DNA of 64,000 nucleotides, from assembly GCA_002118135.1 (NCBI GenBank), contig BDIU01000079.1:186001-250000 (forward strand). The letters are read 5' to 3'. The stretch's first letter is position 1. Each line of letters opens with the position of its first letter. This stretch comes from Trebouxia sp. TZW2008 (taxonomy: Eukaryota > Chlorophyta > Trebouxiophyceae > Trebouxiales > Trebouxiaceae). Both the position numbers and the translations under genes were made by a program. The notes beneath the pieces were generated by a model that was not told the DNA's origin, did no database searches, and was given only the letters and a program-made list of their open reading frames with translations. This document shows, one piece after another, positions 1 to 64,000 of the stretch.

Positions 1-1168
1 GATGAACGGCACAGTCAACTACATGTTCAGCTCTTAAAACCTCATAAATCTTACCATTTTGAGCATCCAGTGAAAAGCAGCAAGATGATGATGTGGAAGC
101 CATATGCCTGAGATTGAGTAGTTCAGCTGCCGATCAAGTGTGAACCCATGCCGACAACGCACAAAAAACAAGCTGAGGTGAAGCAGCCAAACATGCTCAC
201 GGCAGCAGCAACGTTGGCTGTCAACTTTGAATCATTGCATATGGTTATTATCATGATGATGACGATCAATTTCAGATCTTGCAGCAAAAAGTATCCTGCT
301 ACAAGTTGGTTTGCATGTAGCGCTTCGCAGCCAAGTGCATCACCTGCTTGTACTGCTTTGCAAATTTTGTCTGAAAGACTTCAGACTGTGCAAACTTGTA
401 CAGAAAGCTCCATTTTGTTCCGGAGCCTGACTCAACATGGACGCACTGATCACAGGTGAAGTTGGTGCGTTCACCAAAGTAGAAGGCTGCCAGGTCCCAG
501 TTGGCATCAGCAAATCCTTCAAACCATCTGCAACAAATGACACACAGTGAACAAGCTCTCTCTCAAGTCCTTCCTCTCTAGCAGTGTCAGTCCTTCGCTA
601 AGCATGCATGCTAGACAGGCTCAGCAGGCCTAACTAGGTATGTGCTGGAGCAATCAACTGTGTCAGATGCATTGACAAAACATCCTATGCTAGCAAGTCT
701 ATGTACAGCCTGGCATGCTTGCAGCCTGAGCACATGAGTCAGAGCAATAAAGCATGCTGAACAGGGCACATGGATCACCCATTTCAGTAGCTGCAATAGT
801 GCTACTATTGCATTGATCAGGTCCCATGCAACCTTTTGAGAATAATCACAACACAGCAACACCTTTCATGGGTTGAGGAGTCCCCAATAGCAGCCACAAC
901 CAAATTTGTTCTTTGGCTGCCTACGTTGGGCAGGAAGCAGTGTTGCAAAACAGGCATCTGTTGACCACAATGCAAGCTACAAACTTGACAAACCTAAATT
1001 TGTATCAGCAGCATTTTGAACTTGCAGAAGAGGTCGAGCGATCCTTTTCAGTTCGGCCTGCGTCACAATCGCGACATCAACACAACCGGCACGTTGCAAG
1101 CAACTTTTTCTGCTGCTAAATGCTCTATAAAAGGGAACAGAAGCTATGCTGGCATTTGCGCTTGGCAC
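1..1168 (-). CDS. DUF707-like protein, 5' part of gene (runs off left edge)
   Basis: Two well-supported exons join in phase on the minus strand. The exon 863-916 encodes NLVVAAIGDSSTHE and ends at a GT donor. The exon 344-527 follows an AG acceptor, encodes WFEGFADANWDLAAFYFG and then CVHVESGSGTKWSFLYKF, and ends in CAG before GT at 343. The order 'VVAAIGDSS, then a D-x-x-x-x-YFG strand, then HV-x(4,5)-TKW' is what I recall of DUF707 proteins, a plant and algal family of unproven, possibly glycosyltransferase-like function. A possible first exon starting near 1168 (MPSANASIASVPFYRAF, basic and Ser/Ala-rich, so perhaps a targeting peptide) is uncertain. The C-terminal part lies left of the window, so completeness cannot be judged. 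Confidence 0.5.
344..527 (-). CDS. Exon of the DUF707-like gene
   Basis: Open in one minus-strand frame, bounded by a TTGTTGCAG acceptor (528-536) and a CAG/GTGATG donor (344/343). It encodes about 61 residues including FYFGERTNFTCDQC and TKWSFLYKF. The reading frame joins the previous exon (863-916) exactly: HE-R-WFEG across the junction. Confidence 0.6.
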
Positions 1169-1169
1169 G

Positions 1170-2808
1170 TGCAGACCGTTGACCCAAGCAAGCTTTCGGT
1201 TGTTCAGCTCTCAAGTTGGGCGGTGCGATCAAATGCTGGGCGCGATCAAGCACATTCAATCATGGCAACAGCTCCTCAGCTCATACCTCGGCGCTGCAAC
1301 TGAGAACAGCACAGGTGACGAGCGTCAGCACTTGGCTGGCGAGCAGCCTCCGGCTCATCTGCTGTGGCACGTCCCACTGCCGACGAGGGTACTGTGCATG
1401 AAGCAGCAAGTTGACGATCAGACGCTACTCGCTTCATGCATGCTTGCGATGTGGGACATGTGACACCGTCGCGAGGCTGCAGGTCGAATTTGCATCTGCC
1501 GCGCTTTGCTTTCTGATGATTTAGTCATCACCACCAAACTTTAGGGCACACAGGTTGACGACGCAACATCGAAGCGACAGAAACTCTGCCGTCGGTCCAC
1601 TTTCACGAAGACTCGGCCAGGCTGTGATACCGTGACTGGCACCTCAGCTACCTGAAGAAATTGCCGAAACCGTTTCTTGTCGTGCAACTGCAGTACATGT
1701 TCAGCAGCATCCTTGCGGTGGGTAACTTTGAATGTACTTTGAATTGAAGTCGAAGCGACACAATTGTCTCAGACGCTGAATACATAATAAATAGTAATTA
1801 CAACATGTTTCAGCATATAAGGTAGGGAGATAGGTATGTGTGGCACAAGATCCTATCTCGCCAGGCAGGCTTGTCTTGAGCCTCGCGATATGGACGCCTG
1901 ATATTCAACTGTTGAAAGTCAGACAACACAATGTCAGACGCCATGCAATGAACGGAATGCCGTGTTTGTCCGTCGCGTGGCTGCCCAGCATCGGTGCTGA
2001 CCGGCATAACGACTGCTTGACCAGTATACGAGTATGATCAGTCTTCGAGGTTGTGGACGAGAATGGGTGTTAGGCAGATACGTGCAATCGTTTGGCGGTG
2101 GTGTCGGAAACAAAGTGCTGCACAGCAATTGCAGCTGGACTGCAAAAGTGAATGCACAATACAAACGCTATCAAGGGCAACTGTGTAGCGCTGCATGACA
2201 TTCAATAAGTCAAAGAGGCAAACAGTGGCAGCAAAACACTGCTGCAACTGCACCACAGTCCGAATGAGATTTGAATGCAAAAGCAGAGACTAATGGGTCT
2301 GCAATCTGAATAGCTAGCAGTCGCATAGCAGCTGATGCCCTTAACACAGTGATCCACCATATAATGACTGATAGCAACAGAGGCAAGCGGAGTGGAGTTT
2401 GAAACAAGAAGCAGCATATCAGATCATTTTGCAGGCAGCATCTTGGCAATACACAAGAAATGTTGCTCGCTATATGTACTTGATGAACTCTACAGGATGC
2501 TGACAATCAAACATCTAGCAATGCAAGCATTGCTGACAGAGTGCTCTGGAGTTGATCAAATTTCTCTAAAGCGCAAACTTTGAATGTGGCAAAATTACGT
2601 GACAAGCTGATGACTGAATTTCTGTACCATGAAAAGCAAAGGCGGTCCCAAAGTGTCCAAATATGTGGACACAAGAGCAAAATGTTAAGCAGTCAATACT
2701 GACTGTATCACAGCTGATGTGCTGTTTTCCCGCCACACTGATTGTCGAAACTATGCAACGCCAAAAAAATGGCATATAAAGCATGCGCTGCATTCAATGG
2801 TAGCCTTG
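1170..2808. other. Intergenic stretch with no recognised gene
   Basis: Only short ORFs of about 60-105 codons occur on both strands. None looks like a conserved protein or joins through plausible splice sites. A TATAAAA-like string (about 1122-1128) is present but points to no gene I can support. The right part is the 3' flank of the MYND gene. Confidence 0.4.
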
Positions 2809-3414
2809 CTAGACACTCTGCATCCTTGCTTTGTATCCATCGACAAGCTCATTCGTCCTCCCAGACCTTTTGCAAGCAGCTTTGTGTTCGGCCCAGTGCA
2901 GCCTTTGGCATTCCTTGTTGCAGTAAACAGCCACGTTGCAACGGCCACATTTTTTCTTTTGCTGTGCTTTGTTGCAGAAGCAACAAGTACCGCCTGTGTC
3001 GTCTATCCGGGCAAGGTTATGCCTGTTGATGAGCTCGGCCTGCTCATTCTGAATTTCTTGAATGAGCTGCGCGGCTCTCATGTCACACTTGGGCTTGTGA
3101 CAGAATGGTCTACAAGTCGCGTTAATGTTCAGGTCTTCCCGATCGGCGAACAAGCCGCACCGAAGCATCTTCAGCTGATAGGCTGTGTGAGTCTTGCAGC
3201 TGAAGCATCTGGAGGGAAAGTCTCGCAATATTTGGTCGTGAAAATACAGACAGACCTCGGTCATGAGCGGTAGTGCTGTTTCAGCAGGGATAGGGAACTC
3301 CGCAAGCAAGCTGTCTGGAGCTGTGTATACGTATGTCTTGCACTGCATCTTGTCGAAATTGTCCTCACCAGGGATGTCTAGAGGAATGCCGGCATTTAGT
3401 TTGACGCGCGGCAT
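2809..3414 (-). CDS. MYND-type zinc-finger protein
   Basis: Single-exon gene of about 201 codons if translation starts at the ATG at 3414 (MPRVKLNAG). The frame stays open upstream to 3579, but that part reads poly-Pro from a G/C tract and is probably 5' leader. A MYND finger lies at about residues 142-180: C-F-C, then KKKCGRC, YCNKEC, and H-W-A-E-H-K-A-A-C, which gives the full Cys/His ligand set. A second Cys-rich patch (CFSCKTHTAY, CRPFCHKPKC) precedes it. MYND fingers mediate protein-protein contacts in transcription regulators and SET-domain enzymes; no catalytic domain is visible here, so the role is unknown. It is divergent from the translocator gene at 4093 and may share its promoter region. 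Confidence 0.75.
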   Translation of the reverse strand: MPRVKLNAGIPLDIPGEDNFDKMQCKTYVYTAPDSLLAEFPIPAETALPLMTEVCLYFHDQILRDFPSRCFSCKTHTAYQLKMLRCGLFADREDLNINATCRPFCHKPKCDMRAAQLIQEIQNEQAELINRHNLARIDDTGGTCCFCNKAQQKKKCGRCNVAVYCNKECQRLHWAEHKAACKRSGRTNELVDGYKARMQSV

Positions 3415-3522
3415 TGCGGAGATATGCCTACAGGACAGAAACTCAGTCACAGTGCTGACGCCCCCTTGGCGCTGCGTGCTGTGCCTTCTGCACACAATGG
3501 CCGCGCCAATCGGGTTCAAGCG

Positions 3523-3570
3523 CCAACCTTTATAGCAGGGGTTGGGGGGCGGGGGCGGGGGGGGGAGGCA
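3523..3570. promoter_or_regulatory. TATA-like box and G-run tract upstream of the MYND gene
   Basis: On the minus strand CTATAAAGG (3525-3533) lies about 110 bases before the MYND start codon. Immediately upstream the plus strand has runs of G (about 3538-3570: GGGG, GGGGGG, GGGGG, then nine Gs) able to form a G-quadruplex. A promoter role is inferred from position only. Confidence 0.35.
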
Positions 3571-4092
3571 ATTCGTCAACCCCCGGCTTGTAGAGGCCTG
3601 CTCGATTATGTTTCAATTCTTCTCTGCTGCTTTGTATGGCACTGCATGATGACGGAGAGTTATCCCGAGCAAATCTTGCCAAGTTGTGAGGGCTGCAAGA
3701 GAGGCCAAGAGCAGCAAGACAGCAGAAGTCTCCACAGTGCGTGTAAAATCGCAAAGATTGCTACTTTAGTACAGAGTCTGGCATGCATGGGGCAACAGCT
3801 CAGCTTCGTAGGAGCTGTAAAGGGCCCCAGTCTGACCTGCAGGGCGGTGTCACCATCAATGCATCATGTTGGGGCATCACACGCGTACGATGTTGCGTCT
3901 TTTGCTGCACCAATATGTGTCCTACCATTTGCCAGGAAACAAACCCTGAGCAGTTCCACGACTGGTGATGCTAACAGGCATGATGATCACACACCAAGTT
4001 TGCGGCTTCATGCGCTGCATGGGGCAAAGCGCCAGGTTGAGTCGTGGTGAGGTTAGGTTTTGAGCTAGGGTTGATCGCAGCACGCACGCTTC

Positions 4093-7000
4093 ATGCTAAG
4101 AGCAAGGTTAGCGGGCTGTTCAGCGGATCAACCGGAGGGCGACACCATGACGCTAGCACTAGGACACCAAGTCCATGCCGGCGTAGGCCTGCCAGTTTGC
4201 CAGCGCCCTCGTTTGCAAACTCAGGCCGTGCGCCTGCATCACCGGCATGCCGCTGCAAAGCCGTTGAAGTCTTTCGGCCGACGTGCTGACACTCATTTGT
4301 TGCGCCGCTCTGCATTGACAAAGAAGCTAGAGCACAGCAGGAGCTCAAGATGTCAAGTCAGCAGGCGTCCAGTCGCCGAGGCTGCGTCATCAGCTCCACC
4401 AGCAGAGTTCAAGTGGGGTGCAGACATGAAAAATCTAAGCATATCTGTCGGTCTTGCGACTGTTGTTTGGTTCATCCCACCTCCTTCAGGCGTGACTGGC
4501 CCGGCATGGCACCTGCTGGCTATCTTCTTGGGCACAATTGTGGGGATCATCACCAAGCCCTTGCCTTTGGGTGCTGTGGCAATGCTGGGCCTGGGAGCTA
4601 CAATGCTCACCAAGACTCTGACATTCTCAGCAGCTTTCAGCGCTTTTGCAAGCGAGATCCCGTACGTGCTGCTGCTGCTGTTGCAGTCTTAAGACATACA
4701 GATCACAGCAGCAAGCGTAGGGATGTCTTTTCAGGTGGCTGATTGCGATAGCTTTCTGGCTCTCTGGGGGCTTCATCAAGTCTGGCCTGGGCAATCGCAT
4801 TGCGTATGGCATTGTGTCCCTCTTCGGAAAGACCACCTTGGGCTTGACATACAGTCTTGTGTTTGCTGAGGCCTTGCTGGCGCCTGCTATCCCCTCTGTT
4901 GCTGCTCGTGCAGGCAAGATGTACCAAGCTTGCATCATCAAAAAGGCTTTGTTGCTGCTCATGCAAACCAGCTTCTGCATGTCATCTCACCACAAATGTA
5001 TCTTGCATTATCACATGAGGCTGCTGCACTGCTGATTGCTTACCAGTTTCTTTGTTGCTGCTTGTGCATGTAGGCTGCGGCAATGTATTATATAAGTGCA
5101 TGTCTTCATCATCACAGTAGGCTTCATTGCGGATTGTACGTTGATTGTGTGCCATGAATGCATCTTGCATCATCACATAAGGCTGCAGTGCTGATTACTC
5201 AGTCATTTCTCTGTTGCTGCGCGTGTAGGTAGACTGCAGCGTCTTGCCGTATTAGCGCATCATCACAACAAGTTTCATTGCTGGTCACATGGTCAGTGGG
5301 TTCCATAAGTGCATAATTCCAAGATCACAACAGGCTTCGTTGCACAGTGCTCATGTATCATGGATGCATGTTTGCATCATCACAACAGGCTTACTTTTTT
5401 ATCAAACAACAACTGTGTGCAAAATAAACAATGCTCTGCCTTATCCAGGTGGCATCCTCTTCCCATTGGCTAAAGCCTTGTGCCTAGCTTGTGGTAGCGA
5501 TTTTGCCAAAGGCACTGAGTGCAAGATGAGCGCCTACATGATGAAGTCCTGCTTTCAGACCAGCACCATCTCGTCTGAAACCTGTGCAATTCATCCTGTC
5601 TGACTTTGTGTCCTGTAATGTTCGGGTGGAATATGCTTGCCTCTGCCCAAAGCGCTATGTTTGGCTTGTGGCAGTGACCCCGCCAAGGGCACTGAATGCA
5701 AGATGGGTGCTTACGTCATAAAGAGTCATAAAGACCTGCTGTCAGACCAGCACCATCTATATCTTGACATGTGCAGTGCATTCTATTTGAGTATTTGCTG
5801 TGTCTTGTTCAGGCGGCATCTTCTTCCCTTTGGCCAAAGCCCTGTGCCTAGCTTGTGGCAGTGATCCCGCCAAAGGCACTGAACGCAAAATGGGCGCTTA
5901 TGTGATGAAGACATGTTTCCAGACCAGCACCATTTCGTCTGCCATGTTCATCACAGCCATGGCAGCAAACCCCCTGGCTGTCAATCTGGCATCAGAGGCT
6001 TTGGGACAGCCCATCTCATGGGGCGCTTGGGCTTTGGCTGGAATTGTGCCAGGACTGATCTGCCTTGTCTGCACACCCCTCATCCTGTATTTCCTCTACC
6101 CTCCAGGTAAAAAACTATCAACACTGTAAAACTTGTTCACCCTAGAAAGCTTGTCAGTGCTGTGCCTTCGTCCTACTCACAGGATGAAATCTTGAATGTT
6201 GCTCATCTTGTGGGGCGCTTGGGCTGTGGCTGGAATTGTGCCAGGACTGGTCTGCCTTGTTTACACACCCCTAATCCTGTACTTCCTATACTCTCCAGGT
6301 GACAAACACCATCACTGAAGTCTCATCCTGTGCTTGCTTTATGCTCCAGGCAGAACTTGTCAACATTGCATCTCTTAGAACCTGTCCTGTACTTCCTTCT
6401 ACATTTTAGGTAACATCTGTCAACATCACAGCACAGCAAGCCCATGTTGCACTTCGTAGATGTTGCAAAATGCATTAACACTGTGGGCTCAACCTCTGCA
6501 AGCCTGCCTGCCTTGTGTGCTTTGTCTTTTCATGCTTGGCAGGTGGCAAATATGAGCATGTGCATTTCGGTTTTGCTTATTTCTGCTTGCATTTGAAGGC
6601 CATGCACACACTGCATGACTGCATGTGCAGCAGCATCGTATAGCAGGCTTGACTCTTGTGTAATGTGCTGTATATGCATACGACAACTGGGAGCACAAAC
6701 CCTTCAAAGCAATCACTTGGGTCCACCAAACATGTTGTGGATGCCAGCTGCTCGCTGCTCTGAAGCTCTGTGTCTAGGAAAGTCAGCAAAGCTGAGACCA
6801 TAACAATGCGTGCTGTAGACAGTGACACTGCTAACAAAATCTAGGATCAGACGATGGCATATCTGATTCTGAGTAACAGAGCAAAGGCAATGATATGACA
6901 GCGCATCTGGTTCTGACTAACCATATTGAGATGAAGGACCCGCCGCATGCTCTCAAGAAAGCCAACCAGGAGCTTGGGCCACCTCTCTCCGGATGAGAAA

Positions 7001-8254
7001 CACACAATTTTCTGTTGAGTCTGACTAATTTTGCAGAGATGAAGGACACTCCAGATGCACCCAAGGAAGCCAAGAAGGAACTTGAGAAGCTAGGTCCCCT
7101 TTCCTTGGACGAGAAGATCACAGCTGGTGCATTTGCTGTGACTGTGGGTCTGTGGATCTTTGGAGGCTCCCTTGGCATCAACGCTGTTGCTGCAGCCATT
7201 CTGGGATTGTCCATTTTGCTGATCACCAATGTGGTCAAGTGGAAGGACTGCCTAAGTGAGTATTGACTAGCTGACCGTGCATGAGTTGCTGCAGCTGACC
7301 AGATCTGGAAAGCTGCTTGCATGCAACTCACACTGTCACAGTGGATGCAAGATCAGGAGCAACAGTACCGCTAGAGTTTGCCGTGGTTGTGTTGTCTCAA
7401 GTGTTTTGATGGTTTCTAAGTTTTGGCTGGGCTCTCATCGGTATGCATGAATGTCAAATGTGCCATTCACCTGATTTTGTTATTTTGAACACTGCCATGC
7501 CGCAAGCATGCACCCAAACCTGTTGCTTCTGCTGCTCACATACACTCTGGTCCATGCCTATGGTGATGTAGCACAATTTCTGCCATAATGCAGACTTGTT
7601 TAAGAAGGCATTTACCTTAGCCTATGCATGTGGTCTGCGCAACAGAATGCCGAGTTGGCGGCTGCAATGAATCAGCAGTTCAAGACTGTACATGATGCAC
7701 AAGGAGATCTCCAAACATATGCTATTACTCAAGCCCAGCTGCCTACTGTTTGGCTGAAGCTGTGCTTTTGATGCATTGCAGGTGACAACCAGGCCTGGGA
7801 CACTCTGACATGGTTTGCTGCTCTAATCGCCATGGCCTCATACCTCAACAAGTTTGGGTTCATCAAGTGGTTCTCAGACAATGTGGTGAACTTGGTGGGC
7901 GGTCTAGGTCTCTCCTGGCAGGCGTCGTTTGGTGTTGTCGTGCTGCTGTACTTTTACTCACACTACTTGTTCGCAAGTGGAGCAGCGCACATTGGTGCCA
8001 TGTACACCGCGTTCTTGTCTGTTGCCACAGCGACTGGCACACCAGGCATGCTTGCTGCCATTGCTTTAGGGCAGCTGTCTAATGTCATGGGTTGTCTGTC
8101 CACCTACGGTATTGGGTCTGCTCCACCCTACTTTGGCGCAGGCTATGTGCCTCAGTCTAAGTGGTACCAGTTGGGTTTCATCATGTCCGTATTCTACTTG
8201 ACTGTCTGGCTATTTGCTGGAGGAGCATGGTGGAAGGTCATTGGTCTGTGGTAG
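4093..8254 (+). CDS. DiT1: Chloroplast 2-oxoglutarate/malate translocator (DiT1/SODiT1 class)
   Basis: Exons 4093-4661, 4735-4913, 5813-6106, 7037-7255 and 7782-8254 join in phase to 577 codons, close to the size of plant DiT1. The first ~95 residues are Arg/Ser/Ala-rich and poor in acidic residues, as in a chloroplast transit peptide; an alternative start is the ATG at 4147. The mature part is a chain of hydrophobic segments typical of the DASS/SLC13 (CitMHS) fold, with GGFIKSGLGNR, LVFAEALLAPAIPS, TSTISSAMFITAMAANPL, YSHYLFASGAAHIGAMY and the ending FAGGAWWKVIGLW. The family exchanges 2-oxoglutarate for malate across the inner envelope, feeding GS/GOGAT ammonia assimilation. The second intron (4914-5812) uses a GC donor. 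Introns 2-4 carry partial copies of neighbouring exons (annotated separately). Confidence 0.92.
4914..5448 (+). repeat. Degenerate intronic repeats in DiT1 intron 2
   Basis: Several imperfect units recur with the core GCATCATCACAACAGGCTT, followed by TTGCTG-rich sequence (around 4925, 4990, 5108, 5160, 5260, 5320 and 5370). Spacing varies between roughly 50 and 110 bases. They lie just before the exon-like copies at 5449 and 5625. No coding potential is evident. Confidence 0.55.
5449..5756 (+). repeat. Two partial upstream copies of DiT1 exon 3 (5' part)
   Basis: Copy 1 (5449 to about 5580) reads GGILFPLAKALCLACGSD and continues to CFQTSTISS. Copy 2 (5625-5756) is more degraded but keeps ALCLACGSDPAKGTECKMG. 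The intact exon 3 begins at 5813 with GGIFFPLAKALCLACGSD. Both copies stop matching about halfway through the exon. Only the intact exon joins exons 2 and 4 in frame, so the copies are taken as non-used exon remnants or cryptic alternative exons. Confidence 0.8.
6200..6412 (+). repeat. Downstream partial copies of the 3' end of DiT1 exon 3
   Basis: The end of exon 3 (WGAWALAGIVPGLICL to LYPPG plus donor) recurs at about 6210-6300 as WGAWAVAGIVPGLVCL to LYSPG, followed by GTGAC. Shorter echoes follow: a LYAPG-like string before GCAG at about 6320-6352, and a LYFLL-like string with TAG/GTAAC at about 6386-6412. Each copy carries the exon end plus donor-like bases, not the exon start. Confidence 0.7.
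6928..6995 (+). repeat. Upstream partial copy of DiT1 exon 4 (5' part)
   Basis: Reads EMKDPPHALKKANQELGPP, matching the first residues of intact exon 4 (EMKDTPDAPKEAKKELEKLGP, from 7037), including the preceding TCTGACTAA intron bases. A still more decayed echo lies near 6868-6910. Confidence 0.7.
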
Positions 8255-8583
8255 ACAGTGGCAGTGCATTGAGAAGATACAGCTTTTTTGGGGTTGTCAT
8301 TTTGCCATGCTGCAGCAAGAATGCCTGTCTGCTGCCAGGCTATCACTCAAGTTCATTCCTGAAGTCATCATGCTATACTGCCTTGACCTGACAGCATTTT
8401 CACTGACTGAGTTTCCAGATTGTCAGACAATTCCTTTTTCTCTTGCACACAGCCTGGCTACAGACAGTCCTGCAGTCTAGTTCGTGCAATATATGATCGT
8501 CTGCATACCATTTAATCTTGGCTTTACAGCAGTTATCTGTTGCGGACTGCTGATTGTGAGCCTGTGCTGCATTGCTTACAATG

Positions 8584-8588
8584 TGTAA
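8584..8588 (+). terminator. Possible TGTAA polyadenylation signal for DiT1
   Basis: TGTAA, the usual chlorophyte poly(A) signal, lies about 330 bases after the DiT1 stop codon. It is a five-base motif, so support is weak; the orientation and position fit. Confidence 0.3.
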
Positions 8589-8863
8589 AGAACAGTGTAC
8601 GTTGATATGGCCGGCCAGATGTGGGTGATCGTGCTCCATGTGGTGGTTTCAGAGGTAGTATTAGATGCACGACTGGTCACTAATGATATACTCAAACCTC
8701 CATGTATTGCACGAGGCAAGACTGTACTTGTGTAAGTATAACTCAGTACTGATACTCAAAAGCCCTACAGCAAAACACTGAGAAAGCCTGACAACAAGGG
8801 CATAGTATCTGTGTAGCAGATGAGCAGGTCCCAGAAAACCCTCAGATCACTGTTGTCACCCAC

Positions 8864-11800
8864 TCAGGCCTGGCCCTTTGCTTCCGAGTCGTTGCCACCC
8901 TCAGCGCCTTGACCCCCTTCCTCAGCAAGATAGCCATCAGGATTGTCTGGAGCATCAGGGTTCTCAATGACCTCACCACCACCCTGCTGCTGTACAACAG
9001 GCTCTGCCACAGGCTCACCAGTAGCGTCACCTGCAGTTTCAAGAATGCCGTCAGGCAGAATTGATGATACAGTGTCATGGCATGTAATTATCTTTATGAA
9101 TGCATGAGCTGTGCGGCAACTGTTGACTTGTAAGTTTCGTATATGCCTGGATGATTTTCTGTGTGTGAAACCACAGCTGCCCCTGTAGAATTGCTAGAGT
9201 GACTACATTTGCTTGTGAAGCAGGCTCAAGCATATCAGCGATTCAAGACAGCTGTAGATTTATCTACAAGCCAATTGAGCACATCAAAAGCTACCTTTAT
9301 GATGCAAATAGATGCAACACAAATTTGGTGCTGTGCCTGAGCTGCCCTCTTGCACCAGCAGTTCACGGACAGGTGTGGACCTGGCATCAGCACGCACGTC
9401 AAAAGCTGGGTAAAATGCCTGTAAGTCGTACGTTGACGAGTGGCACTTTACCTGAACCAGGCTCTTGCTTGACAGGGGCTTGCACTATGCCCTGCCGCTC
9501 CAAATTGCGCCACTTATCCTTCAAGTCCACCTGACTCCTGCTCTTGAACACGTCACCAGCTTCATCCAAAATCTTCTTCCACTTGCCTTTGCCCAGCTGC
9601 AGGCAAAACAACTTTTGAGGGTGCAAATCTCGTCATTCAGGTCATTTTGCGAAAAGAAGCAGAGCAATTGCTGCTCCTGCTGCTGTTGTTGCTCGAATGA
9701 GATGCTGGTCTGATATAACTTTGCCTGCTGCTATATATGGCATCAGGTGAACTGTATGTTGCATGCATTGGAATCTATGCACTGAGCTTCAGCAGCGTGA
9801 GTCCATCAGGGAACAATTTGTGCATGCTGTGACGCCGACATGCCCATGACACCTGAGCAGCACGCAGAGGAAGTCATGGAATATAAAGCCTGTCTGCACA
9901 TTGATGCACAGTGTCAAAAGCGTCATTTGCTGTGACCCGCAAATTGTTGCTTGCAAAAGCCAACACTAGACAGCTCACAGCATATGGCAGCTTTTGCATT
10001 GTGCAACAATCAATAGACAAGGGTTTCAGCAGAAAAGCTAGAACTTCGGCACTTGATAAATATCAAGTCCACCCTGAGGCAATCAGGCGAAAAGCCTGCT
10101 GTTTTTCACAGGCTGTAAACGTGACATGACAATGAACCTGTGTCATTGATATTGATGATAACATCATAGCTTCACACCAAGTATTGTGTTTCAATCGTTG
10201 TGTTTTCAAGAACACAATGTTGTGTTGCAATGCTGAATCCTCACCTGGTTTGTGAGCATGATGAGTGTGTTGGTTTCCTCCTCACTCCAGCGTCCCACTT
10301 TGCGCCTGGGCCCCCCACTTTTGTTTTTCTTTCCTCCTTCAGGGGTGCCATTGATCCCGGCATCAGCTGGAGTGCCGTCTAGGGGTGCGACCATACCAGG
10401 CGCCACTGGCATTTCCATTTTCACCTATACCACACAATCAAACTGGGTCAATCATCAGGGCAAGCACTGCCTAGACAAGCACTGCACAAATACGCAGGGT
10501 ATTGTTGAACCCTGCATCAGATGGGGTGCCATCTAGGGGAGCCAACACACCAGGCGCCACTGGCATTTCCATTTTCACCTGTACCACACAACCCCAAGAA
10601 TGAAGTACAGCAGGAAAACCATGCCGCTTTGTTCCTTTTACACATTTGTAAAGCTGTCTAAAGGAGCAAGTGTGCCAGGTATCACTGACATTTCCATCTT
10701 GACCTGTACAACACATGCCTGCCGTTGAAGGATCCTCGTTCAAGTGGTCATATTACAAGCTTGAGGCAATGAAATCTGAGTCATATTTGACAGACAGGTG
10801 TGTCACTGACGTATCTGTATTCGTCTTTGCCACACAAACTTGACAGTCATGAAGAACGCTGGACAAGTAACCCACACAAGACTGTCATTCAAGTCAAGCA
10901 TGCACAGACGAGCAGGCCAGTAACTGCTCAGATGGGTGCACGTGTGAGAGAAGCTTGCTTTTAGGTGCATGAGAGATATCCAGAGATTGATAATGTCAGC
11001 ACTTGCTACAAATAGTCACAATCTACTTTCTGTGCATGCTGATTTGCTGAACAGTGCATCTTGCTGATTGCATGCTGAACAATGGAAGAGACGAACAAAG
11101 CGGCCAGATGACAATACTGCATGAACAGCTGTGTTTAACAATGAGTGACAAGCCTTTGAAGCAAACAGCAACGGCCACGCCCTGACTAGCTGATACATGT
11201 GACATCATGCCTCTTCGCTACCAGAAGCTGCAAACAGTCCATATGGAAGCAAGGGTGACAATGTCGTCACATGACTCAGTGCAAGCAAGGGGCAGACACT
11301 GCATCTAAGCAGGGCAGCACCATATCAACAGCATGAGCTGTGCTTCAAATCGTATTTGCAACATATGCAGCATTCCACGCGTAGGTGGTGAGCAACGCAT
11401 GCAATGTTAGGGTGAACTACGTGACCAGCGCTGCCTGAATCGAAGCAAAACTTCACTACATCTGACTGTCAAATGCAAAAAGCACGATGTATCGCATGCA
11501 GCTGTAACAACAGCCTGCTTCAGCAATAACATGGCGTTGCAAACTTTCAGGCTTACCCCGTCAGGTGTGGGCTGTGGACTATCCCAGTAGACGGGACGGC
11601 CCCCCTCGCCGCCTACCAAGACCCCTCCAGCCACTTGATCCCCAACAGCTGCCTGCAGCGCCTGTGCATGTCACACTGTTGTCTTACTTGTGCAGTTGCA
11701 TGACATTATGCACTCCACCAATTGCGTGTTGACTGATGGGGCAACCAGCACCTCTGTGAATAAATCTATTTAATGTGGTCCTGTGATTTTAGAAGGCAGC

Positions 11801-13882
11801 CTTTGCAAATTACAAGCGGAAGCCAGAGCGTAAAGATGAGTCTGGCGATTGACCTTGGTGTATGAATCTCATGGGGCTATGATTTGATGTCATTGCTTAC
11901 TCACATACATCCAGCAAAGCCGAATATTCAGAGCTTTGACTGTTGGACATGAGCGAGTGTGTATGCTGAAATCATGAGCAGTGTGCATGCCTCTGAATGT
12001 TTGGCTTTGCTGTCTGTTGGCAAGCATACAAACGCTGTCTGACCAGACACAGATGCCGCACATCTGCCTACTCTGACCCGGCAGACACCAGAGCAGGATT
12101 ATGTGCCAATCATGCAACACCTTTCAACCATGTTCATAGCAGGGCTGACAAGCCTGTCTGAAAACAGAAACTCAGCTATGCTGTTGCTGAGACGGGCATT
12201 GTCTGGCTGAGGTGGCCTTGTGAAGCAGGGTAAAATTTCAACAGTGCAACATTCGGCGGCGATTAAAGAGCAACAAAACAGCAAACAAAGCTTGTTCACA
12301 ACAAGGGACAGCACCTGACTGAAGGTGTACAAGCTGTGCCTGATGCATTCATGTAATGCATCTTTGATCACAGCCTCATTCAGTACAGGCCTACTGAGGG
12401 CAAAGATGTGTCTGCAAACAGTGCACGTCTTGCTGGACATGAGCATCACCTGGCTGAATTGGCCCTGATGAAGCCCTGCAAGCTGTGCCTGGTGTAGGGT
12501 GGCGGGCAAGGGATCCTGACCCAGCATGCGTAGCTGCTTGCTGTGCTGCTGCAGGTCCCCAACAGCATCAGGCCCCCGCGCACGCTTCATGCCAAGCCCT
12601 GAGTCTGCAGACCAGATGTAAAGTGAAGGTGTGAAGTAAGATGACACAGGCAATTAAGTCATGAGTGCAAAGGCAAAGACAGAGGGAGCAGTGGAAATGG
12701 ATGCTGACAAGACTCAGCAGCAGAAAGCAAGGCTGCAAAAGGCATCAGCACGTATCGCATCTGCTGTGCATCTTCCTCTAATGACAGCTATTGAGACATG
12801 TCATTGTCAGAGCCACCTCTGATGTGCGCAGTTGTACCTGTCATGTATGGCATGTATCGTCCTGTTGCCACATCTGTCTCCAAGACCTGCATGCCCACAA
12901 AGTGATGTCAGCACCGACTTGCAAGTGGCCAGTGAAAAGAGTCACTGAATTTTGCAGGGGACACAGTTGCTTGCAGAACAGTGGCAGTCTCACCTTCAAC
13001 AACGGGGGTCCCAATGCTGCACGAGCCTTAGTGACATAGGCTAACAGGGATTCACCCAAGGCCTCCAAAGAATACTTCAGCAACAGCTCCTGTGCTTTGT
13101 CAGAGCTTGTGACTGCCTCCTTCAGCTCCTCCCTCCTGCATGAAAGCATACAATGGCTGTCAGCCTGCTTGACCTTGACTTGAAGATTGAAAGGCAGCTG
13201 AGCTGACATCAATACTCAGGACAGCCACTTGCCTGTGAAGCTCCAGTGGCGTGCTTTCACTTTCAGTAGGTGGCTGAGGAAAGTACTTGTCCACCAAAGC
13301 GTTGTAGTTGACCACATGGGGTCCAACCAGAACGCCTCCAGCATCTCTCAGGCTGCGCAAGACCAAGTCAGTTTTGACCTGCACAGAGCATGCTCACAAC
13401 GAAATCGGCTGCAAGCTAAGGCTGTTGCGAAAGCTGCGTGTGCTGCATCGGAACTGGACCTGGACATAGAGCTCAAGAGCCGGGCTAAGATCCTCGACCC
13501 GACACGCTGGTGGGTAAAGGTCTGGGCTCTCGTGGCTGAAGTTTGTCAGACAGTTCAAGGCGTCCAGGGAGGACTGCGTGATGTTGGCCACGTTATCGCG
13601 TAGCACACGCAGCATGAGCCGGACTTGTATCGGAGGGGGCAGCTCTCCGACATCGCAAAGAAAGCCGTCATAAAAGTGCTTTATGAGCTCGTCCTCGACT
13701 TTGTCTTGCTCAAGCAAATACTCCAGAACCCATAGATTGCTGCTGATTATGGTTTGTCGACCTGCTTGGGCCATCAACTTAGCGCAAAGCCCTGAAAGTT
13801 CAAGCCCTATGCTCACAAAACCTTGCAAACGCAGTTGAGGGTTCAAGCAAAACGTCTTCGATTCTTGGGCAGCGTGCATCAT
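8864..13882 (-). CDS. TRF-like telomere-repeat-binding protein: TRFH-like region plus telobox Myb
   Basis: Minus-strand gene of at least eight exons, including 13460-13882, 13233-13378, about 13010-13135, about 12480-12640, about 11550-11650, 10245-10424, 9452-9596 and 8864-9030. The C-terminal Myb spans two exons: GRWSEEETNTLIMLTNQ joins LGKGKWKKILDEAG, ending with VDLKDKWRNL, the telobox signature that binds telomeric repeats. It has the three Trp residues of a Myb repeat. The N-terminal half is helical. Its segment REELKEAVTSSDKAQELLLKY followed by ALGESLLAYVTKARAALGPPLL resembles the last helices of the vertebrate TRF1/TRF2 dimerisation domain. The middle is Pro/Gly-rich with VKMEMPVAP, and the tail is acidic (DAPDNPDGYLAEEGGQ). 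The Myb and telobox are firm; the TRFH comparison is from memory. One intron (after 13233) uses a GC donor. Confidence 0.82.
10530..10709 (-). repeat. Two upstream partial copies of a TRF-like exon (5' part)
   Basis: The intact exon (10424 down to 10245) begins VKMEMPVAPGMVAPLDGTP. On the minus strand, upstream of it, are VKMEMPVAPGVLAPLDGTP (about 10580-10530) and the more diverged VKMEMSVIPGTLAPLD (about 10705-10650). A very weak fourth echo lies near 10800-10840. Both clear copies carry the acceptor-side part only. Confidence 0.75.
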
Positions 13883-14553
13883 TTTGCCAATCCCTAAGGA
13901 AAACCTGAGCGGTCCCCGCCAAATCGGGGACGAAATTTCCTCAACCTAAACTGCAGGCAGTGCCTGTGGCATGCTGCTTGCCAAACTCAACGCGCTGCCA
14001 AACGTGGAGTCGCAATCATGGATCGGTGGTATTAATCGCTGTTGACGTTCAGAGCGGTCAGAAGCAAGCATGGCCAGAGCAGTTGCTGGACATATCTGCT
14101 GGGACTGGTCATGTCACAGAACACAAAAGCCTTATTGCAGCAGGCATGGTCTCGATCAAGTGATGACCCAAGCTGTACAAGCTTTTCAGTGCAAAGCTTA
14201 CACTTTATGCAGCCTTTCATGCTGTTGGCCTTTGATAAAGGTTGGCATGGTGATTTGCGTATCAATCTTCCAGCTGTGATGCTGATTGACACGCATGCTC
14301 TTTTGAACTGAGGCTTGCTCCCTTTGCATAGCTTGGGGTTGATGATGCGCTGCTCAGCTTGGAAGGCTTGCGGCCTCACTTGGCACCTGCTAGATGAGTC
14401 ATGCAACTTCTGCAGGTTACGATTGTCAACGAAAAGGGTTGATCGCCGATCATCGAGCGCCAAGCTCCCGACGAACGCAGGCCATGCATGAACGCGACAG
14501 TTGCATTGGTTGAATGACGTCGAAGGCCTGCGACAGCTTGTGACTTTCATCTT
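13883..14553. promoter_or_regulatory. Divergent intergenic region between TRF-like and METTL24-like genes
   Basis: The two start codons (13882 minus, 14554 plus) face away from each other across 670 bases, consistent with a shared bidirectional promoter. A 172-codon minus ORF crosses it but has no recognisable features. No clear TATA box was seen. Confidence 0.4.
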
Positions 14554-15777
14554 ATGGGAGGTCGGTTGGCAGTTGGCGTCGTGATCGGTTTCGCTACTGC
14601 TATACTGTGTCTGGGCCTTTACGCCCGGCTACCTCCGAGACTTTGGCAAGCAGTTCCTGCACAGCATCTCAACTTCACCGCCCCACCACCGCGTCACTTG
14701 CGGAACGCGTTGTTTGCACACGTCGAGCAGGAGCACGAAGCAAGTCGAATTTATCACGAGCTTCAAGACGCGGAATACGCTGCTCTAGAACAAGCGCTGG
14801 ACATATCGGCTTGGCAAGAACCTATAGCTGTCCAGTTTGACGTCAGCAACGATCCTACAGCCCAGTTTACGCACCGGCACAGACTCATATGGGACGTATT
14901 TAGTCCCTTCTACAACTGTCCGTCACAGCAACGAGTCGGGACCCCGCCCAGACTGTTTGATGGTGGCAAATGGATCTGTGGAGTGCAGCCGTTGCTGAAG
15001 GTGCCCAACCTGCAGACTGCAACCCGCAGTGCATGCTCCAAATTCAAAATTTGCTCATGCCATGCTCATGTGCTGAGCTGCGCAAGCTGCAAGTGCATTC
15101 TGCATGAGCTGTTGATGATGCGCTTGCAGAAGCCTGGCTGCGTAATCTACTCCTTTGGGTCCAATGGACAGATCACCTTTGAGGAGGGCATGGTCGAGGT
15201 CACAGATCACATGTGTGAGGTGCATGTCTTTGACTTCAGTGCAAGTCAACAACAGGCAGAGGAAGTTGAAAGCATCAGCGGGGTCACATTCCACATGTAT
15301 GGCATTGGAGCAAAGGACGAAACTGTTCAAGGCAGATTTCAATATGAAGATCGCATTGTAACTTCATACGAGCTCAAAACTCTTCCCACAATCATGAAGG
15401 AGTTGGGGCATGAATGGGTACATGTTTTCAAAATGGATGTTGAGGGGGCAGAATATCAAGTCCTGCCCTCAATTGTGACACATTATGCTGAAGCACAACA
15501 GGTCATTCCAATTACACAGGCTCAGATTGAATATCACCATTGGGGCGATCGACCACCCAGGGAAGACATTCTGAACACACTCAGACTTGTTGAGGAGAGC
15601 GGTCTACGGGCATTTCACACAGAGTACAATTACCATGGGGAGGCGTGGAATTTCATTGAGTATGCATATCTACATGTTGACAATGATGGTCATGTTGTCA
15701 GTCCAACAGAGCCAGGGCCATATCATAAGTTGCCAGAAAGCTCAAGGCTTTCTAGACGTAGCATGATTCAGACATAA
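14554..15777 (+). CDS. Membrane-anchored methyltransferase-like protein (METTL24 / Methyltransf_21-like)
   Basis: One open frame of 407 codons. An N-terminal membrane anchor (about residues 4-24, LAVGVVIGFATAILCLGLYA) is followed by a luminal or extracellular domain. The fold shows a SAM-binding-like strand (GCVIYSFGSNGQITFEEGM), a central strand (CEVHVFDFS) and the conserved VFKMDVEGAEYQVLPSI block, where the DVEGAE motif is typical of FkbM/METTL24-type methyltransferases. The tail IEYHHWGDRPP and WNFIEYAYLHV also fits that family. Bases 15001-15129 are a stop-free 129-base block starting GTGCCC and ending CTTGCAG. It encodes a Cys-rich stretch (CSKFKICSCHAHVLSC) that breaks the methyltransferase domain, so it is probably an in-frame intron; its removal leaves 364 residues. 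The substrate is unknown. Confidence 0.75.
   Translation: MGGRLAVGVVIGFATAILCLGLYARLPPRLWQAVPAQHLNFTAPPPRHLRNALFAHVEQEHEASRIYHELQDAEYAALEQALDISAWQEPIAVQFDVSNDPTAQFTHRHRLIWDVFSPFYNCPSQQRVGTPPRLFDGGKWICGVQPLLKVPNLQTATRSACSKFKICSCHAHVLSCASCKCILHELLMMRLQKPGCVIYSFGSNGQITFEEGMVEVTDHMCEVHVFDFSASQQQAEEVESISGVTFHMYGIGAKDETVQGRFQYEDRIVTSYELKTLPTIMKELGHEWVHVFKMDVEGAEYQVLPSIVTHYAEAQQVIPITQAQIEYHHWGDRPPREDILNTLRLVEESGLRAFHTEYNYHGEAWNFIEYAYLHVDNDGHVVSPTEPGPYHKLPESSRLSRRSMIQT
15001..15129 (+). other. Probable in-frame (exitron-like) intron in the METTL24-like gene
   Basis: Begins GT after AAG and ends CAG, is 129 bases long (43 codons) and has no stop. Removing it joins VQPLLK to KPGCVIYSFG, which reads directly into the SAM-binding strand. 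Splicing is inferred from sequence only. Confidence 0.6.
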
Positions 15778-15958
15778 GTCACATGCCCAACACCGCTGCA
15801 GACACTTAGTTGTTACTGGGTTGAAGCCTTTTGTCCTTCCTTTTGTCCGGTAGCGTGCTCAGTGTTTCTCAATTAGTTTCTGAGTAAAGGGCTAGAACTG
15901 TTTTGTTTGGCAGCACAATGCATGAGAAATGTGCCGCAAATGTGAAGTATGACCACTT

Positions 15959-15972
15959 TAACCCTAAACCCT
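15959..15972. other. Telomere-like motif (telo-box)
   Basis: TAACCCTAAACCCT, nearly two units of the plant-type repeat CCCTAAA. It could be a telo-box regulatory site or a short interstitial telomeric remnant. Confidence 0.5.
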
Positions 15973-16694
15973 CAATCCTAAAAACCACTGTTCTCCCACA
16001 ATGGATGTTAGCTGGCCCTTTTCTTCGAAGTTGTGCATGATGTTGTCGGTGACGCTGCACATTGCAAGGCTCCTAGGTAGATCAGATTGTAGGACATGGC
16101 TGAGTGTATCACGAGTCAGGTCTGATTGTGCGTTCAGTGATTAAGAACACAAAGTTCCCTGTCAAGAAGCTATGCGTAGAAGTGCAATGCCTCTGCAAGT
16201 GTTTATCTGAGGCATCCAGCTTTCCAGTGTCGATATACGGCCATTGTAGTGCCCACACGTGGCAATTGCTTCTCGCAGCACCCTGTCAACAGCAGCCTTC
16301 AAAATACTGCATACTGCCACAGTGAATTCACATTCTGCGCAAAGTTGCGCAAATATTCATGTGTACTGCATAAGGAGCAAGAAGCCAACATATCCTGCCA
16401 TGCCTTGGTATTGTCACATCAGGCACACACAAGCAATTTTTGCAGGACGTTCAGCGTTCAGTTTGACCCTGCCCTGCATTTGGGGGAAAGCAGGACGCAG
16501 CTGACTGAATTGTCACAGTCCCTTGCGCACGCAACTGCGCATCAGAATAATTGCATAGCTGGCATCAGCACATGTTGCAGCTTCAAATTGCGTGACTTGG
16601 AGCGTAGCGTGTGACTTTTGCAGTTGCACGCGCTGTGAGGCTTTAGTTAGTGCTAGTTGTTTTTCTCATAGGCATTCGTCTGATCCTAGCGGTA

Positions 16695-16800
16695 CTGGTG
16701 GAGCTTCCACGACACCCAAGCCATATGTCTAGGCTGTCATTGGCCTGGCTGGTGGAGCTTCCACGAAACCCAAGCCATATGTCTAGGCTGTCATTGGCCT
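16695..16800. repeat. 54-base tandem duplication
   Basis: Two almost identical copies (16695-16748 and 16749-16800) beginning CTGGTGGAGCTTCCACGA and ending TGTCATTGGCCTG. Each holds the small inverted repeat GTGGAGCTTCCAC. One clear mismatch in the core (GACACC versus GAAACC) suggests a recent duplication. Confidence 0.9.
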
Positions 16801-18716
16801 GCAGCAGAGACTGATGTCATGTTCCTACTCTGATTGTACAGAATGGCATGCTCATTGAAGCTGTATCTGCAGCATCACTGGCAGACAAACTGTGCGGTCA
16901 TCAGCAGGAGGAATGTGCACAAAGGAGCCAGACAAACACCCATACACAGAACATAGGTGGTGCGTGAAGCGCATGCGCTGGTGACATCAACACACACACC
17001 ACAAGCAAGCTATGTGCGCAGTCCATGGGTCAGGTGTGCAAGCCTGTTCTGAGCAGCTGAGAGGCTGAGTCATGACATTAAACAGATTCTTGAAGTGCTG
17101 CTGAAAGCCTACCTGGGACAGTAGCATTGCTGCATGGTATCTGGTGGAATACACATGTTATTACACTGTTGTAGCAATGCTGTCTGGTGTGCGATATAGC
17201 AAGCACAACTTGCTCCAATGGCAAAGTCCTAAGTTTCCACTTGCTTAGCTTTCTGCTGAAGACTATGCAAGCCTTCCAAGGCCTGCAATAGCAGATGGAA
17301 GTTCATGCGCTGTCCAGTCAGCTGCAGTGACTGCTGCGACAGCCTTGCATGTCGCTCTCAGCTGTCATTTCAGCAGACATTTGGCATAACAGGCGTCAGA
17401 CACAGTAAAACCTCACCTTTCATTGCCTTTTACTCAAGCAAAAGAGCCCATTGCCCATGGGGTAATGATCCTCATCACACTCAGGATGATCTTGGCACAT
17501 GCTGTTGAGTTCCATAGGCTTCAGGCTGGAAAAGGTATGTCACCTGCAACCAACTTTGCTTCAAGGCCTGCAAAGCGTTGGAATGCAGACAATGCTATGC
17601 AGCATTCAAAACAAGGGCTGACAGTGAAGACATCTTTTGTGCACAGCAAACAATGCCGTGCAGCACAGCACAGTCAAGCCCGGATTTGTGAGCTTTGTTG
17701 TGCCTTTGAGGGATGTCTGCATCATGCAGCACCCAGCACAGTTCTTGGCAGCAATGCTGTTTAACAAACCACCATATGCATGGAATGGTCCTGCTTGTAC
17801 TGCCAGTCAGGTTCTGCAGCAACAAGAGTGTACAAGACAATAGACAAATGTAGAGGAAGTGCTGTATGTTGCTGAAAGGCAGGCGAAGACACGTGGCTTT
17901 CAATTGCTGTTCACACGCTTCAGCCCATTTTCTGGACGGCTCCAAAACACAAGGCTGATCACTTACAACTTCAGAAGTGAGAGGTGACTATTCCATTCAG
18001 CCATGCCGCCTTGCCAGCTCCAGGCTGACAATCTGCAGCACAAACTGATTCGTTCTAGTCATATTAACATTGCTGACATCAGCACCATGATTTGAGCAGC
18101 ATAAGGATGTGGGAAATGGATGTCATGACCTCAGAGGCAGCTGCAAACTGCAGCTGAGGACCCAGTGATACCAAACAGAGTTGACATGATCAGTCATTGT
18201 TGTGCGCTTATTCAATGTACAACCCGCATGCAATGCTGCCAAGCAAACAGACAGCTGTCTTTGTCAGCAAAGTCACTGAACAGACTCAGCAAACTTCAAG
18301 AGCGCCTGACAAGGTTCAGAGCAGCATGCATGCCTGCTGTGCCATAAGCAGTCAAGCAGTGACAAAACATCATCAATGTTACATATTGAAGCAAGCTGGA
18401 TCCGCAGTCAAATGCAGTGCAGTCATTGCATCACAGTTGCATTTGCACCAGCAGTTGGCGCACAGCAAGGCTAATTGTCATGTGCAAGCAGCCATTGCAT
18501 TCCATTGCAGAGTTCACATATTTATTTCCTTGTCCTTGTGTGCCTGCAGGGTGCGATCGGCAATGGCCATACCCGCCCTGCTGCCAAACTTGTTTGACAT
18601 GCCCTGTGACGTAAAGTGCGGCTGGATCCAATGCCTTAGCAAGGCCAGAAACCAGAAATCACCCTGAGATAGCCACAGCCTAGCCGTAATTGTTGCTAGG
18701 ACACCAACGCAGACCC

Positions 18717-21344
18717 CTAGCAATAGGCAAGAAGTGAGGCTGCAGCCTGGTCGCACAACAATTTCAACCACCACAAGTCATGTTCTTGCTTGATTGGCTG
18801 CCCATCCTTGGCACCATCAGGCCATGTTACATCAATGTGATTCATGAAAAGCGGGTATGTACTTTGCTCCATAACACGAGCCCATTCAAAGTCTATGGGC
18901 GCACGCACACTGTCTGCCAAAACAAAAATGTTGCTGGAGCGCAAATCGCCATGCACAAAGCCAGCCTGATGCAACAAGTGCACTGCAGCTTGAAGTGTTG
19001 CAACCGGCTTTTGTGGTGTCTCATCCCACAAGCACCCAGTCGCAAACTCCATAACCACCATGAGCCATCCGTCTGTAAGGCTTGCTATGGCTACAAGGTT
19101 TGAAGTATACCCAGATATAGGCAGGTATGGGCGTCCTTACTGTAGGATTTGCAAAATTTCACAAGCACCAACCCTTCTTGGCTGTCCAAGGTTGCCTTGA
19201 AGCAACTTCTGAAAAGCTTCTCGTGGTAGAGCAAGTGTTGTGCAGTCCCATGTGGCCCAACGAAGCTTGTTTTGTAGGGGTATTCAAGCTGCCGTGTGGG
19301 TTCTTGCTGCTCCAGTGCTTGTTGGTCCAATGCTTCATAAAAGCTGCGAAAACTGGGTAGTGCATTTCAAATGGCTGCAAAACACCTATCAGCTTGCACC
19401 ATGAGTCGGCTCTGAGACTGCCACAATAGAGGAAACATAGGGCTTAGCTGATCACATAAGGTCATATCTGAGTACACAGCCCCTGAGAGACTCATGTTGG
19501 GACCAGCCAACTCTGTCAACAGAGTTGGGCAAACAGATTTTCCTCTGACCTTCTTGGTCTGAAAGGCATGCGCAGCAGCATAAGCAGCATTCTGAACATG
19601 AATAGCTCCGCCGCCAGAACCAATCTCATTCTTGACTGCAATATTCACCAGCATTCCTCCCAGATGTATGAAAGAGCCATCGGTCTCAGCCTTATGACAC
19701 TGTGCACGCTGGAAGGTCACGTTGAACTCATCTTCCAACAACTGCCAGAATGTTTGCATTCTCTGTTCCTCATCAGCAAATGCTTGGGACATAGCTGAGG
19801 CCACAAGGCCAGCAAACTTGCAGTCAGCATCTGTCAGAGGGGCACACTCACAATCATGTCCACAGGGGTTGTCTGGGTGTCAATGTCATGCGGAGAGCGG
19901 TGGAAGCACATGTATTGTTGCAACTCTCGTAATTTGGGATGTGTCCATCCACCCTCCCCACTAGGCTTGGCAAATGATGAGGGTGATGGCGGCTTCTTGT
20001 TTGCTCTTGCTGCAATCTCCTCCCGTCCTGCTGGATCTGCAATAAACATTGTACTACTTTGTCAAGTTATCAAAGTGTGCATCCTGCCGTCCTGCTGGAT
20101 CTGCAATAAACATTGTCAAGTTATCAAAGTGTGCATCCTGCCATCAAAGCAATGAGAGGTTGCTTTACATGTTGCGCTGTGTTTGCAAACTTTGACATGT
20201 GAATTACCTCTTCGTGCTTTCTTGAGCGGAGCCTGCTCTTCCATGCTGTCTGGATCATGCTTTCCTGCATAGCATTTCCTCTAATTAAGTAACACCATGC
20301 AGTGCCTGCTCATGATTGCTGAATTAAGAGTGCAAAGGTCAACAGGAGTGTACAGAAAGAAAGACGTCTTCTCAAGCCACAGACAAGACTGGCTGCGACT
20401 GAAAGCCAACTTTGAATTTGTAGAGACTATGCTTGCAGTGCACATGTACAACCCCAACATTGTATATGCATGCAAAACATACATGCTAGTGAAGATGAGT
20501 GTATCTGTTGCTTGCTGTTCTGTGGTTATATTTAGTGTGGTCTCTTTGACAGACATGCATGCTGGCCGTGCTTCAGAATGCAAACAGCAATCCCACAGGC
20601 AACTGCAAGGGTCTAGATGAGCTCAAAGCAACCTGGCTGCACAGCTTCTTTTACTTGCTAGACAATGAACAAAGGGTACACAGAATCTGGTCAATGCCAT
20701 AGTCAAATTAACAAGGCTGAAGCTGCAGACAAGCAACTTGACGTGCAAAACTGGATTGAGTGCAACATGGTGTGAACACGATTCAGCCAGTCTGTACAAG
20801 TTGAAGGCACAGCTTATGACACTTGTCCACTTGAGACCATAATGAGGCTTTCTCGAGTCGGATGCAGTATGCAGCTGTGGTGACAAGACAATGATGAGCG
20901 ACATGCACGGCCTTTCATGCCCTTGAGGCCAATGTCTTGGCAACCTGCACTGTACATCGCACATGCAAACAAGTGTGATGCCAAAGCCTTCACTCGAGTC
21001 TCGACACTGATTGTTGCATCACCATGTCCACTTCAACAATATGACAATAATTCAGAGAGAAGCATAGCTTCGATACGTTGGAGTCAAACACAGGCGGAAA
21101 GGAGCTAATGTCAAAACAGAGAGCAATGCTCACGTCCTTGCTGAGCTCGCAAGAGAATGTTCTTTTCCTCACGCAGAGCTACTCTTTCCTTGTACAGCTG
21201 CTCCAGCTGGGTGCGCAGAAAGCTGACCTCATCACCATCTCCAGCCTGCTTTGCCGCTGAGAGAGCTGCTTCCAAGTCTGAAACCTTTCGGACAACACCC
21301 GCAATCTGCTGCTGCACACCTTCAGTGTGATCTGCACCTGACAT
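18717..21344 (-). CDS. Kinase-like protein with coiled-coil N-terminus (Crinkler/HGDLR type)
   Basis: Minus-strand multi-exon gene. The first exon (21344 to about 21132) encodes a coiled coil (VSDLEAALSAAKQAGDGDEV, then LRTQLEQLYKERVALREEK). A short basic exon follows (KHDPDSMEEQAPLKKARR). The C-terminal kinase-like domain has a candidate Lys strand (LVLVKFCKSY), the catalytic loop HGDLRSSNIFV (His-x-Asp, Asn), DFEWA in place of DFG, and the late motifs WPDGAKDGQPIKQEHDLWWL. This combination is what I recall from fungal, oomycete and algal Crinkler-D2-like or FunK1-like kinases of unknown substrate. The reading frame changes near 19845 (VDMIVSVPL stop versus ECAPLTDADCKF) with too little room for a normal intron. 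This may be a frameshift, a sequencing error or an unrecognised splice. Confidence 0.65.
20023..20142 (-). repeat. Tandem duplication at a kinase-gene acceptor site
   Basis: Units 20023-20086 and 20087-20142 share CCTGCTGGATCTGCAATAAA and CAAGTTATCAAAGTGTGCAT. On the minus strand each unit is intron 3' end, TTGCAG, and the first ~14 bases of the exon (ATCCAGCAGGACGG). The unit nearer the 3' end of the gene continues into the intact exon. Confidence 0.8.
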
Positions 21345-21849
21345 CCTGCAGAAAGAAAGGTCTCAAGGACAACGTATTAGAAGAAACGTACAGAAGAGGA
21401 GCAGCATGGCTGACCTCAGGCTGTAGCTTCAAGTCAAAGCGTGGCACTTAGCGGCTGCAGTCGCGGCAACGCGCATTGCATCACTTCGCTTGGCTTTGTG
21501 TTGGTGAGGTGTTTCCTCGGTTGTCCTGCAACTGGAAAGAGGTAACTGTCGCTCCCCAACTACCCTTCAGACAAGGAAACGCGAAGGAGGGGTCTTCCTG
21601 CAGGGACATTTCACCGAGTAGACGCTCTGTCCGACCGGGCCCTTGCCGATCACACCCTTTCGCGAGATTGCACGAGCCCATTGCCCAGCGCATTGCCTCT
21701 TGAAATTGCCTTTCAGCTTTTCCTGACAAGTTTAATTGGTATGCATACCAGCATTACTTCTGACATATGTTTGATGATCGACAACAGCTGTACAAGCCTA
21801 CTGTGACATTCTTGGCCAAAGCAGATTGTTCCACGCTAAAGTGCGTAAT

Positions 21850-24032
21850 TCAAAAGCGTATGATAGGGTTGACTTCCTCTAAACGCAGTTCATAAGCCCC
21901 AGTCCCTAGGACCACTTTCACGTCATCCCCAGTTAGCGAGTGTGTGATATTTGGCAGAGGAAAGCGCACCGAGCCACAGAACTGCATTGCAAGAATCCTG
22001 TCATTGTCTGTTGCAAGGTGCAAGCATGACATACTGCCATTGTGGCACTCATGATGACTGTTGCTTGCATGCAATTGACCACCTACTGGCAACCCTGTAG
22101 CACAGCTGAAGAACAGCAAAGCATTTTGAAAGCATGCAACGTTCAAAGTGGCTGTTATGCATGCAATAAGCTCAAAAGTTGCTGTGGTTGACTTGCGAAT
22201 GTGATGCAAAGAGTTGACTGTCTATACCGGTATGTGTCAAGCTCATGATGACCTGTTGGCAGCAAAGTATGCAGACTGAGATGAACACATGGCAGAGCTG
22301 CTGATCACTGACAGCAAAGGCATCAAGAGACCACTCACAAGCTGACATGCCCTTTAGCAACGTACACTAGCAACTGCTTGTATAATGGGCTCTGCATCGA
22401 GTTTGTTTACACCAGCCGTAAAATTTTGTCATAGTCGGATTTGGGGCTACACACACTTGATGGCTATATTTTTGCAAAGCTGTGTTGCTTACCTCAAAGC
22501 TCACTTGCTTGCGTACTGGGATTGTCTGCCGAAATGCCAGACCCTTACTCCTAGACGTAGCCGCATCATGTGCATTTCCAATTCCTATGTGGAAGCTTGG
22601 CTTGAAGCGCATCTGGCTGCCTAGAGTGTCTGCAACGCACGTCAGCAGCTTCCTTGGCAAATTTGCAACACAAGTCTGCTGTATGGCATGAGGCCCATGG
22701 AGTTCTGGTCAATGCTGATTCTCACACAAAAGACAAACAGGTTGCATCATGAGTCAGCCCTAGACCTATTGCTGTTGAGGGCTAAGGGTCTGTTTATTGC
22801 TGCTGTTAAAGCAGCAATCCAGGGCTGCCTTTATAGGCAGACGCTTCCGTCGTCACGCCTAGCGGCACAGATGTTCCTGTTCTTCCTTTCAGGGGTAAGC
22901 ATGCTGCTCTATTCATTCGCATTCAACAGCTTGACTCGCACTTGAGCAATCCTCTTCTGGAATCAACAAAGTCAAAAGAGGGGCCAGAAAACAAGTATGT
23001 TAGATGATCAGGAATGAGTATGTGGCAGCAACTCACCCTTGTAATCGCAGCGCCCACTTAGGACAATGCTGCCAAAAGGCCCTGCATCAAGCCTTTTCCT
23101 GCAGCTTGCTAGCCTATCATTAATTTATATGAGAGACTGTTCAGCAAGGTTTCTATGCTTGGAATCACAGCAATTGGCACTCAAAGTCTGCAGTTGCTGG
23201 GGCCTTGCTGAGCATGATGCAAACTTGACAGAAAATGGAGTGCTGAGGCAATTGCAAATGCCAGCATGGTATGAACATACCTGTACTCCACAGCCTTTTG
23301 TGCAAGATCAAGACTGATGTGCCCTCCCAAGAAAGCATCCTGGCAATCGCATCAGAGGGCGTCAAGAGGCAAGCAATGCTGGTAGTGCTCATTCATGAGC
23401 AGCTTGAGTCAGCATTTGACAATGCTGTCACATGCTGAGTGTGTGGTTTTCTTGCAGCTGTATTCTGGCATCAAAGATAAGACGCCCATGCAGAGTGCTG
23501 GGCAGATGTTATAGGCATTGCAGTGCTCATCCACTAAGGCAAAACATCCTGTTTACTTTTTGCTCGCTGCCTCCTCATGTACAAAGGCTTTTGCGAAGCA
23601 CTTAAGAAGAGCTTGCTGTAGCATTGCTGATTGCGCAAGAGCAATTGTTGCATGACTGATGGGGAACACGCAGTATTTCAAGACAGGTGTGAGTCATACC
23701 CGACACAGCATGCTGCACATCATGTCTCCTTTTCTTGTGATGTCCAGTTGAGCAGTAAAGCAAAGGGGCCAATAATGAACCTGCGTCAAAGCAACATCAT
23801 GAACTCTGAGCTGTGGCTGGAGAACTCAGTACTGGTCCTCAAAAAGGTTCAAGCAGGGAAGTACGGTGAAGCCCCTCGGGGAAACCTGCTTTTGAAGCTT
23901 CAGCTTCTGGAAGACTTCCCTGGCGCAAGTGATGCTCAGAGGGCGGGTGTCGGACTCGTTAAGCTTCAAGCGATGAGGTCGCCTTCGAGCAGCGCTAGCG
24001 TTGAAGGCGGAAACATCTTGGGCCCGGAACAT
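21850..24032 (-). CDS. Probable beta-barrel membrane protein, unrecognised
   Basis: Minus-strand exon series ending at a stop near 21850. Plausible exons encode, in order, a possible targeting N-terminus (MFRAQDVSAFNASAARRRP), GRLIFDARIQL, DAFLGGHISLDLAQKAVEY, LDAGPFGSIVLSGRCDYKG, QMRFKPSFHIGIGN with SKGLAFRQTIPVRKQVSFEV, and RILAMQFCGSVRFPLP through KVVLGTGAYELRL to the final EEVNPIIRF. Alternating polar/apolar strands and a C-terminal Phe are typical of outer-envelope or outer-membrane beta barrels. A TGD4-like lipid-transfer barrel or another plastid outer-envelope protein is possible, but I do not recognise the family. Exon boundaries are only approximate, and the link between the first and later exons is uncertain. 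The gene is divergent from the malonate-CoA ligase. Confidence 0.42.
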
Positions 24033-24520
24033 TGTTGCGATGCGTCTGTGATCTACCCGAATCGCGGCACTTCTCTGCCAGCAAGCCTGTAAAGACTTAG
24101 ACGCAGGTTCTTGGGAAGAATTAGGTCAACCTTCTGCAGTGCGTGCTGCTCGGCCAAGCGTGTCCAAGCTACTTTCTCTGCTGCCTTTTACGCAATGCGC
24201 ATCGCAGGAAGTATCGACATTGTAAGGAACGCGAGAAACGCTGTCGAATCGAGCAGCGGACATGATCTCGGACGTATCGAAAGTTGAGCAGACACTAGAC
24301 TGTCATTTGTGCCGAGTGAGTCATCGTACTAAACAGTAAGCCATTAGTCATATTACTCAACCTTGCAATGGTGATTGAGGCACACAGACAACCTAGCACA
24401 ATAAGATCACCGGCGCGAGCCACGGATATGATACCCTACTGCTGATGCTAGCAGAGAGCCTTGAGATGCGCTGTGCAAGGCCCACTTCCTAGCTCTCGTT
24501 TGCTTGCTCAAGACGCAAGA
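24033..24520. promoter_or_regulatory. Divergent intergenic region before malonate-CoA ligase
   Basis: About 490 bases separate the proposed minus-strand start at 24032 from the ATG at 24521. No TATA box or repeated motif was recognised. A shared promoter is inferred from the head-to-head arrangement. Confidence 0.3.
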
Positions 24521-27127
24521 ATGGACGTGGTGCGTGCTGCCGCCAGGCACCTCAGCAGAACCGCCTGCGTAGACGTGAAGGGCAATTGGTAAGTCTGTGA
24601 AAGCGCGTGTTTGATGTGACCCAGAGTGGCTCTCGCGCCCGAGGCAGTTGTGGGCTTGAATCTGAATCTGCATGCAGGTCGTACTCAGACCTTTTGTCAA
24701 AGTCTGCTCAGATAGCGGCAGCTCTCACCCGCACGCAGCACGGTGAGAAATCTGTGTCCCCTAATGTCTCTATATTTCATAGCGAGAATAGCTCAGCTCT
24801 GCTGCACACTTGGCTTCGGTTTGCATGCTTAGTCAACTCCCAGCCAATCCACCCTTTGTTGGCTGTATACTGTCACCGATACAGGAGTCACTCAAATCTG
24901 GCAATCAAATTCAAATTGAAGGCTCAAAGTATTTGTATCTTGCAGGCAATGCACCGCAGTCCACTGTGGCTATTATGGCATCACCTGGTCGCCACTATGT
25001 GGAAGCCACCTGGGGTGCCTGGTTCAACAGAGACATTGCTGTTCCATTGTGTCTGACCCATCCAGCAAGGTGACACCAGCACTGCCTTGAAAGCCTGAAA
25101 TCAAACGAGCCTGCATCCTGTCTGATCGTGGCCAAACATCCTCAAGCAATGTTGTGAAGGAGGCATAAGCGTTTAGCTCCACATGCCTGCCCACACTGAG
25201 TCCTGCATGGAATTGCACAATGCGTTCTTTTGACTGCTTAGTCTGAGTATACACTGTGCTCATTTTCGATGTGTTGAGCATCTTGGCTCTAGATGAGAGT
25301 AAATGCATGACTTACAATTGCGCGCCCCTCTCATGCAAATGGATGCTGCACTGTCATATGCGGAAAACGCAGACAGAACCAGCATTGCTGCCTGCAGTAT
25401 CAAGTCAGACATCCCTTGTCACATTATTGCTCAGGCTTTGATTGCGTTGCTGCAGTGAACTTCAAACCTAAACATCTCATGCCACATCGCTCAAATCTTG
25501 AATGCATTGCTGCAGTGAGGTTCACAGCTAGCCATCTGTTGCCACAACGCTCCTCAGATCTGCATGTGTGGTTGCAACGAACATGAGCATGTCACTGACC
25601 ATTCACGTGCACAGTCAATATTGGCCACCACCACACGATTCAAATTGCATGCATTGCTGCAGTGAACTTCAGTACGTCATTGAAAACTCAGAGGCCCAGT
25701 CAATCTTGACTACAAAGCAGCATGCTTCCCAAATGGAGCTGCTTGCAACAAAAGCCAACATTGACATGCACCTATTGGACAGCAACAGCACCAATGAATC
25801 CAGAATGGACACTTTGAGCAGACTTCAGCATGCAGCGCAAAACAGCATAGAAGAAGCTCAGCAGGCACTTGATCAGCATCTGTCTGCAGTGGATCATGCT
25901 GATGAAGATGGAGCATTGATTGTGTACACTAGCGGAACCACTGGCAGGCCTAAAGGTGGGTCAGCTGTATTCACGTGCTGCTGTTGTGCTTGTGCTGCGG
26001 GAGCCTTGCACACCCACAAAAGCCTCAGAACGCAGAACACAGGTCCAGGGGTTGTGCCAGGCGTGGGCTTGGCAGCAGGAGGACCATATTCTCCATGCCC
26101 TGCCCTTGCATCATGTCTATTGCATCATCAATACCCTGTAGTGTACACAGAACAGCAGTGACGGGCTGGTTCTGCAGGAGCTTTGCATTTCCTCAAGAGC
26201 CTGAGGATGCAGATTCAGGTGTTGTGCCATGTGCTTATCATGATTGCAGCATGCAACGGATCTGCAATTGGGATGTATGTGTCAGCTGTTTGCAAACACT
26301 GCTGTTGTGCTTGTGTTGCAGGAGCTCTGCATACCCACAAAGGCCTCAGGACACAGGTTCAGGGCTTGTGCCAGGCCTGGCAGCAGGAAGACCGTACCCT
26401 CCATGCCCCACCCTTACACCATGCCCATGGTGTCATCAACGCCCTACACCGTGGTCCCTATAGCGACAACATGCCTATGCCTATGCTGCAGGGGCTCTGC
26501 ATACCCACAAGGGCTTGAGGACGCAGGTCCAGGGCTTGTGCCAGGCCTGGGCTTGGCAGCAGGAAGACCGTATCCTCCATGCGCTGCCTCTACACCATGT
26601 CCACGGCATCATCAACGCCCTCTACTGTGCCCACTACAGCGGCGCCTGTGTAGAGTTTCTGCCCAAGTTCTCTCCGGACACTGTCTGGGAAAAGCTCAAG
26701 GCGAGTGTTCATCACCTTGATTTACTTTGTTTATGTCTCTTTTCTGGTTTTGAGCTCACTTTGCCTTTCTGTGACAAGCTCAAGGTAAGACTGGATTTTG
26801 TCATATCTGCTGTCCAGTCACGTGGCTTACGACAGGGTGTCATCATTTGCACCAGCCTGGCATGGTATTTATCAATGTAATGCTTGTTTCTGGATCCTTT
26901 GTGAGCAGCTTTGCGCTTGTCGTCGTGTGTGACATGCCAGTGAGATTTTGCAACCCGGCTAGGCGCAACAAGAAGCAAAAAAGTGCCTCCGAGAGACCTG
27001 TGTCTGAAGCCATCTTGTATCAGCGCAAATTGGGCATCTCACCTGTTTGCTTTGTGTGATAACTGTTCTTATCTCATGTCTCCTGCTGCTGCTGCTGCTG
27101 CTGCTGCGTCTGCTGCTGCTGCTGATG

Positions 27128-27183
<56 letters not shown>

Positions 27184-30100
27184 AGCAATGTGCAAAGTGA
27201 CAAGGTGCTGAATGCTACAGAGGCGACAAGGCACACAAACAACTCAATCAGCTGCTGAATGCTGCAGAGGCAAGAGGATCCAGTCACAGTATACATGGGC
27301 GTGCCCACCATGTACAGCTACCTGCTGTCCAAGTACGACGCAGCGTCACAGCAGGATCAGCAAGAAGCTAGGTGGGGTTCCGCTTGGAGCATGCATAGGG
27401 CTTGTTGATGTACCTGTGTGTCTGCCTTGCTGATTTGTTCTCCGTCTGGCTGAGGGGGGCTTATTCTAGGCGATCATTCATGTACAGCAAGTCTTACTGC
27501 AGCTACATCTATTCTTTTGTCTGGCTGAGTCGTGCCCACCATGTACAGCCACCTGCTCTTCAATTATGATGCATCGTCACAGCAGGATCAGCAAGATGGG
27601 TTGAGGCCCTTTATGGATGCATGCTTAAGGCACAATGCTGAGCGCTTGTGCGGCACTCCCAAGTTGGATGCATGCAAACGCCACTGCTGAGCTTCCATGC
27701 ATCTCCTCTGTTACTCCTGCTTTCCTTTTCATTGTGCTGACGGGTGCGCATGATAGACAATTGGTCAGATACAACAAACGTGCCTGCAGCTCTGTAACCA
27801 CAGACCAGATATACATGCATGAGGGCTTTGTGTCTCTTCATGAATGTAGTAGCTCAACAAGTGCACTTGGAGGCATCCGTACGCAACAGACAGTGTCAAC
27901 ATCAGATTTCAACATTTACAGAAGAACGCAAAACCAGTACAACTGTATTAAGTCACAACGTTGTCGCTTGTTGGACTTTCTGGCAACAGCTGGGGGTGTT
28001 CTGTGTGCATAGGGAGGCAGCCAAGAGGCTACGTCTGACTGTGAGTGGGTCTGCGGCTTGCCCCCTGCCAGTCATGAGCAAGTGGGAGAAGCTTTCAGGT
28101 AGGGCAGATTGTTGTTCTGCAACCGCAATCTATTGCCTGTGACGAGCCAATCTATTGACCTTTCTCATCGCAATTGCTTCCACTAGAATACACTTCTTGT
28201 TTGGAATCATGCTTGTATAGCTTACTTCAGAAAGCCTCTTCCTGTCCTTTTCTGCTGCACTCTTTGCTCAAGTGAAGCGTGCTTTCCTTAACATGCATAA
28301 TGCAAAATTTGAAAAAGCTGCTCCTGCCTGCTTGAGAAGGCGCATAGAAGCTGAGTGCACTGTCATTGTCTGGAACATGCATGGCATGGTCTGACCTGAC
28401 AGGACTTGAGCTACACAAAGCTAGCACCCGTGTCAAGATGTGTCGTCTATCATGTTTACAACCATGGTCATCGTCATCGTCACTCTGTGTCTTGCAGTCA
28501 AAAGCAAAGTGCAACTTGCAGGTGAGAAGCTATTGGAGCGATATGGCATGACAGAGACAGGCATGGTGGTCAGTAATCCCCTTCAAGGTACGCTTCATCC
28601 TATGTATCACTCCCTATTACTTTTCTGCCTTCTTCCTCTGGGATCTCTGCTGTTTGCAAATAATCACCTTTTCTTTGGCTGTGCCTTGAAGCGTCTTGCG
28701 TCCTGATGTCTCAAACTTCAGGTGCTGGCTTCCTGCACGGTACTGGACGTCAGCAATCTTTAAGCATGGATCTTGTGCTTATGCGCACTCTAAATCAGCT
28801 GTGCTGACCTCTCACTGTACCACAATGAATCACTGCACTGTGCTAGCATTTCAAAATGTGGCTGCTGTGCCTACCTTGCTGACCACCAGAAAGCTGCAGA
28901 CCGCATGCTTATCATTGATATGGTAGGTGTAGCACTGCAGTCTAAATGTAGTGGTGTGAGAAACTAGCACCTCGCCATCTAGCCAGCAATGCTTTTTATC
29001 TCATATGCGCTCTGTAATAGTTGTTTTGATTGCAATGCACGGCACAGCACTTTGGTCATGTTTGCTATGCACACTGCATTCATGTATCAGCAGCAGCAGA
29101 GTGTACGGAAAGTCTTCAGCATTGCCTATCTTTCATTTAAGCATTGACACAAGGTTGAACAACAGATGCAGCTACCTGTGCCCAGCAGAGTTCAAAATTG
29201 ACCAAGTGACTTCAATCCCAGCGCTGCAGCATCAATGTTGAGCAATCATCTGCACACAGTGCCAACATGCAGGCCATATAACACATTGTATAGTATACTG
29301 TGCAAGGCTGCTGGGCATTGCTTGCTGCCGGAGGCAGTGACTGCATACACATTGACACGGCTTGCTACAATAATGCAAGAATCATTGCCATCAGGCATTT
29401 TACAGTCTGAGTAACCATGCTGAGGAGTAACAGTACTGGTTTATTCAATTTTGATATCAGCTGATTGCAATTTAGCATGAGAAAAAGTAATCAGTGCCTG
29501 TGAGTTTCTGTGCAGGAGACAGGCGTCCTGGCACAGTGGGGCTACCCCTGCCAGGGGTCTCCGTCAAAGTGGCTCCCCTCCCTGAAGATGCTGATGAAGA
29601 GCAACAGGAAGGAGACAACTTTGTGCAAGGTCAGACTGCTGACATAGTTTTGTTGCCAGCATTTTCATGAATGCATTTCCAAATAAGGCAAACAATTTGT
29701 GCTTGGGGATGAGAAAAGTCGTCGTGGCGCTCAGATTCTAGGTGTCAGCTGTCCATGTTGCAGCAGTGACTTGCACATCGATTGCTGTTTAAGTTGGCAT
29801 CAATCAGAAACAAACGCAAATTGGTGGCAAAGCACACAAAATTGGCAGCGCCACATCTGTCTGGCAGAATAAAAGAAGCATTAGCTGGCACAGCATGGCA
29901 CAAAATTTGTACAGAAATACCTAGCATCTATGCCTGCAGGTGCATGGTAGCATGAGTGACATCATGGTCCTCATTAAACTTGTTGCTATCTTGAAGATTG
30001 TGATTGCTGTTTTGTCAAATTCTGCGACTGTTGTTGATATGGTCATGAAGCCACTGTGCTCCAGGGCCAGGTGAGCTGCTGGTGAAGGGGGACAACCTGT

Positions 30101-31643
30101 TCAAGGAGTACTGGCGTCGCCCAGATGCCACTGCAGCAGCCTCCCATGCACTAGACTTCATGCTGTGCTGTCAAGCGTCCTTTATGTCTTCACGCTTTGC
30201 CTGCTGTGCTGCAGGGCCAGGTGAGCTGCTGGTGAAGGGGGACAACCTGTTCAAGGAGTACTGGCGCCGCCCAGATGCCACTGCAGCAGCCTCCCATACA
30301 CTAGACTTCATGCTGTGCCTGCTGTGCTGTCAAGCGTGCTTTACGTCAAGCTTCATGCTTTGTCTGCTGTGATGCAGAGCCAGGTGAGCTGCTGGTGAAG
30401 GGGGACAACCTGTTCAAGGAGTACTGGCGTCGCCCAGATGCCACTGCAGCAGCCTCCCATGCACTAGACTTCATACTGTGCTGTCAAGCGTCCTTTATGT
30501 CTTCACGCTTTGCCTGCTGTGCTGCAGGGCCGGGTGAGCTGCTGGTGAAGGGGGACAACCTGTTCAAGGAGTACTGGCGCCGGCCTGATGCCACTGCAGA
30601 GGCCTTTGACCAGGACGGCTGGTTCCAGACGGGCGATACTGCAGCGTCTCAGGTAGACCTGCAGCATCATTTCACACCATCTCAATGTAGTCTGCAAATA
30701 GCCCACCCATCCAACAATCCTGAGTCCTATAGCCGCTCACTTTCACAATCAGATCGGCAGGTCAGATTGCGTTGATTGCAGCATTGAGCAGGTTGGAACC
30801 TGTGCTGTTAAGCCCTTGACTCACCAGGAATGTGGCGAACCTCAAGAAAAAAAAGCAGACTGCAAATTCCATGTCGTTGTGTGACTGCTTTCAGGGTGAC
30901 CCACCTTATTGGAAGATCCTGGGACGCTCTTCAGTGGACATCATCAAGAGCGGCGGCTACAAGATCAGCGCTCTAGGCATTGAGAATGCGCTGCTGGCTC
31001 ACCCAGACATCAGCGAGTGCGCTGTGGTTGGCATTGAAGATGAAGTGCAGGGCCAGATAGTGGCAGCTGTTGTGGCATGCAATGAGGGTTCTGATGAGGT
31101 AAATGTCAGTCAGTGAGTCAATCATGTAGTCAGTCACTCAACTGATCCATTATTTGATCAATCAAGTGATTGAGCTTCTGGGATACTTAATGGGTTCATG
31201 CAGACAACGTCAGAAGTCAACTAATGTTTGTTGTTTGACAAACCAAAACACGTACTTTTCCAAGCCTTTAATTCAGTCCATACTGGAAGGGCTTCCATAG
31301 TCACTGTCTGTGAGCTGGCCGGCAAGCGTACATCAACAGATGGTGGCATTGAAAGAAAAGTCCACGCCGAAAGTCCGCGCCGTCAGGCATCATAGCAGAC
31401 GCCTCTGTCTTAAGAGGCAGCCCGGGACATTATGGCGCCCATGCAGGCATAGAGTGACTACTTTGGCATTGACTTGTATGTGTTTTGCAGGTCACTCTGG
31501 ATGGTTTGCAACAATTTGCAGCAGACCGCTTGCCTCCATATCAGATACCCAAGCTGTTGAAGCTCACAGATAGCATTCCGCGAAATGCTATGGGCAAGAT
31601 CAACAAGAAAGAGCTAGTCAAGCAAATGTTTTCCAAGTCATGA
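24521..31643 (+). CDS. AAE13: Malonate-CoA ligase (AAE13 / ACSF3 class acyl-activating enzyme)
   Basis: A chain of exons covers the whole ANL adenylating enzyme: [18 protein letters not shown] (24521-24588), [17 protein letters not shown] (from 24678), [21 protein letters not shown] with AVPLCLTHP (from about 24947), [15 protein letters not shown] with the ATP-binding [11 protein letters not shown] (about 25659-25955), [15 protein letters not shown] (26492-26700), [15 protein letters not shown] (about 27270), [15 protein letters not shown] (about 28012), [17 protein letters not shown] (about 28520), [16 protein letters not shown] (about 29520), [18 protein letters not shown] with GWFQTGDTA (30528-30652), [18 protein letters not shown] (about 30896) and [18 protein letters not shown] with the stop at 31643. 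The family makes malonyl-CoA from malonate in plastids or mitochondria for fatty-acid synthesis and malonate detoxification. Several introns carry exon-edge copies. Confidence 0.9.
25440..25660 (+). repeat. Repeated acceptor edges before an AAE13 exon
   Basis: The intact exon edge reads TTGCTGCAG/TGAACTTCAGTACGTC at about 25660. Upstream, TTGCTGCAGTGAACTTCAAAC (about 25444) and TTGCTGCAGTGAGGTTCACAG (about 25509) repeat the acceptor and first bases, with about 65-base spacing and shared flanks (CAYCTSWTGCCACA). Confidence 0.6.
25985..26445 (+). repeat. Three upstream partial copies of an AAE13 exon
   Basis: The intact exon (from about 26492) encodes [21 protein letters not shown] and continues through [14 protein letters not shown]. 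Upstream copies lie at about 26000-26140 ([20 protein letters not shown]), about 26178-26240 (short, [16 protein letters not shown]) and about 26320-26440 ([19 protein letters not shown]). Each is preceded by an acceptor-like GCAGGAGC or GCGGGAGC. Only the last copy continues to [18 protein letters not shown]. Confidence 0.85.
27078..27183 (+). repeat. Interrupted GCT trinucleotide repeat in an AAE13 intron
   Basis: About 105 bases of GCT units with a few interruptions (GCGTCT, GATGCTCCT). It lies inside the intron between the LPLHHVHG and VPTMYS exons and would be CUG-repeat RNA in the pre-mRNA. Confidence 0.95.
27527..27607 (+). repeat. Downstream partial copy of the VPTMYSYLL exon of AAE13
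   Basis: Reads [22 protein letters not shown]. It matches the 3' part of the intact exon at about 27305-27370 ([21 protein letters not shown]) but lacks its 5' part (QEDPVTVY). Confidence 0.8.
30063..30500 (+). repeat. Three near-identical upstream copies of the GELLVKGDN exon of AAE13
   Basis: Units start near 30063, 30211 and 30378, about 148-167 bases apart; the intact exon starts near 30528. Each begins AGCCAGGTGAGCTGCTGG or a near variant and encodes [21 protein letters not shown]. The first three then diverge ([12 protein letters not shown]) and run into a CTTTGCCTGCTGTGCTGCAG-like acceptor. The fourth alone continues [16 protein letters not shown]. High identity indicates recent tandem duplication. 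Confidence 0.95.
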
Positions 31644-31751
31644 GCCACTGCTGCACCCAAAAGCATAGCCAGATCAGCCAACCTGATCAGATTCAGTAAC
31701 TTCATACATTCGTTGATTTCGAATAACTTGACTTTCAGCAGGGGCTGCAGA

Positions 31752-32282
31752 CTATATATACATATATCTATATGTTGCTTCACTGACCACTGACCATAGG
31801 GTTTGCCACAGTGTTTCATAGGGTTTTGTCATGATTTGTCATCAAGCATGTGGGTCAGGGTGTGTGTATATCATTACATAAGTCTGGCATTTCAAAGCAT
31901 AGGTTTTATGAATTCCAAAAGCACAGCTGTCTGTCTATGTCTATGTGCTTGACCCTATGTGACGGAAGCTTGACACGGCATTTTCCTTAAAAATAAAAAG
32001 AAAACAGGGAGTCCAGTACTTAGGGCTTCACTTCTACTACTATTGTCTATTGAAAAGATAGATAGAATAGAGTAGAATACAGTAGGAATGAGCAATGTGA
32101 CGCAAGCTTGACAGCTTGAAAGGCACTACTTTGTGGATTCTGTGTTCTCTTAGTAAAAACAGATCAGCAAAGAAAGTTGTTTGGAAGCAGTCAAGCTGTC
32201 AAGTAGTAATGGTTACTAAGGATGCTGCATGACACACGCCGCGCTTGCGCGGCACACGCTGCCACTGACACACGCTACATCA
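31752..32282 (+). repeat. Left inverted arm of the retroelement
   Basis: About 531 bases that match the reverse complement of 34761-35440 with scattered mismatches and small indels. Shared blocks include TTGCTTCACTGACCACTGAC at the outer end and CACTGACACACGCTACATCA at the inner end. Confidence 0.9.
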
Positions 32283-33078
32283 TCAGCTATGCGTTTGTTC
32301 CGCTGCTACCTTCTCTCAGGTCAGCAATTTACTCTGGTTACCGATAACCAACCTAATACATTCTTGCAAGCTCAACCTCATTTATCTTGCTGCCAAACTC
32401 GGTGGAGTGAGTATTTGCAATGCTTCAGCTTCTGCTGGGTCCACAGACCAGGAAGGCATAATGTTCCTAACCCTGTTAGTCGCAACTCTGATTTCAAAAG
32501 CCTCAATGCACTTATTGCTGTGGCAACAAGGAGATCTGCTCAAAAGCACTCCTCTTCCTCTTCATCTCCTCCCTGAGCCATCTGTGCTCAGAAGCGCAGT
32601 ACTGGCACACCTGCTACTGGTGCTAATTCTCAAGCTGTGGGCCGTCGTAAGGTTACTCAAACACCTTCTGCAGTCATGGATCGTGCTGATGTTGCAGACC
32701 CATCCTCTTCACCTGCAGAACCTTCACCTATTTGTATTGATTTATCCTTTTGTCAATCAAGCAATGGCTTTGATTCAGACGAATCTAGTCTTGTTCGAGA
32801 AATTGCTGAAGCATATGCTGCTGTCCCTTTCTTTGCTGATGAGCAAGACACTGCAAACATGATTTATATTGAGGGTTTGTGGTGGAAGGACACATGCATA
32901 GTGGTTCCGAATTCCCCGGAAACCAAGCGCCTGATTCAGGACCTTCATGATCATCCAACAGCTGGATATTTTGGCGTTTACGAAACCCTGAAGGCAATCA
33001 TGAGCCGTTTCTACTGGCTTGGCGCCGACAAGGAGGTGCGTGATTACATCCGTCATTGTCCCAGCTGTCAACTCCAGT

Positions 33079-33228
33079 TGTAACAGACTTACGTCTTGAG
33101 ATCCAGGAATTAACATGTCGGCACGTAGGTTCGGACTTTTGCGCACAAGAAAGGTGCTAAGAGCTTAAGTTCGGGTCCTCTCCACGAAATAGTCGTGGGT
33201 TCGAATCCGGTATGTTGCACTAGTTAAC
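33079..33228 (+). mobile_element. tRNA-like cassette 1 (SINE-like), inside the integrase region
   Basis: Starts TGTAAC and ends GTTAAC. It contains an A-box-like TCGGCACGTAGG (about 33118), a perfect pol III B-box GGTTCGAATCC (about 33198) and arms able to form a mostly paired acceptor-like stem (TTAACAT with ATGTTGC). It interrupts the polyprotein between the H2C2 finger and the integrase core. Its leader matches cassette 2. Confidence 0.55.
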
Positions 33229-33261
33229 TTCTTCTGCAAAGCTATCTGGCTTATTGCAAAC

Positions 33262-33313
33262 CTTTAGAAGTACCCGCTAAACCCTTCCTTTAGAAGTACC
33301 CGCTAAACCCTTC
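33262..33313 (+). repeat. 26-base tandem duplication in the integrase region
   Basis: CTTTAGAAGTACCCGCTAAA plus CCCTTC occurs twice in direct succession. It repeats the codons for the VPAKPF stretch before the integrase core and shifts the frame. Confidence 0.95.
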
Positions 33314-34760
33314 CATACCATCACTACTGATGACATTACTGACTTACCTAAGACGCTTGATGGTCACAATGCCATTGCTGTCTTTTGTTGTAATTTAACT
33401 AAATATGTCTATTTAGTGCCTTGCACTGACAAATCTGATGCTATGGATTGGGCTAATATGTATGCTCAGCTTGTGGTTCAGCATGAGGGCATAGCTAAGG
33501 TCATAACCTGTGACCGAGGTCCCCAATTCAATAGCATTGTCAGTAAAGCATTAGCTATGTGTCTTGGCTCTGAGCGGAGGCTTTCCTCAGCCAGACACCC
33601 TCAAACTGATGGGCAAACTGAACGCACGAATCATGTTGTGAAGATGTCCTTCGGCATTATGTATCTCCTTTCATGTCTGATTGGGACAAGAAGCTGTTTT
33701 TGGCTCAGTTCTCTATCAATAATGCTTGGCATGAAACAGTGCAGCAAACACCTTTCCTTCTGAATCATGGCAGAGCTGCTGCCACCCCTCTTGACATCCT
33801 CCTACCTAATAGGAAGGATGTTCATAACCCTTTGTCTTGCAAATTGCTGAGAAGCTGCAGCGCTTTGTTGCACGTGCTAGAAAGCTCACTATTGTAGCTC
33901 AGCAGCCTCACAAGCGCTATTATGATGCAAAGCATACTGCGATGCACTTTGCAGTCAATGATGAGGTCCTTCTGTCTACTAATGGACTTCTTCTCAGGAT
34001 TGCTGACACTAGCAAGCTTGCACCCAAATAAGTGAGCCCTTTCAAAATCACGAAGCGTATTGGCAATGTTGCCTATAGGCTTGACCTACCTGAGACTATG
34101 AAGATTCACGATGTCTTTCATGTTTCTCTGCTCAAACGCTATCATAGGGCTGGCCGCATTCAGCCACCACCACCTGCTGACATCATTGATGGGAAGTGGA
34201 GTCCATTTTGGACCATAGGCTTATTAAGCGTGAGCGCAAGAACAAGATTGAATACCTCATCAAATTTATCGGGTATGGTCCTGAACATAACTTAGGGCAA
34301 GGCATGTGGGTAATTGTGAGCAGCTCATACAGGACTACTGGTCCGGCAAACCAGAGTCTGAGCGCCTAGTGATTATGCTCAACTCACTGTGTTCTCGTGC
34401 ACATGCAAGGAAGCTAAAGGAGCATCCTTTCGGCTCTGGCATGTGGCACATATCTCACTGTGCAGCGCTATTCGACAATGGCACTTGCTGCAACCTTTCT
34501 TCATGTAGTGTACCGGCATTACGCGAACGTCAGGCTCTGCACCCTGCCAAGGAGCATTGCTTTGTGTACATACATGCAGTGCAGCTTGTAGCTCTGTGTA
34601 CATGACTGATTACTGCTTTATGTTGCAGGAATTCTGGCTCAGCTCACTACATCTCTGACTCAGCTCACTGCAGCATCTGCATGCTGACACTGCAGGGACT
34701 GCGTACAGACGCTCTGCGCACCTGTTGCAGTGAAGAAGATCACTGGCAGATTTTGAATTA

Positions 34761-35440
34761 TGATGTAGCGTGTGTCAGTGGCAGCGGGGTGAAAGCAGGG
34801 GGGGTCAGCGTGTGTGTCATGCAGCATCCTCAGTAATTATTGGTAATAAGTAATTAGTGATTATAACCATTACTACTTGACAGCTTGACTGCTTTCAAAC
34901 AACTTTCTCTGCATATCTGTTATTACTAACAAAACACAGAATCCACAGAGTAGTGCCTGTGTAACGCCGCAGGGGTGTTACGGTCTATAATCCAGGGCAA
35001 TGACCGGATTGGCACTTATGGGTCGGGCTTTTTACTCACAACTGAGTGTAGGACTGTGAAGGTCGACTCCCTTTCACGGAGTTAGGCCGTGGTTCGATTC
35101 CTAGCCAATCCGAATTGTTAATGTCAAGCTTGCGTTACACTGCTCATTCCTACTCTATTCTATCTATCTTTTCAGTAGATAATAGTAGTCGAAGTGAAGC
35201 CTTAAGTACTAGACTCCCTGTTTTTTAAAAGGAAAATGCTGTGTCAAGCTTGCGTCACATAGGGTCAGCCACATAGACAGCGCACTTGAAGTCATAAAAC
35301 CTATGGTTTGAAATGACAGACTTATGTAATAATATGCACACACCTTGATCCGCATGCTTGATAACAAACCAGGACAAAACCCTATGAAACACTGTTGCAA
35401 ACCCTATGGTCAGTGGTCAGTGAAGCAAATATATATACCA
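34761..35440 (-). repeat. Right inverted arm of the retroelement (with insertion)
   Basis: Reverse complement of the left arm, interrupted by a 162-base insertion (34960-35121) that the left arm lacks. Without it the arm is about 518 bases. Confidence 0.9.
34960..35121 (+). mobile_element. tRNA-like cassette 2 (SINE-like), inside the right arm
   Basis: Starts TGTAAC, ends GTTAA and is absent from the left arm, so it is an insertion. A seven-base acceptor-like stem is perfect (GGATTGG at 35006-35012 with CCAATCC at 35105-35111). The A-box-like TTGGCACTTATGG and the B-box GGTTCGATTCC are present. Internal hairpins (TACTCA/TGAGTGTA, GTGAA/TTTCAC) resemble a tRNA with a long variable arm, but I could not assign a standard cloverleaf or anticodon. 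Confidence 0.6.
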
Positions 35441-36259
35441 CTGACCATCTGCTGTTACTAGGGGTTTGCAGTGTTATGTCGTGTTTATGTCATGCGGGAT
35501 ACGCAGCTACAGCTTGACAATGTACACTGTCAGAATTGTTTGTCACATTGATATGACGTCACGCATCAGCCCCTTTTTGATCCGCCGTTACAAGGCTGAT
35601 GATTCCAATGTCATGTCGGCCACAATATTTGGTGGCGTGCAATTATGCCAATTACAGCATGGTTGATTTAGCACTCAGACTGCCTTGCAGCTTTTCAAGT
35701 CACTGCATGTTGTATCAGAGCAATGCCGGGGATTTGTGTGGGGGCAATTGCATCTTGCAATATATCGGCATCATTATAGCATGCACAACTACTGTCATGT
35801 GTCGGCGAAAACTGATCTGATAGGATCTGACTTGTAGCAGAAATTGATCCATGTGATTACGACTCAGCGACGCGTCAGCGTTCCATGTGGCTTATGGAAA
35901 TCTGTAGCGGATCACGTGAGAGATGATAGCAGCCAATCTGCTCCTCTTCACGATCAGCTTTGGCCTCCTCCAGCATTCCTCAACCCTGAGTCTAAGCCCT
36001 AATTATAAGCCTTCTTCAGCTTCCCGCGCTGACTGCAACTGCGCAGATCAGCGAAACTGGCGACCAGTATAGAAAGCATCGCCGCAAGCTCAGCTGCCAC
36101 AACCGTGAGGCTTCGCCTGCAACAGTTAGCTTGCGGCGGCTGCTGATCCAAAGTTTGGCGACCTCAGAGTAGTGCGTCCACCACCTTATCTTCTCCATCG
36201 AACGACTTGGGGTCGACTGTGTTGTTGGCTGTAGTTAGCCGTTGTTGGCTGCCGACGAC
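35441..36259. other. Intergenic region and 5' flank of the first DIP1984 gene
   Basis: No gene recognised in 35441-36010. The part from about 36015 matches the region upstream of the second DIP1984 gene (about 47805-47950), so it belongs to the duplicated segment and probably holds the promoter. Confidence 0.5.
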
Positions 36260-36872
36260 ATGAAGCTCGCAGAGCTGCTACTGCAGCGTGCACAATTGCA
36301 GAAGGATTTAGCAGAGAAGACCGAGCTGATCTCCGACAACATCCAAGTGCTGGAGGGCGAAAAGCCAGTTGAGGACGTCGACAAGGTGTTTCAAGGTCAG
36401 ACACATTGCTGTACATGTGTTCTGTTGTCAACAGCTCTTAGCGCATGTGCTACATGCACTCTCTTTGCTGTCGTGCGGTACTCGTGCTTGCGTCTGCAAC
36501 TGGACATGCCATGCTTCTCCTTCTTGACCTCTGAGCTTTCTTTTTGCTGCTGCAGAGTACTGGACGACAAACGAGCAACTTGAACTAATGCAGCGTCAAA
36601 TTCAGGACATCAACGTCAAGGCTGCCTACGACTCCTCCATGACCATGTCTCACGCACTCGTCCGCCGGGAGCTGCTTCGCAAGCAAATTCAGACGCTGAC
36701 ATCCATTCTACAAAGCGCTACGGCCGACAACAGATACAACACCAAGGACCTTCGTCGCATTGCAGTCGTCGATGTACCTGCTCTGAAGGAAAAGTTGTCA
36801 GCAATCAAGAAGCAGTCTCAGCAGATGGATGTCAACGTACAGAAGCGCAACTGGGACATTGATGTACCTTGA
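36260..36872 (+). CDS. DIP1984-family (DUF6847) protein, copy A
   Basis: Exons 36260-36395 and 36556-36872 join in phase to a 150-residue protein. It starts MKLAELLLQRAQLQKDL and keeps VLEGEKPVED, LMQRQIQDINVKA, MSHALVRRELLRKQIQTL, DLRRIAVVDVPALKEKL and the ending VQKRNWDIDVP. This order matches the bacterial DIP1984 family (sometimes called septicolysin), whose members begin MKLSEAL-like, have an ALxRRDxL-like helix, a 'VDVAELQ' helix and end with QEANW. The predicted structure is a helical bundle or coiled coil; the function is unknown. The family is mainly bacterial in my knowledge, so horizontal transfer followed by intron gain is likely. A second copy lies 11.8 kb downstream. Confidence 0.8.
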
Positions 36873-37070
36873 GCCAGCTTTTGCTGTGCTGTGACTTGAT
36901 ACGTGAAGCATGCTGATCTGGACCCAGAGGAAGTTGGCAAGCCTCCCGGGTAGGCTCACGGAGGTCAGGAAGTGTCAATGCACAATCCTGAACAACAGTC
37001 GCAGATGAGCCAGGGCAAATTCTGAATCAGCAGCATTCTTAGTGTCCTGAGCAAACTGCAACAGCCTTTT

Positions 37071-37256
37071 CTGTCGGTAGGGATCCTGGCACCGAGGGCT
37101 TTTTATCCCTCATAGCTTCTCGCATTCTCACTTCTACCGTATACATCAAATATCTCCCGACCCCCCCCTAGGCGCATACATTTGTATGCTTTTACACTTG
37201 GCTTCGGCCATTTCATCCCTCTTTGCCAGGATCCTGAGGGTGGGTTTGTGGGACAG
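37071..37256 (+). repeat. Conserved downstream element A1 (structured repeat)
   Basis: Starts CTGTCGGTAGGGATCCTGGCA and ends TTGCCAGGATCCTGAGGGTG followed by GGTTTGTGGGACAG. Its ends pair (GGATCCTGGCA with TGCCAGGATCC, and CTGTC with GACAG). Internal conserved words are GGGCTTTTTAT and TATCTCCCGACC. Related to A2, B1 and B2. Confidence 0.8.
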
Positions 37257-37420
37257 ATTGGGCTTTAAGCTCTTTCAAACAATTGAACTATGCTTTCTCA
37301 TTGCAATCTTAACAATGACATGCCAGTGGCAGCCTTGACGCTTGTATTGAGTAGTATTGAGGCGGTGTGCTGATTCATGCCAGTCTAGATAGGCAGTGTG
37401 TCAAACTATAGGTGCAAACT

Positions 37421-37635
37421 CTGTTGGTAGGGGTCTCAGCAATGGGCTTTTTATACCTTATGCCTTTTTCATCCACCTGGAGTAGGCCATTCTTTGGCCA
37501 CTTCAACCATACTTTTTTATGCCTTAAATATCTCCCGACCCCTAATCACCTTCACATGAAGGACTCACCTTGGCATAGCCTTTTGGCTGTCCAACTTCCA
37601 TTGCTGCAGACCCTGAGGGTGGGTTAGTGGGACAG
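37421..37635 (+). repeat. Conserved downstream element A2 (structured repeat)
   Basis: Starts CTGTTGGTAGGGGTCTCAGC followed by AATGG and ends CCATTGCTGCAGACCCTGAG then GGTGGGTTAGTGGGACAG. The pairing arms differ in sequence from A1 but still pair (CAGCAATGG with CCATTGCTG; GGGTCT with AGACCC). GGGCTTTTTAT and TATCTCCCGACC are kept. Confidence 0.8.
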
Positions 37636-37639
37636 AGCA

Positions 37640-38622
37640 TCTTGTTGACCATTGTAAAGATGAATTATGTCATCCTTGTCTTTGATGGAGTGATTGCTTT
37701 GCATTGCATGCATCGTGTCTTCAAGTTTGCAACAGAGTGCAGCAGTGTTCATGCTTTGTGTTGTCACCCATGTGCATCTGCAGCGTAATGGTGCTGCTGG
37801 CACGTGCTGGCAATTGTGGCGGCTGCACTGCAGTGGCTTGTTTGTGCCCTGTGACGTAAATCGCGAGCGAATGTACGCCTCAGCTGGTGAGTCGAGTGGG
37901 TCTGAGGGTGTCTGCAGCTGAGATTGTAGTGAAGCTGTCTGTGCGGCCTGTTGCGCTGCCGCTGTCGGTCACAAGCGATAATGCACTGCAGTGGCTTCAG
38001 AGTTGCAACTTGCAACATTGCTTTGACATACAACGCAGCATTTCTCAATCTAGGCACAACCCTCATGTGCTGAACTTGGCAGACACAGAGTCTGATATAA
38101 GTGCATCGTGCGAGGTCTTTGGCACCATCTCTGTCTTGGAACGCAGCGCTGCCCATGCGTGCATTCGTGTTATAGCAAGACTACACAGGCTGACAGCGTC
38201 ATGACCATTTGGCAAATCCCTGATGCAAACATTGCTACTGCTAAATTGAATTGAGCATTGCTGGCTAGCATTAGCTGGCAAACATCACGAGCCGTGCAGC
38301 GGCAATGTATAAGTGACCACTTTTACATTCCGCCAGCGAGCTGACTTCGTTGATCGTTGACCTAACGCAGCAAGCGAAGCAGCAAAGCGCTACAGAAGCA
38401 CTTGCTGGTCGTTCGATACGCATGCATTGAGGTGGTCGCAGCAGTCGTTCAGGAATACACAAAGTTTCGTGAATGCAGTTGACGGCGAAGTAGCCAGGTC
38501 GACTACACATCTTAGGTCAGTACCCTCTCTGACAAAACCAGTTCTTTGAACACGGACAGTTTTGGCGACAGCAGACTGACTGTTGCTGCTTTCTAAAGCT
38601 GATTGCGCTTGTGCAGGTCCAC
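37640..38622. other. Intergenic region with no supported gene
   Basis: Overlapping ORFs on both strands (37887-38204 plus, 37764-38156 minus) show no recognised motif and no splice continuity. The sequence AG before GTCCACATG at 38616 suggests the next gene may have an upstream non-coding exon here. Confidence 0.35.
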
Positions 38623-41600
38623 ATGTCTTCAGTCCTGTTCCTCAAGGTCCAGGACCATGATGGCGTCTTGAGTGCTTGTGACTTCAAAGGCAGGCGGTAC
38701 ACGCACACTTCTCAGCGCATCTTCTTTGAGCGCATCGCCCAGCAGCTCATCCCCAAGAGTTCGCTCAACGAGGTGAGATTCTTGTCCATTGCTCTTGCTT
38801 AGCGTGCTTGCCTTTTTTTGAAGCGCTGCAGGCAGGATGCAAGCAGCACCTGCCGCGCCAAAGCAGGCCTGACATGTATCTGACGGCATGCTTTGCTTGC
38901 AGATTGAGCAGGTGAGGTTCTCAGCTGCCAGAGATGGGGTGCATGCTTTTGGCTGGATGTCATGGAAGTCAGAGGCAGCTGCTCAGGAGGCACTGCTTGC
39001 CATCAATGCAAGGGCAACCTCGCTGAGTCAAAAGGGACTGGTGCCACTATTGCACCATGCTGAGTTGAGCAGCAGGTCCATGGTTGACGGGCTACAAGTG
39101 CAGGTGTGATATGTCTGCAGCATTGAAGAGCTGCCTGCCATGTCCATATACCTCTTTCCAGAAGGGCATGTAGCAGAAATGAGTTGCGCATCATCCATGC
39201 TGTCTGCTGCACATGCTCATGCACCGCCTTGCCACCCATGACTGCATTGCCAAATGGCTGACTGGTCACTGCATGTCAGACCTGGCACACGAGTCACATT
39301 GATACAGTCACCAGTCATGGCATGATGAGAATTTGTTGCAGGCTACATGCCAGCACAGCAACTTCAGCCTTGAAATTGCAACCTTCTGGACCTGTAAAGC
39401 AAAATTTGCAAATGTTATGCAGGATGTGGTTGAGAGTATGCTCGGTCAGGCTGCACTTGTGGGGACACCCAACCCCTTTGCCCTTCTAGCAGAGGTACGC
39501 CTGCCATAACATATTTGTGAGCTTGCTGCATGCAACATTTACATTGCAGGCGTCGCATTGCATTTCATGACATGCACAACATCATGCTTGTCCCAAGCAT
39601 CACCGTATACTGGTCAAACTTTTGCTGAGCATCAGGATATGAGAGATTTGTGGTCAAGCAGCAGCCATCTGATGGTTCAACATCTTTCACTGAGATACAT
39701 GACATATGCTGGTAAAATACAAAACCCAGCAATATCGCATCCTGACACCCAAAACAAGGCATGCTGTATCAGTTGACCTACTTAGGAGCTTTGCTGATCA
39801 TGTAAGTGAAACCTGGCACAGTATGTCTTAACAGTCAGCCTCCAAGCTTCATATGCTGTGCCTTACCTGTGGATTAACACTGACTGTGCAGGACAATGAA
39901 GGTAGTGAGGAAGATGAGGCTTCTGTTGGTGAGCAGGACAGGGAGAATCAAAACCGTCAGCTGGAGGTAAACAGGGCCCAGCGCAACAAGGCATCAAAGC
40001 GCAGGCAAAGCGCGCGCAGAACAGGCAACAAGGCCAAACAGGCCGCTTCCAGCAAGGTAAATTGCGCCTTTTTCAAGCACCTGAGGCTATGGCAATAGTC
40101 TGTATGGATACCCATCTGTTTGTAGAAGCTCTTCAGCAGTATCTGCCTTGCTGAGAGGGCCTGCCATGCTCCAACCTCGCGCGCTGATGCGTCAATTGTT
40201 AGGCATGCTTGGCAGCATGCTTGGCTGCATGCTTGGCTGGCTGAGAACCCGTTCAGCTTGCTTTCTTGTAGGAAAGCAAGTTGCTGACCCAGGCTGGCAG
40301 CCAGCCGTTTAGCCTGGCTGCTTAGCATGACCTGGCCTGAGCTGCTGCTCTTGATGTTCTCAAATGCAAACATAATCCAACCTTTGCCACCTAGAGTATC
40401 TGTGACTCCCAATCATGCACTGTTGCAGGCGAGCCATGTATTGTGTCCCATGTTCTAGATGCAGCCTGACTGTTTTTACACATGCTGTGTTGTGCATCAC
40501 GCATGTCAGCTTCATGTTGGTCTGTACAGTGTCTTGCATTGCTAAGTGGTAGAGCTGGCTGATTGTAGGGAGGCAAGACTCTGGAACCAACCCCTGCTGC
40601 TGCTGTTTCACAGCCTGTGCCACCTGAGCCTCCAAGCCAGCAAGCAGTTTCACCGGCTTCACAACTGATGGCTCAGCCTACTCCTGCTGAGGCTCACAGC
40701 GTACAAGAGGCCAGGGTCAACTCAGAGGCAGGTGCGCAACCAAAGCCTAGGACTGGCAAGGGGGTCAAGGGCGGGCGGGCTGCCAGGCCCACCCCCATAC
40801 CTCTGGAAGCCTTTCTGCGTGGGCCCAGGTGTACTGCTGATGTGCCCAGCCAGTCAGCTAAGGCCACCACCGCCAGCAAGGTATGTTTTGACCACGTACG
40901 CGGAGATATTAATGTGCTTGCTTTTGCACAAGCGATTGATGCTGATTTGTTTCATCATGCCAAGACGCAATCAGAAACGGATGTATGCCGTTGCTGTGTA
41001 ACATGTTGGCACAATCTCAATAATTGTCAGTCTGGCTTGACAGTGCACATTGTGATGATAGTTGCTGTTGAGCACATGAGTACATGCACAGCTGCGTCTA
41101 TTGCCACAAAGTTGTACACATCAAGATGTTGCAGCAGCTCCCAAACCAAGTTCTTCAGCTTGCTGCCAGTGGATGCATACCTACAGACGCTAAGTTGGAG
41201 TGGCAACATCACTTTTGCACAGCCCTCCTCGACACTCCAGACTTTTGTTGCTGCCCATCAGTCCAACCCTTTGCTGTGTGAATGCAGACTGGTAAGAATG
41301 CTGGCCAAGATGCAGGCGTCTCGGCAAGTGAAGCGAAAGCAACAGGCCAGCAGGGTGCAGCTGAGTCTGCAGAGGTGGCTGCCCTTGAAGCCAGAATTCA
41401 GGGCAGCAAGGCCTATCACGGCAAGAACAGGGGCGAGGCTGACAACCCCCAGCAATATGCTGTCAACCAGGTAAGACCATGCTCAAGCCTTTCCTTGTTG
41501 TACATAGTTGAGTACACATGGTCAGGGTTTGTTTAGGCCTGCATTCAAAGTAGCAAGGCCAACCGCAAGGCTGACGACCCCCGGCAGTACGCTGTCAAGC

Positions 41601-44600
41601 AGGTAGGACCATGCATTCACAATCCATGAGCTATGCACAAGGAGTTGATCATCACTGACAATTCTTTGATCTTGTCAATTACCGATGCTGTGCTTAGCGG
41701 TCAAGCTGAGTGGTGTGGCGCTATTGCACAGACTGCAATCAGTGCAAAACATTGTATGCGCTTCCCTGACACAAGTTTCTCTGTGCCTTTGAAGTGGCGC
41801 TGCATCACAATTTGATCTGTACGCTCACTTGCATGGTGTTTTGAGCTGGCTTTCACACATTGCTTTCAGCAATTTTGAGCCTTGTGCATGCACTGCGCAT
41901 TCTGTTGTCATTTTTGGCTAGGCTGCTGCATCTTGAGGCCGTTTGCATCGAGATGGTGATATCGACTGTTGAGTAACAAATTCTGACGGCTGCAATAATA
42001 GTGTTGAACACTGAATGATCAGTGCTTGAGTGAGAGTGCTTTGTCTGAGCTTGCGTCTTGACATGCACGACCTGCTGGCCTGCAATTGCTCATCTAGTCA
42101 TAGGAAGTCAGGCTGCTTCAGCACACATACAGGTGTGCCAGAACATACAACATGAAAGCCACATCGTGAATCAAACGCCTGATCCTCAATGGTGTATACC
42201 TTCTGACCAACATCTGCTGTCAGTCTGATACGCATCTCGATGGTGCAGGAAGCGGCTGTGGAGGCAAAGGTGACTATGCCCAGGCCCACCCCACCTTTGG
42301 CTGACCCCAAGGCTGAGTCAGCACAGCTGCAACAGGCTGAGGCGGTGCCCGGGAAGGGCCAAGCGACCAAGCTTACTGAGAAGGCAGAGGCATCTGTGCT
42401 GTCAGGTCTCGCCAACAAGGTACTGTCCCAACTTTGTCTGTACTCAAGCTTACTAATGTACTGTCATCAATCTTGGCTGCTGCATCTATTCCCTAAGCTC
42501 AACCTGGAGACCTTCAGCATGAACTTGCTGCCATGCAGAATTGTCTCTGGAATGTCTGTTATGAACCTCGTTTTCTCAAAATTTTCAGATCATGCAAGCA
42601 AAGACCTATCAAGACCAAAAATAGCAAATATGACCTGATGCTTCATCAAATGAAGCTTGCCAGCAAGATCTCATAGCAACAAGTCTGCTTGAGGGTCCCA
42701 TTGGCTGCGGGGCACATTGCGTATCATTGTAGCATGAAGCTGTGTGCTGTTTCTGCCCTCTGCATGCACATGTTTGCATATTATCCTGAGTGAACATCAT
42801 GATGGCATCAAACACTTTCACATATCGTGCCTGCTGCTATGCTGCTGCTCAGATTTTGACGCTACACAACATGTTGCAAACCAAGTGGCTTTGCAATTGA
42901 TATGCCAAAACATCTTGATATGTAGTTACAAGCTGCATTGGTTTTTTTAGATCTTCAGTCTTTTTGACAAAAGGCCTCAACTTGCAGGAAGCTGTTTGGG
43001 CCACTCAAATTTTCCATCTTCTGCTATATTGTCTTTCTTGCCATATATGCCAAATGCATTGTGACTCCTTGTCATGCTACACAAACTGCAGCACGCTCAT
43101 GCTTGAGCCACGACTTTCAATTACGCTGCTTGCAACAGAACACACAAACTGTTTTTTGTGTCGTTGGAATGCATAGCACACATTTCTATACGTCACAGAC
43201 ACAATGTTCACGACAGTGCCATTCCACTTGTCAGCTAACATACAACTCAGACACGAGCCTAGTCAGGCATGACCATTGCATTGACCAATGATGATGCAAT
43301 GCAGGGCAAGCAGAGCGCTGTTGTTAAGGGCACTGGCACGATGGCCAGCCCAACAATGGCCAAGCAAGTGCAGCCCAACAGCCAGTCAGCCATGCAAAGC
43401 AAAGGCAAGGCCAAGCTGGCGGCACGGCCCAAACCAGCAGCTGCAAGCTGTTCAAGCCCTGCCACTGCCTCGCCCACTGCAAGGCCAACCCCTACAGAAT
43501 TCAACCGGGTGTTGGCCTCTAGTCAGTCAGCCATGCAGAGCAAGGGCAAGGCCAAGCTGGCTGTGCAGCCCATCCCAGCAGCCGCAAGATCTTCCTCAAG
43601 CCCTGGAACGAATTCACCTACCCCCAACCCAGCCCCTACAGCATCAGCGCCACCTCGCACTACCAGGTCTCCACCCCCAGTGGCACCCCTTGCAGCCCCA
43701 GCTGCGGTGTCTGCTTTCCCAGCTGTGACGCCTCAGGCTGTAGCTCCATCAAATTCAGTGCAGTTGCTGCCAGAGCAGGCAGCCCCTGTTGTGCCTCCTG
43801 CACTGATCATAGCACATGCTGCTGCAATCGTGGCAGCCATTTCCCCAGCTGTGGCAGGTCAGTCAGCTGTTTCAACTGCTGCGCTGAATAGCTCAGCAGT
43901 GGTAGCAGAGGCATCCACAGCCTTGCCTGCTCAGCCAACTTTACCTGTCACTGACAGCAATGCAGCCGCCACACCAGCAGCTACGTCCATACAAGCTGAG
44001 CCTGCGAATTCTGACCACACTAGCGTGGCAGATGCAGCACCTGCTGCCTGTTATGCACCACTGCCTGAGGCCTTGCCATCTGTCAGGACTGCCACAGGGG
44101 TTGTCATGCCACGGCTGGATCTATCTAGCATAACTTCTGACCGTGAGCCTTGGGCTGCAGCCTTGCTGGCATCTCAGCAGGGACTATTGGCCCAGCACTC
44201 TGCCTCAGCAGCTGTGGCAGGCGCCCAGTCAGCTGTTGCGGGTGATGAGTCAGCTGTGCCAGAGGCTACCTCAGCTGTGACAGAGGCACCCCCAGCTATG
44301 GCAGGGGCGCCCTCAGCCATGGCAGAGACTTGGGTAGCTGCCATGGAACTGCTGACAGCCATGGCAATGTCAATAGCACCACTTGCCGACTCAGACACAG
44401 CTGTGATGCACAGTGGCATGCCTGGTGTTGAGTCTTTTGCAACCGTGCGCGAGCTGCCAGCAGCTGTGGCGGAGACAGCGCCAGCAGTGGTAGAGACAGC
44501 GCCAGCATTGGCCGAGCCAGCTGCAGCTGTGGCATCTCCTTTGGCCACACCTGCAGCTGCACTGCCGCCGTTTGCCTCTGGCTGCGGATCTGCAGGGATG

Positions 44601-46921
44601 CTTTACGCATCACAGTGCGCTTCCTCTGTGACATCGTTGGCTGTCAGCAGGTCAGGGGCAGCTAGCCAATGCAGCCCTCAGCCACAGAGCTCCATAGCTG
44701 TGGGAGGCTCACCCAGCAGTGGTGGCAGGGTAACACCTCTTGAACATGAAGCAGCAGTGGCTCATATCAGGAGTGGTTCAGCAGACAACATAGCTGAGAT
44801 AGCTGAGGCATCCAGCATGTCATCTCAGGCTGCCACAGCTGTGGCTGCTCTGCCAGTAGGCTTGTTGGCACCTAGTGTTGCCAGACACCGCTCACCCGGC
44901 CAGCCTGTGAGGATCCTCACAAGGCAAATTAGGCCGCATCACCCCCATCGGGCTCAGCCCCAACTTCACACCACAGCTCAGACAGATGCGGTGGTGGAGT
45001 CAGACATGCGCAAAAGCAGGGATGCTGCTAAGGAGCAGACCCTGGAGCAGCTAGCAGCTGAGATGTGCCGGAACATCTCGCCTATGGAGCTGGCGCAGGA
45101 GATTCTGCGTCTTGAGGCAGAGCTCTCGAATGAGCAACGCACCCTGAATGTGGTGTCCAACCAGGCAGTCAGCGAGATGGAATGGAGGCACAAGCTTGCT
45201 AAGGACAAGAAGGCCGTGAAGAAAACGATTTCTGCCTTGGTTGCCAAAGCTAAGAAGCACAGGAGAGGTGAGCGCTTGTCTTGTTTGTTTTGGCCACATG
45301 CAATTGCATGAGTTGAGGCCAATGGTGTTTGTGTCATGCAAAAGAACAGGCGGGATGATTGTCATTGCGCTCATGCGGTTACATTGAGGGAGCATTTCTG
45401 CATAGGAGATGCACGATGATCTGATATGTCTCATTTACAATGGCGTCTGTCCAAGATCAAGCTGCAAGAGCTGCCAAATCACTCCTGAATTGCAAGAGTG
45501 CAATTGCTGCTATGCATGCGTCGTCACTGATGAGAAGACATTTAATGACACCTCATGCATGTTGCCCATTTCTTGACTGGGCAAGCGAAGTGTTGCACAG
45601 CACATCTGCAACCAGCAATCAATCAACAATCCTCATGCGTGGGTACCAGGCTGACACAATGGCTTGTGACTGCAGCCTCAGCTCAGGGCAGAGCAAGGAC
45701 AGCGCTTGCCGCCAGGCAAGATGCAGCAGCCAATGCAGCAGCTGCCATACAGGCTGCAGAAGCCAATGCAGCAACTGCCAGGCAAGATGTAGCTGATGCA
45801 GCAGCTGCCCTACAGGCTGCAGAAGCTGATGCATTGGCTGCCAGGCAAGTTGCAGCTGATGCAGCAGCTGCCAGACAGACTGCAGAGGCAGATGCAGCAG
45901 CTGCCAAACAGGCTGCAGCAGCTGACGTGGCAGCTGCCAGACAGACTACACATGCTGCTGTGGCAGCTGCCAGACAGGCTGCAGAAGCTGACGTCGCAGC
46001 TGCCAGACAGGCTGCAGCAGCTGACATGGCAGCTGTAGTGGCAGCAGCTGCGGAGGCTAATGAAATAGTTGCAGCAGCTGCCAAGGCAGCCATAGAGCAT
46101 ATGAAGGCAGCTGCCTCTGCAGCTATCGCCAAGCTTGAGCAGCAGCTGCAGGCTGTGCTGCCAGTCAAGGTATGGAAACACAATCGCGATCACATTGCTT
46201 GCACGATATTTGATCGAGGTGCTACAGCCTACAGATCTCAAGTGCGTGTGCAGGTCATGACCTTACCATGACATTGGGAGTGATTGCATCACTCATGCAA
46301 TATCAGGAGATAAACAAGATGCAAAGCGTTCCTACTATATCGGCTGACCTGACACATAACTTGGCGTGTTTTAGTATTTACATGGCATGGCTTGTTGGGT
46401 CTGCACACATCAAATCTTTGCATGATGTCACTTCTATCTGCCAGTAACTGAAATCTCATGTAAACTCTTATAGCACTAGCATTGTTGTGCTGCATCAATA
46501 TGCAACAAGCAGATTGTTTGTCTGATATCAACAATTTGTGCTGTCTTTTGCTGCAGATTTCAGCCGTGCCAGACGACGGCACTTCACAGGATAAGTTCAA
46601 GAATCTTTCTGGCAATTCCAACCAGCCAGGATTTGCTGAGGGCTTGTCTGCCCCAATCAACGCCATTGCAGCAAGCCATGTGGACAGCGCACGCCTGCAG
46701 ATTAGCAGTGCTGACAGGAAGGACAGCAGTGGCTTAGACTCTTGTGCTCTGAGACAGTCACAGGTAGACACCCCTCAAGCATTGGTTTGTGACAGTCAAT
46801 GTGTGGCAGCAGCAGCTAGCAGTGCTGACAGGAAAGACAGCAGTGGCTTAGACTCTTGTGCTCTGAGACAGTCACAGGTAGACACCCCTCAAGCATTGGT
46901 TTGTGACGGTCAATTCATGAT

Positions 46922-46971
<50 letters not shown>

Positions 46972-47150
46972 GTGATAGTCCCACCATCAGGGCTGTGCAC
47001 CACAGGCAACTGGAGAATAGTATCGCACCAGCTTTGCCTCAGACTGAAAAGAGCAGACTGCAGGTGACTGCTGCACACGATGGCTCTGCTAGCACACTGG
47101 CAAACAGCGGCAAGCAGGGCATCAGCAGACGGGCGGTGATGCTGCAGTAG
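38623..47150 (+). CDS. Large Ala/Pro/Gln-rich protein with C-terminal Ala-rich coiled coil, unrecognised
   Basis: Multi-exon gene whose exons join in phase, among them 38623-38772, 38903-39103, 39342-39495, then near 39893, 40571, 41289 and 42247, and 43269 to about 45268, 45680-46168 and 46558-47150. The N-terminal ~170 residues look globular (LFLKVQDHDGVLSACDFKGRRY, FANVMQDVVESMLGQAALVG) but match no family I know. An acidic/basic stretch follows (EGSEEDEASVGEQ, then KRRQSARRTGNKAKQA, a likely nuclear-localisation signal). A long Ala/Pro/Ser-rich region repeats SQSAMQSKGKAKLA twice. A charged helix follows (QEILRLEAELSNEQ), then about 160 residues of Ala-rich heptad-like repeats (AAARQTAEADAAAAKQAAAA) and a poly-Ala run. 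Cell role unknown; a nuclear or scaffold protein is a guess. Confidence 0.6.
41540..41602 (+). repeat. Downstream partial copy of an exon end in the Ala/Pro-rich gene
   Basis: SSKANRKADDPRQYAVKQ before GTAGGACCATGC repeats the exon end GSKAYHGKNRGEADNPQQYAVNQ before GTAAGACCATGC (about 41400-41470). The copy includes the donor and flanking intron bases. Confidence 0.75.
45720..46060 (+). repeat. In-frame coding minisatellite (Ala-rich coiled-coil repeats)
   Basis: Repeats of GCAGCTGCCAGACAGGCTGC-like DNA, about 30-48 bases each, encode Ala-Ala-Arg-Gln-x-Ala-x-Ala-Asp patterns. Units share the phrase AAARQAAEAD with small substitutions. Confidence 0.8.
46704..46920 (+). repeat. 114-base in-frame coding duplication
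   Basis: Units at 46704-46817 and 46818-46920 encode SSADRKDSSGLDSCALRQSQ followed by VDTPQALVCD twice with almost no change. Confidence 0.95.
46922..46969 (+). repeat. Pure AGC/GCA trinucleotide repeat encoding poly-Ala
   Basis: About 16 uninterrupted GCA codons, read as Ala in the gene's frame. Purity suggests length polymorphism. Confidence 0.97.
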
Positions 47151-48053
47151 AGAGCATTGCCAGCTCTGCGGTCAATCAATGATGCCTAGTGTTTGCTGAC
47201 ATACCTTTCATTTGTTTGCAAACTTGTGCAGATTTGATGAATTATTGGTCTTGACCTATTGCACTGTTGGCAATTTGCAAACACAAACATCACGTTTTAC
47301 CACGCTTGCTCTTGTTCCTTTTCATCATGCTGATCCGTAACTTTTGCAGTATTGTGCAGCATGTGCATATGTTTGTGCAAAATCCGCTCTTTTCTATCCC
47401 GAGCAAACTTATGGATTTGATTGCCTGGCAGTAAGACTTGGCAATCCAAGCTGTTGTGTTGATCAACATCACCCTATGTCAGCGAAACACCTGGCTGGAG
47501 CTAGCCAGGTCTGCAGTCAATAACGGGCAGTATGAGGCGAATTTGCTACATCGTCATGCATCCATCACGTGCATGGCTGTGGACATCATTTTCAGGCCAA
47601 GCGGCACCTGCGGTACATGCATACACAAATGATGGCATACAGGCTCAATACATGCACATGTCAGTAGTGACGAAAGCACCGCGATGCTCGGCATCTCATG
47701 ACAAATTTCATGATGCTTGAGCAATAATATTCCAGCATGACTGCAGACCTTGGGGGAGTCTTGAGGATGCATTTCAACAAAGCAAGCAGTCCTCTTCTTC
47801 CTGACCAGCTTCAGCTTCTCGCGTTGGCTGCAACTGCGTAGATCAGGGAACCTGGCAGCCAGTATAGAAGGCATCGGTGTAGGATCAGCTGCCAAAATTG
47901 TGTTGCTTTGCTGCAAACAGCTAGCTTGCGGCGGCTGCTAGGCCTTACTTTGACAAGTGCTTAGTGAGGCTGTGATCGTGTGCATCTTAACTTATCTGCT
48001 TCACTGAACCACTGTCGCGTCGAGCTTGTTGCCCAGTGTAGCATCTAGACAAC
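47151..48053. other. Intergenic region and 5' flank of the second DIP1984 gene
   Basis: No gene recognised in 47151-47800. From about 47805 the sequence matches the flank upstream of copy A (shared TAGCTTGCGGCGGCTGCT and CTGCAACTGCG words), so the duplication includes the probable promoter. Confidence 0.5.
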
Positions 48054-48655
48054 ATGAAGCTTGCAGAGCTGCTACTGCAGCGCGTACAGTTGCAGAAGGA
48101 CTTAGTAGAGCAAACCGAGGTGATCGAAGAAAACGCTCAAGTGCTAGAGGGCGAAAAGCCCAATGAGGACGTCGAGAAAAAGTTTCAAGGTCAGAAACGC
48201 TACTGTGCTGGTGCTCTTGGTATCAGTCCCTAGCGCATATGTTGCAGGTTTTCTCTTTGCTGTCGTGCGTACTCGTTTACAGCTGAGGATGCCATGTCTC
48301 GCAAACTTGACATCTGACCATCTTCTTGTTTGATGCAGAGTACTGGAAGACAAACGAGGAGCTGGAGCAGATGCAGCGCCAGATTCAGGACATCAACGTC
48401 CAGGCTTCCTACGACTCCTCTATGACCATGTCTCACGCACTCATCCGTCGAGAAATGCTTCGCAAGCAGATTCAGACGCTGACGTCGTTTCTGCAAAGCG
48501 CTACCCGCGATGCCAGATACAACACCAAGGACCTTCGTCGCATAGCAGTCATTGATGTACCTGCTCTCAAGGAAAAGTTGTCAACAATCAAGAAGCAGTC
48601 CCAGCAGATGGACATCACCATACAGAAGCGCAATTGGGACATTGATGTGCCCTGA
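48054..48655 (+). CDS. DIP1984-family (DUF6847) protein, copy B
   Basis: Exons 48054-48189 and 48339-48655 have exactly the same lengths (136 and 317) and phase as copy A, giving 150 residues. The proteins differ at scattered positions (for example VQLQKDLVEQTEVIEENAQ versus AQLQKDLAEKTELISDNIQ) but share MSHAL-RRE-LRKQIQTLTS, YNTKDLRRIAV-DVPALKEKL and QKRNWDIDVP. Many DNA changes are silent, so both copies look selected. The intron is shorter (149 against 160 bases). Confidence 0.82.
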
Positions 48656-48828
48656 GCCAATGTTGCACAGAGCATTCATCGTTGAATTACATTGCTGTGG
48701 AGTGAGAGGAAGTGGGCGACGCTCAGAGGCAGGCCCAAGGAGGTCCTGAACAATAGCTACAGACAAGCCAGAACAGCTTCAGCATCAACAGCAGTCAGTG
48801 TCCTGTATCAAAAATGCAACAGCCATTT

Positions 48829-49005
48829 CTGTCGGTAGGGATCCTGGCATTGAGGGCTTTTTATTCTTCATCCCTTCTCGCCTTCTTATTTCTGGCATAT
48901 ACACTGTGTATCTCCGGACCCCCAAAATGGCATACGCGTATGCCGCGGACAAATGGAAATTTCATCTCTCTTTGCCAGGATCCTGAGGGTGGGTTTGTGG
49001 GACAG
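48829..49005 (+). repeat. Conserved downstream element B1 (structured repeat)
   Basis: Counterpart of A1 after copy B: same ends (CTGTCGGTAGGGATCCTGGCA and TTGCCAGGATCCTGAGGGTG), same GGGCTTTTTAT word, and a diverged centre. Confidence 0.8.
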
Positions 49006-49183
49006 AGTGGGACTTGAGCTCTATCAAATAATGACTTACATTTTCTCATGTCTTGACCAATACTGGACTTCACCTGCTACTCGCATGGTCCTTAAGACTA
49101 GGGCTAGCTTGATGGCATCGTGTCATCTAGTGCCAGCTTCATGAGAGCAGTGTTCAGGAACACAGAATTATCTGATGCACATT

Positions 49184-49385
49184 CTGTTGGTAGGGGTCTC
49201 AGCGATGGCTGTTTATACCTTATGCATATTGTATCTACCTGAAGAGGCCATTCTTTGGTCACTTTGCCCATACTCTTTTATGCCTTCAGATATCTCCCAA
49301 CCAGGCAAACATTATCATCTTGGCATGGCTTCTTGGCTATCCAAGTACCATTGCTGCAGACCCTGAGGGTGGGTTAGTGGGACAG
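49184..49385 (+). repeat. Conserved downstream element B2 (structured repeat)
   Basis: Counterpart of A2 after copy B: starts CTGTTGGTAGGGGTCTCAGC, followed by GATGG, and ends CCATTGCTGCAGACCCTGAG then GGTGGGTTAGTGGGACAG. Confidence 0.8.
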
Positions 49386-50207
49386 AGCATCATGTTGGAC
49401 CGATGTAATGAGTAAGCACATGTGCCATATCTACGTCTGACGCTTTGCATTGCATGCAACATTCATCCTGCAAACCACACCATATCTACTGACATTTGTT
49501 GCGCAATATAGCATTGGCTCTGCACTATTTGGCGATGGCTTCAGTTACGCAAGATTGTGTGGGCATGCAAGACGTGGAGCCTGTACAGTATGCGCAATCA
49601 ACATTGTACAATGGCAGCTATGTTGTCCCTGCTAGTCTGTACATGGTAATTGCTTTGGCACTTGGTGCAATTTCTGAGTGATGGAGATAACAGCTGTGCT
49701 GAGGTAGTCATGACATGACGTGACAAATGACGCGCAAGCTTAGCATTGGACGCAAAATTCTGTACAACATCTGGTTACAAGGGGAATGATCCTGTATACA
49801 TGTCTGATTACAAAGGAAGGATAGGGTTTCACAAAACTAATCTCTAGACACTGAGACTGCAGAAATCTGCATGAAGAACGCTCATGTACGATAACACGTC
49901 TCACGGCCAGGGCAGCCCAGCATCATCCTGAAGCTGATGCTGTTAAGGCGTTTAGCCAACAATCTGCCCCTCAACAATCTCCTTCAACAAGAATTCATAC
50001 ATATGTGCCTACTCACGAGCAGCTAGCTCACTAGCGACACAACTACATATGTGCTGCACTTTGCCAACTCCAAGATTTCTGCCTGATTTGTGTGTTGCAC
50101 CTGTCAGTGAGCCAAAGTCTGCAACAAAAAGCAGCACACTGTGGCGCATCCACCGTCACACTTACCACTGTTGCCTCTGATACTTACCTGCAAAAAATTG
50201 TAGGACG
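49386..50207. other. Intergenic stretch without recognised features
   Basis: Only short ORFs (about 60 codons) are present; nothing could be supported. Confidence 0.4.
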
Positions 50208-50766
50208 TCAGTGCAAGAGTAAGCCCCGTTGAGTTGGTGGGTTGTCTCCCCACTGGCACACATAACTGTAGCTATGGCGAGCTGCCCTTGCGTCAGCCTC
50301 TTGAGGCGACAGCAAAGGGTCCTGCCTTTTCAGGCCGGCACTTTCTGCCTCAGCGCCCGGGGACTTTCGCCCGGTGTTTTGAATATTTGCAAAGCTCACT
50401 GCACGTATGCAGGCTTGCCTATGGTTCACCGAAGTGGCCCTTTGCACTGCGCCTACCTTGATGCCTTCAGGCACATCGCCCGTCTTCGTCAAGTTGACCG
50501 AGCATCTTCAACTCCTCAAGGCATGTTGCGACACCTCGACCACCAGATAAGCCCCAGCTGTTACCAAGTCAGGCATTCTGATCAAAACATGATCCCGCAT
50601 TGACCTCAAGCAAGTGCCGCCAGGCTCTGCACACCTCTGCTCCAAAACCGCCCTTGAGAAAGCGCCCTGTCAACACGAACGACAAAACTTTGAAGACCAT
50701 GTCGACAGAAGAGGACCGTTCTGCGGTGCGAGAATAGACAACAAGGTGCCGCCAGTACAGTCGCAT
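50208..50766 (-). CDS. Possible small minus-strand gene, unresolved
   Basis: Two minus-strand open stretches look protein-like. One (50766-50569) contains MVFKVLSFVLTGRFLKGGFG and AWRHLLEVNAGS; the other (50492-50208) contains VPEGIKVGAVQ and LLSPQEADARAARHSY. A frame between them (LVTAGAYLVVEVSQHAL) suggests further coding sequence. I could not fix splice sites or recognise a family. The head-to-head position with the remodeller gene at 50793 is compatible with a real divergent gene. Confidence 0.3.
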
Positions 50767-50792
50767 GTCCCCAGACGGCGTGCTTGTGCAAT

Positions 50793-53700
50793 ATGGACGA
50801 CATCAGCATTGATCTGTCAGACGAGGAGTACGTCGCGCCAGACGATCAGTTGACCTTTTCGTTGAACTTGCCGTCCGTCGCCAAGAGCGCGGCTGCAGTC
50901 CAGGGGAACCACAAAGGCGCTGTTGCAGGTCGTAAGTTGCGTCTGCACCCGTGAGTTAGCCCCTCGCTTGTCCTCAAGCTTGCTCACACATGCTTAGGTC
51001 AATCTCGCTGTGACAGGTGAAGAGAGCGCTGCCGACGGCACAACTGCACCACGTCAGACTAGCCGGCCGGCATTCAGCAGATTTGCATATAAGGGAACCA
51101 GCAGAGGAGACTCTGCTCAGGCACGCCTGGTTGTACGCTGCTCATACTGTCAGATGCATGCACAAGCTGACATATGTGCTTGGCTGTACAGCAACCTGCG
51201 AAGAAGCAAGCAATCAATCTTGTCAGCCCTCCATCAAGTGACAAGCCCATTGCACACAAGCGGCGGGCAGCCAATGCAAAGCTCTTTGATGAGAGCGATG
51301 CTGAAGATGACAACTCTGACCTTGACCAGCCAATTGCCAAAAGGTTGCGGACACTTCCTGTTGCATCAGAGCAGGTATCTCAACCTGATTGATGTTCCTT
51401 TTGCAAGGCTTGGGTCTGTCTCCAGCGTCCTGCAAACAGTATCACCAAGTCTCAAACCACTCAATTGCAAAGTTTGTTTATGCATTCAACATCATGAGTT
51501 GCAACTTGCCAGCATGAAGGTCTTGCAATGTCCATACAGGAGGAGGAAGGGGAGTGGCAGGAGGTGCCAGAGTTGCATCACATGCAGCGGCAACGGCGTA
51601 TGTACGTCAAAGCAGACAACACTACAGGTTTGACTTCTGCAGCGGCTGAAGTTGCAAGTAACTTGCATGAGTGGTCAAGCGCACCCAAATGGAACTGTAC
51701 AGAGTCGTGTGCACGTGTGCTACATGCTGCTATTCACATCCTATATCCATGGCATGGCTTCAGTTTGCTGGCATGACCTGCAACACTGTTTCTTAGCTCT
51801 GTGCTCAAGCAACTAGCAAAAACCTGAGCTCCGATTTATGTGAGGCAACGACCAATCAAACGAGCATGTTGAGCATGGATCAAATAGGCATATTATTGAC
51901 AACAAGGGTGCAATGAGCATATTAAAGTTGACTATTCTGTTGAGTATTTATGCCATATTGCATCTGAACTCAAGCAAAGGCCGAATTGACATTGCCTGTG
52001 ATGCATCAGCACACTTTGTCCACAGCTATGGGACAAGCTGCTGCTGCTTCTGCAGAAGTTGGCACAGAGCAGATATGGTAAAGGTCAGCCAATGGCTGGG
52101 GCCGCAGAACATGATCTAAGCAGCAACACACATGTTTCTTTTTATACCAAGTCTTCTCACATGCTTATACCAAGTCTTCACTCACACTTATATCCAGTGT
52201 TCACATTTTTCAAATAGAAAAATCAAGTCTATTGTAGCTTTGATCAAAAGCAATTTCACAAACACTTTCACAGCAACACTTCCTCCAAAGCCCTTCTGTT
52301 GATGATGGCAGGTGATGAGCAGCATGCAGTGCAGCAATTGAGGTTGCCAAGAAGACGATTCGCCAGCAACTGTCATAATGCTTCTTTGGCCCATGCATCC
52401 TTGCACTGTGACTTGAGCAGTATCAATTTACAGACCGCTTTCATTGATGACGGCAGGTGATGAGCAGGACGTAATGCAGCAGTTTGAGGAAGCTGGGGAG
52501 GAGCTGCAAGAGGACCAGATAGATGCCGTCCTGGAGCGCTGTGAGCAGCTTTCACTTAAGCTGCGGCAGGCTTTGCAGTCCCAAGGCAATGACAGGTGCT
52601 GTCTTGCTGCATGAAAAGCGCTGAAGCAGCCTTGTATGTGTTTGTTACAGAATGGCTCGACGCTCATTTCTGCTTTGCATGGATGGCCTGACATCAAGGA
52701 CGCAGTGTGAGACTTGTGCAAGTGCATTGACTGAAATGAGCTTTTGTCTGTCCAAACTTGACATACAGGACAAAAGTTTGCTACTATAGTAGCGCAGTGC
52801 TAAGAAGTATACTGTGTACCCAGGGAGACGGGGCTCTTGCATGCTTGATGCTGTTCACTGCCTGCTAGCAGGTACTCAGCGTCCGACACGCCAGCCTCTG
52901 CCTTGATATCCCATGCTGATCTGGTGGCAGCCTGCGGAGAAGCCGCCAAGTACTTCAAGCCGTACCAGGTCAGTGCAGCAGGGCCAAATCTCTATGCCGC
53001 CTGTTCAAAAATAGATTACAGAGTAGCACAGCTGTGCAACTGCCTTTGAAGCTCGAACCAACAGAGTTTGTCATGGCATGCACGCGTCATGTTGTGGTCT
53101 CTATGAGATTGCTCATGTGTCTACAAGCACAGCAGCACCCAACATTGGATTGTACAGTGTAGAGCCATGCTACCATCCTCTTTGTCACAGCCTACAGCCC
53201 AGCGCATACTCTTGACGGCAGTGTGTACTCACCTGCAATGATTGATGCTATCAGCTATGTAGAGAGACAGAGGATTTTTTTTAACATGCTTTAGCCAGCC
53301 AACAAGGCTGATCACATGTGCCACATGGCAATGACTACATGTCCATGAAATTCAGGCAGTGCTTGACAAAGCATTGCAAACATGTCCAAACTGCATGATG
53401 TGTGCCATCATGCTGAGTGCCATTCTGTGATGGGATGCAGATGGTAGGGGTCAACTTCCTGTTGCTGCTGAAGCGGCAGGGAATCAGAGGCTCCATCCTG
53501 GCAGATGAAATGGGCCTTGGCAAAACCGCCCAGGCCATCTGCTTCCTTGGTAAGCTATGCTGCTCACCAAAAAAGCAGCACCAGCTACTGATTGCTTGTG
53601 TCTATGCCTTTCACAATCTGACTAGATGAAGACTGCAGACTTGTTCAGTTTTGCATCTGCTGTCTTGACAAAGTCTTTCAGGAAAAGGTAGCTCAGCTGG

Positions 53701-56700
53701 TTGATTTGCAGCTGCCTTCTGTTGGCATTCCCTTGGAAAGGGCAACAGCATTCATTGCTACTTTGCGCGCATTTGTATGGGAAGGTCTTACAGCGGGGAC
53801 AGCAGAAAGATTCAGTTGGTAGGCATCTGCTTGTGCTGTGTCCTTCTTGCAGACCAGCAGACGCTCATTGGTCTGCATCTGTGCTTGCATGGGAACAGCA
53901 TTTTATTGCAATGATCTGATCTCTAGCATACTGTCCAGAGATTCGATGTCAAATTGTGGTGGCCAGAATACTGGATTGATTGTTTGATACAAGGGGGTAA
54001 AAAGGGCCATTCATCAGCATGATGTTTCTTACCAGACGGAAACGTCATCAGCCTCTCATTTGACATAGCCAATTCCTGACAAGGTCATTGCGTGCTCTCA
54101 AACTAGGCAGTACCATCATGTCGTCATCAACACAGCAACACAGCCTGGCTGTCAACAGGTGCGCTTAGACATCTAGACCAGGACAGCGGCCCTCATCTAG
54201 TGGTAGCGCCAGCCTCTCTCTTGGAGAACTGGCAGCGTGAGTTCCGGCGTTGGTGCCCTGGCCTTAGCCTGATGACCTACTATGGCAAGGATAGGGCTTC
54301 TCTCAGGCGTCAACTACTGGATGCCAGGCATGTGCATGATCCTTTCGCACATCCTGCTGATTTGTCTTTGATCTATTGACTCATGGCGCTGTGGTCTACA
54401 TTGCGACCCCAGATGTGTGGCAGAGTAATGCATTGGGCTGCACTGACAACAGCCAAGCAAAGCTTAGGTTGGTGACCTACTATAGCAAGGACAGGAGTGC
54501 TCTCAAGCGCTGGCTGTTGGGTGCCAGACATGTGCATCTGCATCTGAACATCAGAATGCAGAGCTGCTGTTTCTGAGCGGTGCATCACTATACTCTCAAC
54601 TTGAAGATTTCACTCTGGAACACTTAAATATCACGTCTGACACGCTGACGTAGCCAGGTTATCTGTTCTACAGCTTACACTGTGTCAATGGATTGCATCG
54701 CCAAACACTTGCATATTGCTTATTGTGAATTTTTAACTGAGCATGATGGATGCTGATCCACTGCTTATTGATGCCACAGGCGCACTGGCACTTCAACAGC
54801 TCTGTCCCCTGAAGTCATCTCCATCCCAGACTCAGACGCCAGCAACTCAGACTCAGACTCAGGCAGTGAGTTTGCCGCCAGCGACTCTGCGTTGTCCCAA
54901 GCTGAGGCAAACCCCCACCAAGACACTGCAGCTCAGTCTCAACCCAATCATCAGAACGAGTCACAATTGCCATTCAACGTCATGCTAACATGCTACACGC
55001 TGTTTGAGAGGGACTCAGCGGAGCAGCAGGCGGACAGGAGCTTTCTGAAGAAGTGGCAGTGGTCGCATCTGCTGCTGGATGAGGCTCATGCAGTCAAGAA
55101 TGCCAGCGCGATGAGAACAAAGCGCCTCACCAGGTGACTTGCAGAGCATTGTATCTGGTTGGACTGTTTGCCTTGTAATCAGTTATACTCACATTCTCCC
55201 TTCCCTTGCAATTGCTTGTGGTCACGAAATTGTACGCAGCTCTCTCTGTTGGCGTCCCAGCTGCATATGATGGGGCTGATCACCTGCATGAGCAATGCAT
55301 AGCACTGCAAGCAATGTGCTGTATATGTCACACACAACATCTTCATCAGGCAGCTTTGGTCAGCTGGCATCGTGTCTGAACTTCACAGGCTGGATCATGC
55401 ATATTGAATTGATGTGATGTGTGTTACAAACCAAAAAGCCATGAGCAAGTCTGCCTGCTATCATGTAGCATGACTGTCATGTCAAGCTGAGCACACGGTC
55501 ATGTGATTTCTGTCTAGAATGATTGTGTGCTGCTGAAGAGTGCACTGCCTGTTTGACATGGCTGTGATGCTATACCAAACTGATGTCATCACAACAAACC
55601 TGTAAGGACACTTTCTGACAGCTTTACAGTGTCATGCTGCACACATGTTTCCATGCATGCTGCAGTGTGGCTCAGCACTGCAAGAGGCGCATCATGCTGA
55701 CAGGCACGCCGCTCCAGAATGACCTGGAGGAGCTGCAGAACCTGCTGCAGTTCCTGCTGCCGGACGTCTTCAGCAAAGACGAGTTTAGCCAATCTGAAGA
55801 TCTCCAGGAGGATGGAGCAGTGGAGAGGCTGACAGAGCGCATGAAGGCTGTGCTGGGCCCCTTTGTGCTGCGGCGCCTCAAATCTGAGGTGGCCAGCCAG
55901 CTCACTGCCAAGCAGCACCATGAGGAACTGGTCAATATGACGCCTGAGCAAGCGGCGCTGTACCAGAAGGCAGTGTCACAGCTCAGGGCAGAAGTCACCG
56001 CCAATAGTAAAGGTACAGTGCTTGACCCAATCTGCAGGGTCTCAGCAAGGCCACACCTAGTATGTTTGTAGTACATGGGCAAAAGGATGCCTGAGCAAGC
56101 GGCGCTGTGCCACAAGGCGGCTTCTCGGCTCAGGGCAGAAGTCACGGCCAATACCAAAGGTGTGAAGTGGTGCCCTTATCTGCGCATTTGGTGATGCATT
56201 TGCTTGAAATGAGTGGAGCTGACTTGTGAGCAGGAGGCGCTGTACCAAGAGTGGTGATACAGGTCAGGGCAGGTGTCACTGCCAACACCACTGAAGGTGG
56301 CATAGCTACCCTTGTGTGCAAAGATGCCATCTTTGGCTTGTGACAATGCATTCTGCTCTTAGGTCTTGTGATCGGAAGTCAGGTTGTCCATGACAATGCC
56401 TGGCAATGCATCAATGACAGGCACACAAAGCGCAGCTTGCAAGCCTTTGTACGCTATGTTGCTTGCTGAGCATTAGGCGCTGCGTTATTTGCACACAATG
56501 CTGCGTCATTTAGGCGCAGGTGTGCATGACCAGAAGTGCAGCTGAGGACTTGCAGCAAGGTCTCCAGCATGAATCCATCTCAGCATTGAGCCCTTCTGGA
56601 TGCACGCGTGTGTGTGGAGTTTTCACAGGCATGGATGCAGTTGACGTTCAGAGCGTGTATGTGCACCGGCAAGAGGCAGAAGAAGACAGGGGCTGATGGA

Positions 56701-59700
56701 CAGGCATTTGTGAAGCAGTTGGGTAAACAGACAATGTCAATAGTGAGTCATTACCAACGCATGTGCGTGCTGCAGGCAAGAAGCAGAAGAGGGCAGGAGC
56801 AGATGGGCAGGCCTTTGTGAAGCAGTTGGGCAGGCAGCGCATGGCCCACCTCTTCACTCACTTAGTCTTTGCCAGCATCGAGAGCCTGCATGTCTGCAGG
56901 CAAGAAGCAGAAGAAGACAGGGGCAGATGGGCAGGCCATGGTGAAGCAGATGGTTGAACAGCACGTGGCCTACCTCTTCACACACCAAGGCTTTGCTGAC
57001 AGTCAGAGCCTGTATGTCTGCAGGCAAGAAGCACAAGACGACAGATGGGCAGGCCTTTGTGAAGCAGTTGGGTAAACAGCTGATCTCAAGATTGAGCCCT
57101 TACTGTCACGTGTGTCTTCCACCACATGTCTTTGCTGACAATCAGAGCGTGTATGTGTGCAGGCAAGAAGCAGAAGAAGACAGGGGCAGATGGGCAGGCC
57201 TTTGTGAAGCAATTGGGTAAACAGCGCGTGGCCCACCTCTTCACACACCTGCGCAAGATCGCTCAGCACCCTCTGCTCACTCGCAGCCTCTTCACAGATG
57301 CTCAGGTGGAGCGCCTTGTCACCATTGCACACAACAGGTATACACCTGCATTTGCGGCATTTTTGAAGGTGCAAAACTTTGCCAAGTTGACAGGAGTCTT
57401 GCAATGCAATCACGCAATGGATGCAAAACAAGATCATGCCTCATGCGTTGGTCCAGGACATGCATCATTCATCATTCAGCAGGAATTGCAGGCTTTGGGT
57501 GCTTTCTTCATGCATTGTTGGCAAAGAATCTGTCATACAAAGCAAAGTCTGTTGTTGTCCATATCCATTATGATCTGGCATCTGGCCACAATGACTGCCA
57601 GCGCAGACTTGATTGATGACAAAGCTGGATTACATGGCAATGGCTATTTGCCTTGGCAAGCACATCCTCATGCAACACCCATGACCTGAAGGCCTGCCAG
57701 AGCGTGACTCCTTTCTGTACAGTCTCCTATGCTGCCAATCACTACTGAATCAGTGACACAGCTTGAAGTTTTCATGTTAAATGTGACATGCTTAGAGGTC
57801 CACCCAATCACATTCTAGGCAAATGTTTGGGGCTTGCTGGCAGGAAAAGAGCGCTCTTCTCAGTAATGCTTGAGCTACAGTGATGCAAATGACGCTGTGC
57901 TGATCTCGAGTTTCCACGTCGCAGGCAGACCTTTGGGCGTGGTTGTGGCAAAAAGTGCAGCTTAAAGGAGCCGTCACGCTACAGCAAACATAGTCTGCAC
58001 AACTTTGCCCTGCAACATGACCCTAGCAGCGTGCATATCGTGCTGACCATTGTGATGCTGTGCTCATGAGCTGTGTCCACATTGCAGGCAGATCTTTGGG
58101 GGCATTTGCATTAAAGAGCGCATTTCTGAGGAGCTGTCTGGCTGCACGTGTTTGCCCTGCAACATGACCCTAGCAGTGTGCATCACTGATGACTTTGCTG
58201 ACCAATGCAATGCTTTTCTCATGTGCTGTGTCCACATTGCAGGCAGATCTTTGGAGGCGGCTGCGGCAAAGAGAGCATCTCAGAGGAGTTGTCAGGCCAT
58301 AGCGACCACAGGCTGCATCACTAGCATGTCAGCATATTGTAAGCAGAGTGTATGCCTGACACACACAGTGACCAATGGGATGCTGTGCTGATCCTGCCTT
58401 TGTACATTGCAGGCAGGTCTTTGGGGGTGGTTGTGGCAAAGAACGGATCTCCGACGAGCTGTCTGGCTACAGTGACCACAGGCTGCACGACTTCGCCCTT
58501 CAGCACGGCCTGAGCAAGTTTGTGCTGAGCGACGAGGCTGTGATGTCATCCGGCAAATGTCAACTGCTGGTGGAGCTGCTTGAGGACCTGCAGGTGATCA
58601 TGGCTTGCCTCATCTTATTCTGTTCCTGCTTGTGTCAGACCTGCATTTGCATCCTTATGCTGCCATGTGCTGTTGTCGTGGCAATTGCTTTGCCCTTCAG
58701 CGCGGCCTCAGCAAGTCTGAACCGAGCGACGAGGCTGTGATGTCATCTGGCAAGTACCAACTGCTGGTAAAGCTGCTTGAGGACCTGCAGGTAGAACAGC
58801 TTGCTTCCTGCCTCATGTTTTGTCATAAAAATCCTGGCAAGATCCTGCAGCATTGGTACGCTACAATTTGCACCAGCAGGTGCTAGATTGAGGCATGACA
58901 GCTCAACATACCTTGTATATTGAATGCATGAAATCCATGTGTGCCAGACCATCCCCTGTTTACTAGTCAGGTCAAGGACTACAGAAGGGATTTTCTGGAG
59001 AAATGGGGTGATTGACTTTGGTGTCATGTGTCTCACGTGCAGTGCAGATGTCAGTCCATCTCAATGCTGCCTCAGGTTGCAGACTGAACAGTGTTTGGAT
59101 CACATGCCAAAGCGGCTGCAACACGGCAACAGTAAGTCAGCTTTGGTCACAAAGACTCCGCTTGCTGCTGTAGGATGAGGGCATCAGGCCGTTCATCTTC
59201 AGCAGAGGGCCGGGCCGTCACATCAAGATCATGGGGCCACAAACAAGTTGACAGTTGTTGGAAGCATGCAATTATATCAATCGCGAGGGCTTTGCATGCT
59301 GCTGCAGATAAACGGCAGCAGGGGATCAATACGTCGCCAGAGGACAGTGATGCGAGACATGTCTGGCAATCCTCACAATGCTTGTGCTTGCTGCTGCAAA
59401 AGAAGAGCAGCAGGCCACTGATACTCAGTCAGTGGACGTCAGTGCTGGACACCTGGGCTGAGAATCGCTTTTTGCAGGCAACTTGGCTCAAGGGCGACGA
59501 TACGATTGCTTGCTGCTACAGAAGATGACAGGCAGGCTGTGCAAGTTTGATTCATGCACTGTGGTATTGAAAACTTTTGGAAGTCACAAGGACTGAGCTT
59601 GCCGTTGCAGAAGAAGCGCAGCAGGCCATTGATCTTCAGCCAATGGACAACAGTGCTGGACCTCCTGAGCTTGAGACTAATGCTGTGATTGCTTGTTGCT

Positions 59701-61487
59701 GCAGAAGAAGGGCAGCAGGCCGCTGATCTTCAGCCAATGGACGTCAGTGCTGGACATCTTGGGCTGGCTGCTGGAGATCATGGGCCTCACCTATGTGCGC
59801 TTGGATGGCAGCACCCTGGTGGCTGACCGCCTCGCCACTGTAGACCTGTGCGCTCCACTGCGCTACACTGCTTTGTACCTGCACTGTGCTGCATGGCCAT
59901 AGCACTTCACACACTTTGGTGCTCTATCTTGGGACTTGGCAGTCATCAACATGCGGGCTTTGGCTGTACAGCTTTGTCATGGCATTCACAGTACCCTTGC
60001 GGCAGAACTGCTTTGCTACTGTAGACCTGTGAGCACTGCAGTTGTGCTCTGCACTGCAATTTTGGCACTGTGCAAGCCTCTATGCTCTGTCATGGTACTC
60101 TGCTGGCTGGCGTTGACGCGTAAGCACCACTGCTTTGCACTTGCACCGCAACGCTATGACTATGTACGCATGGCTCTGTGCTCATTCGCAAAACAATCTT
60201 GGGCAATCATGACTGGAAATGGACGACCATGCATGACTCTCCTCCCTCACGGCACTCTGCTGCGCACTCGAGACCTATGGGCTTCGCTGCACTGCGTTGC
60301 TTTCATCATGCATGCCTCTGTTCCCTGTCACGGCGCTCTGCTGGGCAGCCAGCAACCTGAGACACTTGATTGCTTCTGTACGTACCTAGTTGGGCCTGCT
60401 GAGCCTGCCTAGCCCACGCCTATAATGAATGATCAAAATGAACCTGTGAGCTTTGCGCACTGCAATGCTACAAACATGCATCAGTACGGGCGCTATTGCA
60501 GAACTATGCTAGGCCAAGATCAACTTGTTAGCTTTGTTGCACTGCAGTGCTGTCATTGTGCATATGCCTGTGCACTGCAACTGCACATTGTCAGGCCTTA
60601 CAGTGCTGTGGATAGACTTCAACATTGAATAGCACAAATTTTCAGCTGCAGAGATCTTGAGCAACTGCTGAAATCTCATGTGCTGACTGTTGAGAATGCA
60701 TATAGGTTCAACGACCCATCCAAGGGTGTCTTTGCCTTCCTGCTGTCCACTAGGGCAGGGGGTCAAGGGCTCAACCTGACGGGGGCAGATACCGTCATCC
60801 TGCACGATGTGGACTTCAACCCACAGATAGACCGCCAAGCAGAGGATCGCTGTCATCGACTAGGCCAAACCAAGCCAGTGCATGTGTACCGCCTGGTGAG
60901 CTGAAACCCTATTGTCAGCTTAAACCGACCCAAGCCTGCGTGTGAGTAGGCCCGATGCATCGGCATTCTGTGTTTGGGCATCAATTAAGAATTAAGCAAC
61001 ATGATGCTGCCTAAAGCCCTTGATGCAATGGAATGTTGCATCGCATGGTAAGGTTTTTGAGCATCATTTGACACGCTGTGCTCAGCGTTTGACCATCCTG
61101 AGGGTACTATCACATGCATTGGCATGTGGAGCATGAGCTGGTTCATCTCATGCAAAACTCACATCCACAGGATGTAGCCTGAACCTTACAAATGGCTTGT
61201 CAATTGCGGTTTGACTGTTCAACGTCTTGAACGTAAGCCGCTTGGATGTTGTGTAGGTCACACAGTCCACGGTAGATGAGGGCATACATGCCCTGGCAAA
61301 ACGCAAACTGAAGTTGGATGCGGCAGTCCTTGAGGGTATAACAGCAGGCAGCCAGAGTAAGCAAAACACTGCAGCAACAGATGCTGTGCAGATGGGGCAA
61401 CTGCTGCAATCCTTGATTGCTGGCTCTGGGCCAACCGAGGTTCTGCAGGAAAATGAACATGCAAACAGTGTGATCGCCATTGAATGA
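50793..61487 (+). CDS. SMARCAD1: SNF2-family chromatin remodeller, SMARCAD1/Fun30/ETL1 class (plant CHR19-like)
   Basis: About 17 exons. The N-terminus is acidic ([18 protein letters not shown]) with a patch [18 protein letters not shown], then a helical segment ([18 protein letters not shown]) like that of plant CHR19. The ATPase has motif [17 protein letters not shown] (53455-53550), [18 protein letters not shown] (about 54200), the DEAH box [20 protein letters not shown] (55070-55130), [20 protein letters not shown] (from about 55690) and [12 protein letters not shown]. The helicase-C lobe has [19 protein letters not shown] with [13 protein letters not shown] (about 59704-59840), [20 protein letters not shown] and [22 protein letters not shown] (60700-60895). 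The last exon begins at about 61258 ([19 protein letters not shown]) and stops at 61487. The family remodels nucleosomes in heterochromatin maintenance and DNA-end resection. Introns hold the densest set of exon-edge copies in the window. Confidence 0.9.
52285..52345 (+). repeat. Upstream partial copy of a remodeller exon ([10 protein letters not shown])
   Basis: GGCAGGTGATGAGCAGCATG and the following CAGTGCAGCAATTGAGG repeat the intron end and exon start at 52445-52490 (GGCAGGTGATGAGCAGGACG). Confidence 0.7.
54466..54545 (+). repeat. Downstream partial copy of the [19 protein letters not shown] exon end
   Basis: Reads [20 protein letters not shown] followed by HVHLH; the intact exon ends [20 protein letters not shown] at about 54330, followed by HVHD. 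Only the 3' part of the exon is copied. Confidence 0.8.
54780..54965 (+). other. Acidic Ser/Asp insertion in the remodeller ATPase core with a SUMO-interaction-like motif
   Basis: In the reading frame that leads into [14 protein letters not shown], this exon first encodes [20 protein letters not shown] and then [22 protein letters not shown] followed by acidic and Ser residues fits the V/I-x-V/I plus acidic pattern of SUMO-interacting motifs. Most SNF2 proteins have a short linker here. Confidence 0.5.
56085..56295 (+). repeat. Two downstream partial copies of the [17 protein letters not shown] exon end
   Basis: The intact exon ends [22 protein letters not shown] at about 56010. Copies: [20 protein letters not shown] with NTK before GTGTG (about 56088-56160), and a decayed one (about 56226-56295; DNA GAGGCGCTGTACCAAGAG). 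Confidence 0.8.
56665..57075 (+). repeat. Four upstream partial copies of the [21 protein letters not shown] exon
   Basis: Copies near 56665-56735, 56774-56850, 56899-56975 and 57020-57075, each starting GCAAGAAGCA or a close variant. Three directly follow CTGCAG or TGCAG acceptors. The intact exon starts near 57161 and alone continues [20 protein letters not shown]. Intron segments between copies are also related (TTTGCTGACA, CAGAGC, GTATGT). Confidence 0.9.
57920..58330 (+). repeat. Three upstream partial copies of the [18 protein letters not shown] exon
   Basis: Copies near 57923-58010, 58087-58165 and 58241-58325, starting CAGGCAGA-CTTTGGG and followed by GG-TGTGGCAAA-like bases in varied decay. 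The intact exon starts near 58411 and continues to [18 protein letters not shown]. Confidence 0.85.
58695..58790 (+). repeat. Downstream partial copy of the same exon's 3' end
   Basis: Encodes [16 protein letters not shown] followed by a donor-like GTAGAA, matching [22 protein letters not shown] at about 58592. The exon start is not copied. Confidence 0.85.
59395..59675 (+). repeat. Two upstream partial copies of the [17 protein letters not shown] exon
   Basis: Copies near 59397-59465 ([19 protein letters not shown]) and 59608-59675 ([19 protein letters not shown]). The intact exon starts near 59703 and continues to [16 protein letters not shown]. Confidence 0.85.
59990..60035 (+). repeat. 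Downstream copy of an exon end and donor in the remodeller
   Basis: AGTACCCTTGCGGCAGAACT then GCTACTGTAGACCTGTG repeats the end of the intact exon at 59810-59850 (AGCACCCTGGTGGCTGACCG then GCCACTGTAGACCTGTG). Confidence 0.6.
60360..60412 (+). repeat. Dispersed ~50-base repeat shared with 611-665
   Basis: TACCTAGTTGGGCCTGCTGA followed by GCCTGCCTAG matches, in reverse orientation, 611-665 near the left edge (TACCTAGTTAGGCCTGCTGA on the minus strand), with further similarity just upstream (GACAC..TTGATTGC). Confidence 0.6.
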
Positions 61488-61985
61488 CCTCGGCATGCTG
61501 CCATCTAATCGTAATGATCTCCTGCCTTTGGTGCTCTAGGTCGGTCATGTGATGATACTACTGGCCTAGACTGATTTCTTGAAGCGCACATCATGTCCTC
61601 TCAGCAGTACTTTCTATTCATGTATCATTAGTCTTGCTTTCAATGCTGACATTCAAACCGGGAATTAGGTAGGAGAGAGTAAAAGAACCATGCAACAGCT
61701 TGTGCACAGAATTGTGAAGGAGGGACACATTCAATTCAGTGATGACCTCTCCCTTAAGCACAGGCAGGACTATGGTGCAGACATATCGGCGGGAATCACA
61801 CTCATCAAATAGTTGGCACATCACAGTTTTGCAACTGCAATTTTGGCTGCAATTCGGACTTTCCGAGACTGCCAGCCGTGTTGCACACGGAGGCAGACGC
61901 GACTGCGTTCTGCAATGCAGCCAGCGCAAATCATCTAGCAGCATAAAGGCGAGCTTCGCGCGCAGCTCGTGGCGTTCTAGGAGCT
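61488..61985. other. Region between remodeller and next gene, with a possible small minus ORF
   Basis: A 108-codon minus ORF (61944-61618) includes VCTIVLPVLKGEVITELNVS and ends GLNVSIESKTNDT. It would be head-to-head with the plus gene at 61986 and tail-to-tail with the remodeller. No family is recognised; it may be a small gene or chance. Confidence 0.25.
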
Positions 61986-64000
61986 ATGCTTGCTTGTCAG
62001 CAACCGCGCCCAAGCACAGTCCTTGTGCGTCAGCAAAACCGGCGACCACTGGCTAGGGCAAGCAGAGTGCACGTGGAAGCTAGCCTCTCCAGGCTCCTCA
62101 ACTCCACGAACTTGACATTCCGTTTCTTCTCTTCCCAGCAGCAGCTTGGGTGTGTCGCAAGTCACCAAGGCTGCTACGATCGGATTCGTCTGCACGATAA
62201 ATTCTTCCTCTCGTTATATTCGAATGGGAAACGGCACATGGGGGAGGTTGCAGTCAGCTTCCACGACAATGCAGGCAACAGTGCGACTTTTGGAGCTTGG
62301 CTGCGACGGCTAGAGACCCCTGTGCAGGTTGACTCTAAAGACTGGTCTCATTCCTATGTATGCAAGCCTAAGGTACAAAGTATCACGGTGGTACAGCACA
62401 GGAGACCTTTCTCATGCATCTGCCAAAGAGACCAACATTCAGCCGTCAGGCTTCCTTCACATGCCTGAAGGGCTCTAAGCCATGATAAACATCAAGGCGT
62501 TTCTCATTCTCATGTGCTTACGGTCACGCTTTCATCAGACATGTCTTAGCTGCCTTGCGCCTTGCTTACAGACCCTGCATGGCGTGCATATCAAGCCAAG
62601 CAAAGGCTCGGTCACAGTGAGTGCAACCATCAAAGACTCCATACCAGATGCTGTGATCGGGGAAAATGTGTATGTCATAGCCAAGGACTGCCAAGGCGAG
62701 TGGCAACCTGACAAAAGTGTGGCTACATATCTGCTGCCTGATGGTAAGGGTACATATGCACCTTATGAGCATTGGTTATGTTTGCACATCTGCTTGTATG
62801 TTTACAAGCCAGCAACAAAACTCATCATATCATCACAGCCCTCTTGACACATATTGAACTGCTTGCATCATCAGATGATGGCCAGCTTTTATTGCAGATG
62901 TGCGCAACAAGGTTGAAGCTTGATTTGAGAGCATGCAATGATGTTGCAATTGCAGGACCTTGTTGCCTGCAATAGCGCTGAGTGCCTTTTCGAATAACCA
63001 GTTGCTGCCAGCGGTTGAACTCATGAGTTTGATCAGACTCTGCATCTGGAGTGGATCCCTGTGCATCAAATCAGCCTCAAATGCTGACTTTGCACAGCTG
63101 CCCAAGGAGTCTACAGGTGTCAAGGAGATTGATGTTTCTGGTACAGAATCTGCAAGATTTTGAAACTCAAGCTTTGGCACTAATAGGGTTGCCGGACTCA
63201 GCTTGTGTATGTCAGTTGCGCCTGCTGCCGCCAATCTATATGTTGCTTGAATGTCTTGCGCTTTAGTCCAAGCAGCAGCAACTTGTTTAGCTGCATGTTA
63301 CCTGGCTCTTGAGAAACAGGAAGAGCAACCTTTGAACTACTGAACCCAAGCAAAATGCAAAATCAGCCATAGGCCACCGTTGTTTTTAGCTATATAGGAG
63401 GCACAAGCATGCACTACGTATAAACACTAGTTCAGTAGTACAGGCTGCAGTTTTGCTGTAGCCCTGGCAGTATAGCTCAGGGCCCCAGGATACCTGCAAC
63501 TCCCAAGTGCAACACAGCAACCCCCCAAATCTTTGACTAAAAGCGGCCAACAAGAAAGCCATAGGTCAGGTGAAGCATGTCAAGTGAAGAATGAGTGAAA
63601 ATCTTGGTCAGAACCTACTCAGCATGACCAGAAGCTTGGTGGAAAGCAGCATGTACAAGCAACAGTGTTAGCTGTATAGCGGTTTGCTGGCCTCCCAGTT
63701 TGGTTGCAGAAGGCTTTGGTTCCATTCCACTCCAATGTGCAGCATGGTGCTGCTGCGATCTTGATGGCCAGAATCGTCAGTGGTCAGAATACATATCTGC
63801 AAACCCCACGACAACTTTTGCAGGCGACAATTCCCACCATGCCAGCACTTTAGGACAACTAAGGAATGCTTTACCTAGAGTGCTGATCTGTGTCCATTTT
63901 GGCGTAGTGTGCATGCCTGTGTATCCGTCAGATGCACCTCCTCTACCAAACTCTGGTTGTCCTTCATTTTATGCCAGACCGCACACTGTTTGCATTGCAG
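61986..64000 (+). CDS. Incomplete gene: possible plastid protein with CBM20-like segment
   Basis: A start at 61986 opens a basic, Ser/Arg-rich N-terminus (MLACQQPRPSTVLVRQQNRR) that would suit a plastid transit peptide. A later exon (about 62572 to 62745, after a TTACAG acceptor) encodes VSATIKDSIPDAVIGENVYV and then GEWQPDKSVATYLLPDG. GENVYV and the GEWQPDKSV part resemble the GENVYVVG and GxWDPxxAV parts of starch-binding CBM20 domains, but the match is short and from memory. Exon joins were not resolved and the gene may continue past the right edge. Confidence 0.3.

Follow-up and report, generated by a model that had tools for sequence, protein, structure and literature searches.

The introns of several genes in this stretch of DNA carry partial copies of a neighbouring exon, and the first-pass annotation described a rule in them: copies upstream of an intact exon hold its 5′ part, and copies downstream its 3′ part. 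What process leaves only these edges, and always on the same side? Here, we measure the polarity in the window, that is, the whole 64,000-nucleotide stretch (positions 186001-250000 of contig C77), and in a larger sample of the same genome, and then weigh the mechanisms that could produce it.

The genome comprises 68.5 Mb in 527 contigs, and the sequence studied amounts to 259,934 bases, made up of the window, adjoining sequence from its own contig and portions of three further contigs; the GC content is 0.495-0.502 across the four blocks. Size and GC content agree with the values given in the accessible parts of two papers on Trebouxia, namely 69.1 Mb and 49.68% (PMC12712428) and 63.08-73.88 Mb and 49.64-51.05% (PMC11523091). 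Among named organisms, proteins from the window match Trebouxia best, and we regard the source as a relative of this genus; the SMARCAD1-like protein is 76% identical to its counterpart in Trebouxia sp. C0005 with 61% of the query covered, and AAE13 is 64% identical to a protein of C0005. The window also holds a gene for an FkbM-type methyltransferase (14554-15688; PF13383, PF05050) with relatives in other Trebouxia, its product being 50% identical to those of Trebouxia sp. C0010 and C0009.

Gene models were produced by a small home-made hidden Markov gene finder, self-trained on this sequence, which returned CAG/GTRAG-like donors and TGCAG/G-like acceptors, and predicted median lengths of 167 bases for exons and 490 for introns. 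It fuses adjacent genes and mistakes some intact copies for exons. Models in the window were corrected by hand using homologous proteins, or open frames and splice scores, and some exon ends in this set are estimates with a possible error of a few bases; Pfam matches support a transporter (PF00939), a Myb protein, an AMP-binding enzyme and an SNF2 helicase.

Polarity of exon-edge copies

Within the window, 13 exons of five genes (DiT1, TRF-like, AAE13, Ala/Pro-rich and SMARCAD1-like) were tested, chosen because a repeat scan had flagged them. They have 27 partial copies in introns, and all 27 follow the rule: 20 lie upstream and carry the 5′ edge, and seven lie downstream and carry the 3′ edge. 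Reversed-sequence controls for the same exons gave 0/26. In DiT1 (plus strand; PF00939), an intact exon at 5813-6106, with acceptor CAG, donor GTA and an open frame, is the source of three copies: the 5′ part with its acceptor at 5437-5577 (116/141 identical), the 5′ part again at 5619-5756 (104/128) and, downstream, the 3′ part with its donor at 6201-6307 (94/107). A second DiT1 exon, 7037-7255, is preceded by a copy of its 5′ part at 6928-6976 (39/49). The TRF-like gene, which encodes a Myb domain (PF00249), lies on the minus strand, and here exon 10245-10424 has its 5′ part copied at 10505-10590 (76/86), transcriptionally upstream, so that the rule tracks transcription on both strands, as had been claimed. 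In the Ala/Pro-rich gene (plus strand), exon 41288-41470 is followed downstream by one copy of its 3′ part and donor, at 41565-41614 (43/50).

The SMARCAD1-like gene lies on the plus strand. Upstream copies of 5′ parts are present at 52300-52343 for exon 52457-52595 (38/44 identical), at 56657-56730, 56767-56861, 56890-56986 and 57012-57080 for exon 57163-57337 (89-94% each), at 57921-58028, 58079-58150 and 58234-58317 for exon 58413-58593 (74-82%) and at 59388-59460 and 59606-59671 for exon 59705-59847 (88% each). Downstream copies of 3′ parts follow exon 54158-54331, which is backed by protein P0064 (54463-54537; 58/75), exon 55666-56012 (56076-56161, 72/86, and 56227-56285, 48/58 and 8 nt short of the edge) and exon 58413-58593 (58688-58792; 92/105). 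An RNase MRP RNA gene (RF00030, 104.9 bits) occupies 50206-50452 on the opposite, minus strand, upstream of the first SMARCAD1-like match at 50811.

In AAE13 (plus strand), exon 26491-26700 is preceded by three copies of its 5′ part, at 25993-26156 (126/157 identical), 26172-26229 (a short one, 46/58) and 26314-26465 (128/152), and the 3′ part of exon 27268-27371 recurs downstream at 27531-27596 (59/66, 6 nt short of the edge). A regular array precedes exon 30527-30652, its three units, each with the acceptor and 5′ part, being placed at 30054-30142 (82/89), 30202-30292 (86/91) and 30365-30455 (83/91); unit starts are 150, 163 and 150 bp apart, and the array is contiguous at offset 150. Both intact exons are recognised in P0184, a 552-aa AAE13 protein of a near-identical strain: 26491-26700 is 100% identical to residues 200-269 and 30527-30652 is 97.7% identical to residues 393-436. 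Eight stretches of this protein match the window at 97-100%, the remaining matches extend into introns with lower scores, and identity over the imperfect AAE13 query is 83%. Its source contigs are at most 1900 nt long, whereas its exons span 24473-31640 here, about 7.2 kb, so the contig presumably represents spliced sequence. The stretches copied in AAE13 introns are present once in P0184, and at least one AAE13 message of the near-identical strain would therefore lack the copies.

Other repeats in the window include a CTG run of 33.7 units at 27083-27183, an AGC run of 15.7 units at 46922-46968, within a predicted exon in which it codes for an alanine run, and two inverted repeat arms at 31765-32283 and 34760-35437, about 2.5 kb apart and 77-92% identical in three pieces, possibly a fold-back element.

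The same polarity is found beyond the selected exons. At a threshold of 45 bits, the 259,934 bases contain 129 local direct repeat pairs, and 64 of these link an exon to an intron: 30 lie upstream with the 5′ edge, 27 downstream with the 3′ edge, four include both edges, three come from an exon middle and none has the wrong edge, so that the predicted edges account for 57/64. Two of the three ‘middle’ pairs stop 6 and 8 nt from the exon edge, and the third is the one true exception, a 133 bp piece of exon interior at −20613 to −20481, left of the window, which ends 67 nt short of the 3′ edge. Among the four ‘both’ pairs, one is a gene-finder error (26322-26429, exposed as such by P0184, which places the AAE13 exon at 26491-26700), one is an 80-bp whole-exon copy and two involve predicted exons of 62 and 27 bp; at most one of the four (the 80-bp copy) is convincing as a whole exon, so the copies do not have the form of whole-exon tandem duplicates such as mutually exclusive exons, which would hold the full exon with its two splice sites. 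A second scan aligned all 442 exon and flanking-intron pairs from the 260 kb. With matches scoring at least 50, it returned 51, as compared with two when the intron was reversed and none when it was taken from elsewhere, and 41 of the 51 have the predicted edge, none the wrong edge, eight an exon middle and two both edges. The eight ‘middle’ matches consist of three of low complexity, two gene-model artefacts in the AAE13 array, two whose starts lie within the exon, 17 and 28 nt from its edge, and the exception at −20613 to −20481. Intronic exon-edge copies with a fixed polarity are real and general in this sample.

Assembly is a conceivable source of such patterns, with repeats collapsed or mis-joined; tandem repeats are hard to assemble, and the assembly has 527 contigs. 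Against this, independent changes separate the copies from the exon (74-95% identity) and from each other, and pair density is alike on four contigs (0.45-0.60 pairs per kb). In our view an artefact is excluded for the diverged copies, and as an overall explanation its probability is negligible.

Probable origin by tandem duplication

We consider it probable that the copies are remnants of short tandem duplications, which hit genes often and regardless of splice sites, and that their polarity stems from geometry together with selection on the mRNA. In the proposed model, duplications strike blind to splice sites. A unit lying across an acceptor would give rise to the order intron part, exon 5′ part, intron part and intact exon; splicing would use the second acceptor, keeping the mRNA, and the upstream leftover would be an acceptor plus a 5′ part. 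A unit across a donor would be the mirror case, with a 3′ part and a donor left downstream. Exon-internal units would survive only in frame, whole-exon units would be rare and intron-only units free. The leftovers would subsequently decay, more quickly in the intron half than in the exon-derived one, and arrays may expand further. The polarity would arise because each unit spans one splice junction and the mRNA must stay intact, with no edge-specific copying required, and wrong edges and exon middles would be absent because junction-crossing tandem units cannot yield them. The initial argument that ordinary tandem duplication cannot give this polarity is correct for whole-exon units and does not apply to units with one end in an exon and the other in an intron. 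The molecular cause would be slippage or unequal exchange.

Several features point to such an origin. Local repeats within 1 kb and of at least 50 bits are direct in 115 cases and inverted in four, and the distance between copy and source is 94-258 bp in 40 of 50 anchored exon-intron pairs. Copies of one exon tend to share end points: the three AAE13 array copies all end at exon base 30605, the pair derived from exon 59705-59847 stops at 59766 and 59765, exon 26491-26700 has two of its three copies ending at 26641 and 26640, and the four copies of exon 57163-57337 end at 57249/57248 and 57224/57225. In many pairs, intron sequence past the junction is also homologous, with a mean z of 3.5 (n=47) and z >3 in 20/47. 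The mRNA filter is apparent in the periods, which are divisible by three in 8/8 exon-internal pairs, as compared with 10/39 intron-only and 21/64 exon-intron pairs. It may also be reflected in the intron part of exon-intron units (n=40), where the 10% quantile is 59 bases and the 25% quantile 66, rather than the 18 and 42 expected, a scarcity of short intron parts that looks as if enough intron must stay for splicing. In simulations, 21% of random tandem units span a single junction and take in 25 or more exon bases, and 2.9% hold a whole exon. Local junction duplication and selection sparing the mRNA, both among the causes listed in the first-pass annotation, are jointly the best explanation of the copies.

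Template switching, which that annotation had also offered, fares differently if taken as random nearby insertion. Simulated random spaced insertions have the predicted edge in 49.5%, an exon middle in 33% and the wrong edge in 12%, as compared with 3/64 middles and 0/64 wrong edges observed, and these frequencies exclude templated insertion at random sites. They also weigh on a related proposal, that an exon edge and a few intron bases are copied about 55-150 bp away into the adjacent intron with no contiguous intermediate, as far as such spaced duplication is blind to junctions; contiguous arrays, common end points and the flank homology seen in the other half of the pairs would also be left unexplained. 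What speaks for it is the state of the flanks. The intron flank lacks clear homology (z <2.5) in 25 of 49 anchored pairs in which the exon-derived half is recognisable, and in most of these the similarity ends within 25 nt past the junction. Compared with shifted windows of the same intron, the unrecognised flanks have a mean z of −0.1 (23 pairs), and compared with the reversed flank they score better (p 0.006). Simulated neutral decay at the divergence of the exon-derived half leaves the flank visible, and the loss of the intron-derived half exceeds this prediction.

Contiguity gives a mixed picture: it is present in arrays such as that of AAE13 and in pairs with homologous flanks. The aligned length reaches at least 0.8 of the period in 25% of the eight pairs with at least 92% identity (that is, in just two of them), in 21% of 38 and 39% of 41 pairs in the bands below, and in 69% of the 35 pairs under 76%, the last band being weighted by multi-unit arrays with long alignments. 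Many fairly young pairs have thus already lost contiguity. The contiguous share rises rather than falls with age, which argues against a simple ageing series, and the figures make a tandem start slightly less likely, and a spaced duplication slightly more likely, than they would otherwise be. Unit spacing is unequal in several arrays, and the exon part of the outermost AAE13 copy matches both sister copies at 99-100% identity, with an outer flank that is unrelated. Gap sequences between copy and exon offer a further point for the spaced alternative, as four of four searched genome-wide match only themselves, with no sign of gap duplication; 3/49 gaps match elsewhere in the 260 kb. The uniqueness of the four also rules out a mobile-element or introner origin for them. 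On balance, spaced duplication as the general origin is unlikely, and as a second process it is a possible cause of the lost flanks, the chief rival there to the exchange discussed below. We infer a contiguous tandem start for all copies, including those whose flanks are no longer homologous.

Persistence and decay of the copies

If tandem duplication is the origin, the survival of the exon-derived half would call for an additional process. In comparisons between intronic copies, whose two halves are both expected to be neutral, this half is the more similar one in 17/19, with gaps counted against the flank only, and both exceptions come from the array at exon 58413-58593. Differences along the exon part are not clustered (Fisher-combined dispersion p 0.40 for pairs with z <2.5 and 0.05 for the others), which rules out recent patchy gene conversion and leaves only exchange over the whole length as likely. 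The cause of the persistence that we favour, unproven as it is, is homologous exchange with the exon that extends over the entire repeat. The fuller idea, in which the copies are refreshed by exchange with the living exon (or are kept by function) and form a slowly renewed echo of the exon edge while the rest of the intron drifts, has a fairly low chance of being right.

Alternatively, the copies could owe their retention to a function, whether as decoys for splice sites, as exon edges in alternative use or as enhancers of splicing, with the flank left to drift. This would account for an exon-derived half that outlives its flank, and AG or GT is intact in 36 of 47 copies. The 11/47 that have lost the dinucleotide, one of which reads GC, are by our estimate close to the loss expected from neutral change at about 10% per site, and 38 of 43 indels in the copies shift the frame. 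Codon positions are more equivocal. Changes confined to the exon in nine arrays fall on the three positions as 10/3/25, typical of a gene under purifying selection, and those confined to the copies as 52/35/78, a third-position lean that owes much to DiT1 and weakens when DiT1 is removed. Hypermutable third positions were considered as the cause and rejected, as at these positions changes from A/T in the exon to G/C in the copy (0.214) exceed those from G/C to A/T (0.140), which is not the AT drift expected of decay. Codon constraint on the copies is possible, with a third-position excess that exists, shrinks without DiT1 and is read against an uncertain order of copy origin.

Individual copies show the same lean. 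The DiT1 upstream copies (5437-5756) differ from their exon mainly at third positions (3/2/12 in the near copy and 6/1/8 in the far one), and of the nine arrays this is the one that hints most strongly at a coding past; the copy at B36181 has nine synonymous changes and one other. At C96:51972-52042 and 52126-52196 (L026:1972-2042 and 2126-2196), an exon edge is present twice with four differences in 71 bases, all synonymous as read by eye off the sequence; the second copy has its own acceptor-like and donor-like bases, and the edge resembles what we take to be a DEAD-box helicase motif. The suggestion that copies serve as decoys or new exons accordingly finds little support in the frameshifts, the lost dinucleotides and P0184, one transcript-like protein that lacks the copies, with the third-position lean as the one contrary hint. 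Weak function is a possible contributor to the persistence of the exon half; as the general reason for the copies it is very improbable, and their decay looks mostly neutral.

Significance and comparison with known systems

Of the 236 predicted exons that measure 60 bp or more, 48, about one in five, have a recognisable relic (49 exons if one of 27 bp is counted), and detected local repeats cover 10.4% of predicted intron bases. If the pattern holds across Trebouxia, tandem duplication over splice junctions would be one way in which introns grow and a steady supply of second splice sites. It would also be a hazard for gene prediction, because gene finders read intact copies as exons, as happened in AAE13. 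The polarity itself can serve as a simple test, applied across the whole of any intron-rich genome, for tandem duplications in its past.

In the open-licence literature searched, we found no description of the edge polarity or of its density in Trebouxia. The main texts of two Trebouxia papers do not contain the word ‘tandem’ (PMC12712428, PMC11523091), and introns are named once, inside a reference, in the first and not at all in the second. The underlying event and the type of match are both known: tandem duplication across an intron-exon boundary has been documented (PMC4974935), and exon-intron matches have been catalogued (PMC12343006), as the available parts of these papers make clear. 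The Exonize catalogue of inter-boundary, partial and intronic exon matches contains similar objects, that is, exon parts that match introns of their own gene; it classifies and counts them, and edge polarity is not mentioned in the sections available (PMC12343006). Introners, as described in the accessible text of PMC9860276, resemble the present case in being short sequences within many introns of one genome. They are dispersed copies of an element, whereas the four gaps tested here each occur once in the genome.

Further parallels come from intron gain. A tandem duplication beside splice signals that preserves the protein is likewise the basis of the AGGT model (Rogers 1989 and Hellsten 2011, as recounted in the accessible part of PMC4974935), in which the duplicated exon segment contains AGGT. 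By our reasoning, this model places both unit ends in exons and makes the period equal to the intron length. The copies described here do not fit it, because the introns that hold them, at 302-3807 bases, are longer than the periods of 94-483 in the 49 anchored pairs with known intron length. Another parallel is a tandem genomic duplication spanning intron-exon structure in a potato RdRp gene, which, to judge from the available portion of the report, likewise includes an intron end, the 3′ splice site and exon sequence, the splice signals travelling with the unit (PMC4974935). In potato, the outcome was a new intron and inserted exon sequence, whereas here the mRNA is apparently unchanged and the copy rests inside an old intron; and in this alga the event recurs, at the 48 exons noted above.
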